From positions 1 through 39,922 of the IMG/VR virus record IMGVR_UViG_3300042549_008298: a stretch of DNA of 39,922 bases. One strand, given 5' to 3'. Within the stretch, counting starts at the first letter, position 1; each line of letters begins with the position of its first letter. The notes under the pieces were generated by a model. It saw only the letters and a list, made by a program, of their open reading frames with translations, did no database searches and was not told the origin of the DNA. Of this stretch, positions 1 through 39,922 are shown piece by piece. Origin of the DNA: a virus. The position numbers were made by a program, and so were the translations under genes.

Positions 1-35
1 CGAATCATGTCACCAATCAAAGCCCCAGTATCCAT
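1..35 (-). CDS. 5' fragment of a leftward gene (runs off the window)
   Basis: An ATG on the minus strand at 35 opens a reading frame beginning MDTGALIGDMI that leaves the window at position 1. Its start overlaps the TAA stop of the next gene (TAATG junction), the same tight coupling seen through this operon. Too little is visible for any functional call. Confidence 0.5.
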   Translation of the reverse strand, partial: MDTGALIGDMI

Positions 36-448
36 TACACGCCCTCCCTCTGCTCGTATTCAGCCCGGCCCGGCCATTTCAAATACTCCTTGAACGTGCA
101 TTGATAAGCCTCGCGAAACTCGCGGAAAGCCTGCCACCGCCGCTTGGCCTTCGATACCTTGGGCGGCCTTGGCGAATCCCTGCGCACGGCCTCATAGCCT
201 GCCTGTGTCACAAAGTAGTTCACCATGTCTCCAATAAAGCCGGGCTGCCGCGTCGGCCTAGCCATCAGGCCACCGGCCACCAACTGTTCGCACTTCACTC
301 CATCGGGCGAGGTCGGGCTTGTGACAAAGCGATTGCGGTAACAGCCTGGAAACTCGTCATCGTGACACCCCTGATAATTCTCGGGTGGTTGGCCGTACAG
401 ATCCAGCCCAAGGGAATGCTGGAGAATGTGGAGTAAGTCGGAGTCCAT
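35..448 (-). CDS. Conserved phage hypothetical protein (137 aa)
   Basis: Function unknown. The protein begins MDSDLLHILQHSLGL and continues with YRNRFVTSP, a Cys, and VNYFVTQAGYEAVRR, ending in a basic helical tail. From memory this matches small phage proteins that open with a similar 'LxHxLGL...YRNxFVT' pattern and carry a 'xVTxxG' segment. I chose the ATG at 448 because the recognisable pattern begins there. The frame stays open upstream to 634, and ATGs at 544 and 634 are possible, so 449-608 could also be coding. No good Shine-Dalgarno is visible. It is the last complete gene of the leftward operon at this edge. Confidence 0.7.
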   Translation of the reverse strand: MDSDLLHILQHSLGLDLYGQPPENYQGCHDDEFPGCYRNRFVTSPTSPDGVKCEQLVAGGLMARPTRQPGFIGDMVNYFVTQAGYEAVRRDSPRPPKVSKAKRRWQAFREFREAYQCTFKEYLKWPGRAEYEQREGV

Positions 449-608
449 AACACAAAAGGGCCGCCCCCAGAGCCTCGCGGGAGTGGAAATGCCTGCATAC
501 TGGCAAATCCCGCTTAGATGGGGGCGATTTAACGATTGGGTCATGTACTGTATGCACACCGGTTCCACACGGGACCACCAGCCCGACAAGGCCAGCGGCA
601 GGCCAAGC

Positions 609-1229
609 CTACGCCAAGCCCGGCCCGGCGTCAAGGCTGGGCTCGCCTATTCTGCATTCTGCGGTATAGAGGTAATCCAGCGATTGAAAGCGCGGCAGAG
701 CTTCGCAGGGCTTGGAAAAAGCGGTATCCACGCTCAAAACGCGGTTGTTGGGCACGGCGGCAAACCAGCCCGCTTCAATCTGCAAAACGTGAAGCTGTTT
801 ATGCTGCTCAAAGTCATCTGCCAAGGCGTTACCGGCGAAGTCGAGGGTGAACAGGTAGCGGGCGGGCAGGCGTTCGGGGTGGCCTTCGATTCCACGCACA
901 TTCAAAAGCTGGGCATTGCCCCGCCGCCACAAGGCGAACTCATGGACGGCAAACGTGGCCGAGAACGTGTCCCACGGCTGGATTAGCTCGGCGTCTGGCA
1001 CCTGGCAAGGCTTCCAGCACAAAGCCTGGATCGGCAGGCAAAACATGGCCCCTGCCATCTTGGGCTCATCAAACCTTACCTGAAATTGAAGGCTTGCCGC
1101 TTCCTGGCAACGGACCCCGAGAATGTGGGCGCGGAGGTATTGTCCTTGGTGGCGTTGGTGGTTCTGAGTAAACTCGGCGCGGACAAGACACCGGATGACT
1201 TGTGGAGTGTCGGAGAGAATGAAAGGCAT
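609..1229 (-). CDS. Conserved phage hypothetical protein (206 aa)
   Basis: Function unknown, but the architecture is familiar from tailed-phage genomes: an N-terminal MPFILSDTPQVIRCLVRAEF, a central LGVRCQ...LQFQV beta segment, LPIQALCWKPC, IQPWDTFSATF, and a C-terminal FTLDFAG...EQHKQLHV...AAVPNNRVL segment. It looks like a globular mixed alpha/beta protein with no signal peptide or membrane segment. It lies between a coiled-coil gene (1244-1783) and the preceding hypothetical in a collinear leftward block, so it is probably an early accessory protein. No catalytic motif is visible. Confidence 0.8.
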   Translation of the reverse strand: MPFILSDTPQVIRCLVRAEFTQNHQRHQGQYLRAHILGVRCQEAASLQFQVRFDEPKMAGAMFCLPIQALCWKPCQVPDAELIQPWDTFSATFAVHEFALWRRGNAQLLNVRGIEGHPERLPARYLFTLDFAGNALADDFEQHKQLHVLQIEAGWFAAVPNNRVLSVDTAFSKPCEALPRFQSLDYLYTAECRIGEPSLDAGPGLA

Positions 1230-1243
1230 AGCGTTGAGCTTCG

Positions 1244-1783
1244 TTAGTCATGGTTTGCGGATTTGGCTGCCTCGTAGGCGGCGAGGGCTTGCTCAGACCA
1301 TTCCCAGATGTCATCGACACAGCCTTTAGCGTTGTCGTCTGCGTGCGTTTCGATGCTTTTATCCATTGCGCGATTTTTGCAATCTGTTAGCGCCACTGCC
1401 AGCCCCTCCGCCAAAGCCTGCCACTTGGCTAGCTCCACCGCCTGCTGCTGGATCGTCTGCACATCTCTGGCGGCTGCGTGAAGGTGCGACTTACGGGCCT
1501 CTTCGAGCCGGGCCAGTAGCTCGGCCTGGGCGGCTTGGCTGGCGGTCAGGCTGGCCTCCAATGAGTCCAAGCGGTCATGGTGCAGGTCGCTTACCCGTTC
1601 AAGGTTTTGTAGGTGCGTGAGGGAGTCAATGAAACCATCCGAATAGTTACGGTTGATCCATTGGAAGACGGTGAAGAGTTTGGCTTGACTGGCAGCTAGC
1701 TCGCGTTCGAGTTGGCCCGCAAACTCCCACCAAGGGACTCCGACAGTACGTTTAAATTTGTTTGTGCGTGGGGTGTCGCTCAT
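1244..1783 (-). CDS. MSDTPRTN-type phage coiled-coil protein (179 aa)
   Basis: The opening MSDTPRTN followed by a LERELAASQAK heptad region is characteristic of a widespread group of small phage proteins of unknown function. Residues about 25-125 are a predicted coiled coil rich in Ala, Leu, Glu and Gln. The C-terminal part (CVDDIWEWSEQALAAYEAAK) is a short amphipathic helix, also typical of the group. No enzymatic motif is visible. The start is fixed by the recognisable N-terminus. It lies between two hypotheticals with 6-15 nt gaps in the leftward operon. Confidence 0.75.
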   Translation of the reverse strand: MSDTPRTNKFKRTVGVPWWEFAGQLERELAASQAKLFTVFQWINRNYSDGFIDSLTHLQNLERVSDLHHDRLDSLEASLTASQAAQAELLARLEEARKSHLHAAARDVQTIQQQAVELAKWQALAEGLAVALTDCKNRAMDKSIETHADDNAKGCVDDIWEWSEQALAAYEAAKSANHD

Positions 1784-1789
1784 GGGTGT

Positions 1790-2110
1790 TTAGGAGTTGA
1801 GTGCTTTGGTGCGTTTAGGCTGGCGCTTGGCCGCCTTCTTTTCGGCTGCCGTCATCGGCCCCACGGCCTCGGCAAGCTGGGCCATCCACTCGGGGGTGAG
1901 GCAGTAATCCAAGTGAAGAAAATTGCCAAGGCGGCTATCAGGCCAGCCAAGGCGGCGGCGAAGCGTGCCCCGGTCGAGCTTGTGGCGGGCCATCTTGCCC
2001 TTGATGTGCCCTGCAAAGGCCCGGACGGCGGCTAGGCGGTTCAGGCGGGCCGTGGCCTCGGCCTGTTTGGCGGCGGTGATGGCGGAGATGAGGTCGGCGG
2101 CGGTTGTCAT
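1790..2110 (-). CDS. Small helical phage protein, possibly HTH (106 aa)
   Basis: The protein starts MTTAADLISAITAAKQAEATAR and contains KMARHKLDRGTLRRRLGW...DYCLTPEWMAQLAEAV, a pattern compatible with a degenerate helix-turn-helix, then a basic C-terminal tail (KKAAKRQPKRTK). The ATG at 2110 overlaps the TGA of the upstream HNH gene (ATGA), which supports this start over the longer frame to 2149. The leader on its own strand contains repeated GACACC units just before the ATG. DNA binding is plausible from the basic residues but not shown. It is co-transcribed with the HNH gene. Confidence 0.65.
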   Translation of the reverse strand: MTTAADLISAITAAKQAEATARLNRLAAVRAFAGHIKGKMARHKLDRGTLRRRLGWPDSRLGNFLHLDYCLTPEWMAQLAEAVGPMTAAEKKAAKRQPKRTKALNS

Positions 2111-2460
2111 GGTGTCTGGGTGTCGGTTATCATTTGGTGGGCCTGCCACGGGACAGGAAAGTTTGGTGGGCGGATGACGCCCCGGTACTCAGGCTGGAGC
2201 CAGCCAAGCCTATAGGCCGCATCCGGCGAGGCGTGGCATCCTTCATGGCAGGTGTGGCAAAGCAAGATCACTCGAAACAAGTTCTCCCGCCCCCTGCCCC
2301 ATGGATGGTGAGGCTCAAGGCCAGCCTTGGCCCCGCACTTGGCGCAAGCCCATTTACCTTGCCAGTTAAGCAGCATTTCGTTGTAGCGCGCCAGCCTATC
2401 GGCCTGCTTGGCGCTTGCCGGGGCCAGCCGGGCTTTGCGTTTAAGGTAGTTTCGCTTCAT
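2107..2460 (-). CDS. HNH endonuclease-like protein (117 aa)
   Basis: A probable metal-dependent DNA nuclease of the HNH superfamily. Two zinc knuckles flank the active site: C39-x2-C42 and C68-x2-C71-H72, with a further C75-H76. The catalytic HH pair is H51-H52, followed by an Asn at 60 and the beta-hairpin LFRVILLC. The N-terminal 35 residues are basic. The gene overlaps its upstream zinc-ribbon neighbour (2441-2605) by 20 bases and its downstream neighbour by 4, so the operon is translationally coupled. Phage HNH proteins include homing enzymes, packaging cofactors and host-DNA degraders. This one lies with the resolvase gene rather than with the terminase, which leans toward DNA metabolism. 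Confidence 0.75.
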   Translation of the reverse strand: MKRNYLKRKARLAPASAKQADRLARYNEMLLNWQGKWACAKCGAKAGLEPHHPWGRGRENLFRVILLCHTCHEGCHASPDAAYRLGWLQPEYRGVIRPPNFPVPWQAHQMITDTQTP

Positions 2461-2605
2461 GGCCGTTGTGTTTGATCTCCGCCGCCTTAGCCTTGGCTGT
2501 GCAGCCCTTGGCCGGGCAGGGCTTCAAAAGGCCTGTGCCCGAGTTGGCGAGCCGCTGGCCTCGGCCTAAGCAGGCCGGGCAGGTTTTCAATGGGAGGGCG
2601 GTCAT
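2441..2605 (-). CDS. Small zinc-ribbon/DnaJ-like zinc-finger protein (54 aa)
   Basis: The protein starts MTALPLKTCPACLGRGQ and contains C-x2-C-x-G-x-G followed by CPAKGC, the spacing of a DnaJ-type zinc knuckle. It ends in a charged tail. At 54 residues it could fold only around a metal ion. The ATG at 2605 overlaps the TGA of the upstream gene (ATGA), which supports this start over the longer frame to 2638. Role unknown; small zinc fingers of this kind are common in phage early operons. Confidence 0.65.
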   Translation of the reverse strand: MTALPLKTCPACLGRGQRLANSGTGLLKPCPAKGCTAKAKAAEIKHNGHEAKLP

Positions 2606-2850
2606 GGCGTGACGGGGATAATGTAGGTTATGAACCAAAGGGAACCAGTGCGCCCCTTATTGGCTCCAAAGTGAGGGGCTGGAGCGTTGTCGTAGATGCC
2701 TTTGACAAACAAGCGGCAAGGAATGCGGTGGCCCTTTGGAAGCGGGAACTCGTCGGCGTAAAGCATCCGCCAGCCTGTGGGAACAAGCGACTCATCCGCG
2801 TTTCTTGGGTTGTGATAGGCGCGAAGCCGGTATGGGTGGGGCGTTGTCAT
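2602..2850 (-). CDS. Phage hypothetical protein (82 aa)
   Basis: No recognised family. The sequence begins MTTPHPYRLRAYHNP and has DEFPLPKGHRIPCRLFVKG and GSLWFITYIIPVTP, suggesting a small beta-rich domain. The start at 2850 is preceded on its own strand by a promoter (-10 TATAAT) and an AGACATCC leader element, both good indications that a transcript begins here. It is the first gene of the sub-operon 2850 to 35. Confidence 0.6.
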   Translation of the reverse strand: MTTPHPYRLRAYHNPRNADESLVPTGWRMLYADEFPLPKGHRIPCRLFVKGIYDNAPAPHFGANKGRTGSLWFITYIIPVTP

Positions 2851-2873
2851 GGTGTCGGGATGTCTGGAATGCA

Positions 2874-2902
2874 ATTATAACGGCAAACTTCTAAACACGC
2901 AA
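2874..2902 (-). promoter_or_regulatory. Sigma70-type promoter for the leftward operon 2850-35
   Basis: On the minus strand TTGCGT (2902-2897) and a perfect TATAAT (2879-2874) are separated by 17 bases. Transcription would start near 2867, giving a ~17 nt leader that carries AGACATCC just before the ATG at 2850. This is the best sigma70 match seen in the window. Confidence 0.65.
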
Positions 2903-2905
2903 ACA

Positions 2906-3274
2906 CTATTCCTCCGGCGTGATTGTGATCTCCAATCGCGGGCGGTCCTTGTCTTTGTGCATCTCTGGCCTTTCCGGCCAAAGGTCTTTGTCGTCCAGGA
3001 TGATTCTGGCATCCTCGAAGCCATCCAGCACGGCCTTGCACCTATCGAGCAAATTGAGCGGATCTGGAAAGCTGAGCGTCGGGAAATACGCCACCACCTT
3101 CACGCTGGCCTTCCCCCAGACCGGCGCAGGCTTGCCAGCCAAGGCGGCCTTTGCCAGCAAGCAGGCCGAGGCCCGGCAGGCTTTGACGAGGGCGGCCCGC
3201 TGCCTCCAATAAACTCTTCCGTTGTGGGCAAGTTTGGGTGAAGGAATGGGGACAGTTATCGTGATTGAATCCAT
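2906..3274 (-). CDS. RusA-like Holliday junction resolvase (122 aa)
   Basis: A probable endonuclease cutting four-way or branched DNA during recombination and packaging. It matches the RusA family in length and layout: an N-terminal beta strand ITITVPIPSPKL, a basic helix (residues 20-45), a strand VKVVAYFP, then the acidic core PDPLNLLDRCKAVLDG (D71, N74, K80, D84) and IILDDKDLW (D94-D95). E. coli RusA uses D70, D72 and D91. Here the second Asp of the DxDN motif is replaced (DPLN), a variant I recall from other phage RusA-like proteins. The start at 3274 is the first ATG after the divergent promoter region. It heads the leftward operon. Confidence 0.75.
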   Translation of the reverse strand: MDSITITVPIPSPKLAHNGRVYWRQRAALVKACRASACLLAKAALAGKPAPVWGKASVKVVAYFPTLSFPDPLNLLDRCKAVLDGFEDARIILDDKDLWPERPEMHKDKDRPRLEITITPEE

Positions 3275-3368
3275 GGCGTAATGTAAAATAACGCAAAACG
3301 GTTTGCAACATAAACAGTATGCGTTATAGTTGGTGTCAACCGCAAAACAAACAGCGGCCAGACATCCT
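3275..3368. promoter_or_regulatory. Divergent promoter/operator region between leftward and rightward early operons
   Basis: This gap contains AT-rich DNA and nested inverted repeats. An 8-bp perfect repeat ATAACGCA (3288-3295) / TGCGTTAT (3320-3327) brackets GCAAA (3293-3297) / TTTGC (3302-3306). The palindromic hexamer TTGCAA (3303-3308) can serve as the -35 box both ways: rightward with TATAGT (3325-3330, spacer 16) and leftward with TACATT (3285-3280, spacer 17). The repeats overlapping the promoters are the natural place for an operator. One of the small HTH proteins downstream (4200-5039) could bind it (inference). Confidence 0.6.
3303..3330 (+). promoter_or_regulatory. Rightward early promoter (TTGCAA-16-TATAGT)
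   Basis: The -35 TTGCAA is at 3303-3308 and the -10 TATAGT at 3325-3330. Transcription would begin near 3337, giving a ~32 nt leader ending in AGACATCCT before the ATG at 3369. It would drive the operon starting with the OB-fold gene. Confidence 0.5.
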
Positions 3369-4196
3369 ATGATCACACCACTTAGCGCACTGGAGCTTAT
3401 CCCAGACAACAACGACTTAGAGGCCGTCGAGGTGAGGCTTCTCAAACTGGACCCACAAAAGCCATTTGGCAACGGCACAATCCAAAGCGCGTTCGCGGAA
3501 GACGCCGCAGGCCACAAGGCTAGCCTGCGTTTTGTGGATTACGAGCCGTTGACTCAAGATTGGGTAGGTCCGTGGGCTCGCATTTCTGCCACCCGCAACG
3601 GCAAGAACGAACTCACTGGCCTTACCGTTGACTCGTATAATGGGAGGAAGCGCATCAATGCGAAAGGGGCCGACCAGCATGGCCGCCCCCGCACCGTGAT
3701 TGAATGGCTCGAAGGCGTCCCCGCCGCCCCAGCCCAGGCGGCAGCCCAGCCTGCCCGCCAAGGCCCGCCAGCCCACAGGACGGACATCGTGTATGATAAC
3801 CACCCCCAGCAGCCCGCCCGGCCAGCCATGGGGCCGCCCCCGCGCCAGTCAGGCCCACCGCCCCGCCCCGCCTCGCCCATCCAGCAGGCAATGAGCCAGC
3901 CGCCAGCCCAGCCTAGCAGGCCGCCTGTGCCTGCCGGGCCGCATGGCGCAACGGTAGGCATGGCGGTAAAAGAGGCTTTCGTCGCGCTTGTTAAGGGTGT
4001 CAGGCCCGAGGCCATCGCCGACGAGGTGCGCAACCGTGTGTTTTGGCAGGATGTCCACCAGGCCGCCTCCGAAATCCTGCATGTCTGCGCGGCTCTGGAG
4101 TCTGGCGACATCGCCCCTAGCGTCGTCACCGCCGCCTTGCCAGATTATCCGGCTCTTGAGGCTGAAGCGGCAGAGGAACCTTGGCCCCAAGACTGA
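3369..4196 (+). CDS. OB-fold nucleic-acid-binding-like protein with Pro-rich linker (275 aa)
   Basis: Probable single-strand or replication-associated DNA-binding protein. Residues about 1-100 form a beta-rich segment (VRLLKLDPQKPFGNGTIQSA, KASLRFVDYEPL, WARISATRNGKNELTGLTVD) with the strand pattern of an OB fold. Residues about 105-190 are a low-complexity Pro/Gln/Ala/Arg linker. Residues 195-275 are helical (AVKEAFVALVKGV, HQAASEILHVCAAL) and may form a protein-interaction domain. The ATG at 3369 follows AGACATCCT. It is the first gene of the rightward operon. OB folds are hard to call by eye, so ssDNA binding is inferred from pattern and context. Confidence 0.6.
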   Translation: MITPLSALELIPDNNDLEAVEVRLLKLDPQKPFGNGTIQSAFAEDAAGHKASLRFVDYEPLTQDWVGPWARISATRNGKNELTGLTVDSYNGRKRINAKGADQHGRPRTVIEWLEGVPAAPAQAAAQPARQGPPAHRTDIVYDNHPQQPARPAMGPPPRQSGPPPRPASPIQQAMSQPPAQPSRPPVPAGPHGATVGMAVKEAFVALVKGVRPEAIADEVRNRVFWQDVHQAASEILHVCAALESGDIAPSVVTAALPDYPALEAEAAEEPWPQD

Positions 4197-4199
4197 CCT

Positions 4200-4424
4200 A
4201 TGAGCACACCAACACCCGAATGGCTGCGCATCTCCGAAGCGTGCGCCTACTCCCGGCTATCAAAGCCTAAACTGTACACGCTGATGAATCGTGGACTGAT
4301 TAAAAACTGCTCTCTCAAAGAAGACGGGCAAATAAAAGGCACAAGGCTTGTTAGCGCGGAATCGCTTAAAGCCTTCCTCGAAGCCCACTCAAGCGGGGGA
4401 GAACACCTTCAAAAACATGAATGA
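4200..4424 (+). CDS. Excisionase/MerR-like winged HTH protein (74 aa)
   Basis: A small DNA-binding protein. EWLRISEACAYSRLSKPKLY is the typical 'xxxxEAxxxxxxSxxxxY' helix-turn-helix start of phage excisionase and MerR-like domains, followed by the wing (MNRGLIKNCSLKEDGQIKG) and the closing RLVSAESLKAFLEAH. Length is normal for the group. It starts 4 nt after the previous stop and ends overlapping the next ATG (ATGA at 4421-4424 region). Candidate regulator of the divergent promoter or recombination directionality factor; no integrase is visible in the window. Confidence 0.75.
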   Translation: MSTPTPEWLRISEACAYSRLSKPKLYTLMNRGLIKNCSLKEDGQIKGTRLVSAESLKAFLEAHSSGGEHLQKHE

Positions 4425-4830
4425 CTTCCACCTCACCCCCACCGCCAGCCCCCGCCCGGCCAAGCCAGCCCGCCGCCAGTCCAGCCTCAGCCAGCTAGCC
4501 TTGGCAACGCTGGCCGAGTGCGGGCAGATGACCAAGCCCGAATTGGTGGCCGCCATGGTCGCCCGCCGCAAGGAGGTAGGCAGGCCCGCCCACTCGCCAA
4601 ACATCTACGCCCGCCTCCGCGCCCTTGTGGCCGCCGGGCAGATCGAGGCCAAGCGCCAAGACTCGGCCACTTGGCTTAGCCTGCCTGGCCACAAGCCCGG
4701 CAAGCGGGGCAAAAGGCACGTCTTGCAGGGCCATGCCGTCGTCAGGCGTGGCAAGGCCAAGTTCACGGCCAAGGCCGAGGGCTGCCCGGCTTATTCAGGA
4801 CCAGCCGTTCTAACCTTCATCAAGCCATGA
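4417..4830 (+). CDS. Basic winged-helix-like protein (137 aa)
   Basis: Residues about 28-90 (LATLAECGQMTKPELVAAMV, PNIYARLRALVAAGQIEAKR) have the helix-helix-wing pattern of a winged-HTH domain. The rest is strongly basic with Pro/Ala/Arg-rich ends. The ATG at 4417 lies inside the end of the upstream gene (8 bases shared), which fits translational coupling and supports this start over the longer frame to 4348. Likely DNA binding, target unknown. Confidence 0.65.
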   Translation: MNDFHLTPTASPRPAKPARRQSSLSQLALATLAECGQMTKPELVAAMVARRKEVGRPAHSPNIYARLRALVAAGQIEAKRQDSATWLSLPGHKPGKRGKRHVLQGHAVVRRGKAKFTAKAEGCPAYSGPAVLTFIKP

Positions 4831-5039
4831 CTCCACCCACCAGTAAAGAATTTGCCGATTTGTTGCGCGCTTGGCGCTCCGATAACGAGTTTAGCCAGCG
4901 AGATGCAGCTCAAGTCCTGGGCATTAACAAACGCACGTTGGAGAATTGGGAACAAGAGCGCGCAATGATTCAAGGCTACGGCTTGCAACAACTGCTTCGC
5001 AAACTCCACCAGAAACGCACCAAACTGCCACGCCTATGA
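4827..5039 (+). CDS. XRE-type helix-turn-helix regulator (70 aa)
   Basis: A Cro/CI-like single HTH domain: FADLLRAWRSDNEFSQRDAAQVLG then INKRTLENWEQERA, with the conserved 'SQxxAAxxLGINxxTLxxWE' pattern at residues about 23-44. The tail is basic (HQKRTKLPRL). The gene overlaps both neighbours by 4 nt (ATGA). It is a candidate repressor or modulator of the early promoters, as small XRE proteins usually bind short palindromes such as those at 3288-3327 (inference). Confidence 0.8.
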   Translation: MTPPTSKEFADLLRAWRSDNEFSQRDAAQVLGINKRTLENWEQERAMIQGYGLQQLLRKLHQKRTKLPRL

Positions 5040-5278
5040 TCCTCAAAGATGAGTCCGCATTCAAAGCATACTACGTCTGTTTTGAGCGCCCCCCAGGAAG
5101 CCAAATCTGGACGTTGGCCTATCGTCGTCCTAGCACCGTGTTCATTTCAATGAACCGAAAGGACGCCGCGACTTTCGCCAAACAAGTAACCGAACGCAGG
5201 GGCAACTGTTCCCGAGTTCACCGCATTCTACTTCCAGCGGCTACCGACGAGCATCTATATGCTGATATTGACTTCTAA
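5036..5278 (+). CDS. Phage hypothetical protein (80 aa)
   Basis: No recognised family. Begins MILKDESAFKAYYVCFERPP and has TLAYRRPSTVFISMNRKDAATF and HRILLPAATDEHLYADIDF, a compact alpha/beta pattern. The ATG at 5036 overlaps the TGA of the XRE gene (ATGA), which decides this start over the frame extending upstream to 4946. It lies 12 nt before the SMC-like ATPase gene. Confidence 0.65.
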   Translation: MILKDESAFKAYYVCFERPPGSQIWTLAYRRPSTVFISMNRKDAATFAKQVTERRGNCSRVHRILLPAATDEHLYADIDF

Positions 5279-5290
5279 CACCACACCACC

Positions 5291-7318
5291 ATGAAAAATA
5301 CATACATCTCCTCCATCTCCCTCGACTCTTTTGCTGGCCGCTCCCGCGCCCACAACTTCGCCTCCGGCGTCAACCTAGTTATCGGTGCCAACGGTGCCGG
5401 GAAGACAACAATCGCCAACGCCTTGTCCTTTGTCCTCTCCGGCAAGGTGCCCGGCCTGCCCAAGACCAACGGCGGCGTCATGGACGCCCTCGGCTCTAGC
5501 CTGCGTATGGGGGCCAGCCTCGACATTGGCGGCACCATTTACGACCGCAGCCTCACCCGCTCCGGCAAGTCCGTAAAGGGCGAGTCCAAAAGCCCGGCCC
5601 CCGCCGACCTCCTGCCACCCGTCATGCTCGACCTTGAGCCGTTCTTGGCAGCCTCGCCCAAAGTCAGGGCAGGCATGATCTTGGGAGCCTGCGGCGACGA
5701 CGTGCCAGCCAAGCTCCGCGCCCTCCTGGCCGAGTCAGGGTTGGAAAAGCTCACAGGCACACTCAAAGCCTTTGACGATGTGCAGGAGTGGCTAGCCAGT
5801 GTCGAAGACATCGCCAAGGTCACCGCCACCGGCTACACCGCCAGCATGAAGGATATGCGCGGCACCCTGGCAGGCATGGAGATCCTCGACACCTCCGCAC
5901 CCGCCCCCAGCGGCCCGCCCATCTCCGAACTCCGCGCCAACGTCTCCCGCCTAGAGCGCGAGATCGCCACCCTCACCGGCGAGGCCAACGCCATTGCCGC
6001 CCGCCCGGCCCCGGTGCAGCCCCCAGGCGAGCGCCCCAACGGCACGGCGGAGGCATTCGAGGCCCAGCTAGCCGACGTGCAAGCCAAGCTCCGCACCGCC
6101 CAGGCCGACCTAGCCCAGGCCCAGGCCGACCGGCAGGCATGGGACCGCTGGCAGGCCGAGCACGGCAGGCTTGAGGCCAAGCTGGCAGAAGCCCAGGCCG
6201 CCTATCAGGTCGTGGCGGATGGGTGGGAGCCGGTGGACGAGGCGAAGATTAAGGCTGACATTGACGAGTTGCTGATTCAGTCTGACCGCCTGCAAACCAA
6301 GCTCAACGCCGCCAACAACGACGAGCTTACCGGCAAAGGCACTTGCCCTTGTTGCGGAGCTTTGGCAGTGCATTGGAACCGCGAAGCAGCCGAAGAGTCA
6401 GACGTTGCAGGATGGGAGGAAGCGATGAAGCAAAATGCCGACCGCCTCCAAACTCTTCACAACCTTATGCGCCAAGCCGCCGCCGTCTCCCGCTCTGCTG
6501 ACGCCGTGCTCCGTGCCGACAGAGACGTTATGAATCATTACGCGCCCGCCCCAGGCCAAGGCGCAGGCATCACCGAGGCCGACATCCAAGGCCAGCAAGA
6601 CGCCTTGGCCGACCTCACCGAGTCCGCCGACGCCCTCACTGCCGAGGCCCGCCGGGCACGGGCTTGGGACGCCTATGCTAAAGCCGACGAAGGCCGCCTT
6701 GTGGCAAGCCTCCGCGCAGACCGCATTGCCGAGCACGTCACCGAACTCACCGAGCAACTCGACGCCGCCAGTGGTGCCCTCGCCACCGCCGCCGCCAGCC
6801 AAGCCGCCCAGGCCCAAGCCGAGGCTAGGCAGGCCACCCGGCGGCAGGCCGAGGAGAGGCTGGCAGGTCTTGAGGCGGATGAGGCAGCCTTCAAAGCCGC
6901 CCGGCTGGCTTGGGATGTGGGAGTGAAAGCCATCATGGACCATGCCTTGCGTGGCGTGCTGGATGTGTGCCAGACCTTCACGGCTGGCTTGTTTGCCGCC
7001 CCGCTTACCGTGCATGATTTGCAGCTTGGCAGGTATGAATCCAACGTCTGGGTGACTTTTGACAGCTTCTCAGGCAGTGACAAGCGAATTGCCACCGCCG
7101 CCATCCAGGCCGCCTTGGCCGCCAATCACCAGGGCTTTAAGCTCGTCATTGTTGACGAGTTCGGTGTGGTTGACCCAGGCCGCAAGCCTGCCGTCTTGGC
7201 GAATCTGGCCTCCGCCGTGGAGGCTGGCCTTGTGGATCAAGTGATGGTGTTCGACAACCGCGACATCGACGGCGTGCCGGAAGGAATCAACGAAATCCAT
7301 CTTGAACAGCAGTCGTAA
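5291..7318 (+). CDS. SMC/Rad50/SbcC-like recombination ATPase (675 aa)
   Basis: An ABC-type DNA-repair ATPase, comparable to T4 gp46 or bacterial SbcC. Walker A GANGAGKTT is at residues 32-40. A long Ala/Gln/Glu-rich coiled coil spans about 190-580, interrupted near residue 352 by CPCC, which has the C-x2-C geometry of a Rad50 zinc hook. Walker B is LVIVDEFG (618-625), followed by a Gln/Asn-rich end (VMVFDNRD). Such proteins normally partner an SbcD/Mre11/gp47 nuclease to process DNA ends. No metallophosphoesterase gene is visible in the window. The start at 5291 follows an A/C-rich leader (CACCACACCACC) and not a Shine-Dalgarno. Confidence 0.85.
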   Translation: MKNTYISSISLDSFAGRSRAHNFASGVNLVIGANGAGKTTIANALSFVLSGKVPGLPKTNGGVMDALGSSLRMGASLDIGGTIYDRSLTRSGKSVKGESKSPAPADLLPPVMLDLEPFLAASPKVRAGMILGACGDDVPAKLRALLAESGLEKLTGTLKAFDDVQEWLASVEDIAKVTATGYTASMKDMRGTLAGMEILDTSAPAPSGPPISELRANVSRLEREIATLTGEANAIAARPAPVQPPGERPNGTAEAFEAQLADVQAKLRTAQADLAQAQADRQAWDRWQAEHGRLEAKLAEAQAAYQVVADGWEPVDEAKIKADIDELLIQSDRLQTKLNAANNDELTGKGTCPCCGALAVHWNREAAEESDVAGWEEAMKQNADRLQTLHNLMRQAAAVSRSADAVLRADRDVMNHYAPAPGQGAGITEADIQGQQDALADLTESADALTAEARRARAWDAYAKADEGRLVASLRADRIAEHVTELTEQLDAASGALATAAASQAAQAQAEARQATRRQAEERLAGLEADEAAFKAARLAWDVGVKAIMDHALRGVLDVCQTFTAGLFAAPLTVHDLQLGRYESNVWVTFDSFSGSDKRIATAAIQAALAANHQGFKLVIVDEFGVVDPGRKPAVLANLASAVEAGLVDQVMVFDNRDIDGVPEGINEIHLEQQS

Positions 7319-7330
7319 CAGTGTTAATAG
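7302..7330 (+). promoter_or_regulatory. Probable internal promoter before the UvrD-like helicase
   Basis: TTGAAC (7302-7307), a 17-base spacer and TAATAG (7325-7330), the -35 lying within the last codons of the SMC-like gene. Transcription from about 7337 would give a ~33 nt leader containing a short GCGCG/CGCGC stem and AGACATCC (7356-7363) before the ATG at 7370. Confidence 0.45.
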
Positions 7331-7369
7331 TGGGGCGCGCATACTTCAACGCGCAAGACATCCGACACC

Positions 7370-8857
7370 ATGCTTATGCACCCCTCCCCAGAACAAACCG
7401 CTGCCATAGCCAGCCCAGCCCCCCGCCTTTTGCTTCGCGCCGGAGCTGGAAGCGGAAAAAGTTTCGTGCTCGTCCACCGTATCGCCGCCGCTATTCAGGC
7501 CGGGGCCGACCCAGCCAAAGTCGTCGCCATCAGCTTCACCGTCCAAGCTGGCCGCATCTTGGCCGACCGGCTGGCCGCCCTTGGCATTACCGGCCTCCGC
7601 CATGTGGGCACGATCCACGCCTTGGCTTTGGCTGAGGCGCACAAGTTCCCCACCTGGGGCTACAAGCGCCCGCTCATCATAGACGAGGACATGCAGGCCG
7701 CACTCATCAAGGCCGAGCTGGCCCGCCTCCGCCTCGACAAGGCCGTGTCTATTCGCGACGTGGCAGCCACACTGGCCGCTGGGCAAGCTACTGACCAAGC
7801 GCACGCGCTCAAAAATGGCCGTGGTGGCGTTTATATCTCAACTAATCGAGCCTACGCACCCGCCCGCGCCGTCCGCCGGGCCATGATTGCTGCTGGGCAG
7901 GCTTCAATGGATATTCTACTTGGAGAAGCAGTTGCCTACCTTCCTGGATGTCTCGGCGAGTTGGATGCCTTTTACATGGACGAATTTCAAGATTCTGCCG
8001 TTGCCGACTACGTTCTTTTGGAAAAAATCGAGTCCAAGTCCAAAACCGTTGTCGGCGACGAAATGCAATCAATCTTTGGATTCCGTGGCTCCTCACCCGA
8101 CTACTTCCGCCACTTGGCCGCCAGCCATGATTGGCAGCAACGCACGCTTGCCGACAACTACCGGAGCCTCCCCGGCATCGTGGCCGCCGCCAACGCCCTG
8201 ACAGCCGGGCAGGCTGGGGCTATCACCATGCGCCACATCCGCCCCGACGACTGGACGCCGCCCACAATCGCCAACCACGGCACCGAGGCCGCCGAGTTCG
8301 CCCGCATCCGCGAGTGGCTGGCCGCTCACCCTACCGGCTCCTGCGCCATCCTCTGCCGCCACAACGCCCTGGCCGACCGCCTCCGGCTGGCCCTGGCCGA
8401 CGCCTTGCCGCCCAGCCCGGCCTTGGCGCTTGACCCGGCCATGATCAGGCAGGCCATGGCAGCCATCCAGCACTCTGGCGAGACATGGCACGACCACCAC
8501 GACGCCTTACCCTACGTCCGCCACTTCACCGAGGCCTGCGGCTCAGCCGAGCCCGAGGCCCTGCTGCCCGCCATGGCCGAGGCCCTGGCCCAAGCGGAGG
8601 CACAGGCTAGCTATGACTTTGGCGGCCTTTATATTGGCACGGTTCACGGAGCCAAAGGCCTCGAATGGGACCATGTTCTCATTGCCGGGGCCGAGCAGGC
8701 TAGCTGGCCGGAGACTGCCGAGATGTTGCGGCTCTTTTACGTTGCCGTCACAAGGGCACGGGATAGCCTCACCATCACGGCAGCCCGGCGGCGGCCTAGC
8801 CTGCATGGCCGGGGCTGGACGGAAAGCGAGATGGCGGGTATTGTGGGGAAACTTTAA
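7370..8857 (+). CDS. Compact UvrD/Rep-like superfamily 1 helicase (495 aa)
   Basis: An SF1A DNA helicase. Motif I is AGAGSGKS (24-31), Ia is AISFT, motif II is YMDEFQDS (202-209), motif III is VVGDEMQSIFGFRG (227-240), motif IV region begins LADNYRSLPGIV, motif V is TVHGAKGLEWD, and motif VI is LFYVAVTRARDSL. All core ATPase motifs are intact. At 495 residues it is much shorter than UvrD (about 720), consistent with reduced 1B/2B subdomains as in phage and archaeal mini-helicases. It probably acts with the SMC-like ATPase and SSB in recombination-dependent replication. The start could be 7370 or the next in-frame ATG at 7376. Confidence 0.9.
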   Translation: MLMHPSPEQTAAIASPAPRLLLRAGAGSGKSFVLVHRIAAAIQAGADPAKVVAISFTVQAGRILADRLAALGITGLRHVGTIHALALAEAHKFPTWGYKRPLIIDEDMQAALIKAELARLRLDKAVSIRDVAATLAAGQATDQAHALKNGRGGVYISTNRAYAPARAVRRAMIAAGQASMDILLGEAVAYLPGCLGELDAFYMDEFQDSAVADYVLLEKIESKSKTVVGDEMQSIFGFRGSSPDYFRHLAASHDWQQRTLADNYRSLPGIVAAANALTAGQAGAITMRHIRPDDWTPPTIANHGTEAAEFARIREWLAAHPTGSCAILCRHNALADRLRLALADALPPSPALALDPAMIRQAMAAIQHSGETWHDHHDALPYVRHFTEACGSAEPEALLPAMAEALAQAEAQASYDFGGLYIGTVHGAKGLEWDHVLIAGAEQASWPETAEMLRLFYVAVTRARDSLTITAARRRPSLHGRGWTESEMAGIVGKL

Positions 8858-8922
8858 GCCGAACAAAGAGCTGAGCCGCTAGCGAGCCTCAGCGAGTCTG
8901 TCGGCTCCAGCGGCAGTTCGGC
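8858..8922 (+). other. Strongly structured intergenic element (three stacked stems)
   Basis: Immediately after the helicase stop codon, GCCGAAC (8858-8864) pairs with GTTCGGC (8916-8922), GCCGCT (8875-8880) with AGCGGC (8909-8914), and GAGCC (8884-8888) with GGCTC (8903-8907), making an 18-bp imperfect hairpin. An alternative GCTGAG/CTCAGC stem (8870-8875/8888-8893) competes with it. No T-tract follows, so it is not a classical intrinsic terminator. It sits directly upstream of a promoter, so it may be a terminator of another type, an mRNA 3'-end stabiliser or a small RNA. Confidence 0.5.
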
Positions 8923-8924
8923 AC

Positions 8925-8952
8925 TTGCCAACCGCCCGCCAACCAGTAAAAT
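8925..8952 (+). promoter_or_regulatory. Probable promoter for the 8962 gene and SSB operon
   Basis: TTGCCA (8925-8930), 16-base spacer, TAAAAT (8947-8952). The ATG of the next gene lies 10 bases after the -10 box, so the transcript would be leaderless or nearly so. Confidence 0.5.
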
Positions 8953-8961
8953 ACCCCCACA

Positions 8962-9345
8962 ATGAAAACGCTAGCCTACGCTCTCCTGACCTTCGCCCTG
9001 CTCCGCCTTTTTGCCGCCCTGCCCGCCCAGGCCCAAGACACCCGCCGCCCCACTGAGGCCATGACCGTGGCGGCCTACGAGTCTGCCGCCATTGCCAAGG
9101 CCCGCCAGCGCCCCGACGTTATCCGGCTCAGGTTCGCCCTAGCCAAGTCCGCCACCGATGCCGAGCGCCGGGCCATCTCCGCCAGCCTCTACGCCATTCT
9201 TGAGGGCGCGGCAGCCCAGGGCAGGCAGGCAGGCTTGGCCGCCGTGGAGCAGAGGCGGAGGGCGGATGCGGAGCTGCACAAGAAATGGGACGCCGACAAA
9301 AAACACGAAGAACTCATTTGGGCTTTGCAGAACCTCCGGCGCTGA
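8962..9345 (+). CDS. Exported Ala-rich helical protein (127 aa)
   Basis: The first ~24 residues (MKTLAYALLTFALLRLFAAL then PAQAQD) form a signal peptide with an AQA signal-peptidase I site. The mature part is helical, with a charged coiled-coil-like C-terminus (QGRQAGLAAVEQRRRADAEL then KKWDADKKHEELIW). Function unknown. The topology (N-terminal hydrophobic segment plus coiled coil) is also compatible with an uncleaved anchor such as an inner-membrane spanin; its location next to SSB gives no support for a lysis role. Preceded by a promoter and a CCCCACAATG start context. Confidence 0.65.
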   Translation: MKTLAYALLTFALLRLFAALPAQAQDTRRPTEAMTVAAYESAAIAKARQRPDVIRLRFALAKSATDAERRAISASLYAILEGAAAQGRQAGLAAVEQRRRADAELHKKWDADKKHEELIWALQNLRR

Positions 9346-9377
9346 GTAGCCTAGCGCCCTCACCTCAGAATCTACCC

Positions 9378-9911
9378 ATGGCCTCCATAAATTCAGTCCA
9401 CATTCTCGGCAACTTGACCCGCGACCCAGAAGTCCGCTACACTCCCAAAGGTTCCGCCGTCTGCGACATCAGCCTAGCACTCAATCGGGTGTGGTATGAC
9501 GATCAAAACCAGAAGCACGAGGAATGCGACTTCATTGACGTAACCGTGTTTGGCAAGACCGCCGAAAACTGCGGCAAGTTCCTCGCTAAAGGCCTCCGCC
9601 TGCATGTCGAAGGCCGCCTCAAGCAAGAAACTTGGGAGGACAAAGCCACCGGCCAGAAGAAATCCAAAGTCAAAGTCGTGGCTGACAAAGTGACCTTTAT
9701 TGATTTCCGCGAGGACGGCACCCGCCAAGAAGCCCAGCCCGAGCCCGCTAGACAGCCCGCCCAGCCTCAGCGCCAAGCGCCTACCCAGAGGCCAGCCCAG
9801 GCCGCCCCTGCCCGGCAGTTTGCCCAGGGCCAGACTGCCCAGAGGCCTAGCCGGACGATCCAGTATGCCGCGCCTCAACCAGACAACGGCGACGACAGTA
9901 TTCTATATTGA
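9378..9911 (+). CDS. ssb: Single-stranded DNA-binding protein (177 aa)
   Basis: Bacterial-type SSB with a clear OB fold: SVHILGNLTRDPEVRYTPKG, CDISLALNR, ECDFIDVTVFGKTAENCGKF, LRLHVEGRLKQETWEDKATG and VVADKVTFID over residues 1-115. A Gln/Pro/Arg-rich linker follows and the protein ends DNGDDSILY, an acidic tail ending in a hydrophobic pair that diverges from the host-like DDDIPF. It coats ssDNA during replication and recombination, and the tail probably recruits phage partners. The start at 9378 is set by homology to the SSB N-terminus. It lies between an exported protein and a KH-domain protein. Confidence 0.95.
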   Translation: MASINSVHILGNLTRDPEVRYTPKGSAVCDISLALNRVWYDDQNQKHEECDFIDVTVFGKTAENCGKFLAKGLRLHVEGRLKQETWEDKATGQKKSKVKVVADKVTFIDFREDGTRQEAQPEPARQPAQPQRQAPTQRPAQAAPARQFAQGQTAQRPSRTIQYAAPQPDNGDDSILY

Positions 9912-9936
9912 TCGCCGCCAGCCAGCCGCCAAGCAC

Positions 9937-9962
9937 AGGCCGGGCCTTGACGGGCTCGGCCT
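9937..9962 (+). other. Hairpin between ssb and the KH gene
   Basis: AGGCCGGGCC (9937-9946) pairs with GGCTCGGCCT (9953-9962) with one G-U pair and a 6-nt loop TTGACG. It is followed by TGTCGCG and not a T-tract, so it may be a weak terminator, attenuator or processing site that lowers expression of the KH gene relative to ssb. Confidence 0.45.
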
Positions 9963-9981
9963 TGTCGCGTAAGTGGAGATA

Positions 9982-10485
9982 ATGACACCAGACAACGATA
10001 AAGACGCCAGCACAGCCCACGACTTCATTCATGCGCTCGTCTTGCCGCTCATCCCCCACGACCCGACCGGCATCGGCATCAAGGTCAACGCCAACGAAAT
10101 TATCCTGCTAGCCTCCGCCCGTAACATGGGGAGCATCATCGGCAAAGGCGGTGCCATGGTGGCAGCCTTACGCCAGCTCCTGCGCCCGTTCGGCTGGGGC
10201 CTTCAGGTTCCGAGCACAGCCCGCCACGACCTCAATACGCCGCCAATCCAGCCTATGCCCGAGGTGCGCGAGCTGGCCGTGGGCTGGCTGGATGCCCGCT
10301 ACGGGCAAGAGGCCTACAGGCTGGCAGGCGAGGCCGAAGGCAGCCACTGGGAAATCTACGTTCACCCCGACCACTACGACCATGCCGACCACTCCGCACT
10401 CGAAACATGGGCCTACAATGCCGCCCGAGCCCAAGGCTCCATCTTCAAAATCAGACTCAAGCCCGGCGGCATCGTCCACGCCTGA
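9982..10485 (+). CDS. KH-domain RNA/ssDNA-binding protein (167 aa)
   Basis: Residues about 15-80 form a KH-like domain with the signature SIIGKGGAMVAALRQLL (GxxG loop GKGG at residues 54-57), resembling bacterial KhpA and a recurrent phage KH protein. The remainder contains AVGWLDARYGQEAYRLAG and a His/Tyr-rich stretch of unknown role. It probably binds single-stranded nucleic acid. The ATG at 9982 has one of the few convincing Shine-Dalgarno sequences here (GGAG at 9975-9978, 3-nt spacing; a short one). An in-frame GTG at 9973 is an alternative. Confidence 0.8.
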   Translation: MTPDNDKDASTAHDFIHALVLPLIPHDPTGIGIKVNANEIILLASARNMGSIIGKGGAMVAALRQLLRPFGWGLQVPSTARHDLNTPPIQPMPEVRELAVGWLDARYGQEAYRLAGEAEGSHWEIYVHPDHYDHADHSALETWAYNAARAQGSIFKIRLKPGGIVHA

Positions 10486-10498
10486 GCCGGACACATGG

Positions 10499-10753
10499 CT
10501 GATAGAGCCCGCCGACGCGGTGGGGCGCTACCTCGTCGCCAGCCAAAGCCAAGCAGGCAAGTACATGGTGGACTTGCTCGCCTACAACGGCCACGGCCAA
10601 TGCGCCTGCCCTCAATGGGGCTACCGCATCGGCCCGGCCCGCGAAAAAGGCGAGCAGCCGCCGGTTCGCTGGTGCAAACACATAGCGGCTGCCCGTGAGG
10701 TGATGCTGGACGACGTTATTGCCCGGATGCTGGTGCAGGCGGTGCAGGGCTAG
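10499..10753 (+). CDS. SWIM zinc-finger-like protein, start codon uncertain (about 84 aa)
   Basis: The protein contains WLIEPADAVGRYLVASQSQ, KYMVDLLAYNGHGQC and C-x-C-P...W-C-K-H-I-x-A-A-R, the C-x-C-x(n)-C-x-H pattern of a SWIM zinc finger (DNA- or protein-binding). Similar small SWIM proteins occur in phage replication operons. No ATG lies in frame between the upstream gene and the conserved part. Candidates are CTG at 10499, GTG at 10520 (which would cut into the conserved part), or a +1 frameshift from the KH gene at its TGA (10483-10485). The interval given starts at CTG. It overlaps the leftward gene ending at 10716 tail-to-tail by 38 bases. Confidence 0.7.
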   Translation: MIEPADAVGRYLVASQSQAGKYMVDLLAYNGHGQCACPQWGYRIGPAREKGEQPPVRWCKHIAAAREVMLDDVIARMLVQAVQG

Positions 10754-11291
10754 GCTTTTCATCCTCCCACCCCGCAAACAGCGGCTTGGCCTTCGCCATC
10801 AGATCTGGATCAGGCATGGCGGCGACCATGTGCCCGACAAAAGTGTGCAAATCCCAGCCCACCCGCGCCAGATGCCGGGCCAGCTTCCCAGCGAGTGCGC
10901 TAGGCAGCCAAAGTGGCCGCCACTGGCCCGCCCCGCCCTCGGGCTCAGGCGGCACAAGGCTCGGCGCAGGCGGCACACTCTTGGGTTCGGGCAATTCATC
11001 AATCAGCGCGCAAATCAGCCCACTAACGGACGTGCCAAGCTGGGCGGCCAACCCGTCTGCCTTGGCTGCCGTGGTGTCGGGTAGGGTGATGAGCAAGCGA
11101 AGCACGGGCACACGCTCGCCAGACTGCGTGACGTAGAGCGCCGAGTTCAGAAACGCCCTTTTCGAGCCTCCGCCCTTCTTGGGCCTGCTCCCCGGCGGCC
11201 TGCCACGGGGGCGGCCTGGCTTGGGCTTGTGGGGGCGAGGGTAGGATGCGTCGTCTTGCATTTGGGCCACGACTTCTGGGGGCAGGCTCAT
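10716..11291 (-). CDS. AT-hook plus ribbon-helix-helix-like DNA-binding protein (191 aa)
   Basis: Residues about 25-45 carry GRPRGRPPG, a textbook AT-hook that binds the minor groove of AT-rich DNA. Residues about 60-105 (VLRLLITLPDTTAAKADGLA then QLGTSVSGLICALIDEL) look like a ribbon-helix-helix domain, and a second similar strand-helix-helix unit (LWLPSALAGKLARHLARVG...FVGHMVAAM) follows after a Pro-rich linker. This suggests a regulator with two RHH-like modules in one chain. The ATG at 11291 overlaps the TGA of the small membrane gene upstream (ATGA), which decides the start over the frame to 11531. Last gene of the leftward operon 12608-10716. Confidence 0.65.
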   Translation of the reverse strand: MSLPPEVVAQMQDDASYPRPHKPKPGRPRGRPPGSRPKKGGGSKRAFLNSALYVTQSGERVPVLRLLITLPDTTAAKADGLAAQLGTSVSGLICALIDELPEPKSVPPAPSLVPPEPEGGAGQWRPLWLPSALAGKLARHLARVGWDLHTFVGHMVAAMPDPDLMAKAKPLFAGWEDEKPSPAPPAPASGQ

Positions 11292-11461
11292 AGCGCAAAG
11301 ACAAGGCGGCAGATCCAGAGCAAGGCCAGCCCGGCCACCGGCACGCCCACGAACAGGCAGGCCAGGAAGGCTAGGCCGTCGTAGAGCGGGCGTTGGCGGA
11401 GGTATTCGCGGGCGTAGAGCATGGGGTGGGTGTCGGGGTCTGGGAGAAGGGGATTTTTCAT
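11288..11461 (-). CDS. Small membrane protein (57 aa)
   Basis: Translated directly from the minus strand: MKNPLLPDPDTHPMLYAREY, then LRQRPLYDGLAFLACLFVG and VPVAGLALLWICRLVFAL. Residues 29-57 form one long hydrophobic helix, so the predicted topology is a short cytoplasmic N-terminus and a single C-terminal membrane span. Its ATG overlaps the TGA of the previous membrane gene and its own TGA overlaps the next ATG. This double ATGA coupling, with the second small membrane gene upstream, is good evidence that it is real. No family recognised. Confidence 0.65.
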   Translation of the reverse strand: MKNPLLPDPDTHPMLYAREYLRQRPLYDGLAFLACLFVGVPVAGLALLWICRLVFAL

Positions 11462-11622
11462 GGGTGCATTTTGAGATTGTAAACGATGAACAGGAATAGG
11501 GCCAGCCCCACCAGTAGGCAGGCCAAGTCAAGGCCCAGGGCCGCCAAGCTAGGCCGGGCAGGCTGGCGCAATGCCTCGGGCCATGTGGGGGGAGGGTCGA
11601 TGGAGGAGAGGGAGCGTTTCAT
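11458..11622 (-). CDS. Small membrane protein (54 aa)
   Basis: Sequence MKRSLSSIDPPPTWPEALRQ then ARPSLAALGLDLACLLVGLA and LFLFIVYNLKMHP. Residues about 25-48 form a single transmembrane helix. It overlaps both neighbours by 4 nt (with 11619-11864 upstream and 11288-11461 downstream). Together with the next gene it forms a pair of ~55-residue single-span proteins. The length and pairing resemble holin/antiholin or superinfection-exclusion proteins, but nothing in the sequence decides between these. Confidence 0.65.
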   Translation of the reverse strand: MKRSLSSIDPPPTWPEALRQPARPSLAALGLDLACLLVGLALFLFIVYNLKMHP

Positions 11623-11864
11623 GGTTTGATGATGGGTGGCAGGCTGATAGGCCGCCAGTGGGTAGGCTGGTGAGGTGAGCGCGCCCAGCCAGCCTGCCAG
11701 ATGTCGTGGCCGTCCGACCACTCAACGTCACCGAACTCGTCCGCGTCCTCCTCCGTAGGCAGCCCAGCCGCCACCGGCTGCCAGTCAAGGCGCGCCAGCC
11801 GGGCAAGCTCGGCCTTGAGGCTGGAGACGGGCACCAAAGCCGCATGTGTGCGAGGATATTTCAC
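11619..11864 (-). CDS. Phage hypothetical protein, GTG start (81 aa)
   Basis: No recognised family. It begins (V/M)KYPRTHAALVPVSSLKAELA and has an acidic middle (PTEEDADEFGDVEWSDGHDI) and a Pro-rich end. The GTG at 11864 overlaps the TGA of the upstream gene (GTGA), which is the reason for the start choice. Small soluble acidic protein of an accessory operon. Confidence 0.6.
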   Translation of the reverse strand: MKYPRTHAALVPVSSLKAELARLARLDWQPVAAGLPTEEDADEFGDVEWSDGHDIWQAGWARSPHQPTHWRPISLPPIIKP

Positions 11865-12202
11865 GCCACCACCTCCCCAAAGCAGAGTTCCGCCTGCACC
11901 ACAGGCTTGGCATGCCTCATGGCCCGGATGGCCTCGGCCAGCTCAGCCATACGGCACCGGGCCGCCCCGATAGCCAAGACTTCAGTATCCGTGATTTGCG
12001 CCCACCGCCGGGCAGCTTGGCAGGCCTCGGCTTGGCTGGGGGCCTGATAGGCCGTTTCGATTCGCTCCATGGGGTTAGATCGGTGCTCCACAACGCGGAA
12101 GTCTCGCGGCCCGAACTGCCGGGCCTCGAAGCCAAGCAGGCCGTTGGCCCGCACAAAGCCAGCCACGCGGGCTGGGGAGATCATATCAAATATTGCTGTC
12201 AT
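11861..12202 (-). CDS. Phage hypothetical protein (113 aa)
   Basis: No recognised family. The N-terminal part (MTAIFDMISPARVAGFVRAN, LLGFEARQFGPRDFRVVEH) and helical C-terminal half (EACQAARRWAQITDTEVLAI, RMAELAEAIRAMRHAK) suggest a small alpha/beta protein with no membrane segment. The start at 12202 is preceded by the conserved TCAAACTA...ACATCCGACT leader shared with the next gene upstream. Confidence 0.6.
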   Translation of the reverse strand: MTAIFDMISPARVAGFVRANGLLGFEARQFGPRDFRVVEHRSNPMERIETAYQAPSQAEACQAARRWAQITDTEVLAIGAARCRMAELAEAIRAMRHAKPVVQAELCFGEVVA

Positions 12203-12230
12203 AGTCGGATGTAGTTTGAGGGTTTAATGG

Positions 12231-12608
12231 TTAGGCGAGAAGGTCGATCTTCATTTTGGATGCCGCATACCCCAAAAGGGTGTTGGTAACTCGAAGAATC
12301 TGAAACTTGCCATCGTGGGTAGCCGTGCCTTGCGGTGCCTTGTGTCCGCCCGTGTAGTCTTCACGGATGAGCGACCCATCATCTAAAAGCATTTGCAGGC
12401 CGCGCACGTTATTTGTGCCGCATTGCTGCCACCCTGTTGTGCAACTGCCAGAGAGCCAAGAGAAGGCATCCCCTTTGCGTTTTAGGTTGTTAGAGCAGGC
12501 ACAGATGGTTTGAAGAGCGATGGTTTCAGCCTCGCAATTTTGCCATTTGCTGCCCATGAGTTCGTAGCCAGTTTTGATTGCTGCCGCGATGGTTTCGAGA
12601 TGTTTCAT
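12231..12608 (-). CDS. Phage hypothetical protein (125 aa)
   Basis: No recognised family. Cys-containing alpha/beta sequence: MKHLETIAAAIKTGYELMG, ETIALQTICACSNNLKRKGD, CTTGWQQCGTNNVRGLQML, FQILRVTNTLLGYAASKMKI. Its base composition is less GC-biased than neighbours, with A/T-ending codons more frequent. First gene of the leftward accessory operon, with the leader TTCAAACTAAAGACATCCGATT directly before the ATG. Confidence 0.6.
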   Translation of the reverse strand: MKHLETIAAAIKTGYELMGSKWQNCEAETIALQTICACSNNLKRKGDAFSWLSGSCTTGWQQCGTNNVRGLQMLLDDGSLIREDYTGGHKAPQGTATHDGKFQILRVTNTLLGYAASKMKIDLLA

Positions 12609-12731
12609 AATCGGATGTCTTTAGTTTGAAGAGTGCAGCAGGCAAACGCGCCCGCTGACGCCTCTATAAACGCACACGAATTAAAATATATCAACGAATA
12701 TTTTCACGAAGATCACTTTTCCCCTGCGTAA
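12609..12731. promoter_or_regulatory. Divergent intergenic region before the packaging operon
   Basis: A 123-nt AT-rich gap between the leftward accessory operon and the rightward terminase region. It holds TATAAA (12665-12670) and an inverted repeat AAAATAT (12683-12689) / ATATTTT (12698-12704) with an 8-nt spacer, a plausible operator. I cannot assign clear -35/-10 pairs in either direction. The leftward leader carries AGACATCC (minus strand of 12613-12620). An AT-hook protein encoded nearby would favour DNA like this (inference). Confidence 0.45.
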
Positions 12732-13397
12732 ATGGGCATTAACTACAAACAATACATGAAATCCGACACAAAGTCCAAGCCTGCCGCCAAGAAAGCCAAG
12801 GCCAAACGCCGCCCAGCCTCGCCTAGCAGACCAGCCCAAGCCGAGATCATGCCCAGGCGGCAGGCATGGGCCACGCCCGCCGAGAAGGCCCAGTACTGCG
12901 CCTTGAGGGCAACAGGCACGCCCGCCGCCGAGGCCTACCGCATGGTCAGGCCAGAGACGACCCGCGACGGCTGCGCCAGCCAAGGCACCCGCTGGGATGC
13001 CGACATGGCCGCCGAGATCGCCGCCCTCAAAGAAGCCGCCAGCCAGGCAGCCGGGCAGGCGCATGGCGTGACCGTGGCTTGGCTGGTGGGCAACATGAAG
13101 GAGATGTTTGAGACTCCGCTCGCCAAGATCGACGCGGAATCGAGGTTCTGTAAGAAGTACAAGATCACGGAAACCATGACAGATGCAGGCCCGAAAACGA
13201 CCATCGAAGTCGAAAAGCCCTGTCCCCTCGCCACGCTCCAGGCCATCGCCAAGCAGACCGGGCTGGAGGCCAAGCCAGCCCAGGCAGGGCAGGAGCCGGG
13301 CGCAGGCACGCCTACGGTGCGCGACCTTATGGCGGCTTTGGTCCGGCCCGGCTCACCCATTGCCCGGCGGCTGGAGGCTGGCAGGCTGGCTGAGTGA
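12732..13397 (+). CDS. Probable terminase small subunit (221 aa)
   Basis: Likely DNA-recognition subunit of the packaging motor. After a basic N-terminal tail (KSKPAAKKAKAKRRPA) comes ATPAEKAQYCALRATGTPAA then EAYRMVRPETT and GTRWDADMAAEIAALKEAA, the HTH-containing N-terminal pattern of TerS proteins ('xxxYxxxxxxAAxxAYxxV'). The central helix and AWLVGNMKEMFETPLAKID oligomerisation-like segment also fit. It is upstream of TerL but separated from it by about 3.3 kb. The start is uncertain: ATG 12732 or in-frame ATG 12756; neither has a Shine-Dalgarno. Confidence 0.6.
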   Translation: MGINYKQYMKSDTKSKPAAKKAKAKRRPASPSRPAQAEIMPRRQAWATPAEKAQYCALRATGTPAAEAYRMVRPETTRDGCASQGTRWDADMAAEIAALKEAASQAAGQAHGVTVAWLVGNMKEMFETPLAKIDAESRFCKKYKITETMTDAGPKTTIEVEKPCPLATLQAIAKQTGLEAKPAQAGQEPGAGTPTVRDLMAALVRPGSPIARRLEAGRLAE

Positions 13398-13467
13398 TAC
13401 TTTTATGGCGTAGAAGTGCCAGAAAATCGGCTTTAGCTAAAAAGTAGCGTATTAAAGTGACAAGTGG

Positions 13468-13496
13468 TTGATGTTTTGACGGTCAAGGGTTATATT
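13468..13496 (+). promoter_or_regulatory. Strong-looking promoter immediately before the 13506 gene
   Basis: TTGATG (13468-13473), 17-base spacer, TATATT (13491-13496). The predicted start point (about 13503) is only about 3 nt before the ATG at 13506, so the mRNA would be essentially leaderless. The transcript would run to the terminator at 15306-15343. Confidence 0.6.
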
Positions 13497-13505
13497 TGGC
13501 CCGCC

Positions 13506-13973
13506 ATGAGCACCAAACCAGACACCCGACAAATCCCCGACGACATCATCCAAGCCGCTATGAACAAGGCTTGTGCAAATGTGGCAGCAACACACGATAT
13601 TTATCTCAACGCACTCGACCTTAAGCCAGGTAATGACTATTGGGAGGACGAGGCCCCAGCCCGCCTAGCCTTGGCCCGCGCCCTGCTCGCCCGCCTGCCA
13701 GAGCCCACTAAAACAAGCCCGCCTGCTCCACTCGGAAATGCAAAAGCTCACGCCGAATTTCAAGCAGAACTTGAATCCGTTTGGAATGGTGACTCATGGA
13801 CTCCCAAAGTGGGCGACGTGGTGCGGCTCACGTCGGGCGGGGACGCATTGACGGTGACGGAATACGACGCCGAAAAAAACCAATGGCGCTGTGTTGGACT
13901 GACTGGCGGATGCCCTTGCTACGTGTGCGTTCCAGCCGCCTGCCTCACCCCAGCCAAGGAGGCCCAGCCATGA
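13506..13973 (+). CDS. Phage protein with C-terminal DUF2158/YodC-like domain (155 aa)
   Basis: Residues about 1-75 are helical (IPDDIIQAAMNKACANVAAT, ARLALARALLARLPEP). Residues about 100-150 (VGDVVRLTSGGDALTVTEYD, QWRCVGLTGGC) match the small beta-barrel pattern 'GDVVRLxSGGxxMTVxxxxxxxVxCxWF' of DUF2158 (YodC-like) proteins, whose function is unknown. The frame extends upstream to 13464, but the ATG at 13506 fits the promoter placement. It overlaps the next gene by 4 nt. Confidence 0.7.
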   Translation: MSTKPDTRQIPDDIIQAAMNKACANVAATHDIYLNALDLKPGNDYWEDEAPARLALARALLARLPEPTKTSPPAPLGNAKAHAEFQAELESVWNGDSWTPKVGDVVRLTSGGDALTVTEYDAEKNQWRCVGLTGGCPCYVCVPAACLTPAKEAQP

Positions 13974-14356
13974 GCCAGCACAAAGGCAAGAAAGGCAGCC
14001 CTTGGCAGGCTCCGGCGGGCACGGATCCGGCTAGGCCAGCCCTGCACATCGCTAAAGAGTGTGGTGTTGCCGTTACCACCGTGCTAAAATGGATGCGCGG
14101 CAAAGGCCTGCCAGTCAGGCCTCGGGGCACGCCGCCGGGCACTCATTGGGAGTGGAAAAATAAGCTCGACGCATCAACCTTGGACTGGCGATTGCAAGAC
14201 ACCGCCCTTGGCAAGGCCCACGGCGTCTGCCGTGAGCGCATTCGCCAACTACGCAAGGCCGCCGGGCTGCCTGCCAGTGGCTCGCCTGAGTGGCTGGCGG
14301 CTGGGGGCGTGGTGACTAATCCGCAGTACCTTGGAAGGAGGGAAGTAAAGCCGTGA
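13970..14356 (+). CDS. Double helix-turn-helix protein (128 aa)
   Basis: Two HTH-like units are visible: HIAKECGVAVTTVLKWMRGK near residues 22-45, followed by a basic wing, and DTALGKAHGVCRERIRQLRK near residues 72-92. This layout suits a DNA-binding protein, possibly a packaging accessory given its position between TerS and TerL. The ATG at 13970 has a strong Shine-Dalgarno (AAGGAGG at 13956-13962), unusual for this window, and overlaps the previous stop (ATGA). Confidence 0.7.
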   Translation: MSQHKGKKGSPWQAPAGTDPARPALHIAKECGVAVTTVLKWMRGKGLPVRPRGTPPGTHWEWKNKLDASTLDWRLQDTALGKAHGVCRERIRQLRKAAGLPASGSPEWLAAGGVVTNPQYLGRREVKP

Positions 14357-14796
14357 GCACGGCGGACAGGCCATTCAATCCAGAAGCAGAAGCAGACACC
14401 TACAAGGGCCGTGCCTTCTGGCTATCTCAGCTAGGCTTTGCCAGTTATGCCGAGTATTTAGCCTCGCCACTCTGGCAGGCTGTCAGAGCCAAGGTTATGC
14501 GCAAATCAAAGGGTCGTTGCTGTTGCTGTCGTGGATGGGCTACGCAGGTTCATCATAGCCGCTACCACAAAAACGATCTTACCGGGAAGAATACCAAATT
14601 CCTGCACGCCGTTTGCGACACTTGCCACCACTCCGCCGAGTTCACATGGCGCTCAGGCAAGAAAACTGATGTGAGGCAGGCTAATAGCAGGCTGGCCTTC
14701 ATGGCTGCAAAGCGCGATGATGGCATGGGAATCATGGAGAAGGCAAAGAGCACGCACGAACAACTCAATACCGAGTTTGACGCTATCTTTCGATAG
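14353..14796 (+). CDS. HNH nuclease-like protein in the packaging region (147 aa)
   Basis: Contains a zinc-stabilised HNH core: a CCCC cluster at residues 56-59, the catalytic H67-H68 in TQVHHSRYHK, and C88-x2-C91-H92-H93. The preceding YLASPLWQAVRAKVMRKSKG is the usual basic entry helix of HNH proteins. Many phages carry an HNH gene beside the terminase and some need it for DNA packaging; the position here fits that role. It starts with GTG at 14353 behind a GGAGG Shine-Dalgarno (14335-14340 region) and overlaps the previous gene by 4 nt. Confidence 0.75.
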   Translation: MSTADRPFNPEAEADTYKGRAFWLSQLGFASYAEYLASPLWQAVRAKVMRKSKGRCCCCRGWATQVHHSRYHKNDLTGKNTKFLHAVCDTCHHSAEFTWRSGKKTDVRQANSRLAFMAAKRDDGMGIMEKAKSTHEQLNTEFDAIFR

Positions 14797-14879
14797 CCAA
14801 GCCCAGCCAAGAAAGGCCAGCCAGCCCTTGCCAGCCGGGCCAATCTGGGCTAGGCTTGGGCCGCTAACCGATCCCCACT

Positions 14880-15134
14880 ATGAAAACCCGCGTCACCCTT
14901 CGCTCCATTCTCGGCTTCCACGCCGCCTTCTTCGCCATCGCCCTCTGTCTGCCCTCCTGCCAGTCAGGCGGCCAGATTGACGAGGCACGCCTTGCCCGCA
15001 TCGGCGACGTGGCCCTGGCCTACGCCGAGCGCACCGGCAAGATCAGCCCCGAAGACGCCGCCCTGGCTAGGGAGGCTGGCACGCTCGTCCTGACGCCCAG
15101 CCCGGCCCCGGTGGCTGAGACGGCTACGAAGTAA
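14880..15134 (+). CDS. Small lipoprotein (84 aa)
   Basis: Residues 1-25 form a signal peptide (MKTRVTLRSILGFHAAFFAI then ALCLPSC) ending in a lipobox-like LPSC, so Cys26-27 would be lipidated; Pro at -2 is not ideal. The mature part is a short helix (DEARLARIGDVALAYAERTG, EDAALAREAGTLVL) plus a Pro/Ala tail. Small phage lipoproteins include outer-membrane spanins and exclusion proteins. There is no adjacent lysis gene to decide. The start context is CCCCACTATG, without Shine-Dalgarno. Last gene before the terminator. Confidence 0.6.
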   Translation: MKTRVTLRSILGFHAAFFAIALCLPSCQSGGQIDEARLARIGDVALAYAERTGKISPEDAALAREAGTLVLTPSPAPVAETATK

Positions 15135-15428
15135 CACACTCTCCACGGTGCCCGCTCTTTTTGTGTTTCTGAGCAGGCAGGCCAGCCAAGACGGCGGCCA
15201 GGACCAGCCAGCCTTGTCCGCCGGAGGTAGCAAGGGCTTCGCATGTGCCCTCACTCACTGCCGAGATCCACGGCAGCGCCGCCGACAAAGGCTAGCCTGG
15301 ATCACAAGCCCGCCCAGCCTAACCCGACTGGCGCGGGCTTTTTGTTGCCAAGACGGGCAGGCTGGTCTAGGCTAGGCCGAACCTGTGAAAGCCAGTATTG
15401 GTCGTAGTAGGTGATTATTTCCACCACT
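15135..15428. other. Non-coding interval with terminator
   Basis: A 294-nt stretch with no convincing gene on either strand. It contains the intrinsic terminator at 15306-15343 and otherwise GC-rich sequence. The reading frames that cross it (15148-15375 plus, 14964-15254 minus) have Arg/Gln/Pro-rich shadow composition. A small RNA ending at the terminator is possible but no start signal is evident. Confidence 0.45.
15306..15343 (+). terminator. Rho-independent terminator
   Basis: AAGCCCGC (15306-15313) pairs perfectly with GCGGGCTT (15333-15340). The stem extends inward by CCAG (15314-15317) / CTGG (15328-15331) with one bulged C. It runs into a T-tract (TTTTT at 15339-15343). It ends the transcript that begins at about 13503. 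Confidence 0.85.
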
Positions 15429-16268
15429 ATGCCCGACACACCAGACACCCAGCCCGCCGAAGAGTTCCACCCCCTGCCCCCAGAAACGCCCCTGCTCGAA
15501 GTCCTGGCCTACATGGCCCGCCAGTGCCGGGCCAAGCACGGCAAGCCTGCCGCCTTCATGGCGATTCCCCGCAAGCTCGCGCTTCCTTTGGCTGGCGAAA
15601 GGGCCGAGGCCAAGCTGACCATCGTAGAGGACGACTTCGCCCGCGCCTGCCTTGACGGACGGATTCCAGCCCTGCTTATGGCCGTGCCCGTTGAGCCCGA
15701 CGGCCCGGCTATTCCCGTGATCGCCATCGACATACCCTCGCCCCTGGCCGCCGCCTGGACTCGGCCCCTGCCACGCTACGCCGCCAACGAGGGCTTTGAG
15801 GAGCACCCCGTCTATGCCGCCTGCCCGTTCTCCCGCCTGCTCTGGGACAAGGGCGAGGGCGCACGCATTCCCCAGCTCACCCGCCGAATCCTGGCCTTTT
15901 GCCACGAACACGCCAAGCGTCACCCGGCCCCCGTATTCCAGGCCGTCATGGGCCAGCACGACCGAGCCCGCCCACTCGTTATGGCCGCCCAGTCAGAGCC
16001 GGAGGCCCTGCCAAACGACCCAGCCTTGGCCTGGGCCACCATCGAGGCCGGGCTGGAGGAGCACGCCGGGCTCATTCAGGCCGAGCTAGCCAAGAAAGGC
16101 GTGTACGGCATGGAGTTCGACGGCCAGCTTGCGCCCGAGATCGTGGGCAAGTTCCAGGCGGCCTTTGCCGAGCACTTCGCCGCCTTGGCCGAGTATGGGC
16201 CGCATCCATACAAGCCGGGCTTCTTTGTCTTGGCCGCCACGCCGATGGGGCTTGAAACGGGCGCGTGA
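15429..16268 (+). CDS. Phage hypothetical protein (279 aa)
   Basis: No recognised family. N-terminal helix LLEVLAYMARQCRAKHGKPA, a beta-rich middle (PALLMAVPVEPDG, AIPVIAIDIPSPLAAA), then RLLWDKGEGARIPQLTRRIL, APVFQAVMGQHDRARPLVMA and a C-terminal helix PEIVGKFQAAFAEHFAALAE. A soluble alpha/beta protein with no signal peptide. The ATG at 15429 follows the A/C-rich leader CCACCACT. It overlaps the DUF3310 gene by 4 nt (GTGA) and is the first gene after the terminator, so a promoter should lie in 15344-15428, but I see no clear one. Confidence 0.65.
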   Translation: MPDTPDTQPAEEFHPLPPETPLLEVLAYMARQCRAKHGKPAAFMAIPRKLALPLAGERAEAKLTIVEDDFARACLDGRIPALLMAVPVEPDGPAIPVIAIDIPSPLAAAWTRPLPRYAANEGFEEHPVYAACPFSRLLWDKGEGARIPQLTRRILAFCHEHAKRHPAPVFQAVMGQHDRARPLVMAAQSEPEALPNDPALAWATIEAGLEEHAGLIQAELAKKGVYGMEFDGQLAPEIVGKFQAAFAEHFAALAEYGPHPYKPGFFVLAATPMGLETGA

Positions 16269-16753
16269 ACGCTTTACTTTTTAACCCCATGACATCCGAC
16301 CCCATCACCCCGCCCGTGCCAGAGCCCGCCAAGCCAGCCATCCCGCCCCCACCGCCCGGCTGGGCCATCGTGCCCGCCGATGACGCCCGACTGGACTGCC
16401 TGCCTGCTAAGCCTGTGCTTTGCCAAGATGGGCATTGGATACCCGCATACGGAGACAAAGGCGGTGTTGTGCCCAATATCGACAGGATCAGATGGGCCTA
16501 CGCCCTGCCCATCGAGCCGCCAGCCAGCCAGCCAGATCAGGCCGCCAAGCCGCCGCTAGGCAGGCAAGAGGGCGGCAGCCACTACGCCACGCTGGCAATT
16601 CAGCCAGTTGAGTTCATCACCGCCAACAAGCTCACTTTCCTAGAGGGCTGCGTCATCAAGCGCCTATGCCGCCACAGAGCCAAAGGTGGGGCCGAAGACA
16701 TCCGCAAAGCCATCCATGAGCTTGAATTGATTCTCGCTCTCGAATACGCCTAA
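16265..16753 (+). CDS. DUF3310-family phage protein with Pro-rich N-terminus (162 aa)
   Basis: Residues about 103-160 match DUF3310, a short helical phage domain with the 'HYxxxxxxPxxxIxxxxLxFLEGxVIKxxxRxxxKGGxEDxxKAxxxL' pattern: GSHYATLAIQPVEFI, LTFLEGCVIKRLCRHRAKGG, AEDIRKAIHELELILAL. It has been annotated as a nucleotide kinase-like protein in some phages, but its function is not established. The first 100 residues are a Pro-rich extension. GTG at 16265 overlaps the previous stop; ATG at 16289 is an alternative. It overlaps TerL (TAATG). Confidence 0.75.
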   Translation: MNALLFNPMTSDPITPPVPEPAKPAIPPPPPGWAIVPADDARLDCLPAKPVLCQDGHWIPAYGDKGGVVPNIDRIRWAYALPIEPPASQPDQAAKPPLGRQEGGSHYATLAIQPVEFITANKLTFLEGCVIKRLCRHRAKGGAEDIRKAIHELELILALEYA

Positions 16754-19182
16754 TGCTCGCCCGCCCGCCAAGCCCTGAGCCTGCCTGCCCAGCCGGGCCA
16801 GACCTCGCCGGGCTGGGGGCTGGCCTGGGGCTGGATGAGGCGGTGGTGTTTGCTAACTTTGGTGATCCGTTCTGGCGGCTGACTTGTGGCGGTATTTACA
16901 AAATCCGTTCGGAGGACGGCGAGCCCATCGACTTCCATCCTACTCCGCAGCAGTTGGTGGTGTTGGAGGAAATCTACATCCATGGCAGCCGCACACTGGT
17001 AATCCCAAAGGCCCGCCAAGTTCGCATGAGTACGATCATTGCTTTGATCGTTCTCGACACCCTCCTTTTTGGTTCATCGGTGCAGTGCTCCCTGTGCGAC
17101 ATCGACATCCCAAACGCTGACCGCAAGCTAGACGAAAAGGTGTTCTTTGCCTTCGAGCGCCTGCCAGAAGCCCTGAAAGGAGCCTGGACGCCCATCAAGA
17201 AAAGCCTCTCGCCCGGCATCTTCACTATCCAGCACGGCGACGATCCAACCAGCAAAAGCACCTTCTACGCAGGCCAAAAGGCCCGAGGCGGCACAAACCA
17301 GATCCTCTGGATGTCAGAATGGGCCGAGCTGGCCGCCAAGCACCCGGCCATGTCAGGCGAGTACCTGCGAGGCGCTTGGCCTGCCGCTGCCGAGGGTATT
17401 CGTATCGTGGAAAGTACATGGTTCGGTGGAAAAAGCGGTGACGTGTGGGGCATCGCCAAGAAAGGCCTCGACCCGCACACCGGCCTGCCCTTGGCACGCG
17501 AGAAATGCACGCCCCGCACGCCCCGCGTTCTATTCTTCCCCTGGTATGTCATCGCCGCCCGCCGCCTGCCATGTGCCGAGCCTAACCTGATCCGGCCAGA
17601 GGTCCGGGCCTACTTTGCCAAGGCTCTCGAAGGCGCAGAGGATACGCTGGATGACGACCAAATGTATTGGTATCAGGAGGAGGCCTTGGACATCTATCAC
17701 CATGAGGCACAGTTCATCTACCCGACAAACATACATGAGTGTTGGAACGCCAACATTGAGGGCTCAATCTGGGGGGCCGCCCTTGGCATGGCAAAGGCCG
17801 CCGGGCGCGTGGGAGAGGTGGCCTATAGGCCGGACTTGGAGGTGGATACGTTCTGGGATCTTGGAGCGCCCGAGAACTCGCCTTGCCTCTACGTTCAGCA
17901 CGACCACGAACAGCGCCGATTCATCGACCTGGACGCCGAGATTGAAGGCGGCGAAGTGGCCGACCGCGTGCGCCTGCTCAAGGAGAAGGGCTACCGCTAC
18001 GGCACCCACTACCTGCCACACGACGCCGGGCAAAGGCAGAAGAACGGCAAGACCTACTTTGCAGAGTTCGAGGCCGAGCTAAAGGCCCAAGGCGTATCTG
18101 GCCGCGTGGTGCAGCTCAAGCAGACAGGCAACAAATGGCTGGGCATCAACCATTTTACTGGCCTGCTCAAGAAATCCGTCTGGATTGACGACAAGAAATG
18201 CGCCTTCCTGCTCGAATCTATCGCCGCTTACCGCCGCAAGCCTGACAAGACCAAAGAGAACAAGTTTCTGGATGACATCGTTTCCGATTGGGCGGCCCAT
18301 TGCTCAGATTGCGCTAGGTATGTTTCGGAGGCGTTTATGGAAGGACATTTACCACACACAAGCAACGGCATCATGGCTAATCTATACTTCGACCCCACCC
18401 GCCTCCAGTCCGCCACAGCCAGCCTGCCCGAGCACCCGCCCACCCTCATGGCCTTGGACCGGGCAGGCACGACCTGGGCGCATGTGGCAGCCCGGCACGA
18501 TGCAGGCGGCTGGCTAAGAGTGTGGGAGACGCCATTGCAAGGCCCCCGTTACATCGTGGCCGTCATCAACGGAGCCTTGGCCGTCTGGCGGGCGGCAGGC
18601 TGGGACAGGCAGGCCAGCGCCGAGAGGCCAGCCCGGCTGGTGGCCGCCTGCGTGGATGAGGCGGGCATCAATCAGGACAAGCTCTTGTCGTGGGCAAGTA
18701 TGGCCTCGACCTACTACGGCATGGTGCCAGTCGTGGCCGATGTCGTGAGCTTGCCAGGAGCCGTGGAGAGGTTACGCGAGCAGGGCGTGGGCGTGGCAGC
18801 CCGGCAGCAAAGCCTAGCCGAGCGGCGAGTGGGGCAGGCCACGGCCATCAGAAAGCCAGGGCATGAGTTCGGGGCCGAGGAACGGGCACAGGCCTACGCA
18901 GTGTTGCAGGAGCTTTGGCGCGATGGAGCCGTTGAGATGTGGTGCCCGACCGTGCTCCGGCAGATGGGCGGCATTACCGCCACCGAGCAAGGCGGCTTTG
19001 AGGTTCTGTCAGGCTACGCTCAGCACTGGCTCGACGTGGCCGCCCTTGGCGTCTGGACCCTCGGCCTAGCCGCCCCAGCCATGCAGGCGGGCAGGCTGGC
19101 CCAGGAGCACAGCGGGGGAGGGTATCGAGGGGACGAAAATACGGGCTTGCCTTTTGAGAGGCAGAGGCGAAAACTCTTCTAA
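16753..19182 (+). CDS. terL: Terminase large subunit, extended (809 aa)
   Basis: ATP-driven DNA packaging motor and headful/cos nuclease. The ATPase has an atypical Walker A (KARQVRMST, residues 86-94), Walker B-like ILWMSEW (184-190, E189 catalytic) and coupling motif IVESTWFGG. The RNase H-fold nuclease shows FWDLG (D369), LPHDAG (D424) and LDDIVSDW (D507/D508/D512 region). Typical TerL proteins are 450-600 residues. This one continues for about 280 residues with a second RNase H-like pattern: LMALDRAGTTW (D569), AACVDEAG (D635) and HWLDVAALGVW (D761). The extra domain is inferred from strand/Asp pattern only. Start TAATG overlaps the DUF3310 gene. Confidence 0.88.
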   Translation: MLARPPSPEPACPAGPDLAGLGAGLGLDEAVVFANFGDPFWRLTCGGIYKIRSEDGEPIDFHPTPQQLVVLEEIYIHGSRTLVIPKARQVRMSTIIALIVLDTLLFGSSVQCSLCDIDIPNADRKLDEKVFFAFERLPEALKGAWTPIKKSLSPGIFTIQHGDDPTSKSTFYAGQKARGGTNQILWMSEWAELAAKHPAMSGEYLRGAWPAAAEGIRIVESTWFGGKSGDVWGIAKKGLDPHTGLPLAREKCTPRTPRVLFFPWYVIAARRLPCAEPNLIRPEVRAYFAKALEGAEDTLDDDQMYWYQEEALDIYHHEAQFIYPTNIHECWNANIEGSIWGAALGMAKAAGRVGEVAYRPDLEVDTFWDLGAPENSPCLYVQHDHEQRRFIDLDAEIEGGEVADRVRLLKEKGYRYGTHYLPHDAGQRQKNGKTYFAEFEAELKAQGVSGRVVQLKQTGNKWLGINHFTGLLKKSVWIDDKKCAFLLESIAAYRRKPDKTKENKFLDDIVSDWAAHCSDCARYVSEAFMEGHLPHTSNGIMANLYFDPTRLQSATASLPEHPPTLMALDRAGTTWAHVAARHDAGGWLRVWETPLQGPRYIVAVINGALAVWRAAGWDRQASAERPARLVAACVDEAGINQDKLLSWASMASTYYGMVPVVADVVSLPGAVERLREQGVGVAARQQSLAERRVGQATAIRKPGHEFGAEERAQAYAVLQELWRDGAVEMWCPTVLRQMGGITATEQGGFEVLSGYAQHWLDVAALGVWTLGLAAPAMQAGRLAQEHSGGGYRGDENTGLPFERQRRKLF

Positions 19183-19199
19183 CTCTCACTCTCACCACA

Positions 19200-19760
19200 A
19201 TGGCCGATTATACCAGCACCGGATACCAAGCAAACGTCAACCGTGGCAGCTCCGGCGGCGGATCGAAGGTTTTTAACCCTGTTTCAGGCAGGTGGGTGGA
19301 CTCAGCCAGCCCCGAGGGGAAGCGGTTCTGGGCACAGCTGCAGCAACAGGGGCTCGCCCAACTCAAAGGCCAACTCACCGCCCAGACCAACCTTGCTACC
19401 GCCGAGGTCGAGGCCGACGCCCAGGACTACGAAGCCGAACAGAACCGGGCAGCCGGGCAAACTGCCTTCCAGTACGCCCTCAGCCAAGCCGGAAGCAAGA
19501 GCCAGCCCGGCGGAGGTATCGCCCGAGGAGGCTCTGGCCGTCGTGGTATGACGCTGAATCAGGCTACAGGAGGCCTTGCCGCCGCCAATGCAGCCGCCCG
19601 CAAAAAGGCCCAGATGGGCTTGGCGCAGGCCCGCGTTGCCGCCGATCCAGAAAACCTCCGCCTACAGCAGCAGATTGCCGCTAGCCAAGCCAGCCTTGCT
19701 CGCAACCCGGCGGCAGGATCAGCCCGCAAACCAATCTCAGCCCCCAAGATCGGACGCTAA
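19200..19760 (+). CDS. Ala/Gln-rich probable virion protein (186 aa)
   Basis: No recognised family. The N-terminus is Gly/Ser-rich (YTSTGYQANVNRGSSGGGSK, FNPVSGRWVDSASPEGKRFW), the middle is a Gln/Ala helix (QLQQQGLAQLKGQLTAQTNL), and the end is basic and Ala-rich. No membrane segment. It lies in a run of three such genes between TerL and the giant gene, a place where podoviruses often encode internal virion or ejection proteins (inference). The start follows CTCACCACA and has no Shine-Dalgarno; its stop overlaps the next start (TAATG). Confidence 0.6.
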   Translation: MADYTSTGYQANVNRGSSGGGSKVFNPVSGRWVDSASPEGKRFWAQLQQQGLAQLKGQLTAQTNLATAEVEADAQDYEAEQNRAAGQTAFQYALSQAGSKSQPGGGIARGGSGRRGMTLNQATGGLAAANAAARKKAQMGLAQARVAADPENLRLQQQIAASQASLARNPAAGSARKPISAPKIGR

Positions 19761-20242
19761 TGAAATACGACGCCGAAGGCTACAACTCCAAAGGCCGCCG
19801 CCAAATTCTAGGCTACTCACGCCTAGCCCAAGGCGGGGCAGATCAGGCTAGGTCCCGCGCCAACCAGCGCGTTTATGAATCCCAAGAGCACCTTTACGAG
19901 GATGGTCGCAGCATTCAGGCCGCCCGGCAGCGCGCCCAGCGTGTTGCTAAAGCCAAGCATGAGGGCACTTTTGAGGAAACCAAGGACACCTACAACGAAG
20001 AGGCCGCAGACATGGGCTCCGATGTTGCTATGGATAATGCCGGAACAATTACTCGGAAAAAGCGCGCCGATTACACCGCCCCCACCGCCTACACCCCCAA
20101 GAAGCCCGCCCGCTCCACGCCCATGAGCATGGCCCGCCCGGCAGGGCAGAAGGTGGCCGAGACAGTCGCCATGACAGAGCCCGCCGGGCTGCTGGACATG
20201 GCCCGGAAGGCCCGCCGCAAAGGAACACTCGTAATCCGCTAA
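19760..20242 (+). CDS. Basic helical probable virion protein (160 aa)
   Basis: No recognised family. It begins MKYDAEGYNSKGRRQILGYS and has a long charged helix (QARSRANQRVYESQEHLYED, RSIQAARQRAQRVAKAKHEG) and a Pro/Thr/Lys-rich C-terminal third. High pI and lack of catalytic motifs suit a DNA-associated virion or ejection protein. Overlaps the upstream gene by one base (TAATG). Confidence 0.6.
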   Translation: MKYDAEGYNSKGRRQILGYSRLAQGGADQARSRANQRVYESQEHLYEDGRSIQAARQRAQRVAKAKHEGTFEETKDTYNEEAADMGSDVAMDNAGTITRKKRADYTAPTAYTPKKPARSTPMSMARPAGQKVAETVAMTEPAGLLDMARKARRKGTLVIR

Positions 20243-20252
20243 TCACACCACA

Positions 20253-20867
20253 ATGGCTACTATTGAAGGCAAATCCTCCGCAGAATGGTTCAAAGACGCT
20301 GCCCAACGCCAGAAACGCTCCAACGCCTACGCCAAGTACGAGGAGCCAGCCAAGCCCGAGCCCGCCCGGCAAACGGCAGCCATGCCCAAGCCTGCCAACC
20401 ATGCCAGCCCGGCGAAGGCTGCCGAGCCTGCTAAAAAGGTAGCGGCAGCTAAGCCAACGCCACGCCCAAAAACGAGCGAGGAGGAGGGCCGCGAGCGCAT
20501 TGAAGCCGCAAAGAAAATGATCGCCGATTACCGCCCCGAAAAGGTGGAGATCAAAGAAGCGCCAAAAGGCCCAAGCGAAGCCGAGGCCAAGGCCGCCGAA
20601 TCAGCCCGCCAACGCCGCCTAGACGAGCGGGCAGCCACGCCCGGCCCCGTCGCTATCGCCAGAGGGCTGGGCACTATGGGCGCTGGTGCTGCTACAGGCA
20701 TCGCTAAAGCCACTAAGGAAGCCCTCAAATCGACAGGCCGCCAGTACAGCGGCTTGGCTAAGTACGCCGGTTCCGAAATGGAGAAAGGTAAGCGCATGTA
20801 TGCCGGGATTGGCCGATGGCTTGGCGGTGATCCAGATGCCAAAAAGCGCCTACAGGCTGCCAAGTAG
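20253..20867 (+). CDS. Lys/Ala-rich probable virion protein with Gly/Ala hydrophobic patch (204 aa)
   Basis: No recognised family. Residues 1-130 are Lys/Glu/Ala/Pro-rich and largely helical. Residues about 135-160 (VAIARGLGTMGAGAATGIAK) are a Gly/Ala-rich, mildly hydrophobic stretch that could insert into a membrane. The C-terminus is YAGSEMEKGKRMYAGIGRWL. The pattern suits a protein ejected with the DNA. The ATG at 20253 follows ATCACACCACA. Confidence 0.6.
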   Translation: MATIEGKSSAEWFKDAAQRQKRSNAYAKYEEPAKPEPARQTAAMPKPANHASPAKAAEPAKKVAAAKPTPRPKTSEEEGRERIEAAKKMIADYRPEKVEIKEAPKGPSEAEAKAAESARQRRLDERAATPGPVAIARGLGTMGAGAATGIAKATKEALKSTGRQYSGLAKYAGSEMEKGKRMYAGIGRWLGGDPDAKKRLQAAK

Positions 20868-20989
20868 GCCATGGCCCGGCTGTTTTGTGAAACGTGCTGG
20901 ACGCGCTGGGGCCGCGAGCTTTGGGCGGGTTCGTGTATTTGCTCTGGGGAGGTATTGACATCGACTCCCCGAAAGGCTAATTCTGGAGA
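20868..20989. other. Intergenic stretch before the giant gene
   Basis: 122 nt with a promoter candidate at its 3' end. Two tiny frames exist: an ATG at 20871 opening a 94-codon frame that begins MARLFCETCWTRWGRELWAG and overlaps the giant gene, and a GTG frame at 20894-20980 encoding 28 residues that ends FVYLLWGGIDIDSPKG. Neither has a ribosome-binding site or other support, so I leave them uncalled as genes. Confidence 0.35.
20955..20983 (+). promoter_or_regulatory. Promoter candidate for the giant gene
   Basis: A perfect -35 TTGACA (20955-20960), a 17-base spacer and a weak -10 TAATTC (20978-20983). The ATG at 20990 is 7 bases after the -10 box, so transcription would begin at or next to the start codon (leaderless). 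The weak -10 match keeps the confidence moderate. Confidence 0.4.
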
Positions 20990-23900
20990 ATGCCCGGCCT
21001 CCAAGACCTCCTTCGCAATCCTCGCCGCCTCCGCCAGTTCGCCGAAACGCCAGGAAACGCCCTCGCCGCCCTCGACTACGCCAGCCAGGCCCGATTGGGG
21101 CGCAGGCCCGCTAGTCGCGCCAGCCAAGCCAAAGAGGACGAGCCGAACACACTAGAAACGGGCGAAGTCATTGAGCAGGTTCAGTTGCCCGACGGCAGCC
21201 TTGTGAAGCCAGCCACGGAGTCGGGCCGTCTAGTGAAGGCCCCCGGCAAGTCAAACCTTTATCTCGACCCGACCACGGGCGAGCCCTACAACGCCGACCC
21301 CACCCAGCCAACTGGGCTACGTTCCGCGTGGAACAATGCCCGGCAGGTCACAAAAGACGGCAAGGTGTTTAAAACCATCTCTGGCGTAGGCGAGCGCGAG
21401 CTAGGCCCCGACCCGAAGGCAGCCGAAGACGCCGCCAAGGCAGAGGCCAAGCGGGCAGCCGAGGACAAGCGGCAGGCTTTCGCTCGCGAACAACGCAAGT
21501 ATCTGCGTGATGCAATTACAGGCGAGCCCGTGCCACTCCAGACAGATGAGGAATGGGCAGCCGCCAAGCAGGCCAAGCAGGCGAAGTTGGATGAGGGCGC
21601 GCGGGTGAAGCGGCTCAAAGATCAGGCCGACGTGATCGACCTCGAAGCCGACCGTATCAGCCTCACCGCCCCCAAACCCGCTAAAGAAGACGAGGAGGCA
21701 TTCAACGCCGCCGAGTCCGCCCTGAGTCAGTTCGCCGCCGGGCAGGACATGGAAAAAGCAGCCGCCAAGTATGCCGCCGCGCCCGCCACCGACGAGGCTA
21801 GCCAGCAGGCCAAGGCTGCCGCCGAAAACTACCTTGCCTACAAGGATAAAGTGAAGCCTGCCAAAGAGGCTGAAAAGAAGGTGCAGGAACTCAAGCTCCG
21901 CGCCCTCGACATCAAAGAGCAGATCATCAACCCGCAAAAGTGGAAGGCAGGCAAGACCGCCAGCCTAGCCGCCCTGCCAGACGACGACCTAGTGGCCGAA
22001 GTGAAGGCGCAGGCCGACATCATCAACGAGCAGGAAGAACAGGCCGTTGGCACCCTCGACACCATCACTAAAGGCCGAAACGCCATTGTCGCCGAACTCA
22101 ATTCCTTCAACGAAGAGTTTCAGAGTCAAGCCGAGCAAGGTTTGACCGCCGAAGAAATGGCCGCCCTCGACATCCAGAAGGCCCGCCTAGAGCAGTCCCT
22201 TGCCGACTACGACGAGCACAACGGCGAAGCCAAGGCCGAGTCAGACGCCGCCTTGAAGGCCGCCGCAGACCGCCGGGACGTGCTGGCCGTGGCTGGCACC
22301 GAGCTAGAAGGCCGGGCCGCCAAGCAGGCCAAAGCCGCCGCCACAGCAAAGGCCAAGTCTGAGACGCTCGCCAAGGCCAAGCCTCTCTATGAGGGGTGGG
22401 CAAAAGGCCTTTACTCCGATGACTGGCGCACAGAAGAGGAAACGCCACGCCTAGCCCAGGAGGCCGCCAAGGCTGGCCTGGATGTGGCAAGCGCCAAGGA
22501 GGCGTTGCAGACCTACCGCCAGCTCGACTGGAGCAACACCCGCCGCGACCCTAAGACCGGCCAGCCCATCGCCGAAGAAGTCCGCACGCTTCCAGACGGC
22601 AACGTGACCGTCAACCCGACCATGTGGGGCGATGCCGATGCCTACAAGAAGGCCGTGGACGCCAGCCAGGGCACGCCAGAAGGCAAGGCTAAGGCACTCG
22701 AAGCCTTCCCCAAACTCCAAGAGATTCACGCCGAGAAGGCCGTGGAGATCCTGAGCCAGTCCGCCAACATCCCCGGCGCTGACAACTTCATGGCATGGCG
22801 CGAGCGCAAGATTGAAGAAGACCAAGCCACGCAGGGCAAGCTAGGCTTCGCCCGCCAGTCCCCCGCCAAGCAGGCCATCGCCTACATGGAGGAAATGAAG
22901 AATCGTTCATGGTTCCGCAAAGCAGGCGAGCAGGTGGGCTTGGGCCTACTGGCAGGCTTCCAAGACATCGCCACGCAGGCGCTAGGAGTGGGCGCAATGG
23001 TAACAGGTTCCGAAACACTCGCCGACCTTGCCGCCGCCAACACTGAGAACACCCAAAGCGTCGTGGGCGCGCAGAACCTCGAAGGCTCCGACACTGATTA
23101 CGCCCTCCGCGTGATGGGCATGGGCGCACGCATGACGCCCGCCGTGGCCGCCATGATCGCCGGGGCAGGAGCCGTGGGCGGGGGCCTTGGCACTGCCGCC
23201 GTTCTGGCAGGCGGGCAGACAGCCGGGAGCATGTTCGCCGACCTCTACCGCACCGCCAAAGAAGACGCCGGGCTTAGCCATGGCGAGGCATGGAAGAAGG
23301 CCGCCTTGCCTGCCGCCTTGGCTGGCACAATCACCGGCCTACTCACGAAGGGCATGGGCGCGACTGGTTTGGAGCGTGTGTTCTCCGACACTGCCACGCA
23401 GGAAACAGCGCGGAACACCTTCAAGGCCATGCTTGGGCAGTTCGTCAAAGGAGCCGCCGAGGAACTTCCCGAGGAAATCGCCGACGAGTATTTTACCACC
23501 ATCCTGCAAGAGTCCGCAGCATCCGCCGATCCCGTCGCTACGTTCAAGAACTTCGCCAACACCCTGCCCGAGCTGGCAGGCGTGACAGCCCTCATGGGCG
23601 GTGCAGGCGCTCTCATGCAGGCCCGCCGCCAAGCAGGCACCGAAGGCCCCGGCATGGCCCCGCCCCCAGAGGCAGGCAGCCCAGCCATGCCCGTGCAGCC
23701 CCGCCCGGCTGAACTCCCCAGCATTTCAAAGACGGGACTCGAAAAAGCAGCCCGAGCACGTCTTGCCTCTTTGCGGGCAAAGAAGGATGGCGAGTTCACA
23801 CTTGGTAAAGATGGCACGCCTGAGCAAGTGACTATCGGTGCCCGCCTTACCGAAGCCGAAGAAAAAACCCTCAAACTGCTAGAGGACTCGTTGGAAGGTG

Positions 23901-26900
23901 GACCCAATCCTGACGTAGAGGCACTGGCCGCAGCTTTTGGCTACAAACTAAAGGAAACCATTGTTGTCGATGATACTCCGACATCTGCCAGTGCCGATGT
24001 GGCGGAGATGGTCGCCAAGTTCAACCCCACGGGCGCGACACCTCTCCCGCAGTCCGTAGCCGCCACAGCCAAGCGCACAGGCAGGCCGCCCGCCGCCGTG
24101 GCTAGGCAGGCCGCCGCAGGTGTGGTCAAGATCGCCCAGGGCCAGAGCCTTGAAAGCCTCGACATCGAGGAGCAGGAGGCGCTTGGATTTGTCAACAAAG
24201 GCGGGAAGATCACGCTAGATACCAAGGTTACGCCCCTCATTTACCTCTACAAAGACAAGCCCGTGCTCCGCAACGCCGCCGCCGAGTGGCTGACAGACGA
24301 GGCCCAGGAAGGCTTGGCGGGCTTGGTCAACCTCACCGAGGCCGAGCGAAAGGCCCAGATCGACGCCGAAGAGGCCGCCGCCAAGGCCAAGCCAGCCGCA
24401 TCGCCAACCAAGAAAGCGAGGCCGTCCGAAATCGAAGATTGGGATTGGACAGAAAAAGGCAAGGTTCGCCGCAGAGCCACAGACGAGTGGTTTGAAGAAG
24501 GCATGGCAAACGAAGATGTGAACGCCGCCTTTGAGCGTGCTCACAGTGTAGGAGGTGAAAACCTTGCCACACACGGAATGGCGAAGTATGGCACCCTATC
24601 AGGAGCGTTCGACGCTCTTATGGGGCTGCTGCAAAACAATGTAGATCCCACTCGCGGCAAGCGTGGCAGTGTAGAGCCAGGGGGGCTCGATGTGGCTCCT
24701 CTTACAGTAGGAAAGGGATCAGCAGCAGCGATGGCTGGCACGACTGGTGGAGGAACCTCTTATAGAGATGGCCCCTTTATTTTGGTGCAATCAGCCGCAG
24801 AATCCAAAAAGGGGAAAGGCATCAAAGATATGGCATCCGTGAGCGCCATTCTTGTCAATGACGCCAACGCTGGACAACTTGAGGCTATCCGCAGAGAGGT
24901 CCACAAACTGCGTCCCGACATCATCGTAGAGCTTTACAGCAAAGCCGACGAAGTGGCACGCCAACTCAACCAGCCCGCCAAGAAAAAGGCTGGACAGGCC
25001 GCGCCTGCCAAGGCAGAATCCACACCGCAGGCTGGTCCAGAGGTTAAGACATCTGACTCATTATCAGAAAACGAGGGTTCAACTCCTTCGCCTGCAACCA
25101 CATTGGATGCTGAGATGGATAGGGCGCACGCGGAATGGCAGGCAGGTAAGAAGGAGGTCGATGATGCTTTCAATGCCACAGAGCCACACTCTAAAGAGCG
25201 CAAAGAGGCGAGGGAAAAGAGAAAGCAGTGGGAGGAGAAGAATGGGCAGGTGCCACCACCATCATCCAGCAATCCACTGTCCGATGTCGGAGCCTTATCC
25301 AACAAGGACTCAGACACCAAGTTCTCACTGGCTGGAACCGGCTGGAGGCTGACCGGCGCAAAGGAAACGTCCATCCGTGGCAAGACCATCCTCTACGTTA
25401 CGAACGGCAAGGACGGCGGCTGGGTGGAAGAGATCGACCTAACCGATCAACATCGCCAGATTCTTGGCCGTTCAGATGAAGTCGTGCCCGTGGAGGAAAA
25501 AGCTCCGCCCGATCGCACGGCAAGCGCCTTTGCCAAGGCCGCCGCAGAGGCAGATGCCGCCAACGATGCGCCAGCACCGGCACAAGAATCGCCTCCTGAG
25601 CCTGCACCAGCAGCTACGCCAACCGGCCTAAGCCCCGCCCAAGAGGCCATCGCCACGCCCGAGCAGCCCCCCGCCGCCCCAGAGCCAGACCTGACACCCA
25701 AGCAGGCCGACCAGATGGCACGGGCCAAGGCTGCCCACGAAAAGAGCAAGGCCACCATTCAAAGGATGGAGAACGACCCCGAGATTAGAGCCAAGAAGCT
25801 CTACGCTGAGGGCATGAGATTTGCCGCCATCAAGCGCCAGATAACCGGCAAGCTGACAGGCAAAGAGCAGGAAGCCAAAGCCAAGCGCGAGGCCAGCAAC
25901 TACGAAGGCAAGGCCGTGTCCGTGGACGGCAAGAACGCCGAAGTCATCGGCAACGCCTTTGGCAAAGTTAAAGTGAAGTTTGAGGACGGCACCAAGGCCA
26001 CTGTGCCCGCCGCCAAGATCAAGCCGCCAGTCGAGGCCGTGCCTGCGCCGGAGGCTGATAAAGTTGAACCTTACGACTTCTCGGCAGCAGGAAAAGAAAA
26101 CGACCAACGATATAAAAGTGCGCTAGAAAAAGCTGGCAACGCAAAGGCCGTGGAAATGCAAAGCCCTACCTTCCCAGGATTGAAGGTGGTCATCACTAAA
26201 GATCCAGAAAATCCGACTAAATGGCGAGCATCACGCTTCGATGCCAAAGGAGCGTCTGGACATCAAGTGTTTGATACCTTTGAAGAAGCGATTGCAGATT
26301 TCACAGGCAAATCAATAGGTCCATCATTTGGGCGTGATTTCGTTGTTACAAGAACATCGGGAGCCCGTAAGTTTGAATCAAAACTGCCCAAAAACCTACT
26401 TGGAGCCTTGCAAGCCCAAGAGCAGGCACATAAACAGGAAAAAACATTCAATATTCCTTCTTTTGAGGAATCCGGCATTACAGACAAAGCTATTCTAAAA
26501 GAGCTTGTTTCTAAAGGTTTGGCGGCAAAAGAATATGGTAAACACACGCCAACATTCACCGCCGCCGCCGAGCTAGCCCACTCAAAAGGCCAGCCGTTCT
26601 GGCCGGGCGAATTTCCAATTGAGCCCGCCCAGACACAAGCCCGCCCCCAAGGCGGCCAGACCGAGGAGGCTAAAGAATTTAGGCGCGTAACGAATCAATC
26701 TATTCAACTAGGGGAATTAGCCCAACAGTCGAGAGACGCGAAAGTTGCAAGACAGACAGAAGCAGAGCAAAGGCTGCAATCACTTAGCGATGCCGATCTT
26801 CTCGGCATGGATAAAAACGAACTAAACGATCTTCACGCTGATTTGACACGCGGGCTTGGGCATCCATATCCAGATAAACAGGTGCTCCTGCGGCAATTAA

Positions 26901-29900
26901 ATAAACTCCGCCAACCCGCCCAGGCCGGGCAGGAAGAGGCCAGCCAGCCTGCGCCTGCCGCCAAGCCGCCTGAGCAGATGACGCCGGAGGAGTGGAGAAA
27001 CAATCACTTTGATGAAAATGAAGACCGTGGACTGCCTGCCGACTACTTTGCAGACCACCAATTCAATGAGACGCGCAAAAACAAAACACAAGTCTCGTCC
27101 GTAAACGGTATCGACTTCCTCACAGATCAATACGGTGGAGTCCACGCTTTCGACGGCGAAAAAAACGTGGGGTATGGCGACGGTAAAGCGTTTGTAGTGG
27201 AGCCCGCATACCAGCGGCGCGGCATAGGCACCGAGATAATCGCGATAGCAAAAAAGGAACTGCCAACAAAGAGAATCGGAAGCCAGACGGCAGCCGGGCA
27301 GGCATTGGTGGCAAGTTTCCACAAGCGCATTCTCGCAGATGCCACCAAAGCAAATAGCCCCGTCAACGCTGCCGCCGTGGACGCCTACGGCATCGCCCTC
27401 CCCGAGGGCTACACCCGCGAAGGCGACCTCTACGTTTACCGCCCCGCCCCCAGCCCGGCCCCAGCCAGCCAGCTAGCCGGGCAGGCGGAGGCCACCAGCC
27501 TTGAAGATGGCGTATTTAGTTATTTGCAGAACAAATATACGGACAAGGAGATTATTGAGATCGCCACAAGGAATAAACGTGGTGCCGAGATAGTCCGTGA
27601 ACTCAAAAAAGAAGGGCTGATTACAAAATCAGGCGAGTTTAAGCGCGTCGAAAAAACAGATCCAGAAACAGGAGAGAAGGTAACAATATCGCCAGGGCGT
27701 GACACATTTGAATTTCGCTGGGGTGTAATGGCTTGGGAACTTAGAGACACTGTGGAGGAATACGAGGCCACCAAAGCCAGCCAAGCCAAGGCCCAGCCCG
27801 CCCAGCCAGCCGGGCAGGCGGAGGCGTTCAAAGTGGGCGATTTTGTCCGCGCTAACGGGAAAGGCCCAGTCTTCAAGATTGAATCCATCGGCTCTGACGG
27901 GTGGTTGTATCTCGCCAACGGGCAAGGCTCATACTCAGCGGAAGATGCGGCAAAAATTCTTGTGAAATCCACCGAAGACGCTGCCACAAAAGAGGCGGTT
28001 AAAGGTGGATTCCCTGGATTTGATAGCCAGCCCGCCCAGCCGCCCCGCCCAGCCACGCCAGAGGGCCGGGCAGAGGCCGTCCTAGCCGAGTATGAGGCCA
28101 CCGTCCGCCAAAGCCTCGTCGGCAGGCCAGACAAGGCCGCCAAGGATTTGGCAGGCCGCAAGCTCGACCTTGCCAAGCGCCTGCGGGCTAGGCTCAAGGC
28201 CATGACAGGGGCCGTGGACTATGACGTTTACGCCAAAGAACTGCGCGAAAAGAGCGGAGAGTTGGAAGTCAAGCCAGTGGGCAGAAAGGGCAGCATCCTC
28301 TTCATCAACCCTGAAAAGCTCATTGACCGCCTCACCGCCAAGCACGCCACCACCGAGGCCGCCCGCGAAGGCATGGACACGTTCATTCTGCATGAGTTCA
28401 TCCACAAGGCCGCCATCGGTAACATGGATGGAGCCAAGATCATTGGCCTTTACAACCTTCTCACCCCCGAGGCCAAGGCCGCCAGCAAGGCCCTCTACCT
28501 CTCCGACAGTGGCCTTACCGACTTCTGGCAGGATGACAAGGAGTTTGCCGCAGCCCATGAATGGTTTGCCCAGCTAGTCGAAGCCCGTCTTCGCGGCAAG
28601 ATCAGCAACCAAGCCGAGATCGAGGCCAGCCAAGACCCGGCCTTCCGCGACCGCCTGCTTGCCCTGCTCCGCGACTTCGTGGCCCAGCTCCGCGACATCG
28701 CCAAACTTGTCACCGACAAGGCCCAAGCCGCCCGCATTGAGGCCGAGGCAGACGCCGTGCAGGCCATCGTGGCCGACATGGCCGCCAAGGCCGGGCTGGA
28801 GATACAGGCCGGGCCGGAGGCTGCCGGGCTAATTAACACGCGACCTCTTGAGGAGGCCGAGCGTAATGCGCGTAAACGCCTAGAAAGTTTGCAGTACCCA
28901 AGTGTGGGGGGCGGGAAAAGCGCCGACAAGGTTGACAAACTGCGGAAAGAATACGCGCAAGAGAAGGCGTCCAGACAAGCGGACCTAGATACTGCGAGCG
29001 CCAAACTCAAAGCCGCTTACGCGCAGAACGAGGCCCAGCCCGCCCCGCAGGCAAAGCCAGCCCAGGCCAGCCAGACCGATGAAGCCGACAAGGCACTTGC
29101 CGAGGCCTTCACCGGCCTGTTTCTGCCGCCTAGCGGGCTGCGTCTGAAACAGACAAGGGCCCAGTTGATTAAAGCTACCGAAGACTCTTCTGACTGGAAA
29201 GACTGGTATCAGCGCCACGAAGACACGCTCACCGAGTTTTTTGGTGTCGATGCAGACCTTTTCCAAAGAATCCTTTCTGTCACCTCCCAAGCGGCCTCAG
29301 TTAAGGCAAACGTAGGGCTGGCCCTGAAAGCGTATGTCCAACTCAAAACAGGCGCACCCTTTGAAGGCTATTTGCCTGCGGTGATTAAAAACCTGCAACG
29401 GGTCAAAGACGCCGCCCAGGTCCAAGGCCAAAAGATTGCAGCATACCAACAGGCCAACACCGGAGCCGACGAGGTCGTTGTTGTCGATCGGCATATCTCA
29501 AGGATGCTTTTTGGCGTTGATTCACCAACAGCAAAACAGTTTCAAAAAGGCCAGCAAGTGTTAACACAGATAGCAAACGTGCTAGGCTGGCAGCCAAGAC
29601 AAGTTCAAGCCGCTATGTGGGCGGCATCCATCCGAAAAGCAGGCAACACCCCAGAATCTTATGACTCTTACCTCCGAGAACTCAACAAACGCGGAACCCT
29701 CAACGACCGAATTGGATCGGTTGTTCCAACAGGTATCCAAAATCAAAGATCAGGAGGAAGTGGAGGACTTGATTCTACAGGAAGCAATCAAGCAAGCCTC
29801 CGACTTCCCCCGCAGGGCAGCCTAGAGCAAACCGACCTACCACGCGACCGCCGAGACGCCATGATGAAGGCGGCCTCTGTGCTGGTTGACGCAGGCGTGA

Positions 29901-32900
29901 AGACGCCAGCCGAGCTAGCCGCCCGCCTCGACAAGCTAGCCCCAGGCGGGCAGCTCCGGCAATACAGCCGGGCCTTTTGGCGGCTGATGACCGGCTTTGA
30001 CTCCACACTGGAAGAAAAGCCCGACTGGCAGGCCGTGTATCAGGCCAGCCCAGCCCCCGTGGCTGCCAAGGCCGACCAGACGCTTTGGGCGGACTTGAGT
30101 AGATTCTTTGCCTCGGAGAACTCAGACGGCAGCCGAGCAGCAGCCCTCAAAGACCTCAAGGCAGGAACCGCATCCGACGACGCCAAAGGCTACTTGATCG
30201 ACCTATTGGCTAACCCGAACTACAAAGGCACCGCCAAAAGTTTAGCCCCTCAGTTGATTGCACGCCTCAAGGCGACAATGCCGCCAGCAACCTCGCCAGA
30301 AGCGCCTACCACCGCAGAGGCAAACGTCCCCGTCACTGCTGAAATGGTGAGTAAGTGGTTCCGCGCCTACTATGGAGGCAATGCGCCCGTAACGAAGGTT
30401 CTGCCAGGATTGTTCAAAATCGGCGATTCACTCTATGGGCTTTACAGCGTCAACAAGCTCACAGACCAGCAGGTTTTGAATGGCGTTCCGTTTGGCGACA
30501 GTCAAATGCTTATCAAAGAGGAAGAGACTGCCGAAGAAGTCCCGGCCCTCCCAGCCTCCGTAACGCCAGCCCAGGCCGAGGCCGTAGCCGAAGAGGCCGC
30601 CATGCCTGAGCCAGCCAAGCAGGCCGCGCCGTTCGATGCCGCCGCCGCCAAGGGGCAGAAGAAGTTCCTACTAGCCGAGGTGGCTGCCGCCGTGAAGGCC
30701 GCGCCAAAGCGGGCGGACATGACACAGGAACAGAAGGACGCGATTACCAACCTTGAGGACAAGTTTCGTAATTGGGACAGCCTCAACGAAGAGGAGCGCA
30801 AGACGTATGCAAGCGAACTAGCCGCCGCCAAGGCAGATGCCGAGCGCCTGATTGGCTACGTCACCATTGAAGTGCCCGGCGACGGTACGTTCACCATCCT
30901 GAACGAGAAAGAAGCCCTCTACCGCTTCCAGAAGAAGGCCGATAAGTTCCCCGTCTCGCAGGCCAAGGACGACCTGCCAGCCAAGCCCACGGCCCAGGCC
31001 CCTACAGCGGTGCCAGCCCTCAAGAAGGCCAAGACCACGGCGGACGTGGTGGCGGCGGTGTTCCCGATGGTGTCCACGGACACGACACGCGGCGAAGGTT
31101 TGCAAAAAGTAAAAGGTGAAGGCGCTTACCTTTGGGCAACCAATGGCCGCTTTGCTGTGCGTGTAGAGCATGAAAATGGCGGAGGTAAAGGCCAAGAGGC
31201 TATCGTCTATGACGAAAAAGGTAATGCGCAGCCATGGCCCGAAGGTGAACAAAATCCAACGATGGAGGCAATCATCCCCGATGACAAAGCCTTCACGCCC
31301 TACACCCTCGACACCGCCCGCTGGTTCAGCCTGATGAGCCAAGCCCGAGCTATTATCAAAGAACTGCCAAATGAAAGTAGCACAGCCTCCAAAGCCGTCT
31401 CCCTCTACCGCAACCCAGACGGCAGCCTTGGCCTATTCGCTAGCGACATCAACCGAGGCGACTACGCCCACAACATCCAGCCCGAGGCCAAAATTCTCGC
31501 CGCCTACAGCCCCGACTACTTCCAGACCGTCCTGCGCGTAGCCCGCAACCTTGGCAACGAGCAGATTGAGCTACGCATTGGCGACGACGTAAGCCCCGCC
31601 ACCCTGCGGGCAGGCAAGGCCCTGTTTGTGCTTATGCCTATGCGCGTGAACGGAGCGCCCGCCTACGCCCCCCAGGCCGCCCGCCCGGCTCCGCCCGTCA
31701 CGGCAGAGGCCAGCCCGGCAGCCGAGCCGCCCGCCCAGCCGGGCCAGACCAGAGAAGAGGCAGCCGAGGCAGCCCGCGCCATCGCCGCCCAAGATCCATC
31801 CATTCCGCCACCAGCCCCAGACGACCTGGAAACCTTGCAAGCCCTGCGTGATCGTGCAAACCGCAAGCCTTACAGCTCAGATAAGCTAACGCCAGCCCGC
31901 TTAGCTGTGGGTATCCGCGCAGGATGGGTGACAAAAACCAAAGAGGCCAAGCTTACAGAAAAAGGAAGCTCCCAGCTATCTGAATGGCAACAGCAACAAA
32001 GCGCCCATGACAGTGCTTTAGGGGCCTTGTCTGATAAACTGGTGGATGAGGCCGTTTCCAAATGGGACCGCGAGAACGACCCTACCTCATGGGAGGCTAT
32101 CAACGCCGCCAAACAGGCCGCAGCCCAGCCGGGCCAAGAGGCGGCCCAGCCTGCCAGTATTGAGCAACGAATCAGCGAAGCCGAAGCCGCAGGTGTAGTT
32201 CTGTCCGAAAAGGACAAGAGCGAAATCCGCCGCCTAGACAAGGCTGCCGCCGACTTCACCAAACAAGCCAACCAGCTTTCTGGTTACGATCCCATGAACA
32301 AAGGGACCGCGTTCCCTATGGGCGTAGGTTACACCAAGATGACCAAACGCTCTTCCCAGCGCATCGACACAGGCGTTAAGAAGGCGGGCGAGGCCGTAGT
32401 GGCGTCAAACAAGGCCAAGGCCGCTACCGCCATGCTGGACAATCTTCTGGCGGGCAAGGGCACGGATGCCGACAAGGCAGCCAAAATAGAGCGCACCAAG
32501 GACTACCGCCGCGAAGTAGTCGCCAAACTGCTCAACTGGAAAAAGGGCGACAAGGTAGGAACCTTTGAAATCACCCGCATCAACAAGAACAGCGAAGGCT
32601 ACCCAACGTCCTATAACTTCAAAGGCGACGGCATCATTGCAGGCGTAAACGACAAGGTGGACGTGGTGAGAGAGGTGTTCAAAGGCAACCGCGCCGAGTT
32701 TGAGCAGATGGTCAACGCCGCCAAGCAGCCCAGCCAGCCTACCCAAGCGCCAGCCCCCGAAGGGCAGGGCGGGCAGGTGCAGCCAATCACAGGCTTTGAT
32801 AGCGCCCGAGCCTTCATTGCCCAACTCCGCAAAGGCGAAGTGACCGCCGAGCAAGTCCGCACGGCATGGGCACAGCTCAAAGCCCAGCGCCCAGCCATCT

Positions 32901-35900
32901 TGGCCGACCTCAACAAGATGAAGGTGGACGAGCTTTTGCCCATGGCTGGCATGAGCGCCCGCAAGTCAGACGGCAAGGCATCCATTGCAGACAGCGTGCT
33001 GAGCACACTGGACCTCTACTTTAACCCCGACGATTCCATTTCCTACTCCTACGGTGGCGACTTCCAGACAAACAAGGACAACGCGATGGATGAGAAGGTA
33101 GCCAAGTGGACTGACGAAATGATTGTGGAGCAAGCCAAGGCCCGCCGTGAGGCCGCCGAGGCCAGCAAGGCAGCCAAAGAGAAGGCACTCACCAACCCCG
33201 AAACAGCCGATGAATGGGACCGCTTTGTGTGGAGCACAGGACGCAAAGCCATGAGCGCGGAAGAGGTGAAGGAAGTTTTGAAGCTAAAAAGCTCACAGGC
33301 GAGAAACGAGGCCGTCCGCAAAAAGGGCGAGTCCATCCTCACCCCCGAGCAACTAGCCGCCTACGACGCCGTGCGTGGCATCGACCGCAAGGCCCAAGAG
33401 CAGGCCCGCACAGAGGCCAAGGCCCGCGTTTATGGCGTGGCATCCGGCGTAGAGGCCGACATCATCGAAACAAAGCACACACAGAAAGGCCACGACCTCT
33501 TTGTGGTGAAGCTCTCCGAACGTGTGGAGCGCCCCGTTTACGACAGCCTCAACGCCGCCTCCAAGAAACTCGGCGGCTACTACTCGTCCTACGCCAAGGG
33601 CGGAGCCGTGCCCGGCTTCCAGTTCACCACCCGAGCCGCCGCCGAGAACTTCATTGCCGTATCCAAAGGCGAGACAGTGGACCAGAAAGAGCAGATTCAG
33701 GAACGCCAGGAGGCCAAGAAGTCCGCCACCGCCAGCCGCCTGACCGCCGTGGCTGAGGTTCTGGATGGCAAGGCTGATGGCATCCTGAACGCCGACCGCA
33801 AGACCAACACCGCCAAGCGTGCCCGCGAGGCCGCCGGGCAAGAAGCCACGGCCCGAGGGATGAAAGCCATGGCCCAGACGATGCGCAACCTAGCCGCCGC
33901 CATGGAATCAGGCGAGGCCACGCACCTAGACGGCGTGCGGATGGGAACGCATGTGGAGACACTGGACGGTATGGCGCGTGGAGCTATGACGTATTGGATT
34001 CGTGACCGCAAGATGGGCATGATGGACCGCGAAAAGACCGAGGCAGGAGGCCCGACGGCGGAGATGATGGATGCCACCCGCATTCCATACCCATACCTCG
34101 ACAAAGGCGATATACTGCGATTGGTAGAGAAAGGCCGTGAAACGCCCGGCGCGAAGCTGCTGGCCGAGCGCGTGGCAAAGATCCGCATGAACGAGAACGA
34201 AGGGCAAGCCGTAACCCTGCGCTCCGACTCCGAAATGGACGATGTGAAGGAACTCGCCCAGAAAGTCACCGAGCGCGGCAAGCCCGTCTGGGACACGATC
34301 AAGTGGAAGTACGAGACGTACGACCGCCTCAAGGCCATGGGCCTGACCAACCTGCCAAGCCTGCGGGCTGCCCTGCGCGAGTTCCTGCAATACCGAGGCC
34401 AAGCAGCCAAAGAAGACCCCATCAAAAAGATGGAGCGCGAGCTAGTCGGCATGAAGCTACCCGGCTTCTTCCCCACCCCCCGCGCCGTCATTGACGAGAT
34501 GGTGGGTATAGCAGGCATTGAGCCCGGCATGAAGGTACTGGAGCCAAGCGCAGGCAAAGGCGACATTGCCGAGGCAATGCAGGAGGCTGGGGCCGAGGTG
34601 GACGCTATCGAGCTTTCCAACCGCCTCCGCGACATCCTCACCGCTAAAGGCGTCAACGTCATCGACAACGACTTTACCAGCGTAGAGCCAGAGCCAAAAT
34701 ATGATGCCGTGGTGATGAACCCGCCCTTTGAGAACGGGCAGGATATGGAGCACATCCGGCACGCCTATAAGTTCCTGAAACCGGGCGGCAAGCTCGTCGC
34801 CATCATGTCCGCCGGGCCATTCTACCGCCAAGACAAGCAGGCTACGGCCTTCCGTGAGTGGCTGGACAGCGTAGGCGGCAGCCATGAGGCCATGCCAGAG
34901 GGCAGCTTCGCAGGCTCCGACGCCTTCCGCCAGACAGGCGTGCGTACTCAGATGGTGACAATTACCAAGCCCGCCGACGAAGGCCAGCCCGCCAGCCTAG
35001 CCCTGCCGCCCGCCGGGCAGGTTGTCACGGCGGGGCGGGATGCCACCGACACCGAGACCCTATATCAGCGTTTGTTAAAAAAATACGACGAGGAGATTGA
35101 TCCTCGTCCAGTCGCCGACTTTGATGCCGACCAATCCCCGATCACCGTAGAGTTTGCTGGCAAAAAGTGGGAAATCTCTATTAGAGACAAAACCTTTTTA
35201 GCTGAAGATGTCGAAGATTCGGACAATGGTTATAATGCCCATCTCGACAAAGAACTGACCGTTTACCAAGATGCCTCATGGGGAAATGTGCCGCGCAACA
35301 TCTCAGACATCTGGGAAGAAGCGCCCGGATCATGGTGGCAAGTTCCAACTGTAGATTCCAAAGACCGCGATACCTGGGATGCAGAGCAGCCATATTACGC
35401 CGTCGAAACCAACGATGGAGAATCAGGCTGGATGGACGAAGAACAAGTGACCCTATCCTTGCACGATGCGGTCAAAATGTATGTCAAAGAGTCGTCCGAA
35501 GACAAGAGGCTCGTTTACTACACCGGGGACACCACACGCGGCAAAGATCGCTTTGGAGATTGGGACGATATTCCCAAGCTGGAGATTTTAGCCCAGCCGT
35601 CCTTTGTCGAAAAACTACAGCGCGACTTCCCCGGCATGACCCGCGAGGAAGCCATCGACATCGCCAAAACGCGCAACACAGACAACACGGACACCTTCCT
35701 TGTCGCCCAAGCCTACGCCCGCCACAACTACACCGACTACGACGACCGACTGAAGAACGCCCGCAACCTGGACGAAGACACCTCGCGTGAACGCTCCAAG
35801 GCTCGCTTTGAACTCCGGGAAAGCATTCAGGCAGTCATGGAACGCTGGACAAACACCTCCAGCGACGAGTCCGGCCAAGTCATCCCTCTCTCCGAACGCT

Positions 35901-38900
35901 TCAACCCCGCCAGCCAATCCATCCTCCGCAACCCGCCCGCCCCCGAAGGCGGCCCGGCAGCCAGCCAAGAGGCCAGCCAGCCCGAGGCCGACGAAGAGGC
36001 CGACCCAGACTTGGCCGCCTTCATGGCAGAGCAGCAACGCCTAGCCGAGGAGGAGGCCGCCGCCAGGGAGGCGCTACGCAACGACCCCGACGCCATCGAC
36101 GCCGTGCAGGCAAGTGGCAAGATGTCGGCGCGCAACCTGTCCAAACAGTTCGAGTATCCCGAAGCCCGCGCCGTGTATCAGGCTTTGACAGCCGCCCGCG
36201 ACCAGCTAGGCGGGCCGGAAACCGTGCAACTCGACAAGCTCCGCGAATGGGCCAAGAAGACGTTCGAGAGCGACCCCGAGAAGTACGTGCAGTGGGCCGC
36301 CGACATGGCCGAAGAAAGCAAGCTCCTCGACGTGGACGAGCAGGCCGTACTTGGGCAGGCGTTCCAGTTCCTCACCCGCGAGGCCCGCCTCACTGGCGAC
36401 AAGAATATCCGCGCCCTCCTCAACAAGGTAGGCAACTACTACCTGGACACCGGCACCCGCCTAGCCCAGGCCATGAGCGCCCGCCGTGACCCGTTGGAAA
36501 GCCCGCAGGAACGCTGGACCAAAGCCCTCGACATCGTGTTTGGCCCAAGCGAGGCCGTCCGCCGTAAGCTCCGCATCCTGCCCACCCAGGCAGGCAAGGC
36601 CCGCCGCATCGCCAGCCTGGAGGCCGAGCTAGCCGAGGCACGGGGCAGCCGCCGGGCAGACGTGGAGGCCGCGCTAAAGACGGCCCGCGCCCAGGAGACG
36701 AAAGAGGAGTTGCTGGAGAAGGACGACGCCGAGAGCGAGAAGATCAAGCAAGCCGTGCTCAAGAACATGGGAGTCACCGAAGACGACCTTATGCTCTCCG
36801 GCACCGACCGCGTAGCCCTGCAATCCGCCATCCTCGACCTCCCTGCCGTCAAAGAAGGCCTCGACGCCTACAAAGGCAAAGACAACGACGGCTACAACAT
36901 CATGCGCCTCGCCTTCCGAGGCTTCTCCGACGAGCACATTGCAAACTATCTCAACCTCAACCAAGACGACGTAGGCAAGTTCATCCACGACGCCACCGCC
37001 GCCATCATCCGCCCCGCCGTGGCCGCCCAGGTCAAGGCGGGCACAGGCTTTGGAGGCCTCATCAAGGCTGGCTTTGCCAGGCTCAAGAAGGCCGTGGGGC
37101 TGGGGCTGCCGCCAAAGATTAGGCCTTTGGAAGACTGGCGGACACTCATCAAAGGCAAAAAACAAACTCTCGACCAAGTGACGGCAGAGGTAAACCGCGT
37201 GATGGGCTATGCCCTGCAATCCGCCAAGGCTCGCAACTCCCGCAAGCTAATGTCCAAAGTCATCAACACGCCAAACGGCCAAAAGGTCCGCGTGTTTGTG
37301 CCATTCGACCCCGACGACATGGCGAACTACTACGCCTTCGCCCGCGAATACACGGCAGCCAAGGCCAGCGCCTTCGACAAGGTTTACGAATACTGGATCA
37401 ACTGGCCCCTCCTGTCAGGCCCGCAGACCCAGGTGGCAAACATCACCGGCAACGCCGCGCAGGTGGCATGGCACTACACCGGCCAGCGCCTCGCCGAGGC
37501 AACACTGAACCTTGCCTACCAAGACCCGAACTCCGCGCAGTTCCGCGAGTTCAAGCACATTTTAAAAGGCTTCTGGCAGGGCATCGGCCCAGCCTTTGAG
37601 ATGGCCCGCGAAACCTTCCTCACCGAAGGCGACACCATACGCCACAAATACCTCGGCCAGCCGCTTGAAATCGACGTGGTGGACGGCGACCTCGACAAGG
37701 TGGGTAACATCCGCGCCAGCGTGGGCGGGCAGGCAGGCCGAATCAGCCGCCTGCCGGGCCGTGTGCTCCGCTTCACAGACGCCTTCTTCAAGACGGCCAT
37801 CATGTATGCCGAGGCATCTGCCGTGGCCTACCGCCGGGCCCATGTGGAGGCCAAGCGCCAAGGCCTGAAAGGGCAGGCGCGGGCCGCCTTCATCGACACC
37901 GAGATTGCCAACACCCTCAACGACACATCCAGCGCCGTGTGGGGGGAGGTGATGAAAACCGCCGAGGAACTCCTGTTCCAAGACGACAACTCCGCAACCG
38001 AGATCGTGGACACCGTGCTAGGCGGCTATAAAGGCATCAAAGACTTGGAAAAGCTACTCGCTGAGGCCGAGGCCAAGGGCGACTCAGACCTTGCCGCCAA
38101 GCTCCAAAAACGCATCCGCTCCCGTAAATTCGTGGGTAGCCTCATGCGCTGGATCTTCCCATTCCAACGCACCCCCACCAACATCGTGCGCACCGGCATC
38201 AAAAAGGCTGGCGGCTCGGCTATCAGCCTGCTCTACGGCCTCACGCGGGCTGGCTGGCTGGCAATGGGCAAGAAAGGCGTGCCCGTGATTAAATCCTACC
38301 CGAAGGCCATGCAGATCAAAGACGCCTCCGAGACGCTGCTTGCCGGGCTTGGCTGGCTGGCCTTGGCCTCCATGCTGGAAGGTGACGACAACGACGACGA
38401 AAAGCCTGTGCTACTTGTCGGCACCCGCTCGCACTCCCTCAAGGAGCGGGCCGCCACAGATCAGTTCTTGCGCAAATACGGCGGGGAAAACTCCATTGTC
38501 TGGCAGGACGGCAAAGGCAAGGTGCTTGGCAGCCTGCCCTTTGGCCGCTACGAGCCCGCTGCCACGCTCCTGACAACGTGGATCGACGCCTACCGCAACT
38601 ATCAGGAGGTCAAACGCCTCAAGTCACAGGGCGAAAACGCCAGCTACTCCACCTACATGCTGTCCAGCCTCGTCTCGTCACTGGAGGATAAATCATTCCT
38701 GCAAGGCTTCGCCAACGCCATGCAGTTTGTCCGCGACGTGGAAGAGAAGCGCGAGAATCCCGACCAAAGCGCCGGGGTAAAAATGCTGATGAACAACGTG
38801 ATTCCCAATCTCATCAAGCAGCCGCTCCGCAACATGGACGACGTGCTCCGCGAGCGCACAACGGCAGGCCCAGGCTATGCCGCCCTGCCAAACCCCACCA

Positions 38901-39361
38901 TTGCCCCCAAACTGCCAGTCTTCGCCGCCCAGCCCAAAATCAGCACAACCGGCGAGCGCCTGCCCAAAGCCTTCACGCCGCCTGCCCGCCTGCTATTCCA
39001 GGCCAACACCAAAGTCACACCCCAGCCCGACGCACTTCTCTACCGCGCCAACCGCCTACACCCAACGAAACGCTGGAGCCCGCAACCGCTCCAACGGGAC
39101 GACTACAACGCCGACCCTCCCGGCAAGGCCAAGCCCGTGCCCATCATAGATCCGGCCAAGAAACGCCAGTTTGCCGAACTGGCAGGCCGCCTTTATGCCG
39201 CCAATGCCGCCAAGGTGGCAGCCAAGGCCATGCCAAGCGAGAAGGCAGCGCCGGGCGAGAGCTTAATTAAGGCGTTCAAGAAGGCCCGCGAAGACGCCAT
39301 GGCCGCCGCCAGGGCACAGGCCCACGCAATGGGCTTGCACAAAGCCACAGCCACGCCATAA
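20990..39361 (+). CDS. Giant polyvalent virion-type protein (6123 aa) with peptidase-, glycosylase-, clamp- and methyltransferase-like domains
   Basis: One uninterrupted frame of 18.4 kb. From N to C: charged helical region (residues 1-640); hydrophobic segment (about 644-877); unrecognised module (1147-1327); small beta domains; GNAT-like segment (2036-2117); HEFIH metallopeptidase-like domain (HExxH at 2468-2472); HhH-GPD glycosylase-like segment (about 2740-2900, VDRH at 2832-2835); sliding-clamp-like segment (3345-3556, MPMRV at 3549-3553); N6-adenine methyltransferase (EPSAGKG near 4518, NPPF at 4577-4580); beta-rich domain (about 4680-4970); and helical C-terminal region (5030-5780) with WPLLSGPQTQVAN and FPFQRTPTN. 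Ala/Gln/Pro linkers divide the modules. This matches the polyvalent proteins described by Iyer, Aravind and colleagues, thought to be co-injected with DNA, as P1 DarB is. No helicase motifs are visible. Confidence 0.85.
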   Translation: MPGLQDLLRNPRRLRQFAETPGNALAALDYASQARLGRRPASRASQAKEDEPNTLETGEVIEQVQLPDGSLVKPATESGRLVKAPGKSNLYLDPTTGEPYNADPTQPTGLRSAWNNARQVTKDGKVFKTISGVGERELGPDPKAAEDAAKAEAKRAAEDKRQAFAREQRKYLRDAITGEPVPLQTDEEWAAAKQAKQAKLDEGARVKRLKDQADVIDLEADRISLTAPKPAKEDEEAFNAAESALSQFAAGQDMEKAAAKYAAAPATDEASQQAKAAAENYLAYKDKVKPAKEAEKKVQELKLRALDIKEQIINPQKWKAGKTASLAALPDDDLVAEVKAQADIINEQEEQAVGTLDTITKGRNAIVAELNSFNEEFQSQAEQGLTAEEMAALDIQKARLEQSLADYDEHNGEAKAESDAALKAAADRRDVLAVAGTELEGRAAKQAKAAATAKAKSETLAKAKPLYEGWAKGLYSDDWRTEEETPRLAQEAAKAGLDVASAKEALQTYRQLDWSNTRRDPKTGQPIAEEVRTLPDGNVTVNPTMWGDADAYKKAVDASQGTPEGKAKALEAFPKLQEIHAEKAVEILSQSANIPGADNFMAWRERKIEEDQATQGKLGFARQSPAKQAIAYMEEMKNRSWFRKAGEQVGLGLLAGFQDIATQALGVGAMVTGSETLADLAAANTENTQSVVGAQNLEGSDTDYALRVMGMGARMTPAVAAMIAGAGAVGGGLGTAAVLAGGQTAGSMFADLYRTAKEDAGLSHGEAWKKAALPAALAGTITGLLTKGMGATGLERVFSDTATQETARNTFKAMLGQFVKGAAEELPEEIADEYFTTILQESAASADPVATFKNFANTLPELAGVTALMGGAGALMQARRQAGTEGPGMAPPPEAGSPAMPVQPRPAELPSISKTGLEKAARARLASLRAKKDGEFTLGKDGTPEQVTIGARLTEAEEKTLKLLEDSLEGGPNPDVEALAAAFGYKLKETIVVDDTPTSASADVAEMVAKFNPTGATPLPQSVAATAKRTGRPPAAVARQAAAGVVKIAQGQSLESLDIEEQEALGFVNKGGKITLDTKVTPLIYLYKDKPVLRNAAAEWLTDEAQEGLAGLVNLTEAERKAQIDAEEAAAKAKPAASPTKKARPSEIEDWDWTEKGKVRRRATDEWFEEGMANEDVNAAFERAHSVGGENLATHGMAKYGTLSGAFDALMGLLQNNVDPTRGKRGSVEPGGLDVAPLTVGKGSAAAMAGTTGGGTSYRDGPFILVQSAAESKKGKGIKDMASVSAILVNDANAGQLEAIRREVHKLRPDIIVELYSKADEVARQLNQPAKKKAGQAAPAKAESTPQAGPEVKTSDSLSENEGSTPSPATTLDAEMDRAHAEWQAGKKEVDDAFNATEPHSKERKEAREKRKQWEEKNGQVPPPSSSNPLSDVGALSNKDSDTKFSLAGTGWRLTGAKETSIRGKTILYVTNGKDGGWVEEIDLTDQHRQILGRSDEVVPVEEKAPPDRTASAFAKAAAEADAANDAPAPAQESPPEPAPAATPTGLSPAQEAIATPEQPPAAPEPDLTPKQADQMARAKAAHEKSKATIQRMENDPEIRAKKLYAEGMRFAAIKRQITGKLTGKEQEAKAKREASNYEGKAVSVDGKNAEVIGNAFGKVKVKFEDGTKATVPAAKIKPPVEAVPAPEADKVEPYDFSAAGKENDQRYKSALEKAGNAKAVEMQSPTFPGLKVVITKDPENPTKWRASRFDAKGASGHQVFDTFEEAIADFTGKSIGPSFGRDFVVTRTSGARKFESKLPKNLLGALQAQEQAHKQEKTFNIPSFEESGITDKAILKELVSKGLAAKEYGKHTPTFTAAAELAHSKGQPFWPGEFPIEPAQTQARPQGGQTEEAKEFRRVTNQSIQLGELAQQSRDAKVARQTEAEQRLQSLSDADLLGMDKNELNDLHADLTRGLGHPYPDKQVLLRQLNKLRQPAQAGQEEASQPAPAAKPPEQMTPEEWRNNHFDENEDRGLPADYFADHQFNETRKNKTQVSSVNGIDFLTDQYGGVHAFDGEKNVGYGDGKAFVVEPAYQRRGIGTEIIAIAKKELPTKRIGSQTAAGQALVASFHKRILADATKANSPVNAAAVDAYGIALPEGYTREGDLYVYRPAPSPAPASQLAGQAEATSLEDGVFSYLQNKYTDKEIIEIATRNKRGAEIVRELKKEGLITKSGEFKRVEKTDPETGEKVTISPGRDTFEFRWGVMAWELRDTVEEYEATKASQAKAQPAQPAGQAEAFKVGDFVRANGKGPVFKIESIGSDGWLYLANGQGSYSAEDAAKILVKSTEDAATKEAVKGGFPGFDSQPAQPPRPATPEGRAEAVLAEYEATVRQSLVGRPDKAAKDLAGRKLDLAKRLRARLKAMTGAVDYDVYAKELREKSGELEVKPVGRKGSILFINPEKLIDRLTAKHATTEAAREGMDTFILHEFIHKAAIGNMDGAKIIGLYNLLTPEAKAASKALYLSDSGLTDFWQDDKEFAAAHEWFAQLVEARLRGKISNQAEIEASQDPAFRDRLLALLRDFVAQLRDIAKLVTDKAQAARIEAEADAVQAIVADMAAKAGLEIQAGPEAAGLINTRPLEEAERNARKRLESLQYPSVGGGKSADKVDKLRKEYAQEKASRQADLDTASAKLKAAYAQNEAQPAPQAKPAQASQTDEADKALAEAFTGLFLPPSGLRLKQTRAQLIKATEDSSDWKDWYQRHEDTLTEFFGVDADLFQRILSVTSQAASVKANVGLALKAYVQLKTGAPFEGYLPAVIKNLQRVKDAAQVQGQKIAAYQQANTGADEVVVVDRHISRMLFGVDSPTAKQFQKGQQVLTQIANVLGWQPRQVQAAMWAASIRKAGNTPESYDSYLRELNKRGTLNDRIGSVVPTGIQNQRSGGSGGLDSTGSNQASLRLPPQGSLEQTDLPRDRRDAMMKAASVLVDAGVKTPAELAARLDKLAPGGQLRQYSRAFWRLMTGFDSTLEEKPDWQAVYQASPAPVAAKADQTLWADLSRFFASENSDGSRAAALKDLKAGTASDDAKGYLIDLLANPNYKGTAKSLAPQLIARLKATMPPATSPEAPTTAEANVPVTAEMVSKWFRAYYGGNAPVTKVLPGLFKIGDSLYGLYSVNKLTDQQVLNGVPFGDSQMLIKEEETAEEVPALPASVTPAQAEAVAEEAAMPEPAKQAAPFDAAAAKGQKKFLLAEVAAAVKAAPKRADMTQEQKDAITNLEDKFRNWDSLNEEERKTYASELAAAKADAERLIGYVTIEVPGDGTFTILNEKEALYRFQKKADKFPVSQAKDDLPAKPTAQAPTAVPALKKAKTTADVVAAVFPMVSTDTTRGEGLQKVKGEGAYLWATNGRFAVRVEHENGGGKGQEAIVYDEKGNAQPWPEGEQNPTMEAIIPDDKAFTPYTLDTARWFSLMSQARAIIKELPNESSTASKAVSLYRNPDGSLGLFASDINRGDYAHNIQPEAKILAAYSPDYFQTVLRVARNLGNEQIELRIGDDVSPATLRAGKALFVLMPMRVNGAPAYAPQAARPAPPVTAEASPAAEPPAQPGQTREEAAEAARAIAAQDPSIPPPAPDDLETLQALRDRANRKPYSSDKLTPARLAVGIRAGWVTKTKEAKLTEKGSSQLSEWQQQQSAHDSALGALSDKLVDEAVSKWDRENDPTSWEAINAAKQAAAQPGQEAAQPASIEQRISEAEAAGVVLSEKDKSEIRRLDKAAADFTKQANQLSGYDPMNKGTAFPMGVGYTKMTKRSSQRIDTGVKKAGEAVVASNKAKAATAMLDNLLAGKGTDADKAAKIERTKDYRREVVAKLLNWKKGDKVGTFEITRINKNSEGYPTSYNFKGDGIIAGVNDKVDVVREVFKGNRAEFEQMVNAAKQPSQPTQAPAPEGQGGQVQPITGFDSARAFIAQLRKGEVTAEQVRTAWAQLKAQRPAILADLNKMKVDELLPMAGMSARKSDGKASIADSVLSTLDLYFNPDDSISYSYGGDFQTNKDNAMDEKVAKWTDEMIVEQAKARREAAEASKAAKEKALTNPETADEWDRFVWSTGRKAMSAEEVKEVLKLKSSQARNEAVRKKGESILTPEQLAAYDAVRGIDRKAQEQARTEAKARVYGVASGVEADIIETKHTQKGHDLFVVKLSERVERPVYDSLNAASKKLGGYYSSYAKGGAVPGFQFTTRAAAENFIAVSKGETVDQKEQIQERQEAKKSATASRLTAVAEVLDGKADGILNADRKTNTAKRAREAAGQEATARGMKAMAQTMRNLAAAMESGEATHLDGVRMGTHVETLDGMARGAMTYWIRDRKMGMMDREKTEAGGPTAEMMDATRIPYPYLDKGDILRLVEKGRETPGAKLLAERVAKIRMNENEGQAVTLRSDSEMDDVKELAQKVTERGKPVWDTIKWKYETYDRLKAMGLTNLPSLRAALREFLQYRGQAAKEDPIKKMERELVGMKLPGFFPTPRAVIDEMVGIAGIEPGMKVLEPSAGKGDIAEAMQEAGAEVDAIELSNRLRDILTAKGVNVIDNDFTSVEPEPKYDAVVMNPPFENGQDMEHIRHAYKFLKPGGKLVAIMSAGPFYRQDKQATAFREWLDSVGGSHEAMPEGSFAGSDAFRQTGVRTQMVTITKPADEGQPASLALPPAGQVVTAGRDATDTETLYQRLLKKYDEEIDPRPVADFDADQSPITVEFAGKKWEISIRDKTFLAEDVEDSDNGYNAHLDKELTVYQDASWGNVPRNISDIWEEAPGSWWQVPTVDSKDRDTWDAEQPYYAVETNDGESGWMDEEQVTLSLHDAVKMYVKESSEDKRLVYYTGDTTRGKDRFGDWDDIPKLEILAQPSFVEKLQRDFPGMTREEAIDIAKTRNTDNTDTFLVAQAYARHNYTDYDDRLKNARNLDEDTSRERSKARFELRESIQAVMERWTNTSSDESGQVIPLSERFNPASQSILRNPPAPEGGPAASQEASQPEADEEADPDLAAFMAEQQRLAEEEAAAREALRNDPDAIDAVQASGKMSARNLSKQFEYPEARAVYQALTAARDQLGGPETVQLDKLREWAKKTFESDPEKYVQWAADMAEESKLLDVDEQAVLGQAFQFLTREARLTGDKNIRALLNKVGNYYLDTGTRLAQAMSARRDPLESPQERWTKALDIVFGPSEAVRRKLRILPTQAGKARRIASLEAELAEARGSRRADVEAALKTARAQETKEELLEKDDAESEKIKQAVLKNMGVTEDDLMLSGTDRVALQSAILDLPAVKEGLDAYKGKDNDGYNIMRLAFRGFSDEHIANYLNLNQDDVGKFIHDATAAIIRPAVAAQVKAGTGFGGLIKAGFARLKKAVGLGLPPKIRPLEDWRTLIKGKKQTLDQVTAEVNRVMGYALQSAKARNSRKLMSKVINTPNGQKVRVFVPFDPDDMANYYAFAREYTAAKASAFDKVYEYWINWPLLSGPQTQVANITGNAAQVAWHYTGQRLAEATLNLAYQDPNSAQFREFKHILKGFWQGIGPAFEMARETFLTEGDTIRHKYLGQPLEIDVVDGDLDKVGNIRASVGGQAGRISRLPGRVLRFTDAFFKTAIMYAEASAVAYRRAHVEAKRQGLKGQARAAFIDTEIANTLNDTSSAVWGEVMKTAEELLFQDDNSATEIVDTVLGGYKGIKDLEKLLAEAEAKGDSDLAAKLQKRIRSRKFVGSLMRWIFPFQRTPTNIVRTGIKKAGGSAISLLYGLTRAGWLAMGKKGVPVIKSYPKAMQIKDASETLLAGLGWLALASMLEGDDNDDEKPVLLVGTRSHSLKERAATDQFLRKYGGENSIVWQDGKGKVLGSLPFGRYEPAATLLTTWIDAYRNYQEVKRLKSQGENASYSTYMLSSLVSSLEDKSFLQGFANAMQFVRDVEEKRENPDQSAGVKMLMNNVIPNLIKQPLRNMDDVLRERTTAGPGYAALPNPTIAPKLPVFAAQPKISTTGERLPKAFTPPARLLFQANTKVTPQPDALLYRANRLHPTKRWSPQPLQRDDYNADPPGKAKPVPIIDPAKKRQFAELAGRLYAANAAKVAAKAMPSEKAAPGESLIKAFKKAREDAMAAARAQAHAMGLHKATATP
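22920..23625 (+). other. Hydrophobic Gly/Ala-rich segment of the giant protein
   Basis: Residues about 644-877. LGLLAGFQDIATQALGVGAM, MTPAVAAMIAGAGAVGGGL, GTAAVLAGGQTAGSMFADLY and AALPAALAGTITGLLTKGMG are long uncharged stretches resembling membrane-active segments of ejected phage proteins. They are followed by the acidic ELPEEIADEYFTTILQESA. This pattern recurs in large injected proteins and may form the channel or membrane-docking part (inference). Confidence 0.55.
24430..24970 (+). other. Unrecognised conserved-looking module of the giant protein
   Basis: Residues about 1147-1327. It includes FEEGMANEDVNAAFERAHSV, HGMAKYGTLSGAFDALMGLL, a Gly-rich stretch, GPFILVQSAAE, SVSAILVNDANAGQLEAIRR and DIIVELYSKADEVARQL. 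The alternation of strands and helices indicates a folded alpha/beta enzyme-like domain and its less extreme codon use stands out from the Ala/Gln linkers. I cannot name a family. Confidence 0.45.
27095..27340 (+). other. GNAT acetyltransferase-like segment of the giant protein
   Basis: Residues about 2036-2117. DGKAFVVEPAYQRRGIGTEI carries the V-x-P-x-Y-Q-R-R-G-I-G-x-x-I core of GNAT motif A (acetyl-CoA pyrophosphate loop), followed by the expected helix (IIAIAKKELP) and a later ALVASFHKRI helix. The segment is shorter than a full GNAT domain, so it may be minimal or degenerate. Local codon use is more A/T-rich than the flanking linkers. Confidence 0.6.
28200..28620 (+). other. HExxH metallopeptidase-like domain of the giant protein
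   Basis: Residues about 2405-2544. A beta-strand part (ELEVKPVGRKGSILFINPEK) precedes the zinc-binding helix DTFILHEFIHKAAIG (H2468, E2469, H2472). A downstream helix AAAHEWFAQLVEARL offers E2524 as a third ligand, 52 residues later, the spacing of a gluzincin. Phage polyvalent proteins often carry such peptidase domains, thought to process the protein itself or cut host proteins (inference). Confidence 0.65.
29200..29690 (+). other. HhH-GPD DNA glycosylase-like domain of the giant protein
   Basis: Residues about 2738-2900. LFQRILSVTSQAASVKANVG parallels the 'LLSAQATDxSVNKA' helix of endonuclease III; GYLPAVIKNLQRVKD parallels its 'GLYNSKAENI' helix; and EVVVVDRHISRMLFG (V2832 D2833 R2834 H2835) parallels 'xIAVDTHIFRVxNR', whose Asp is catalytic. 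The closing helix is VLGWQPRQVQAAMWA. The order and spacing match. A clear helix-hairpin-helix GVGxxTA motif is not seen. I recall this segment being common in phage proteins as a domain of unknown function. Confidence 0.5.
31020..31660 (+). other. DNA polymerase III beta (sliding clamp)-like domain of the giant protein
   Basis: Residues about 3345-3556. LWATNGRFAVRVEHE resembles the 'ATDGHRLA' strand of clamp domains. ILAAYSPDYFQTVLRVARNL, QIELRIGDD and a final FVLMPMRV closely follow the third domain of beta clamps, which ends 'YVVMPMRL'. A clamp-like fold in an injected protein could bind DNA or host polymerase partners. The segment is about 210 residues, shorter than the ~365 of a full clamp, so it may be partial. 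Confidence 0.6.
34440..34975 (+). other. N6-adenine DNA methyltransferase domain of the giant protein
   Basis: Residues about 4484-4662. LPGFFPTPRAVIDEMV leads into SAM-binding motif I VLEPSAGKGDIAEAM (4516-4530), acidic loop VDAIELSNRL, motif IV YDAVVMNPPFENG (NPPF 4577-4580) and LKPGGKLVAIMSAG. All core residues are intact, so the domain should be active on adenine in DNA. It could protect incoming DNA from restriction, as in P1 DarB. The helicase domain found with the methylase in DarB is not visible here. Confidence 0.85.
36080..38300 (+). other. Conserved C-terminal helical region of the giant protein
   Basis: Residues about 5030-5770. Helical repeats (LDKLREWAKKTFESDPEKYV, KVGNYYLDTGTRLAQAMSAR) lead to EYWINWPLLSGPQTQVANIT and FVGSLMRWIFPFQRTPTNIV. 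The last two motifs are hallmarks I recall from the C-termini of very large phage virion proteins. Hydrophobic helices follow (ISLLYGLTRAGWLAMG, LLAGLGWLALASML). This region may anchor the protein in the virion or membrane (inference). Confidence 0.6.
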
Positions 39362-39377
39362 CTACACACAATATCGA

Positions 39378-39922
39378 ATGCAGCGCCTCATCAACTCCCA
39401 CCTCACTTTCGACAATGACGCCGCCGAGAACGCATTCGTTCAGTACGTCATCGCCGAAGTGGAGAACTGCCGCCAACTTATGGGCGTCCAGACCACCAGC
39501 CGAGACTACACCGTTGGTTCACTTCTTTGGCGCTGGGACAACTACCAGCTAGCCTACGAGCAGGACTTCGAGCACCGCAAGGCCAACTGCCTGCTTTTCC
39601 GCGAGACAAACCTATCGCTGAACCTGCCCATGACGCCGGTTAACCAGCACGGCGACAAGATGGACAACGACTTGCTTTCTACGCCCGCCTTTTTTGGTCC
39701 AAACGCCGAGGGGGCCGAGGACGAAAACCCGGCGATTGAGATTTTGATGCAGCGCCTCAAGCACCGCGCCAAGCTCACAAAGCTAAACGAGGTGGGCAAA
39801 AAGGCCAAGCAAGGCAGCCTCATCCGAGGCCAGGAGATCACGCGGGCCGGGCTAAGCGAGGCCTATTACATGAAGCCCGTCGTTACCCAAAGCGTCACGC
39901 TGGACGGCAAAGTCATCAAAGA
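39378..39922 (+). CDS. Possible portal or head-completion protein, 5' part only
   Basis: Open to the end of the window (181 complete codons). It starts MQRLINSHLTFDNDAAENAF and contains SRDYTVGSLLWRWDNYQLAY, NCLLFRETNLSLNLPMTPVN, MDNDLLSTPAFFG, ILMQRLKHRAKLTKLNEVGK and IRGQEITRAGLSEAYYMKPV. The 'KxxxxxxxxxGxLIRGxExxxxxxxE' segment resembles portal proteins and the place downstream of TerL suits one, but no decisive motif is visible. Its start lies 16 nt after the giant gene's stop, behind an A/C-rich leader. Confidence 0.45.
   Translation, partial: MQRLINSHLTFDNDAAENAFVQYVIAEVENCRQLMGVQTTSRDYTVGSLLWRWDNYQLAYEQDFEHRKANCLLFRETNLSLNLPMTPVNQHGDKMDNDLLSTPAFFGPNAEGAEDENPAIEILMQRLKHRAKLTKLNEVGKKAKQGSLIRGQEITRAGLSEAYYMKPVVTQSVTLDGKVIK

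What the first reader, a model, noticed from the sequence alone, without database searches (positions are those of the whole stretch)
20990..39361. A 6123-residue phage protein combining DNA-repair-like, clamp-like, peptidase-like and methylase domains
A single frame occupies nearly half of the window. The domain order read by eye (hydrophobic segment, GNAT-like, HEFIH peptidase, HhH-GPD-like, clamp-like, N6-MTase, SGPQTQVAN/FPFQRTPTN C-terminus) joins functions on DNA in a chain that looks like an injected polyvalent protein. The glycosylase-like plus clamp-like plus methylase combination is one I do not recall being described. It could act as an incoming-genome care package: methylate against restriction, remove or cope with base damage, and hold DNA (inference).
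Basis: partly seen in the sequence, partly recalled or inferred. Interest (0 to 1): 0.85.

Follow-up and report, generated by a model that had tools for sequence, protein, structure and literature searches.

The report
Giant injected phage protein hiding tRNA
A phage gene for one very large, cysteine-free protein, probably injected into the bacterial host with the viral DNA, carries a complete transfer-RNA gene inside its own reading frame, found in all nine phage records (this one included) that reach that spot, so one message appears to encode both a protein and a tRNA.

Summary
The 6123-residue ORF (20990-39361) is real: seven records carry it uninterrupted (4.4-6.1 kaa), and differences favour codon position 3 in 42 of 43 aligned bins. 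It is best read as an injected polyvalent protein: downstream of the terminase, with a clear methylase and a conserved HEFIH motif, and no cysteine in 6123 residues, as published for injected N4-type polymerases. The glycosylase-like and clamp-like modules have only weak support. All three DNA modules were found together only in the window and near-identical G002, so the 'care package' is not a conserved unit.

The stronger discovery lies inside the ORF: a complete 75-nt tRNA gene (25026-25100, anticodon CAU, CCA encoded), in frame, in 9 of 9 records that reach the site. Its cloverleaf is held by compensatory changes (12 of 20 pairs). In one record pair it differs alone within ~97%-identical DNA. 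Its acceptor end matches initiator tRNA. The closest precedent found is the predicted tRNA-Sec nested in selB (PMC8124441). Its role is inferred; processing would sever the giant message.

The parts
20990..39361 (+). Giant ORF, 6123 aa (about 665 kDa), zero cysteine; mosaic polyvalent-type protein
22922..23629 (+). Glycine-rich hydrophobic stretches, residues ~645-880, in the conserved N-terminal core; possible membrane/ejection segment (inference)
   Evidence: sequence; conservation
24980..25025 (+). Conserved linker DNA (KKKAGQ...) directly before the tRNA
   Evidence: every locus with this anchor has the tRNA next, except L022, which ends 9 bases after it
25026..25100 (+). Complete tRNA gene, anticodon CAU, CCA encoded, 75 nt (length of 25 codons), in frame inside the giant ORF (residues 1346-1371)
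   Evidence: ARAGORN; Rfam 50.7 bits, E 4e-8; 9 of 9 records; covariation; acceptor end as E. coli metZ
27158..27280 (+). GNAT-like fragment (partial, below Pfam cut-off)
   Evidence: Acetyltransf_7 1.4e-4
28067..28789 (+). Zincin-like module with HEFIH (28391-28405), present in all 7 intact giants and in G012
29183..29635 (+). HhH-GPD glycosylase-like module (DUF7178; Ogg2-like K...VDRH segment 29423-29629)
   Evidence: AlphaFold2 uninformative
30950..31699 (+). Clamp-like module; 31529-31648 aligns with the C-terminus of DnaN (...MPMR)
   Evidence: AlphaFold2 uninformative
34400..35101 (+). DNA adenine-type methyltransferase domain (NPPF 34718-34729)
35987..39358 (+). Conserved C-terminal core (SGPQTQVAN, FPFQRTPTN, LPFGRYEP motifs)
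   Evidence: recognisable in all relatives that reach it; no Pfam match
16753..19182 (+). Terminase large subunit, upstream context
19200..20867 (+). Three small ORFs between terminase and giant (186, 160, 204 aa), together 0 Cys in 550 aa; possible further ejection proteins (inference)
39378..39920 (+). Start of the next gene, cut by the window end, itself without a PHROG match; the gene in this position in G001 has a weak portal match
   Evidence: (phrog_1216, 6.5e-4)

Best explanation
The gene encodes a giant polyvalent protein that is packaged in the phage head and threaded through the tail into the host with the DNA. A protease-like module (HEFIH) may cut it into working units; a conserved N-terminus and C-terminus serve packaging and ejection, while interchangeable middle modules (methylase, glycosylase-like, clamp-like; ART, InPase and others in relatives) act on host or phage nucleic acids and proteins. 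Inside this gene lies a second, RNA gene: a complete tRNA(CAU) with an initiator-type acceptor end, read in frame as linker. Some transcripts are translated into the giant; in others the tRNA folds and is cut out by RNase P and 3' processing, which supplies a phage-made Met-type tRNA and destroys that message. Shown: the ORF, its conservation, the methylase and HEFIH motif, zero cysteine, and the nested tRNA with covariation and replacement. Inferred: virion packaging and injection, proteolysis, module activities, tRNA processing, charging and use.
For: Intact ORF in 7 records, codon-position-3 bias in 42 of 43 aligned bins. Polyvalent-type domains in the giants of relatives: InPase 2.9e-37, LPD1 2.2e-13, LPD5 4.4e-12, ART-PolyVal below cut-off, C5-methylase 2.1e-32. 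HEFIH in 8 of 8 giants that reach it. Cysteine: 0 of 6123, against 44 of 4010 in 13 other window ORFs; 3, 1, 0, 4, 1 and 4 in the six other intact giants; 161 and 165 TGC/TGT in the other two frames. Cys-free injected vRNAP in N4-like phages, with a tail-passage rationale (PMC3915230 passages). tRNA: Rfam 50.7 bits; 9 of 9 records reaching the site; 97.9% of cells paired against at most 55% when slid, 12 of 20 pairs doubly changed; canonical tRNA nucleotides invariant (which positions are canonical is recalled); differs alone in G006/G009 (interior 36/60 identical, flanks 144/150 and 117/120); C1xA72, G2:C71, C3:G70, A73, CCA as E. coli metZ.
Against: No proteomics or RNA data. No LPD or polyvalent Pfam domain reaches cut-off in the window's own protein. 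The tRNA lacks the three G:C pairs of the initiator anticodon stem and has U37 where a purine is usual (the second half is recalled); G001 and G004 have an unusual T-loop (UGCAAAU). The window's own tRNA folds only moderately better than shuffles (z -1.76) and its lowest-energy fold is not the full cloverleaf. In the covariation control, 94 of 500 shuffles reached the number of pair types and 4 of 500 the number of doubly changed pairs, and the seven sequences fall into only about four types. Cutting the tRNA out would remove most of the giant from that message, so strong processing seems costly. No start with an SD-like sequence after the tRNA is shared by all 8 giants tested.
Confidence: 0.6

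Rival explanations
1. The tRNA element is not used as a free tRNA. It is a structure kept in the mRNA as a cis-acting switch, through RNase P cleavage or synthetase binding, that limits how much giant protein is made.
For: Same logic proposed for nested tRNA-Sec in selB (PMC8124441); U37 and the missing G:C stem argue against a normal decoding or initiating tRNA.
Against: Encoded CCA and the C1xA72 end are invariant although A72 lies at a third codon position where a change to G would be silent (inference); both suit a free, charged tRNA better.
Confidence: 0.25
2. The tRNA is mainly a DNA-level joint: conserved ends give short homology at which protein modules are exchanged, and the tRNA fold is inherited from past tRNA captures.
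For: Records with the same or nearly the same tRNA differ immediately after its 3' end (G005/G006 3 of 30, G000/G002 7 of 30 matching downstream); other module joints recur at similar places.
Against: Does not explain compensatory change within a type (pair 7:65 is A-U in G001 and G-C in G004) nor a different tRNA between unchanged flanks (G006/G009).
Confidence: 0.15
3. The tRNA is the attachment site, or the complementing tRNA, of tRNA-dependent lysogeny.
For: tRNA-dependent lysogeny exists (PMC10865867, abstract and outline).
Against: A tyrosine integrase was found in 0 of 14 and a serine recombinase in 0 of 14 records; records may be incomplete.
Confidence: 0.05
4. One reading: glycosylase, clamp and methylase act as one unit on incoming DNA.
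For: Methylase certain, the other two weakly supported.
Against: The window's three modules co-occur only in G000 and G002; modules swap independently.
Confidence: 0.15

Closest known systems
Phage polyvalent proteins (Iyer et al. 2017, PMC5512222)
   Same: One late-gene polypeptide with disparate modules, HEXXH peptidase-like motif and methylase; relatives carry InPase, ART-PolyVal-like, LPD1, LPD5
   Different: Nested tRNA; glycosylase-like and clamp-like modules (the word 'clamp' does not occur in that paper's main text); no LPD domain scored in the window's own protein
tRNA-Sec nested in selB of Alphaproteobacteria (Mukai 2021, PMC8124441)
   Same: Entire tRNA in sense orientation inside a protein ORF, length a multiple of three, predicted RNA/protein trade-off
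   Different: Phage, not bacterium; CAU tRNA with initiator-like end; in the first quarter of the protein rather than in a C-terminal extension; tRNA differs as a unit between close relatives
N4-type virion RNA polymerase (via PMC3915230, PMC4837373)
   Same: Very large injected phage protein without cysteine
   Different: No polymerase module found here; larger and mosaic
DarB-like protein of Bcep22-like phages (PMC9144972)
   Same: Massive protein encoded by a ~61 kb GC-rich podophage
   Different: Those phages have a serine tRNA gene that the passages read do not describe as nested
Phage tRNAs that evade tRNA nucleases (PMC10264068)
   Same: Phage tRNA with an unusual anticodon loop
   Different: That work says phages generally avoid encoding tRNA-fMet when the nuclease targets its anticodon (passage); here an initiator-like tRNA is kept

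Membership tests
Phage polyvalent protein | Several disparate enzymatic domains in one polypeptide | tested here: met
   Methylase significant; HEFIH motif conserved; the others weak; InPase, LPD1, LPD5, C5-methylase in relatives' homologous giants
Phage polyvalent protein | Encoded among virion/late genes | tested here: met
   Terminase upstream; portal-like gene next downstream in G001 (weak)
Phage polyvalent protein | Known polyvalent-type Pfam domain in the protein itself | tested here: not met
   None at cut-off in the window's protein; met in relatives
Phage polyvalent protein | Packaged and injected | not testable with these tools
   Indirect only: 0 Cys in 6123
Nested tRNA gene in a protein ORF | Complete tRNA in sense orientation within the frame | tested here: met
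Nested tRNA gene in a protein ORF | Maintained as RNA by selection | tested here: met
   covariation (7 distinct, related sequences); 9 of 9 records
Nested tRNA gene in a protein ORF | Processed to mature tRNA | not testable with these tools
   needs RNA data
Bacterial initiator tRNA | C1xA72 mismatch with G2:C71, C3:G70 and A73 | tested here: met
   compared with E. coli metZ; invariant in 7 distinct sequences except A73, which is T in G012
Bacterial initiator tRNA | Three G:C pairs in the anticodon stem, A37 | tested here: not met
tRNA-dependent lysogeny | Phage integrase | tested here: not met
   0 of 14 records for PF00589 and 0 of 14 for PF00239; records may be fragments
DarB-type methylase-helicase | SF2 helicase following the methylase | tested here: not met
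   No helicase in the Pfam scan of the whole protein
HhH-GPD DNA glycosylase | HhH hairpin with Lys and catalytic Asp | tested here: inconclusive
   Ogg2 0.01 by single sequence but 0.39 with the two-row profile; AlphaFold2 failed
Beta sliding clamp | Clamp domain fold | tested here: inconclusive
   40-residue C-terminal match to DnaN, hhalign probability 30%; PDB clamps at 0.93 and 1.7 behind two unrelated chains, none with the single sequence; AlphaFold2 failed

The most novel reading that the evidence does not exclude
A bifunctional phage message: one transcript is either translated into a giant injected protein or processed by RNase P into an initiator-like tRNA. The phage exchanges the tRNA body, keeping its ends and anticodon, to escape host nucleases that cut tRNA. 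By my searches it would be the first nested tRNA gene in a phage protein gene, and a way to couple translation capacity to the supply of injected protein.
Probability: 0.25. Interest if true: 0.9.

Novelty: new variant of a known kind. Interest (0 to 1): 0.72.

Why it matters
The giant itself is a new, very large and highly mosaic member of the polyvalent class, and its missing cysteines give sequence evidence for ejection that can be checked on other phages. The nested tRNA shows a tRNA and a protein sharing one sense-strand stretch in a phage, kept in every record that reaches it and differing as a unit between close relatives. It makes directly testable why phages carry tRNAs, whether an initiator-like tRNA is useful in infection, and how a cell resolves a message that is both mRNA and tRNA precursor.

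Tried and rejected
AlphaFold2 on the clamp-like module (6 rows) and on the HhH-like module (2 identical rows) gave mean pLDDT 34 and 44. I did not run fold search on them, since low-confidence models give meaningless matches. The HhH module with a two-row profile did worse against solved structures (Ogg2 E 0.39, behind an ABC transporter and an adaptor protein) than as a single sequence (0.01). The clamp-like module as a single sequence matched only a ribosomal protein (0.39). tblastn of the HhH and clamp modules in the phage collection found nothing, as did the first 2000 residues of the giant; megablast of bases 1-24000 found no phage record.

Chance tRNA: rejected (9 of 9 records). Chance pattern hits: the tRNA pattern in genome contigs gave 4 hits, none a tRNA by ARAGORN. 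tRNA as a general feature of such giants: not seen in the 4 distant phage regions checked (F116, phiARM81mr, FGH, 1.205.O; 0 of 4). Integration site: no integrase or resolvase family in 14 records. Codon-position test inside the tRNA: 12, 13 and 11 of 25 invariant at codon positions 1, 2 and 3, but the upstream linker is as even (10, 12 and 11 of 20), so it does not discriminate. Blastn of the window's tRNA in the phage collection gave only partial or short matches, several to annotated phage tRNAs.

In print: no phage protein gene with an in-frame tRNA turned up in searches (open-licence full texts only). One search listed 15 of 378 papers; one search found none; one search listed 2, of which I read passages of one; one search listed 18, of which I read only the selB paper (parts 1 and 2 of 3).

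Full report
WHAT IS THERE. The window is a whole IMG/VR virus record of 39,922 bases. The reported ORF is exact: ATG at 20990, stop at 39361, 6123 residues. Four protein scans of the viral collection (C-terminus, methylase, N-terminus, terminase) brought in related records; a fifth with the HhH module returned one. I fetched thirteen of them, rejoined the pieces, and took two further short records, G013 and G015, from loci already held. In seven records including the window, the giant gene is one uninterrupted frame: 6126, 6041, 5815, 5656, 4591, 4517 and 4413 codons stop to stop. In four record pairs, differences are most frequent at codon position 3 in 42 of 43 aligned 500-residue bins; one bin is a tie and several margins are narrow, mostly in the diverged stretches of G005/G009. 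The giant is therefore real protein-coding sequence, not an assembly or annotation artefact.

ARCHITECTURE. Comparison shows a mosaic. The first ~850 residues and the last ~1100 are recognisable in every record that reaches them. The middle is a set of modules that swap. The HEFIH motif is present in all seven intact giants and in the partial G012. The methylase is clear (Methyltransf_23 1.7e-10, NPPF) and belongs to PHROG families of large phage proteins (phrog_15406 2.4e-205). The module at residues ~2730-2880 matches DUF7178 (4.6e-5, under cut-off), Pfam Ogg-HhH weakly (0.06) and Ogg2 structures weakly (0.01), around a K...VDRH segment that looks like the HhH hairpin and catalytic Asp (residue reading recalled). 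With a profile of two identical rows the Ogg2 match fell to 0.39. G004 carries a DUF7178 module of its own at another place (1.8e-20). The clamp-like module ends in FVLMPMRV, aligning over 40 residues at 35% identity with the C-terminus of E. coli DnaN (YVVMPMRL; pairwise E 5e-4, hhalign probability 30%). A PDB search with its profile put two beta clamps third and fourth at E 0.93 and 1.7, behind two unrelated chains; the single sequence found none. These are leads, not proofs, and both AlphaFold2 models failed. Of 25 extra modules in relatives I scanned 10: G001 has InPase and two ART-PolyVal-like modules below cut-off; G004 has DUF7178, LPD1 and LPD5; partial G003 has a C5-methylase and a phosphoribosyltransferase-like stretch below cut-off; one G001 module, both G005 modules, and the G012 and G011 modules matched nothing. 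The window's three DNA modules occur together only in the window and G002.

INJECTION. The protein has no cysteine in 6123 residues. Thirteen other window ORFs chosen by me have 44 in 4010 (three of these, between terminase and giant, have none in 550). The other two frames of the same DNA have 161 and 165 TGC/TGT triplets, so the DNA does not simply lack them. The six other intact giants have 3, 1, 0, 4, 1 and 4. Three distant giants have 0 in 3190, 0 in 2634 and 0 in 3130; F116's two large proteins have 4 in 2129 and 1 in 1649, and a second large FGH protein has 8 in 868. Virion RNA polymerases of N4-like Achromobacter phages have no cysteine, with the argument that disulfides would hinder passage through the tail (PMC3915230, passages; PMC4837373, passage). 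Together with position near terminase and portal-like genes (the portal match is weak and comes from G001) and the polyvalent-protein theory of Iyer et al. (PMC5512222, passages), injection is the best inference. It is not shown.

THE NESTED tRNA. ARAGORN and Rfam both find a tRNA at 25026-25100 on the sense strand (50.7 bits, E 4e-8). It is 75 nt, a multiple of three, anticodon CAU, CCA encoded, and lies in a linker at residues 1346-1371. Searching 15 related records gave 8 with a tRNA, all at the same place and in the same frame offset of the giant gene. The other seven do not hold the site: G003, G011 and G013 begin downstream of it, and G007, G008, G010 and G015 end before it, G015 nine bases after the anchor. 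A scan with the protein just upstream of the tRNA, which does not depend on the tRNA, returned nine records: the eight with a tRNA and the truncated G015. So it is 9 of 9 with the window. These are not nine independent cases: G009 and G014 are nearly identical, and there are 7 distinct tRNA sequences. The exact pattern occurs in 7 viral contigs, all of them this gene; 4 genome matches are chance. It was not seen in 4 distant phage regions with large related proteins.

SELECTION ON THE RNA. The seven sequences fall into about four types. With the cloverleaf, 97.9% of cells are paired, against at most 55% with the partner slid by 1-3 columns; 12 of 20 pairs show changes on both sides. None of 500 shuffles reached the observed pairing, the number of doubly changed cells or the covariation score; 4 reached the number of doubly changed pairs and 94 the number of pair types. 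The tool warns that relatedness inflates such counts; the slid control is the stronger one. Invariant columns include U8, A14, G18, A21, U33, T54, C56, A58, C61 and CCA in standard numbering (columns; the meaning of these positions is recalled). Four of five folded examples have the full cloverleaf as minimum, one of them not as centroid; the window's own copy does not (z -1.76). The T-loop of G001 and G004 reads UGCAAAU, which is unusual. The acceptor end equals that of E. coli initiator tRNA: C1xA72, G2:C71, C3:G70, A73; elongator tRNA-Met has G1-C72. A73 is T in G012. But the anticodon stem lacks the three G:C pairs, and position 37 is U in all. I therefore call it initiator-like at its end, not an initiator tRNA.

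EXCHANGE. G006 and G009 are 144/150 identical before and 117/120 after the tRNA, yet only 36/60 inside it (nt 7-66). Conversely G005 and G006 share the tRNA exactly (75/75), and then 3 of 30 bases downstream match; G000 and G002 share 72/75 and then 7 of 30. The tRNA thus differs as a unit and is also a border at which downstream modules change. No tyrosine integrase or resolvase family was found in 14 records.

HOW IT MAY WORK. The closest model is Mukai's for tRNA-Sec nested in selB: folding and processing yields tRNA and destroys the message, so protein and tRNA are alternatives (PMC8124441, parts 1 and 2 of 3 of the text read). That author calls it the first report in bacteria and cites mitochondrial cases. 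Here the tRNA lies in the first quarter of the protein, so processing would remove most of it. No in-frame start with an SD-like sequence within 450 nt after the tRNA is shared by all 8 giants tested; 4 of 8 have none, so the rest is probably not translated separately. Why a phage keeps an initiator-like tRNA is open. Different bodies with constant ends and anticodon, and U37, would suit evasion of tRNA-cutting defences (hypothesis of PMC10264068, passages), though that paper notes that phages generally avoid encoding tRNA-fMet when its anticodon is the target.

VERDICT. The care-package reading is weak as a unit. The nested, covarying, replaceable tRNA is the part a specialist would not expect.

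Noticed in passing
window 25026-25100: Complete tRNA gene (CAU, CCA encoded) in frame inside the giant ORF, in 9 of 9 records (window included) that reach the site
   Followed up: yes
window 20990-39361: Zero cysteine in 6123 residues, against about 1.1% in other window ORFs
   Followed up: yes
window 19200-20867: Three small ORFs before the giant also have no cysteine (0 of 550), perhaps further ejected virion proteins
   Followed up: partly
G001 giant (L055:3886-4728:-, L054:14202-14669:-, L054:12384-12938:-): InPase and two ART-PolyVal-like modules (the latter below cut-off) that the window lacks
   Followed up: partly
L075:11234-13579:-: C5-cytosine methylase and a phosphoribosyltransferase-like stretch (below cut-off) inside the giant of G003
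   Followed up: no
L070:12145-12231:+ (G004); L076:19828-19914:+ (G010): ARAGORN reports an 87-nt tRNA-Gln antisense to the giant of G004, and an 87-nt tRNA-Lys on the opposite strand of G010 outside its giant. Probably false positives
   Followed up: no
window 5291-8857 and 9285-9911: SbcC-like ATPase followed by a DNA helicase, and an SSB: replication/recombination genes
   Followed up: no
window 27456-29067 and elsewhere: Repeated Ala/Pro/Gln-rich linker DNA between modules, which could promote module exchange by homology
   Followed up: partly
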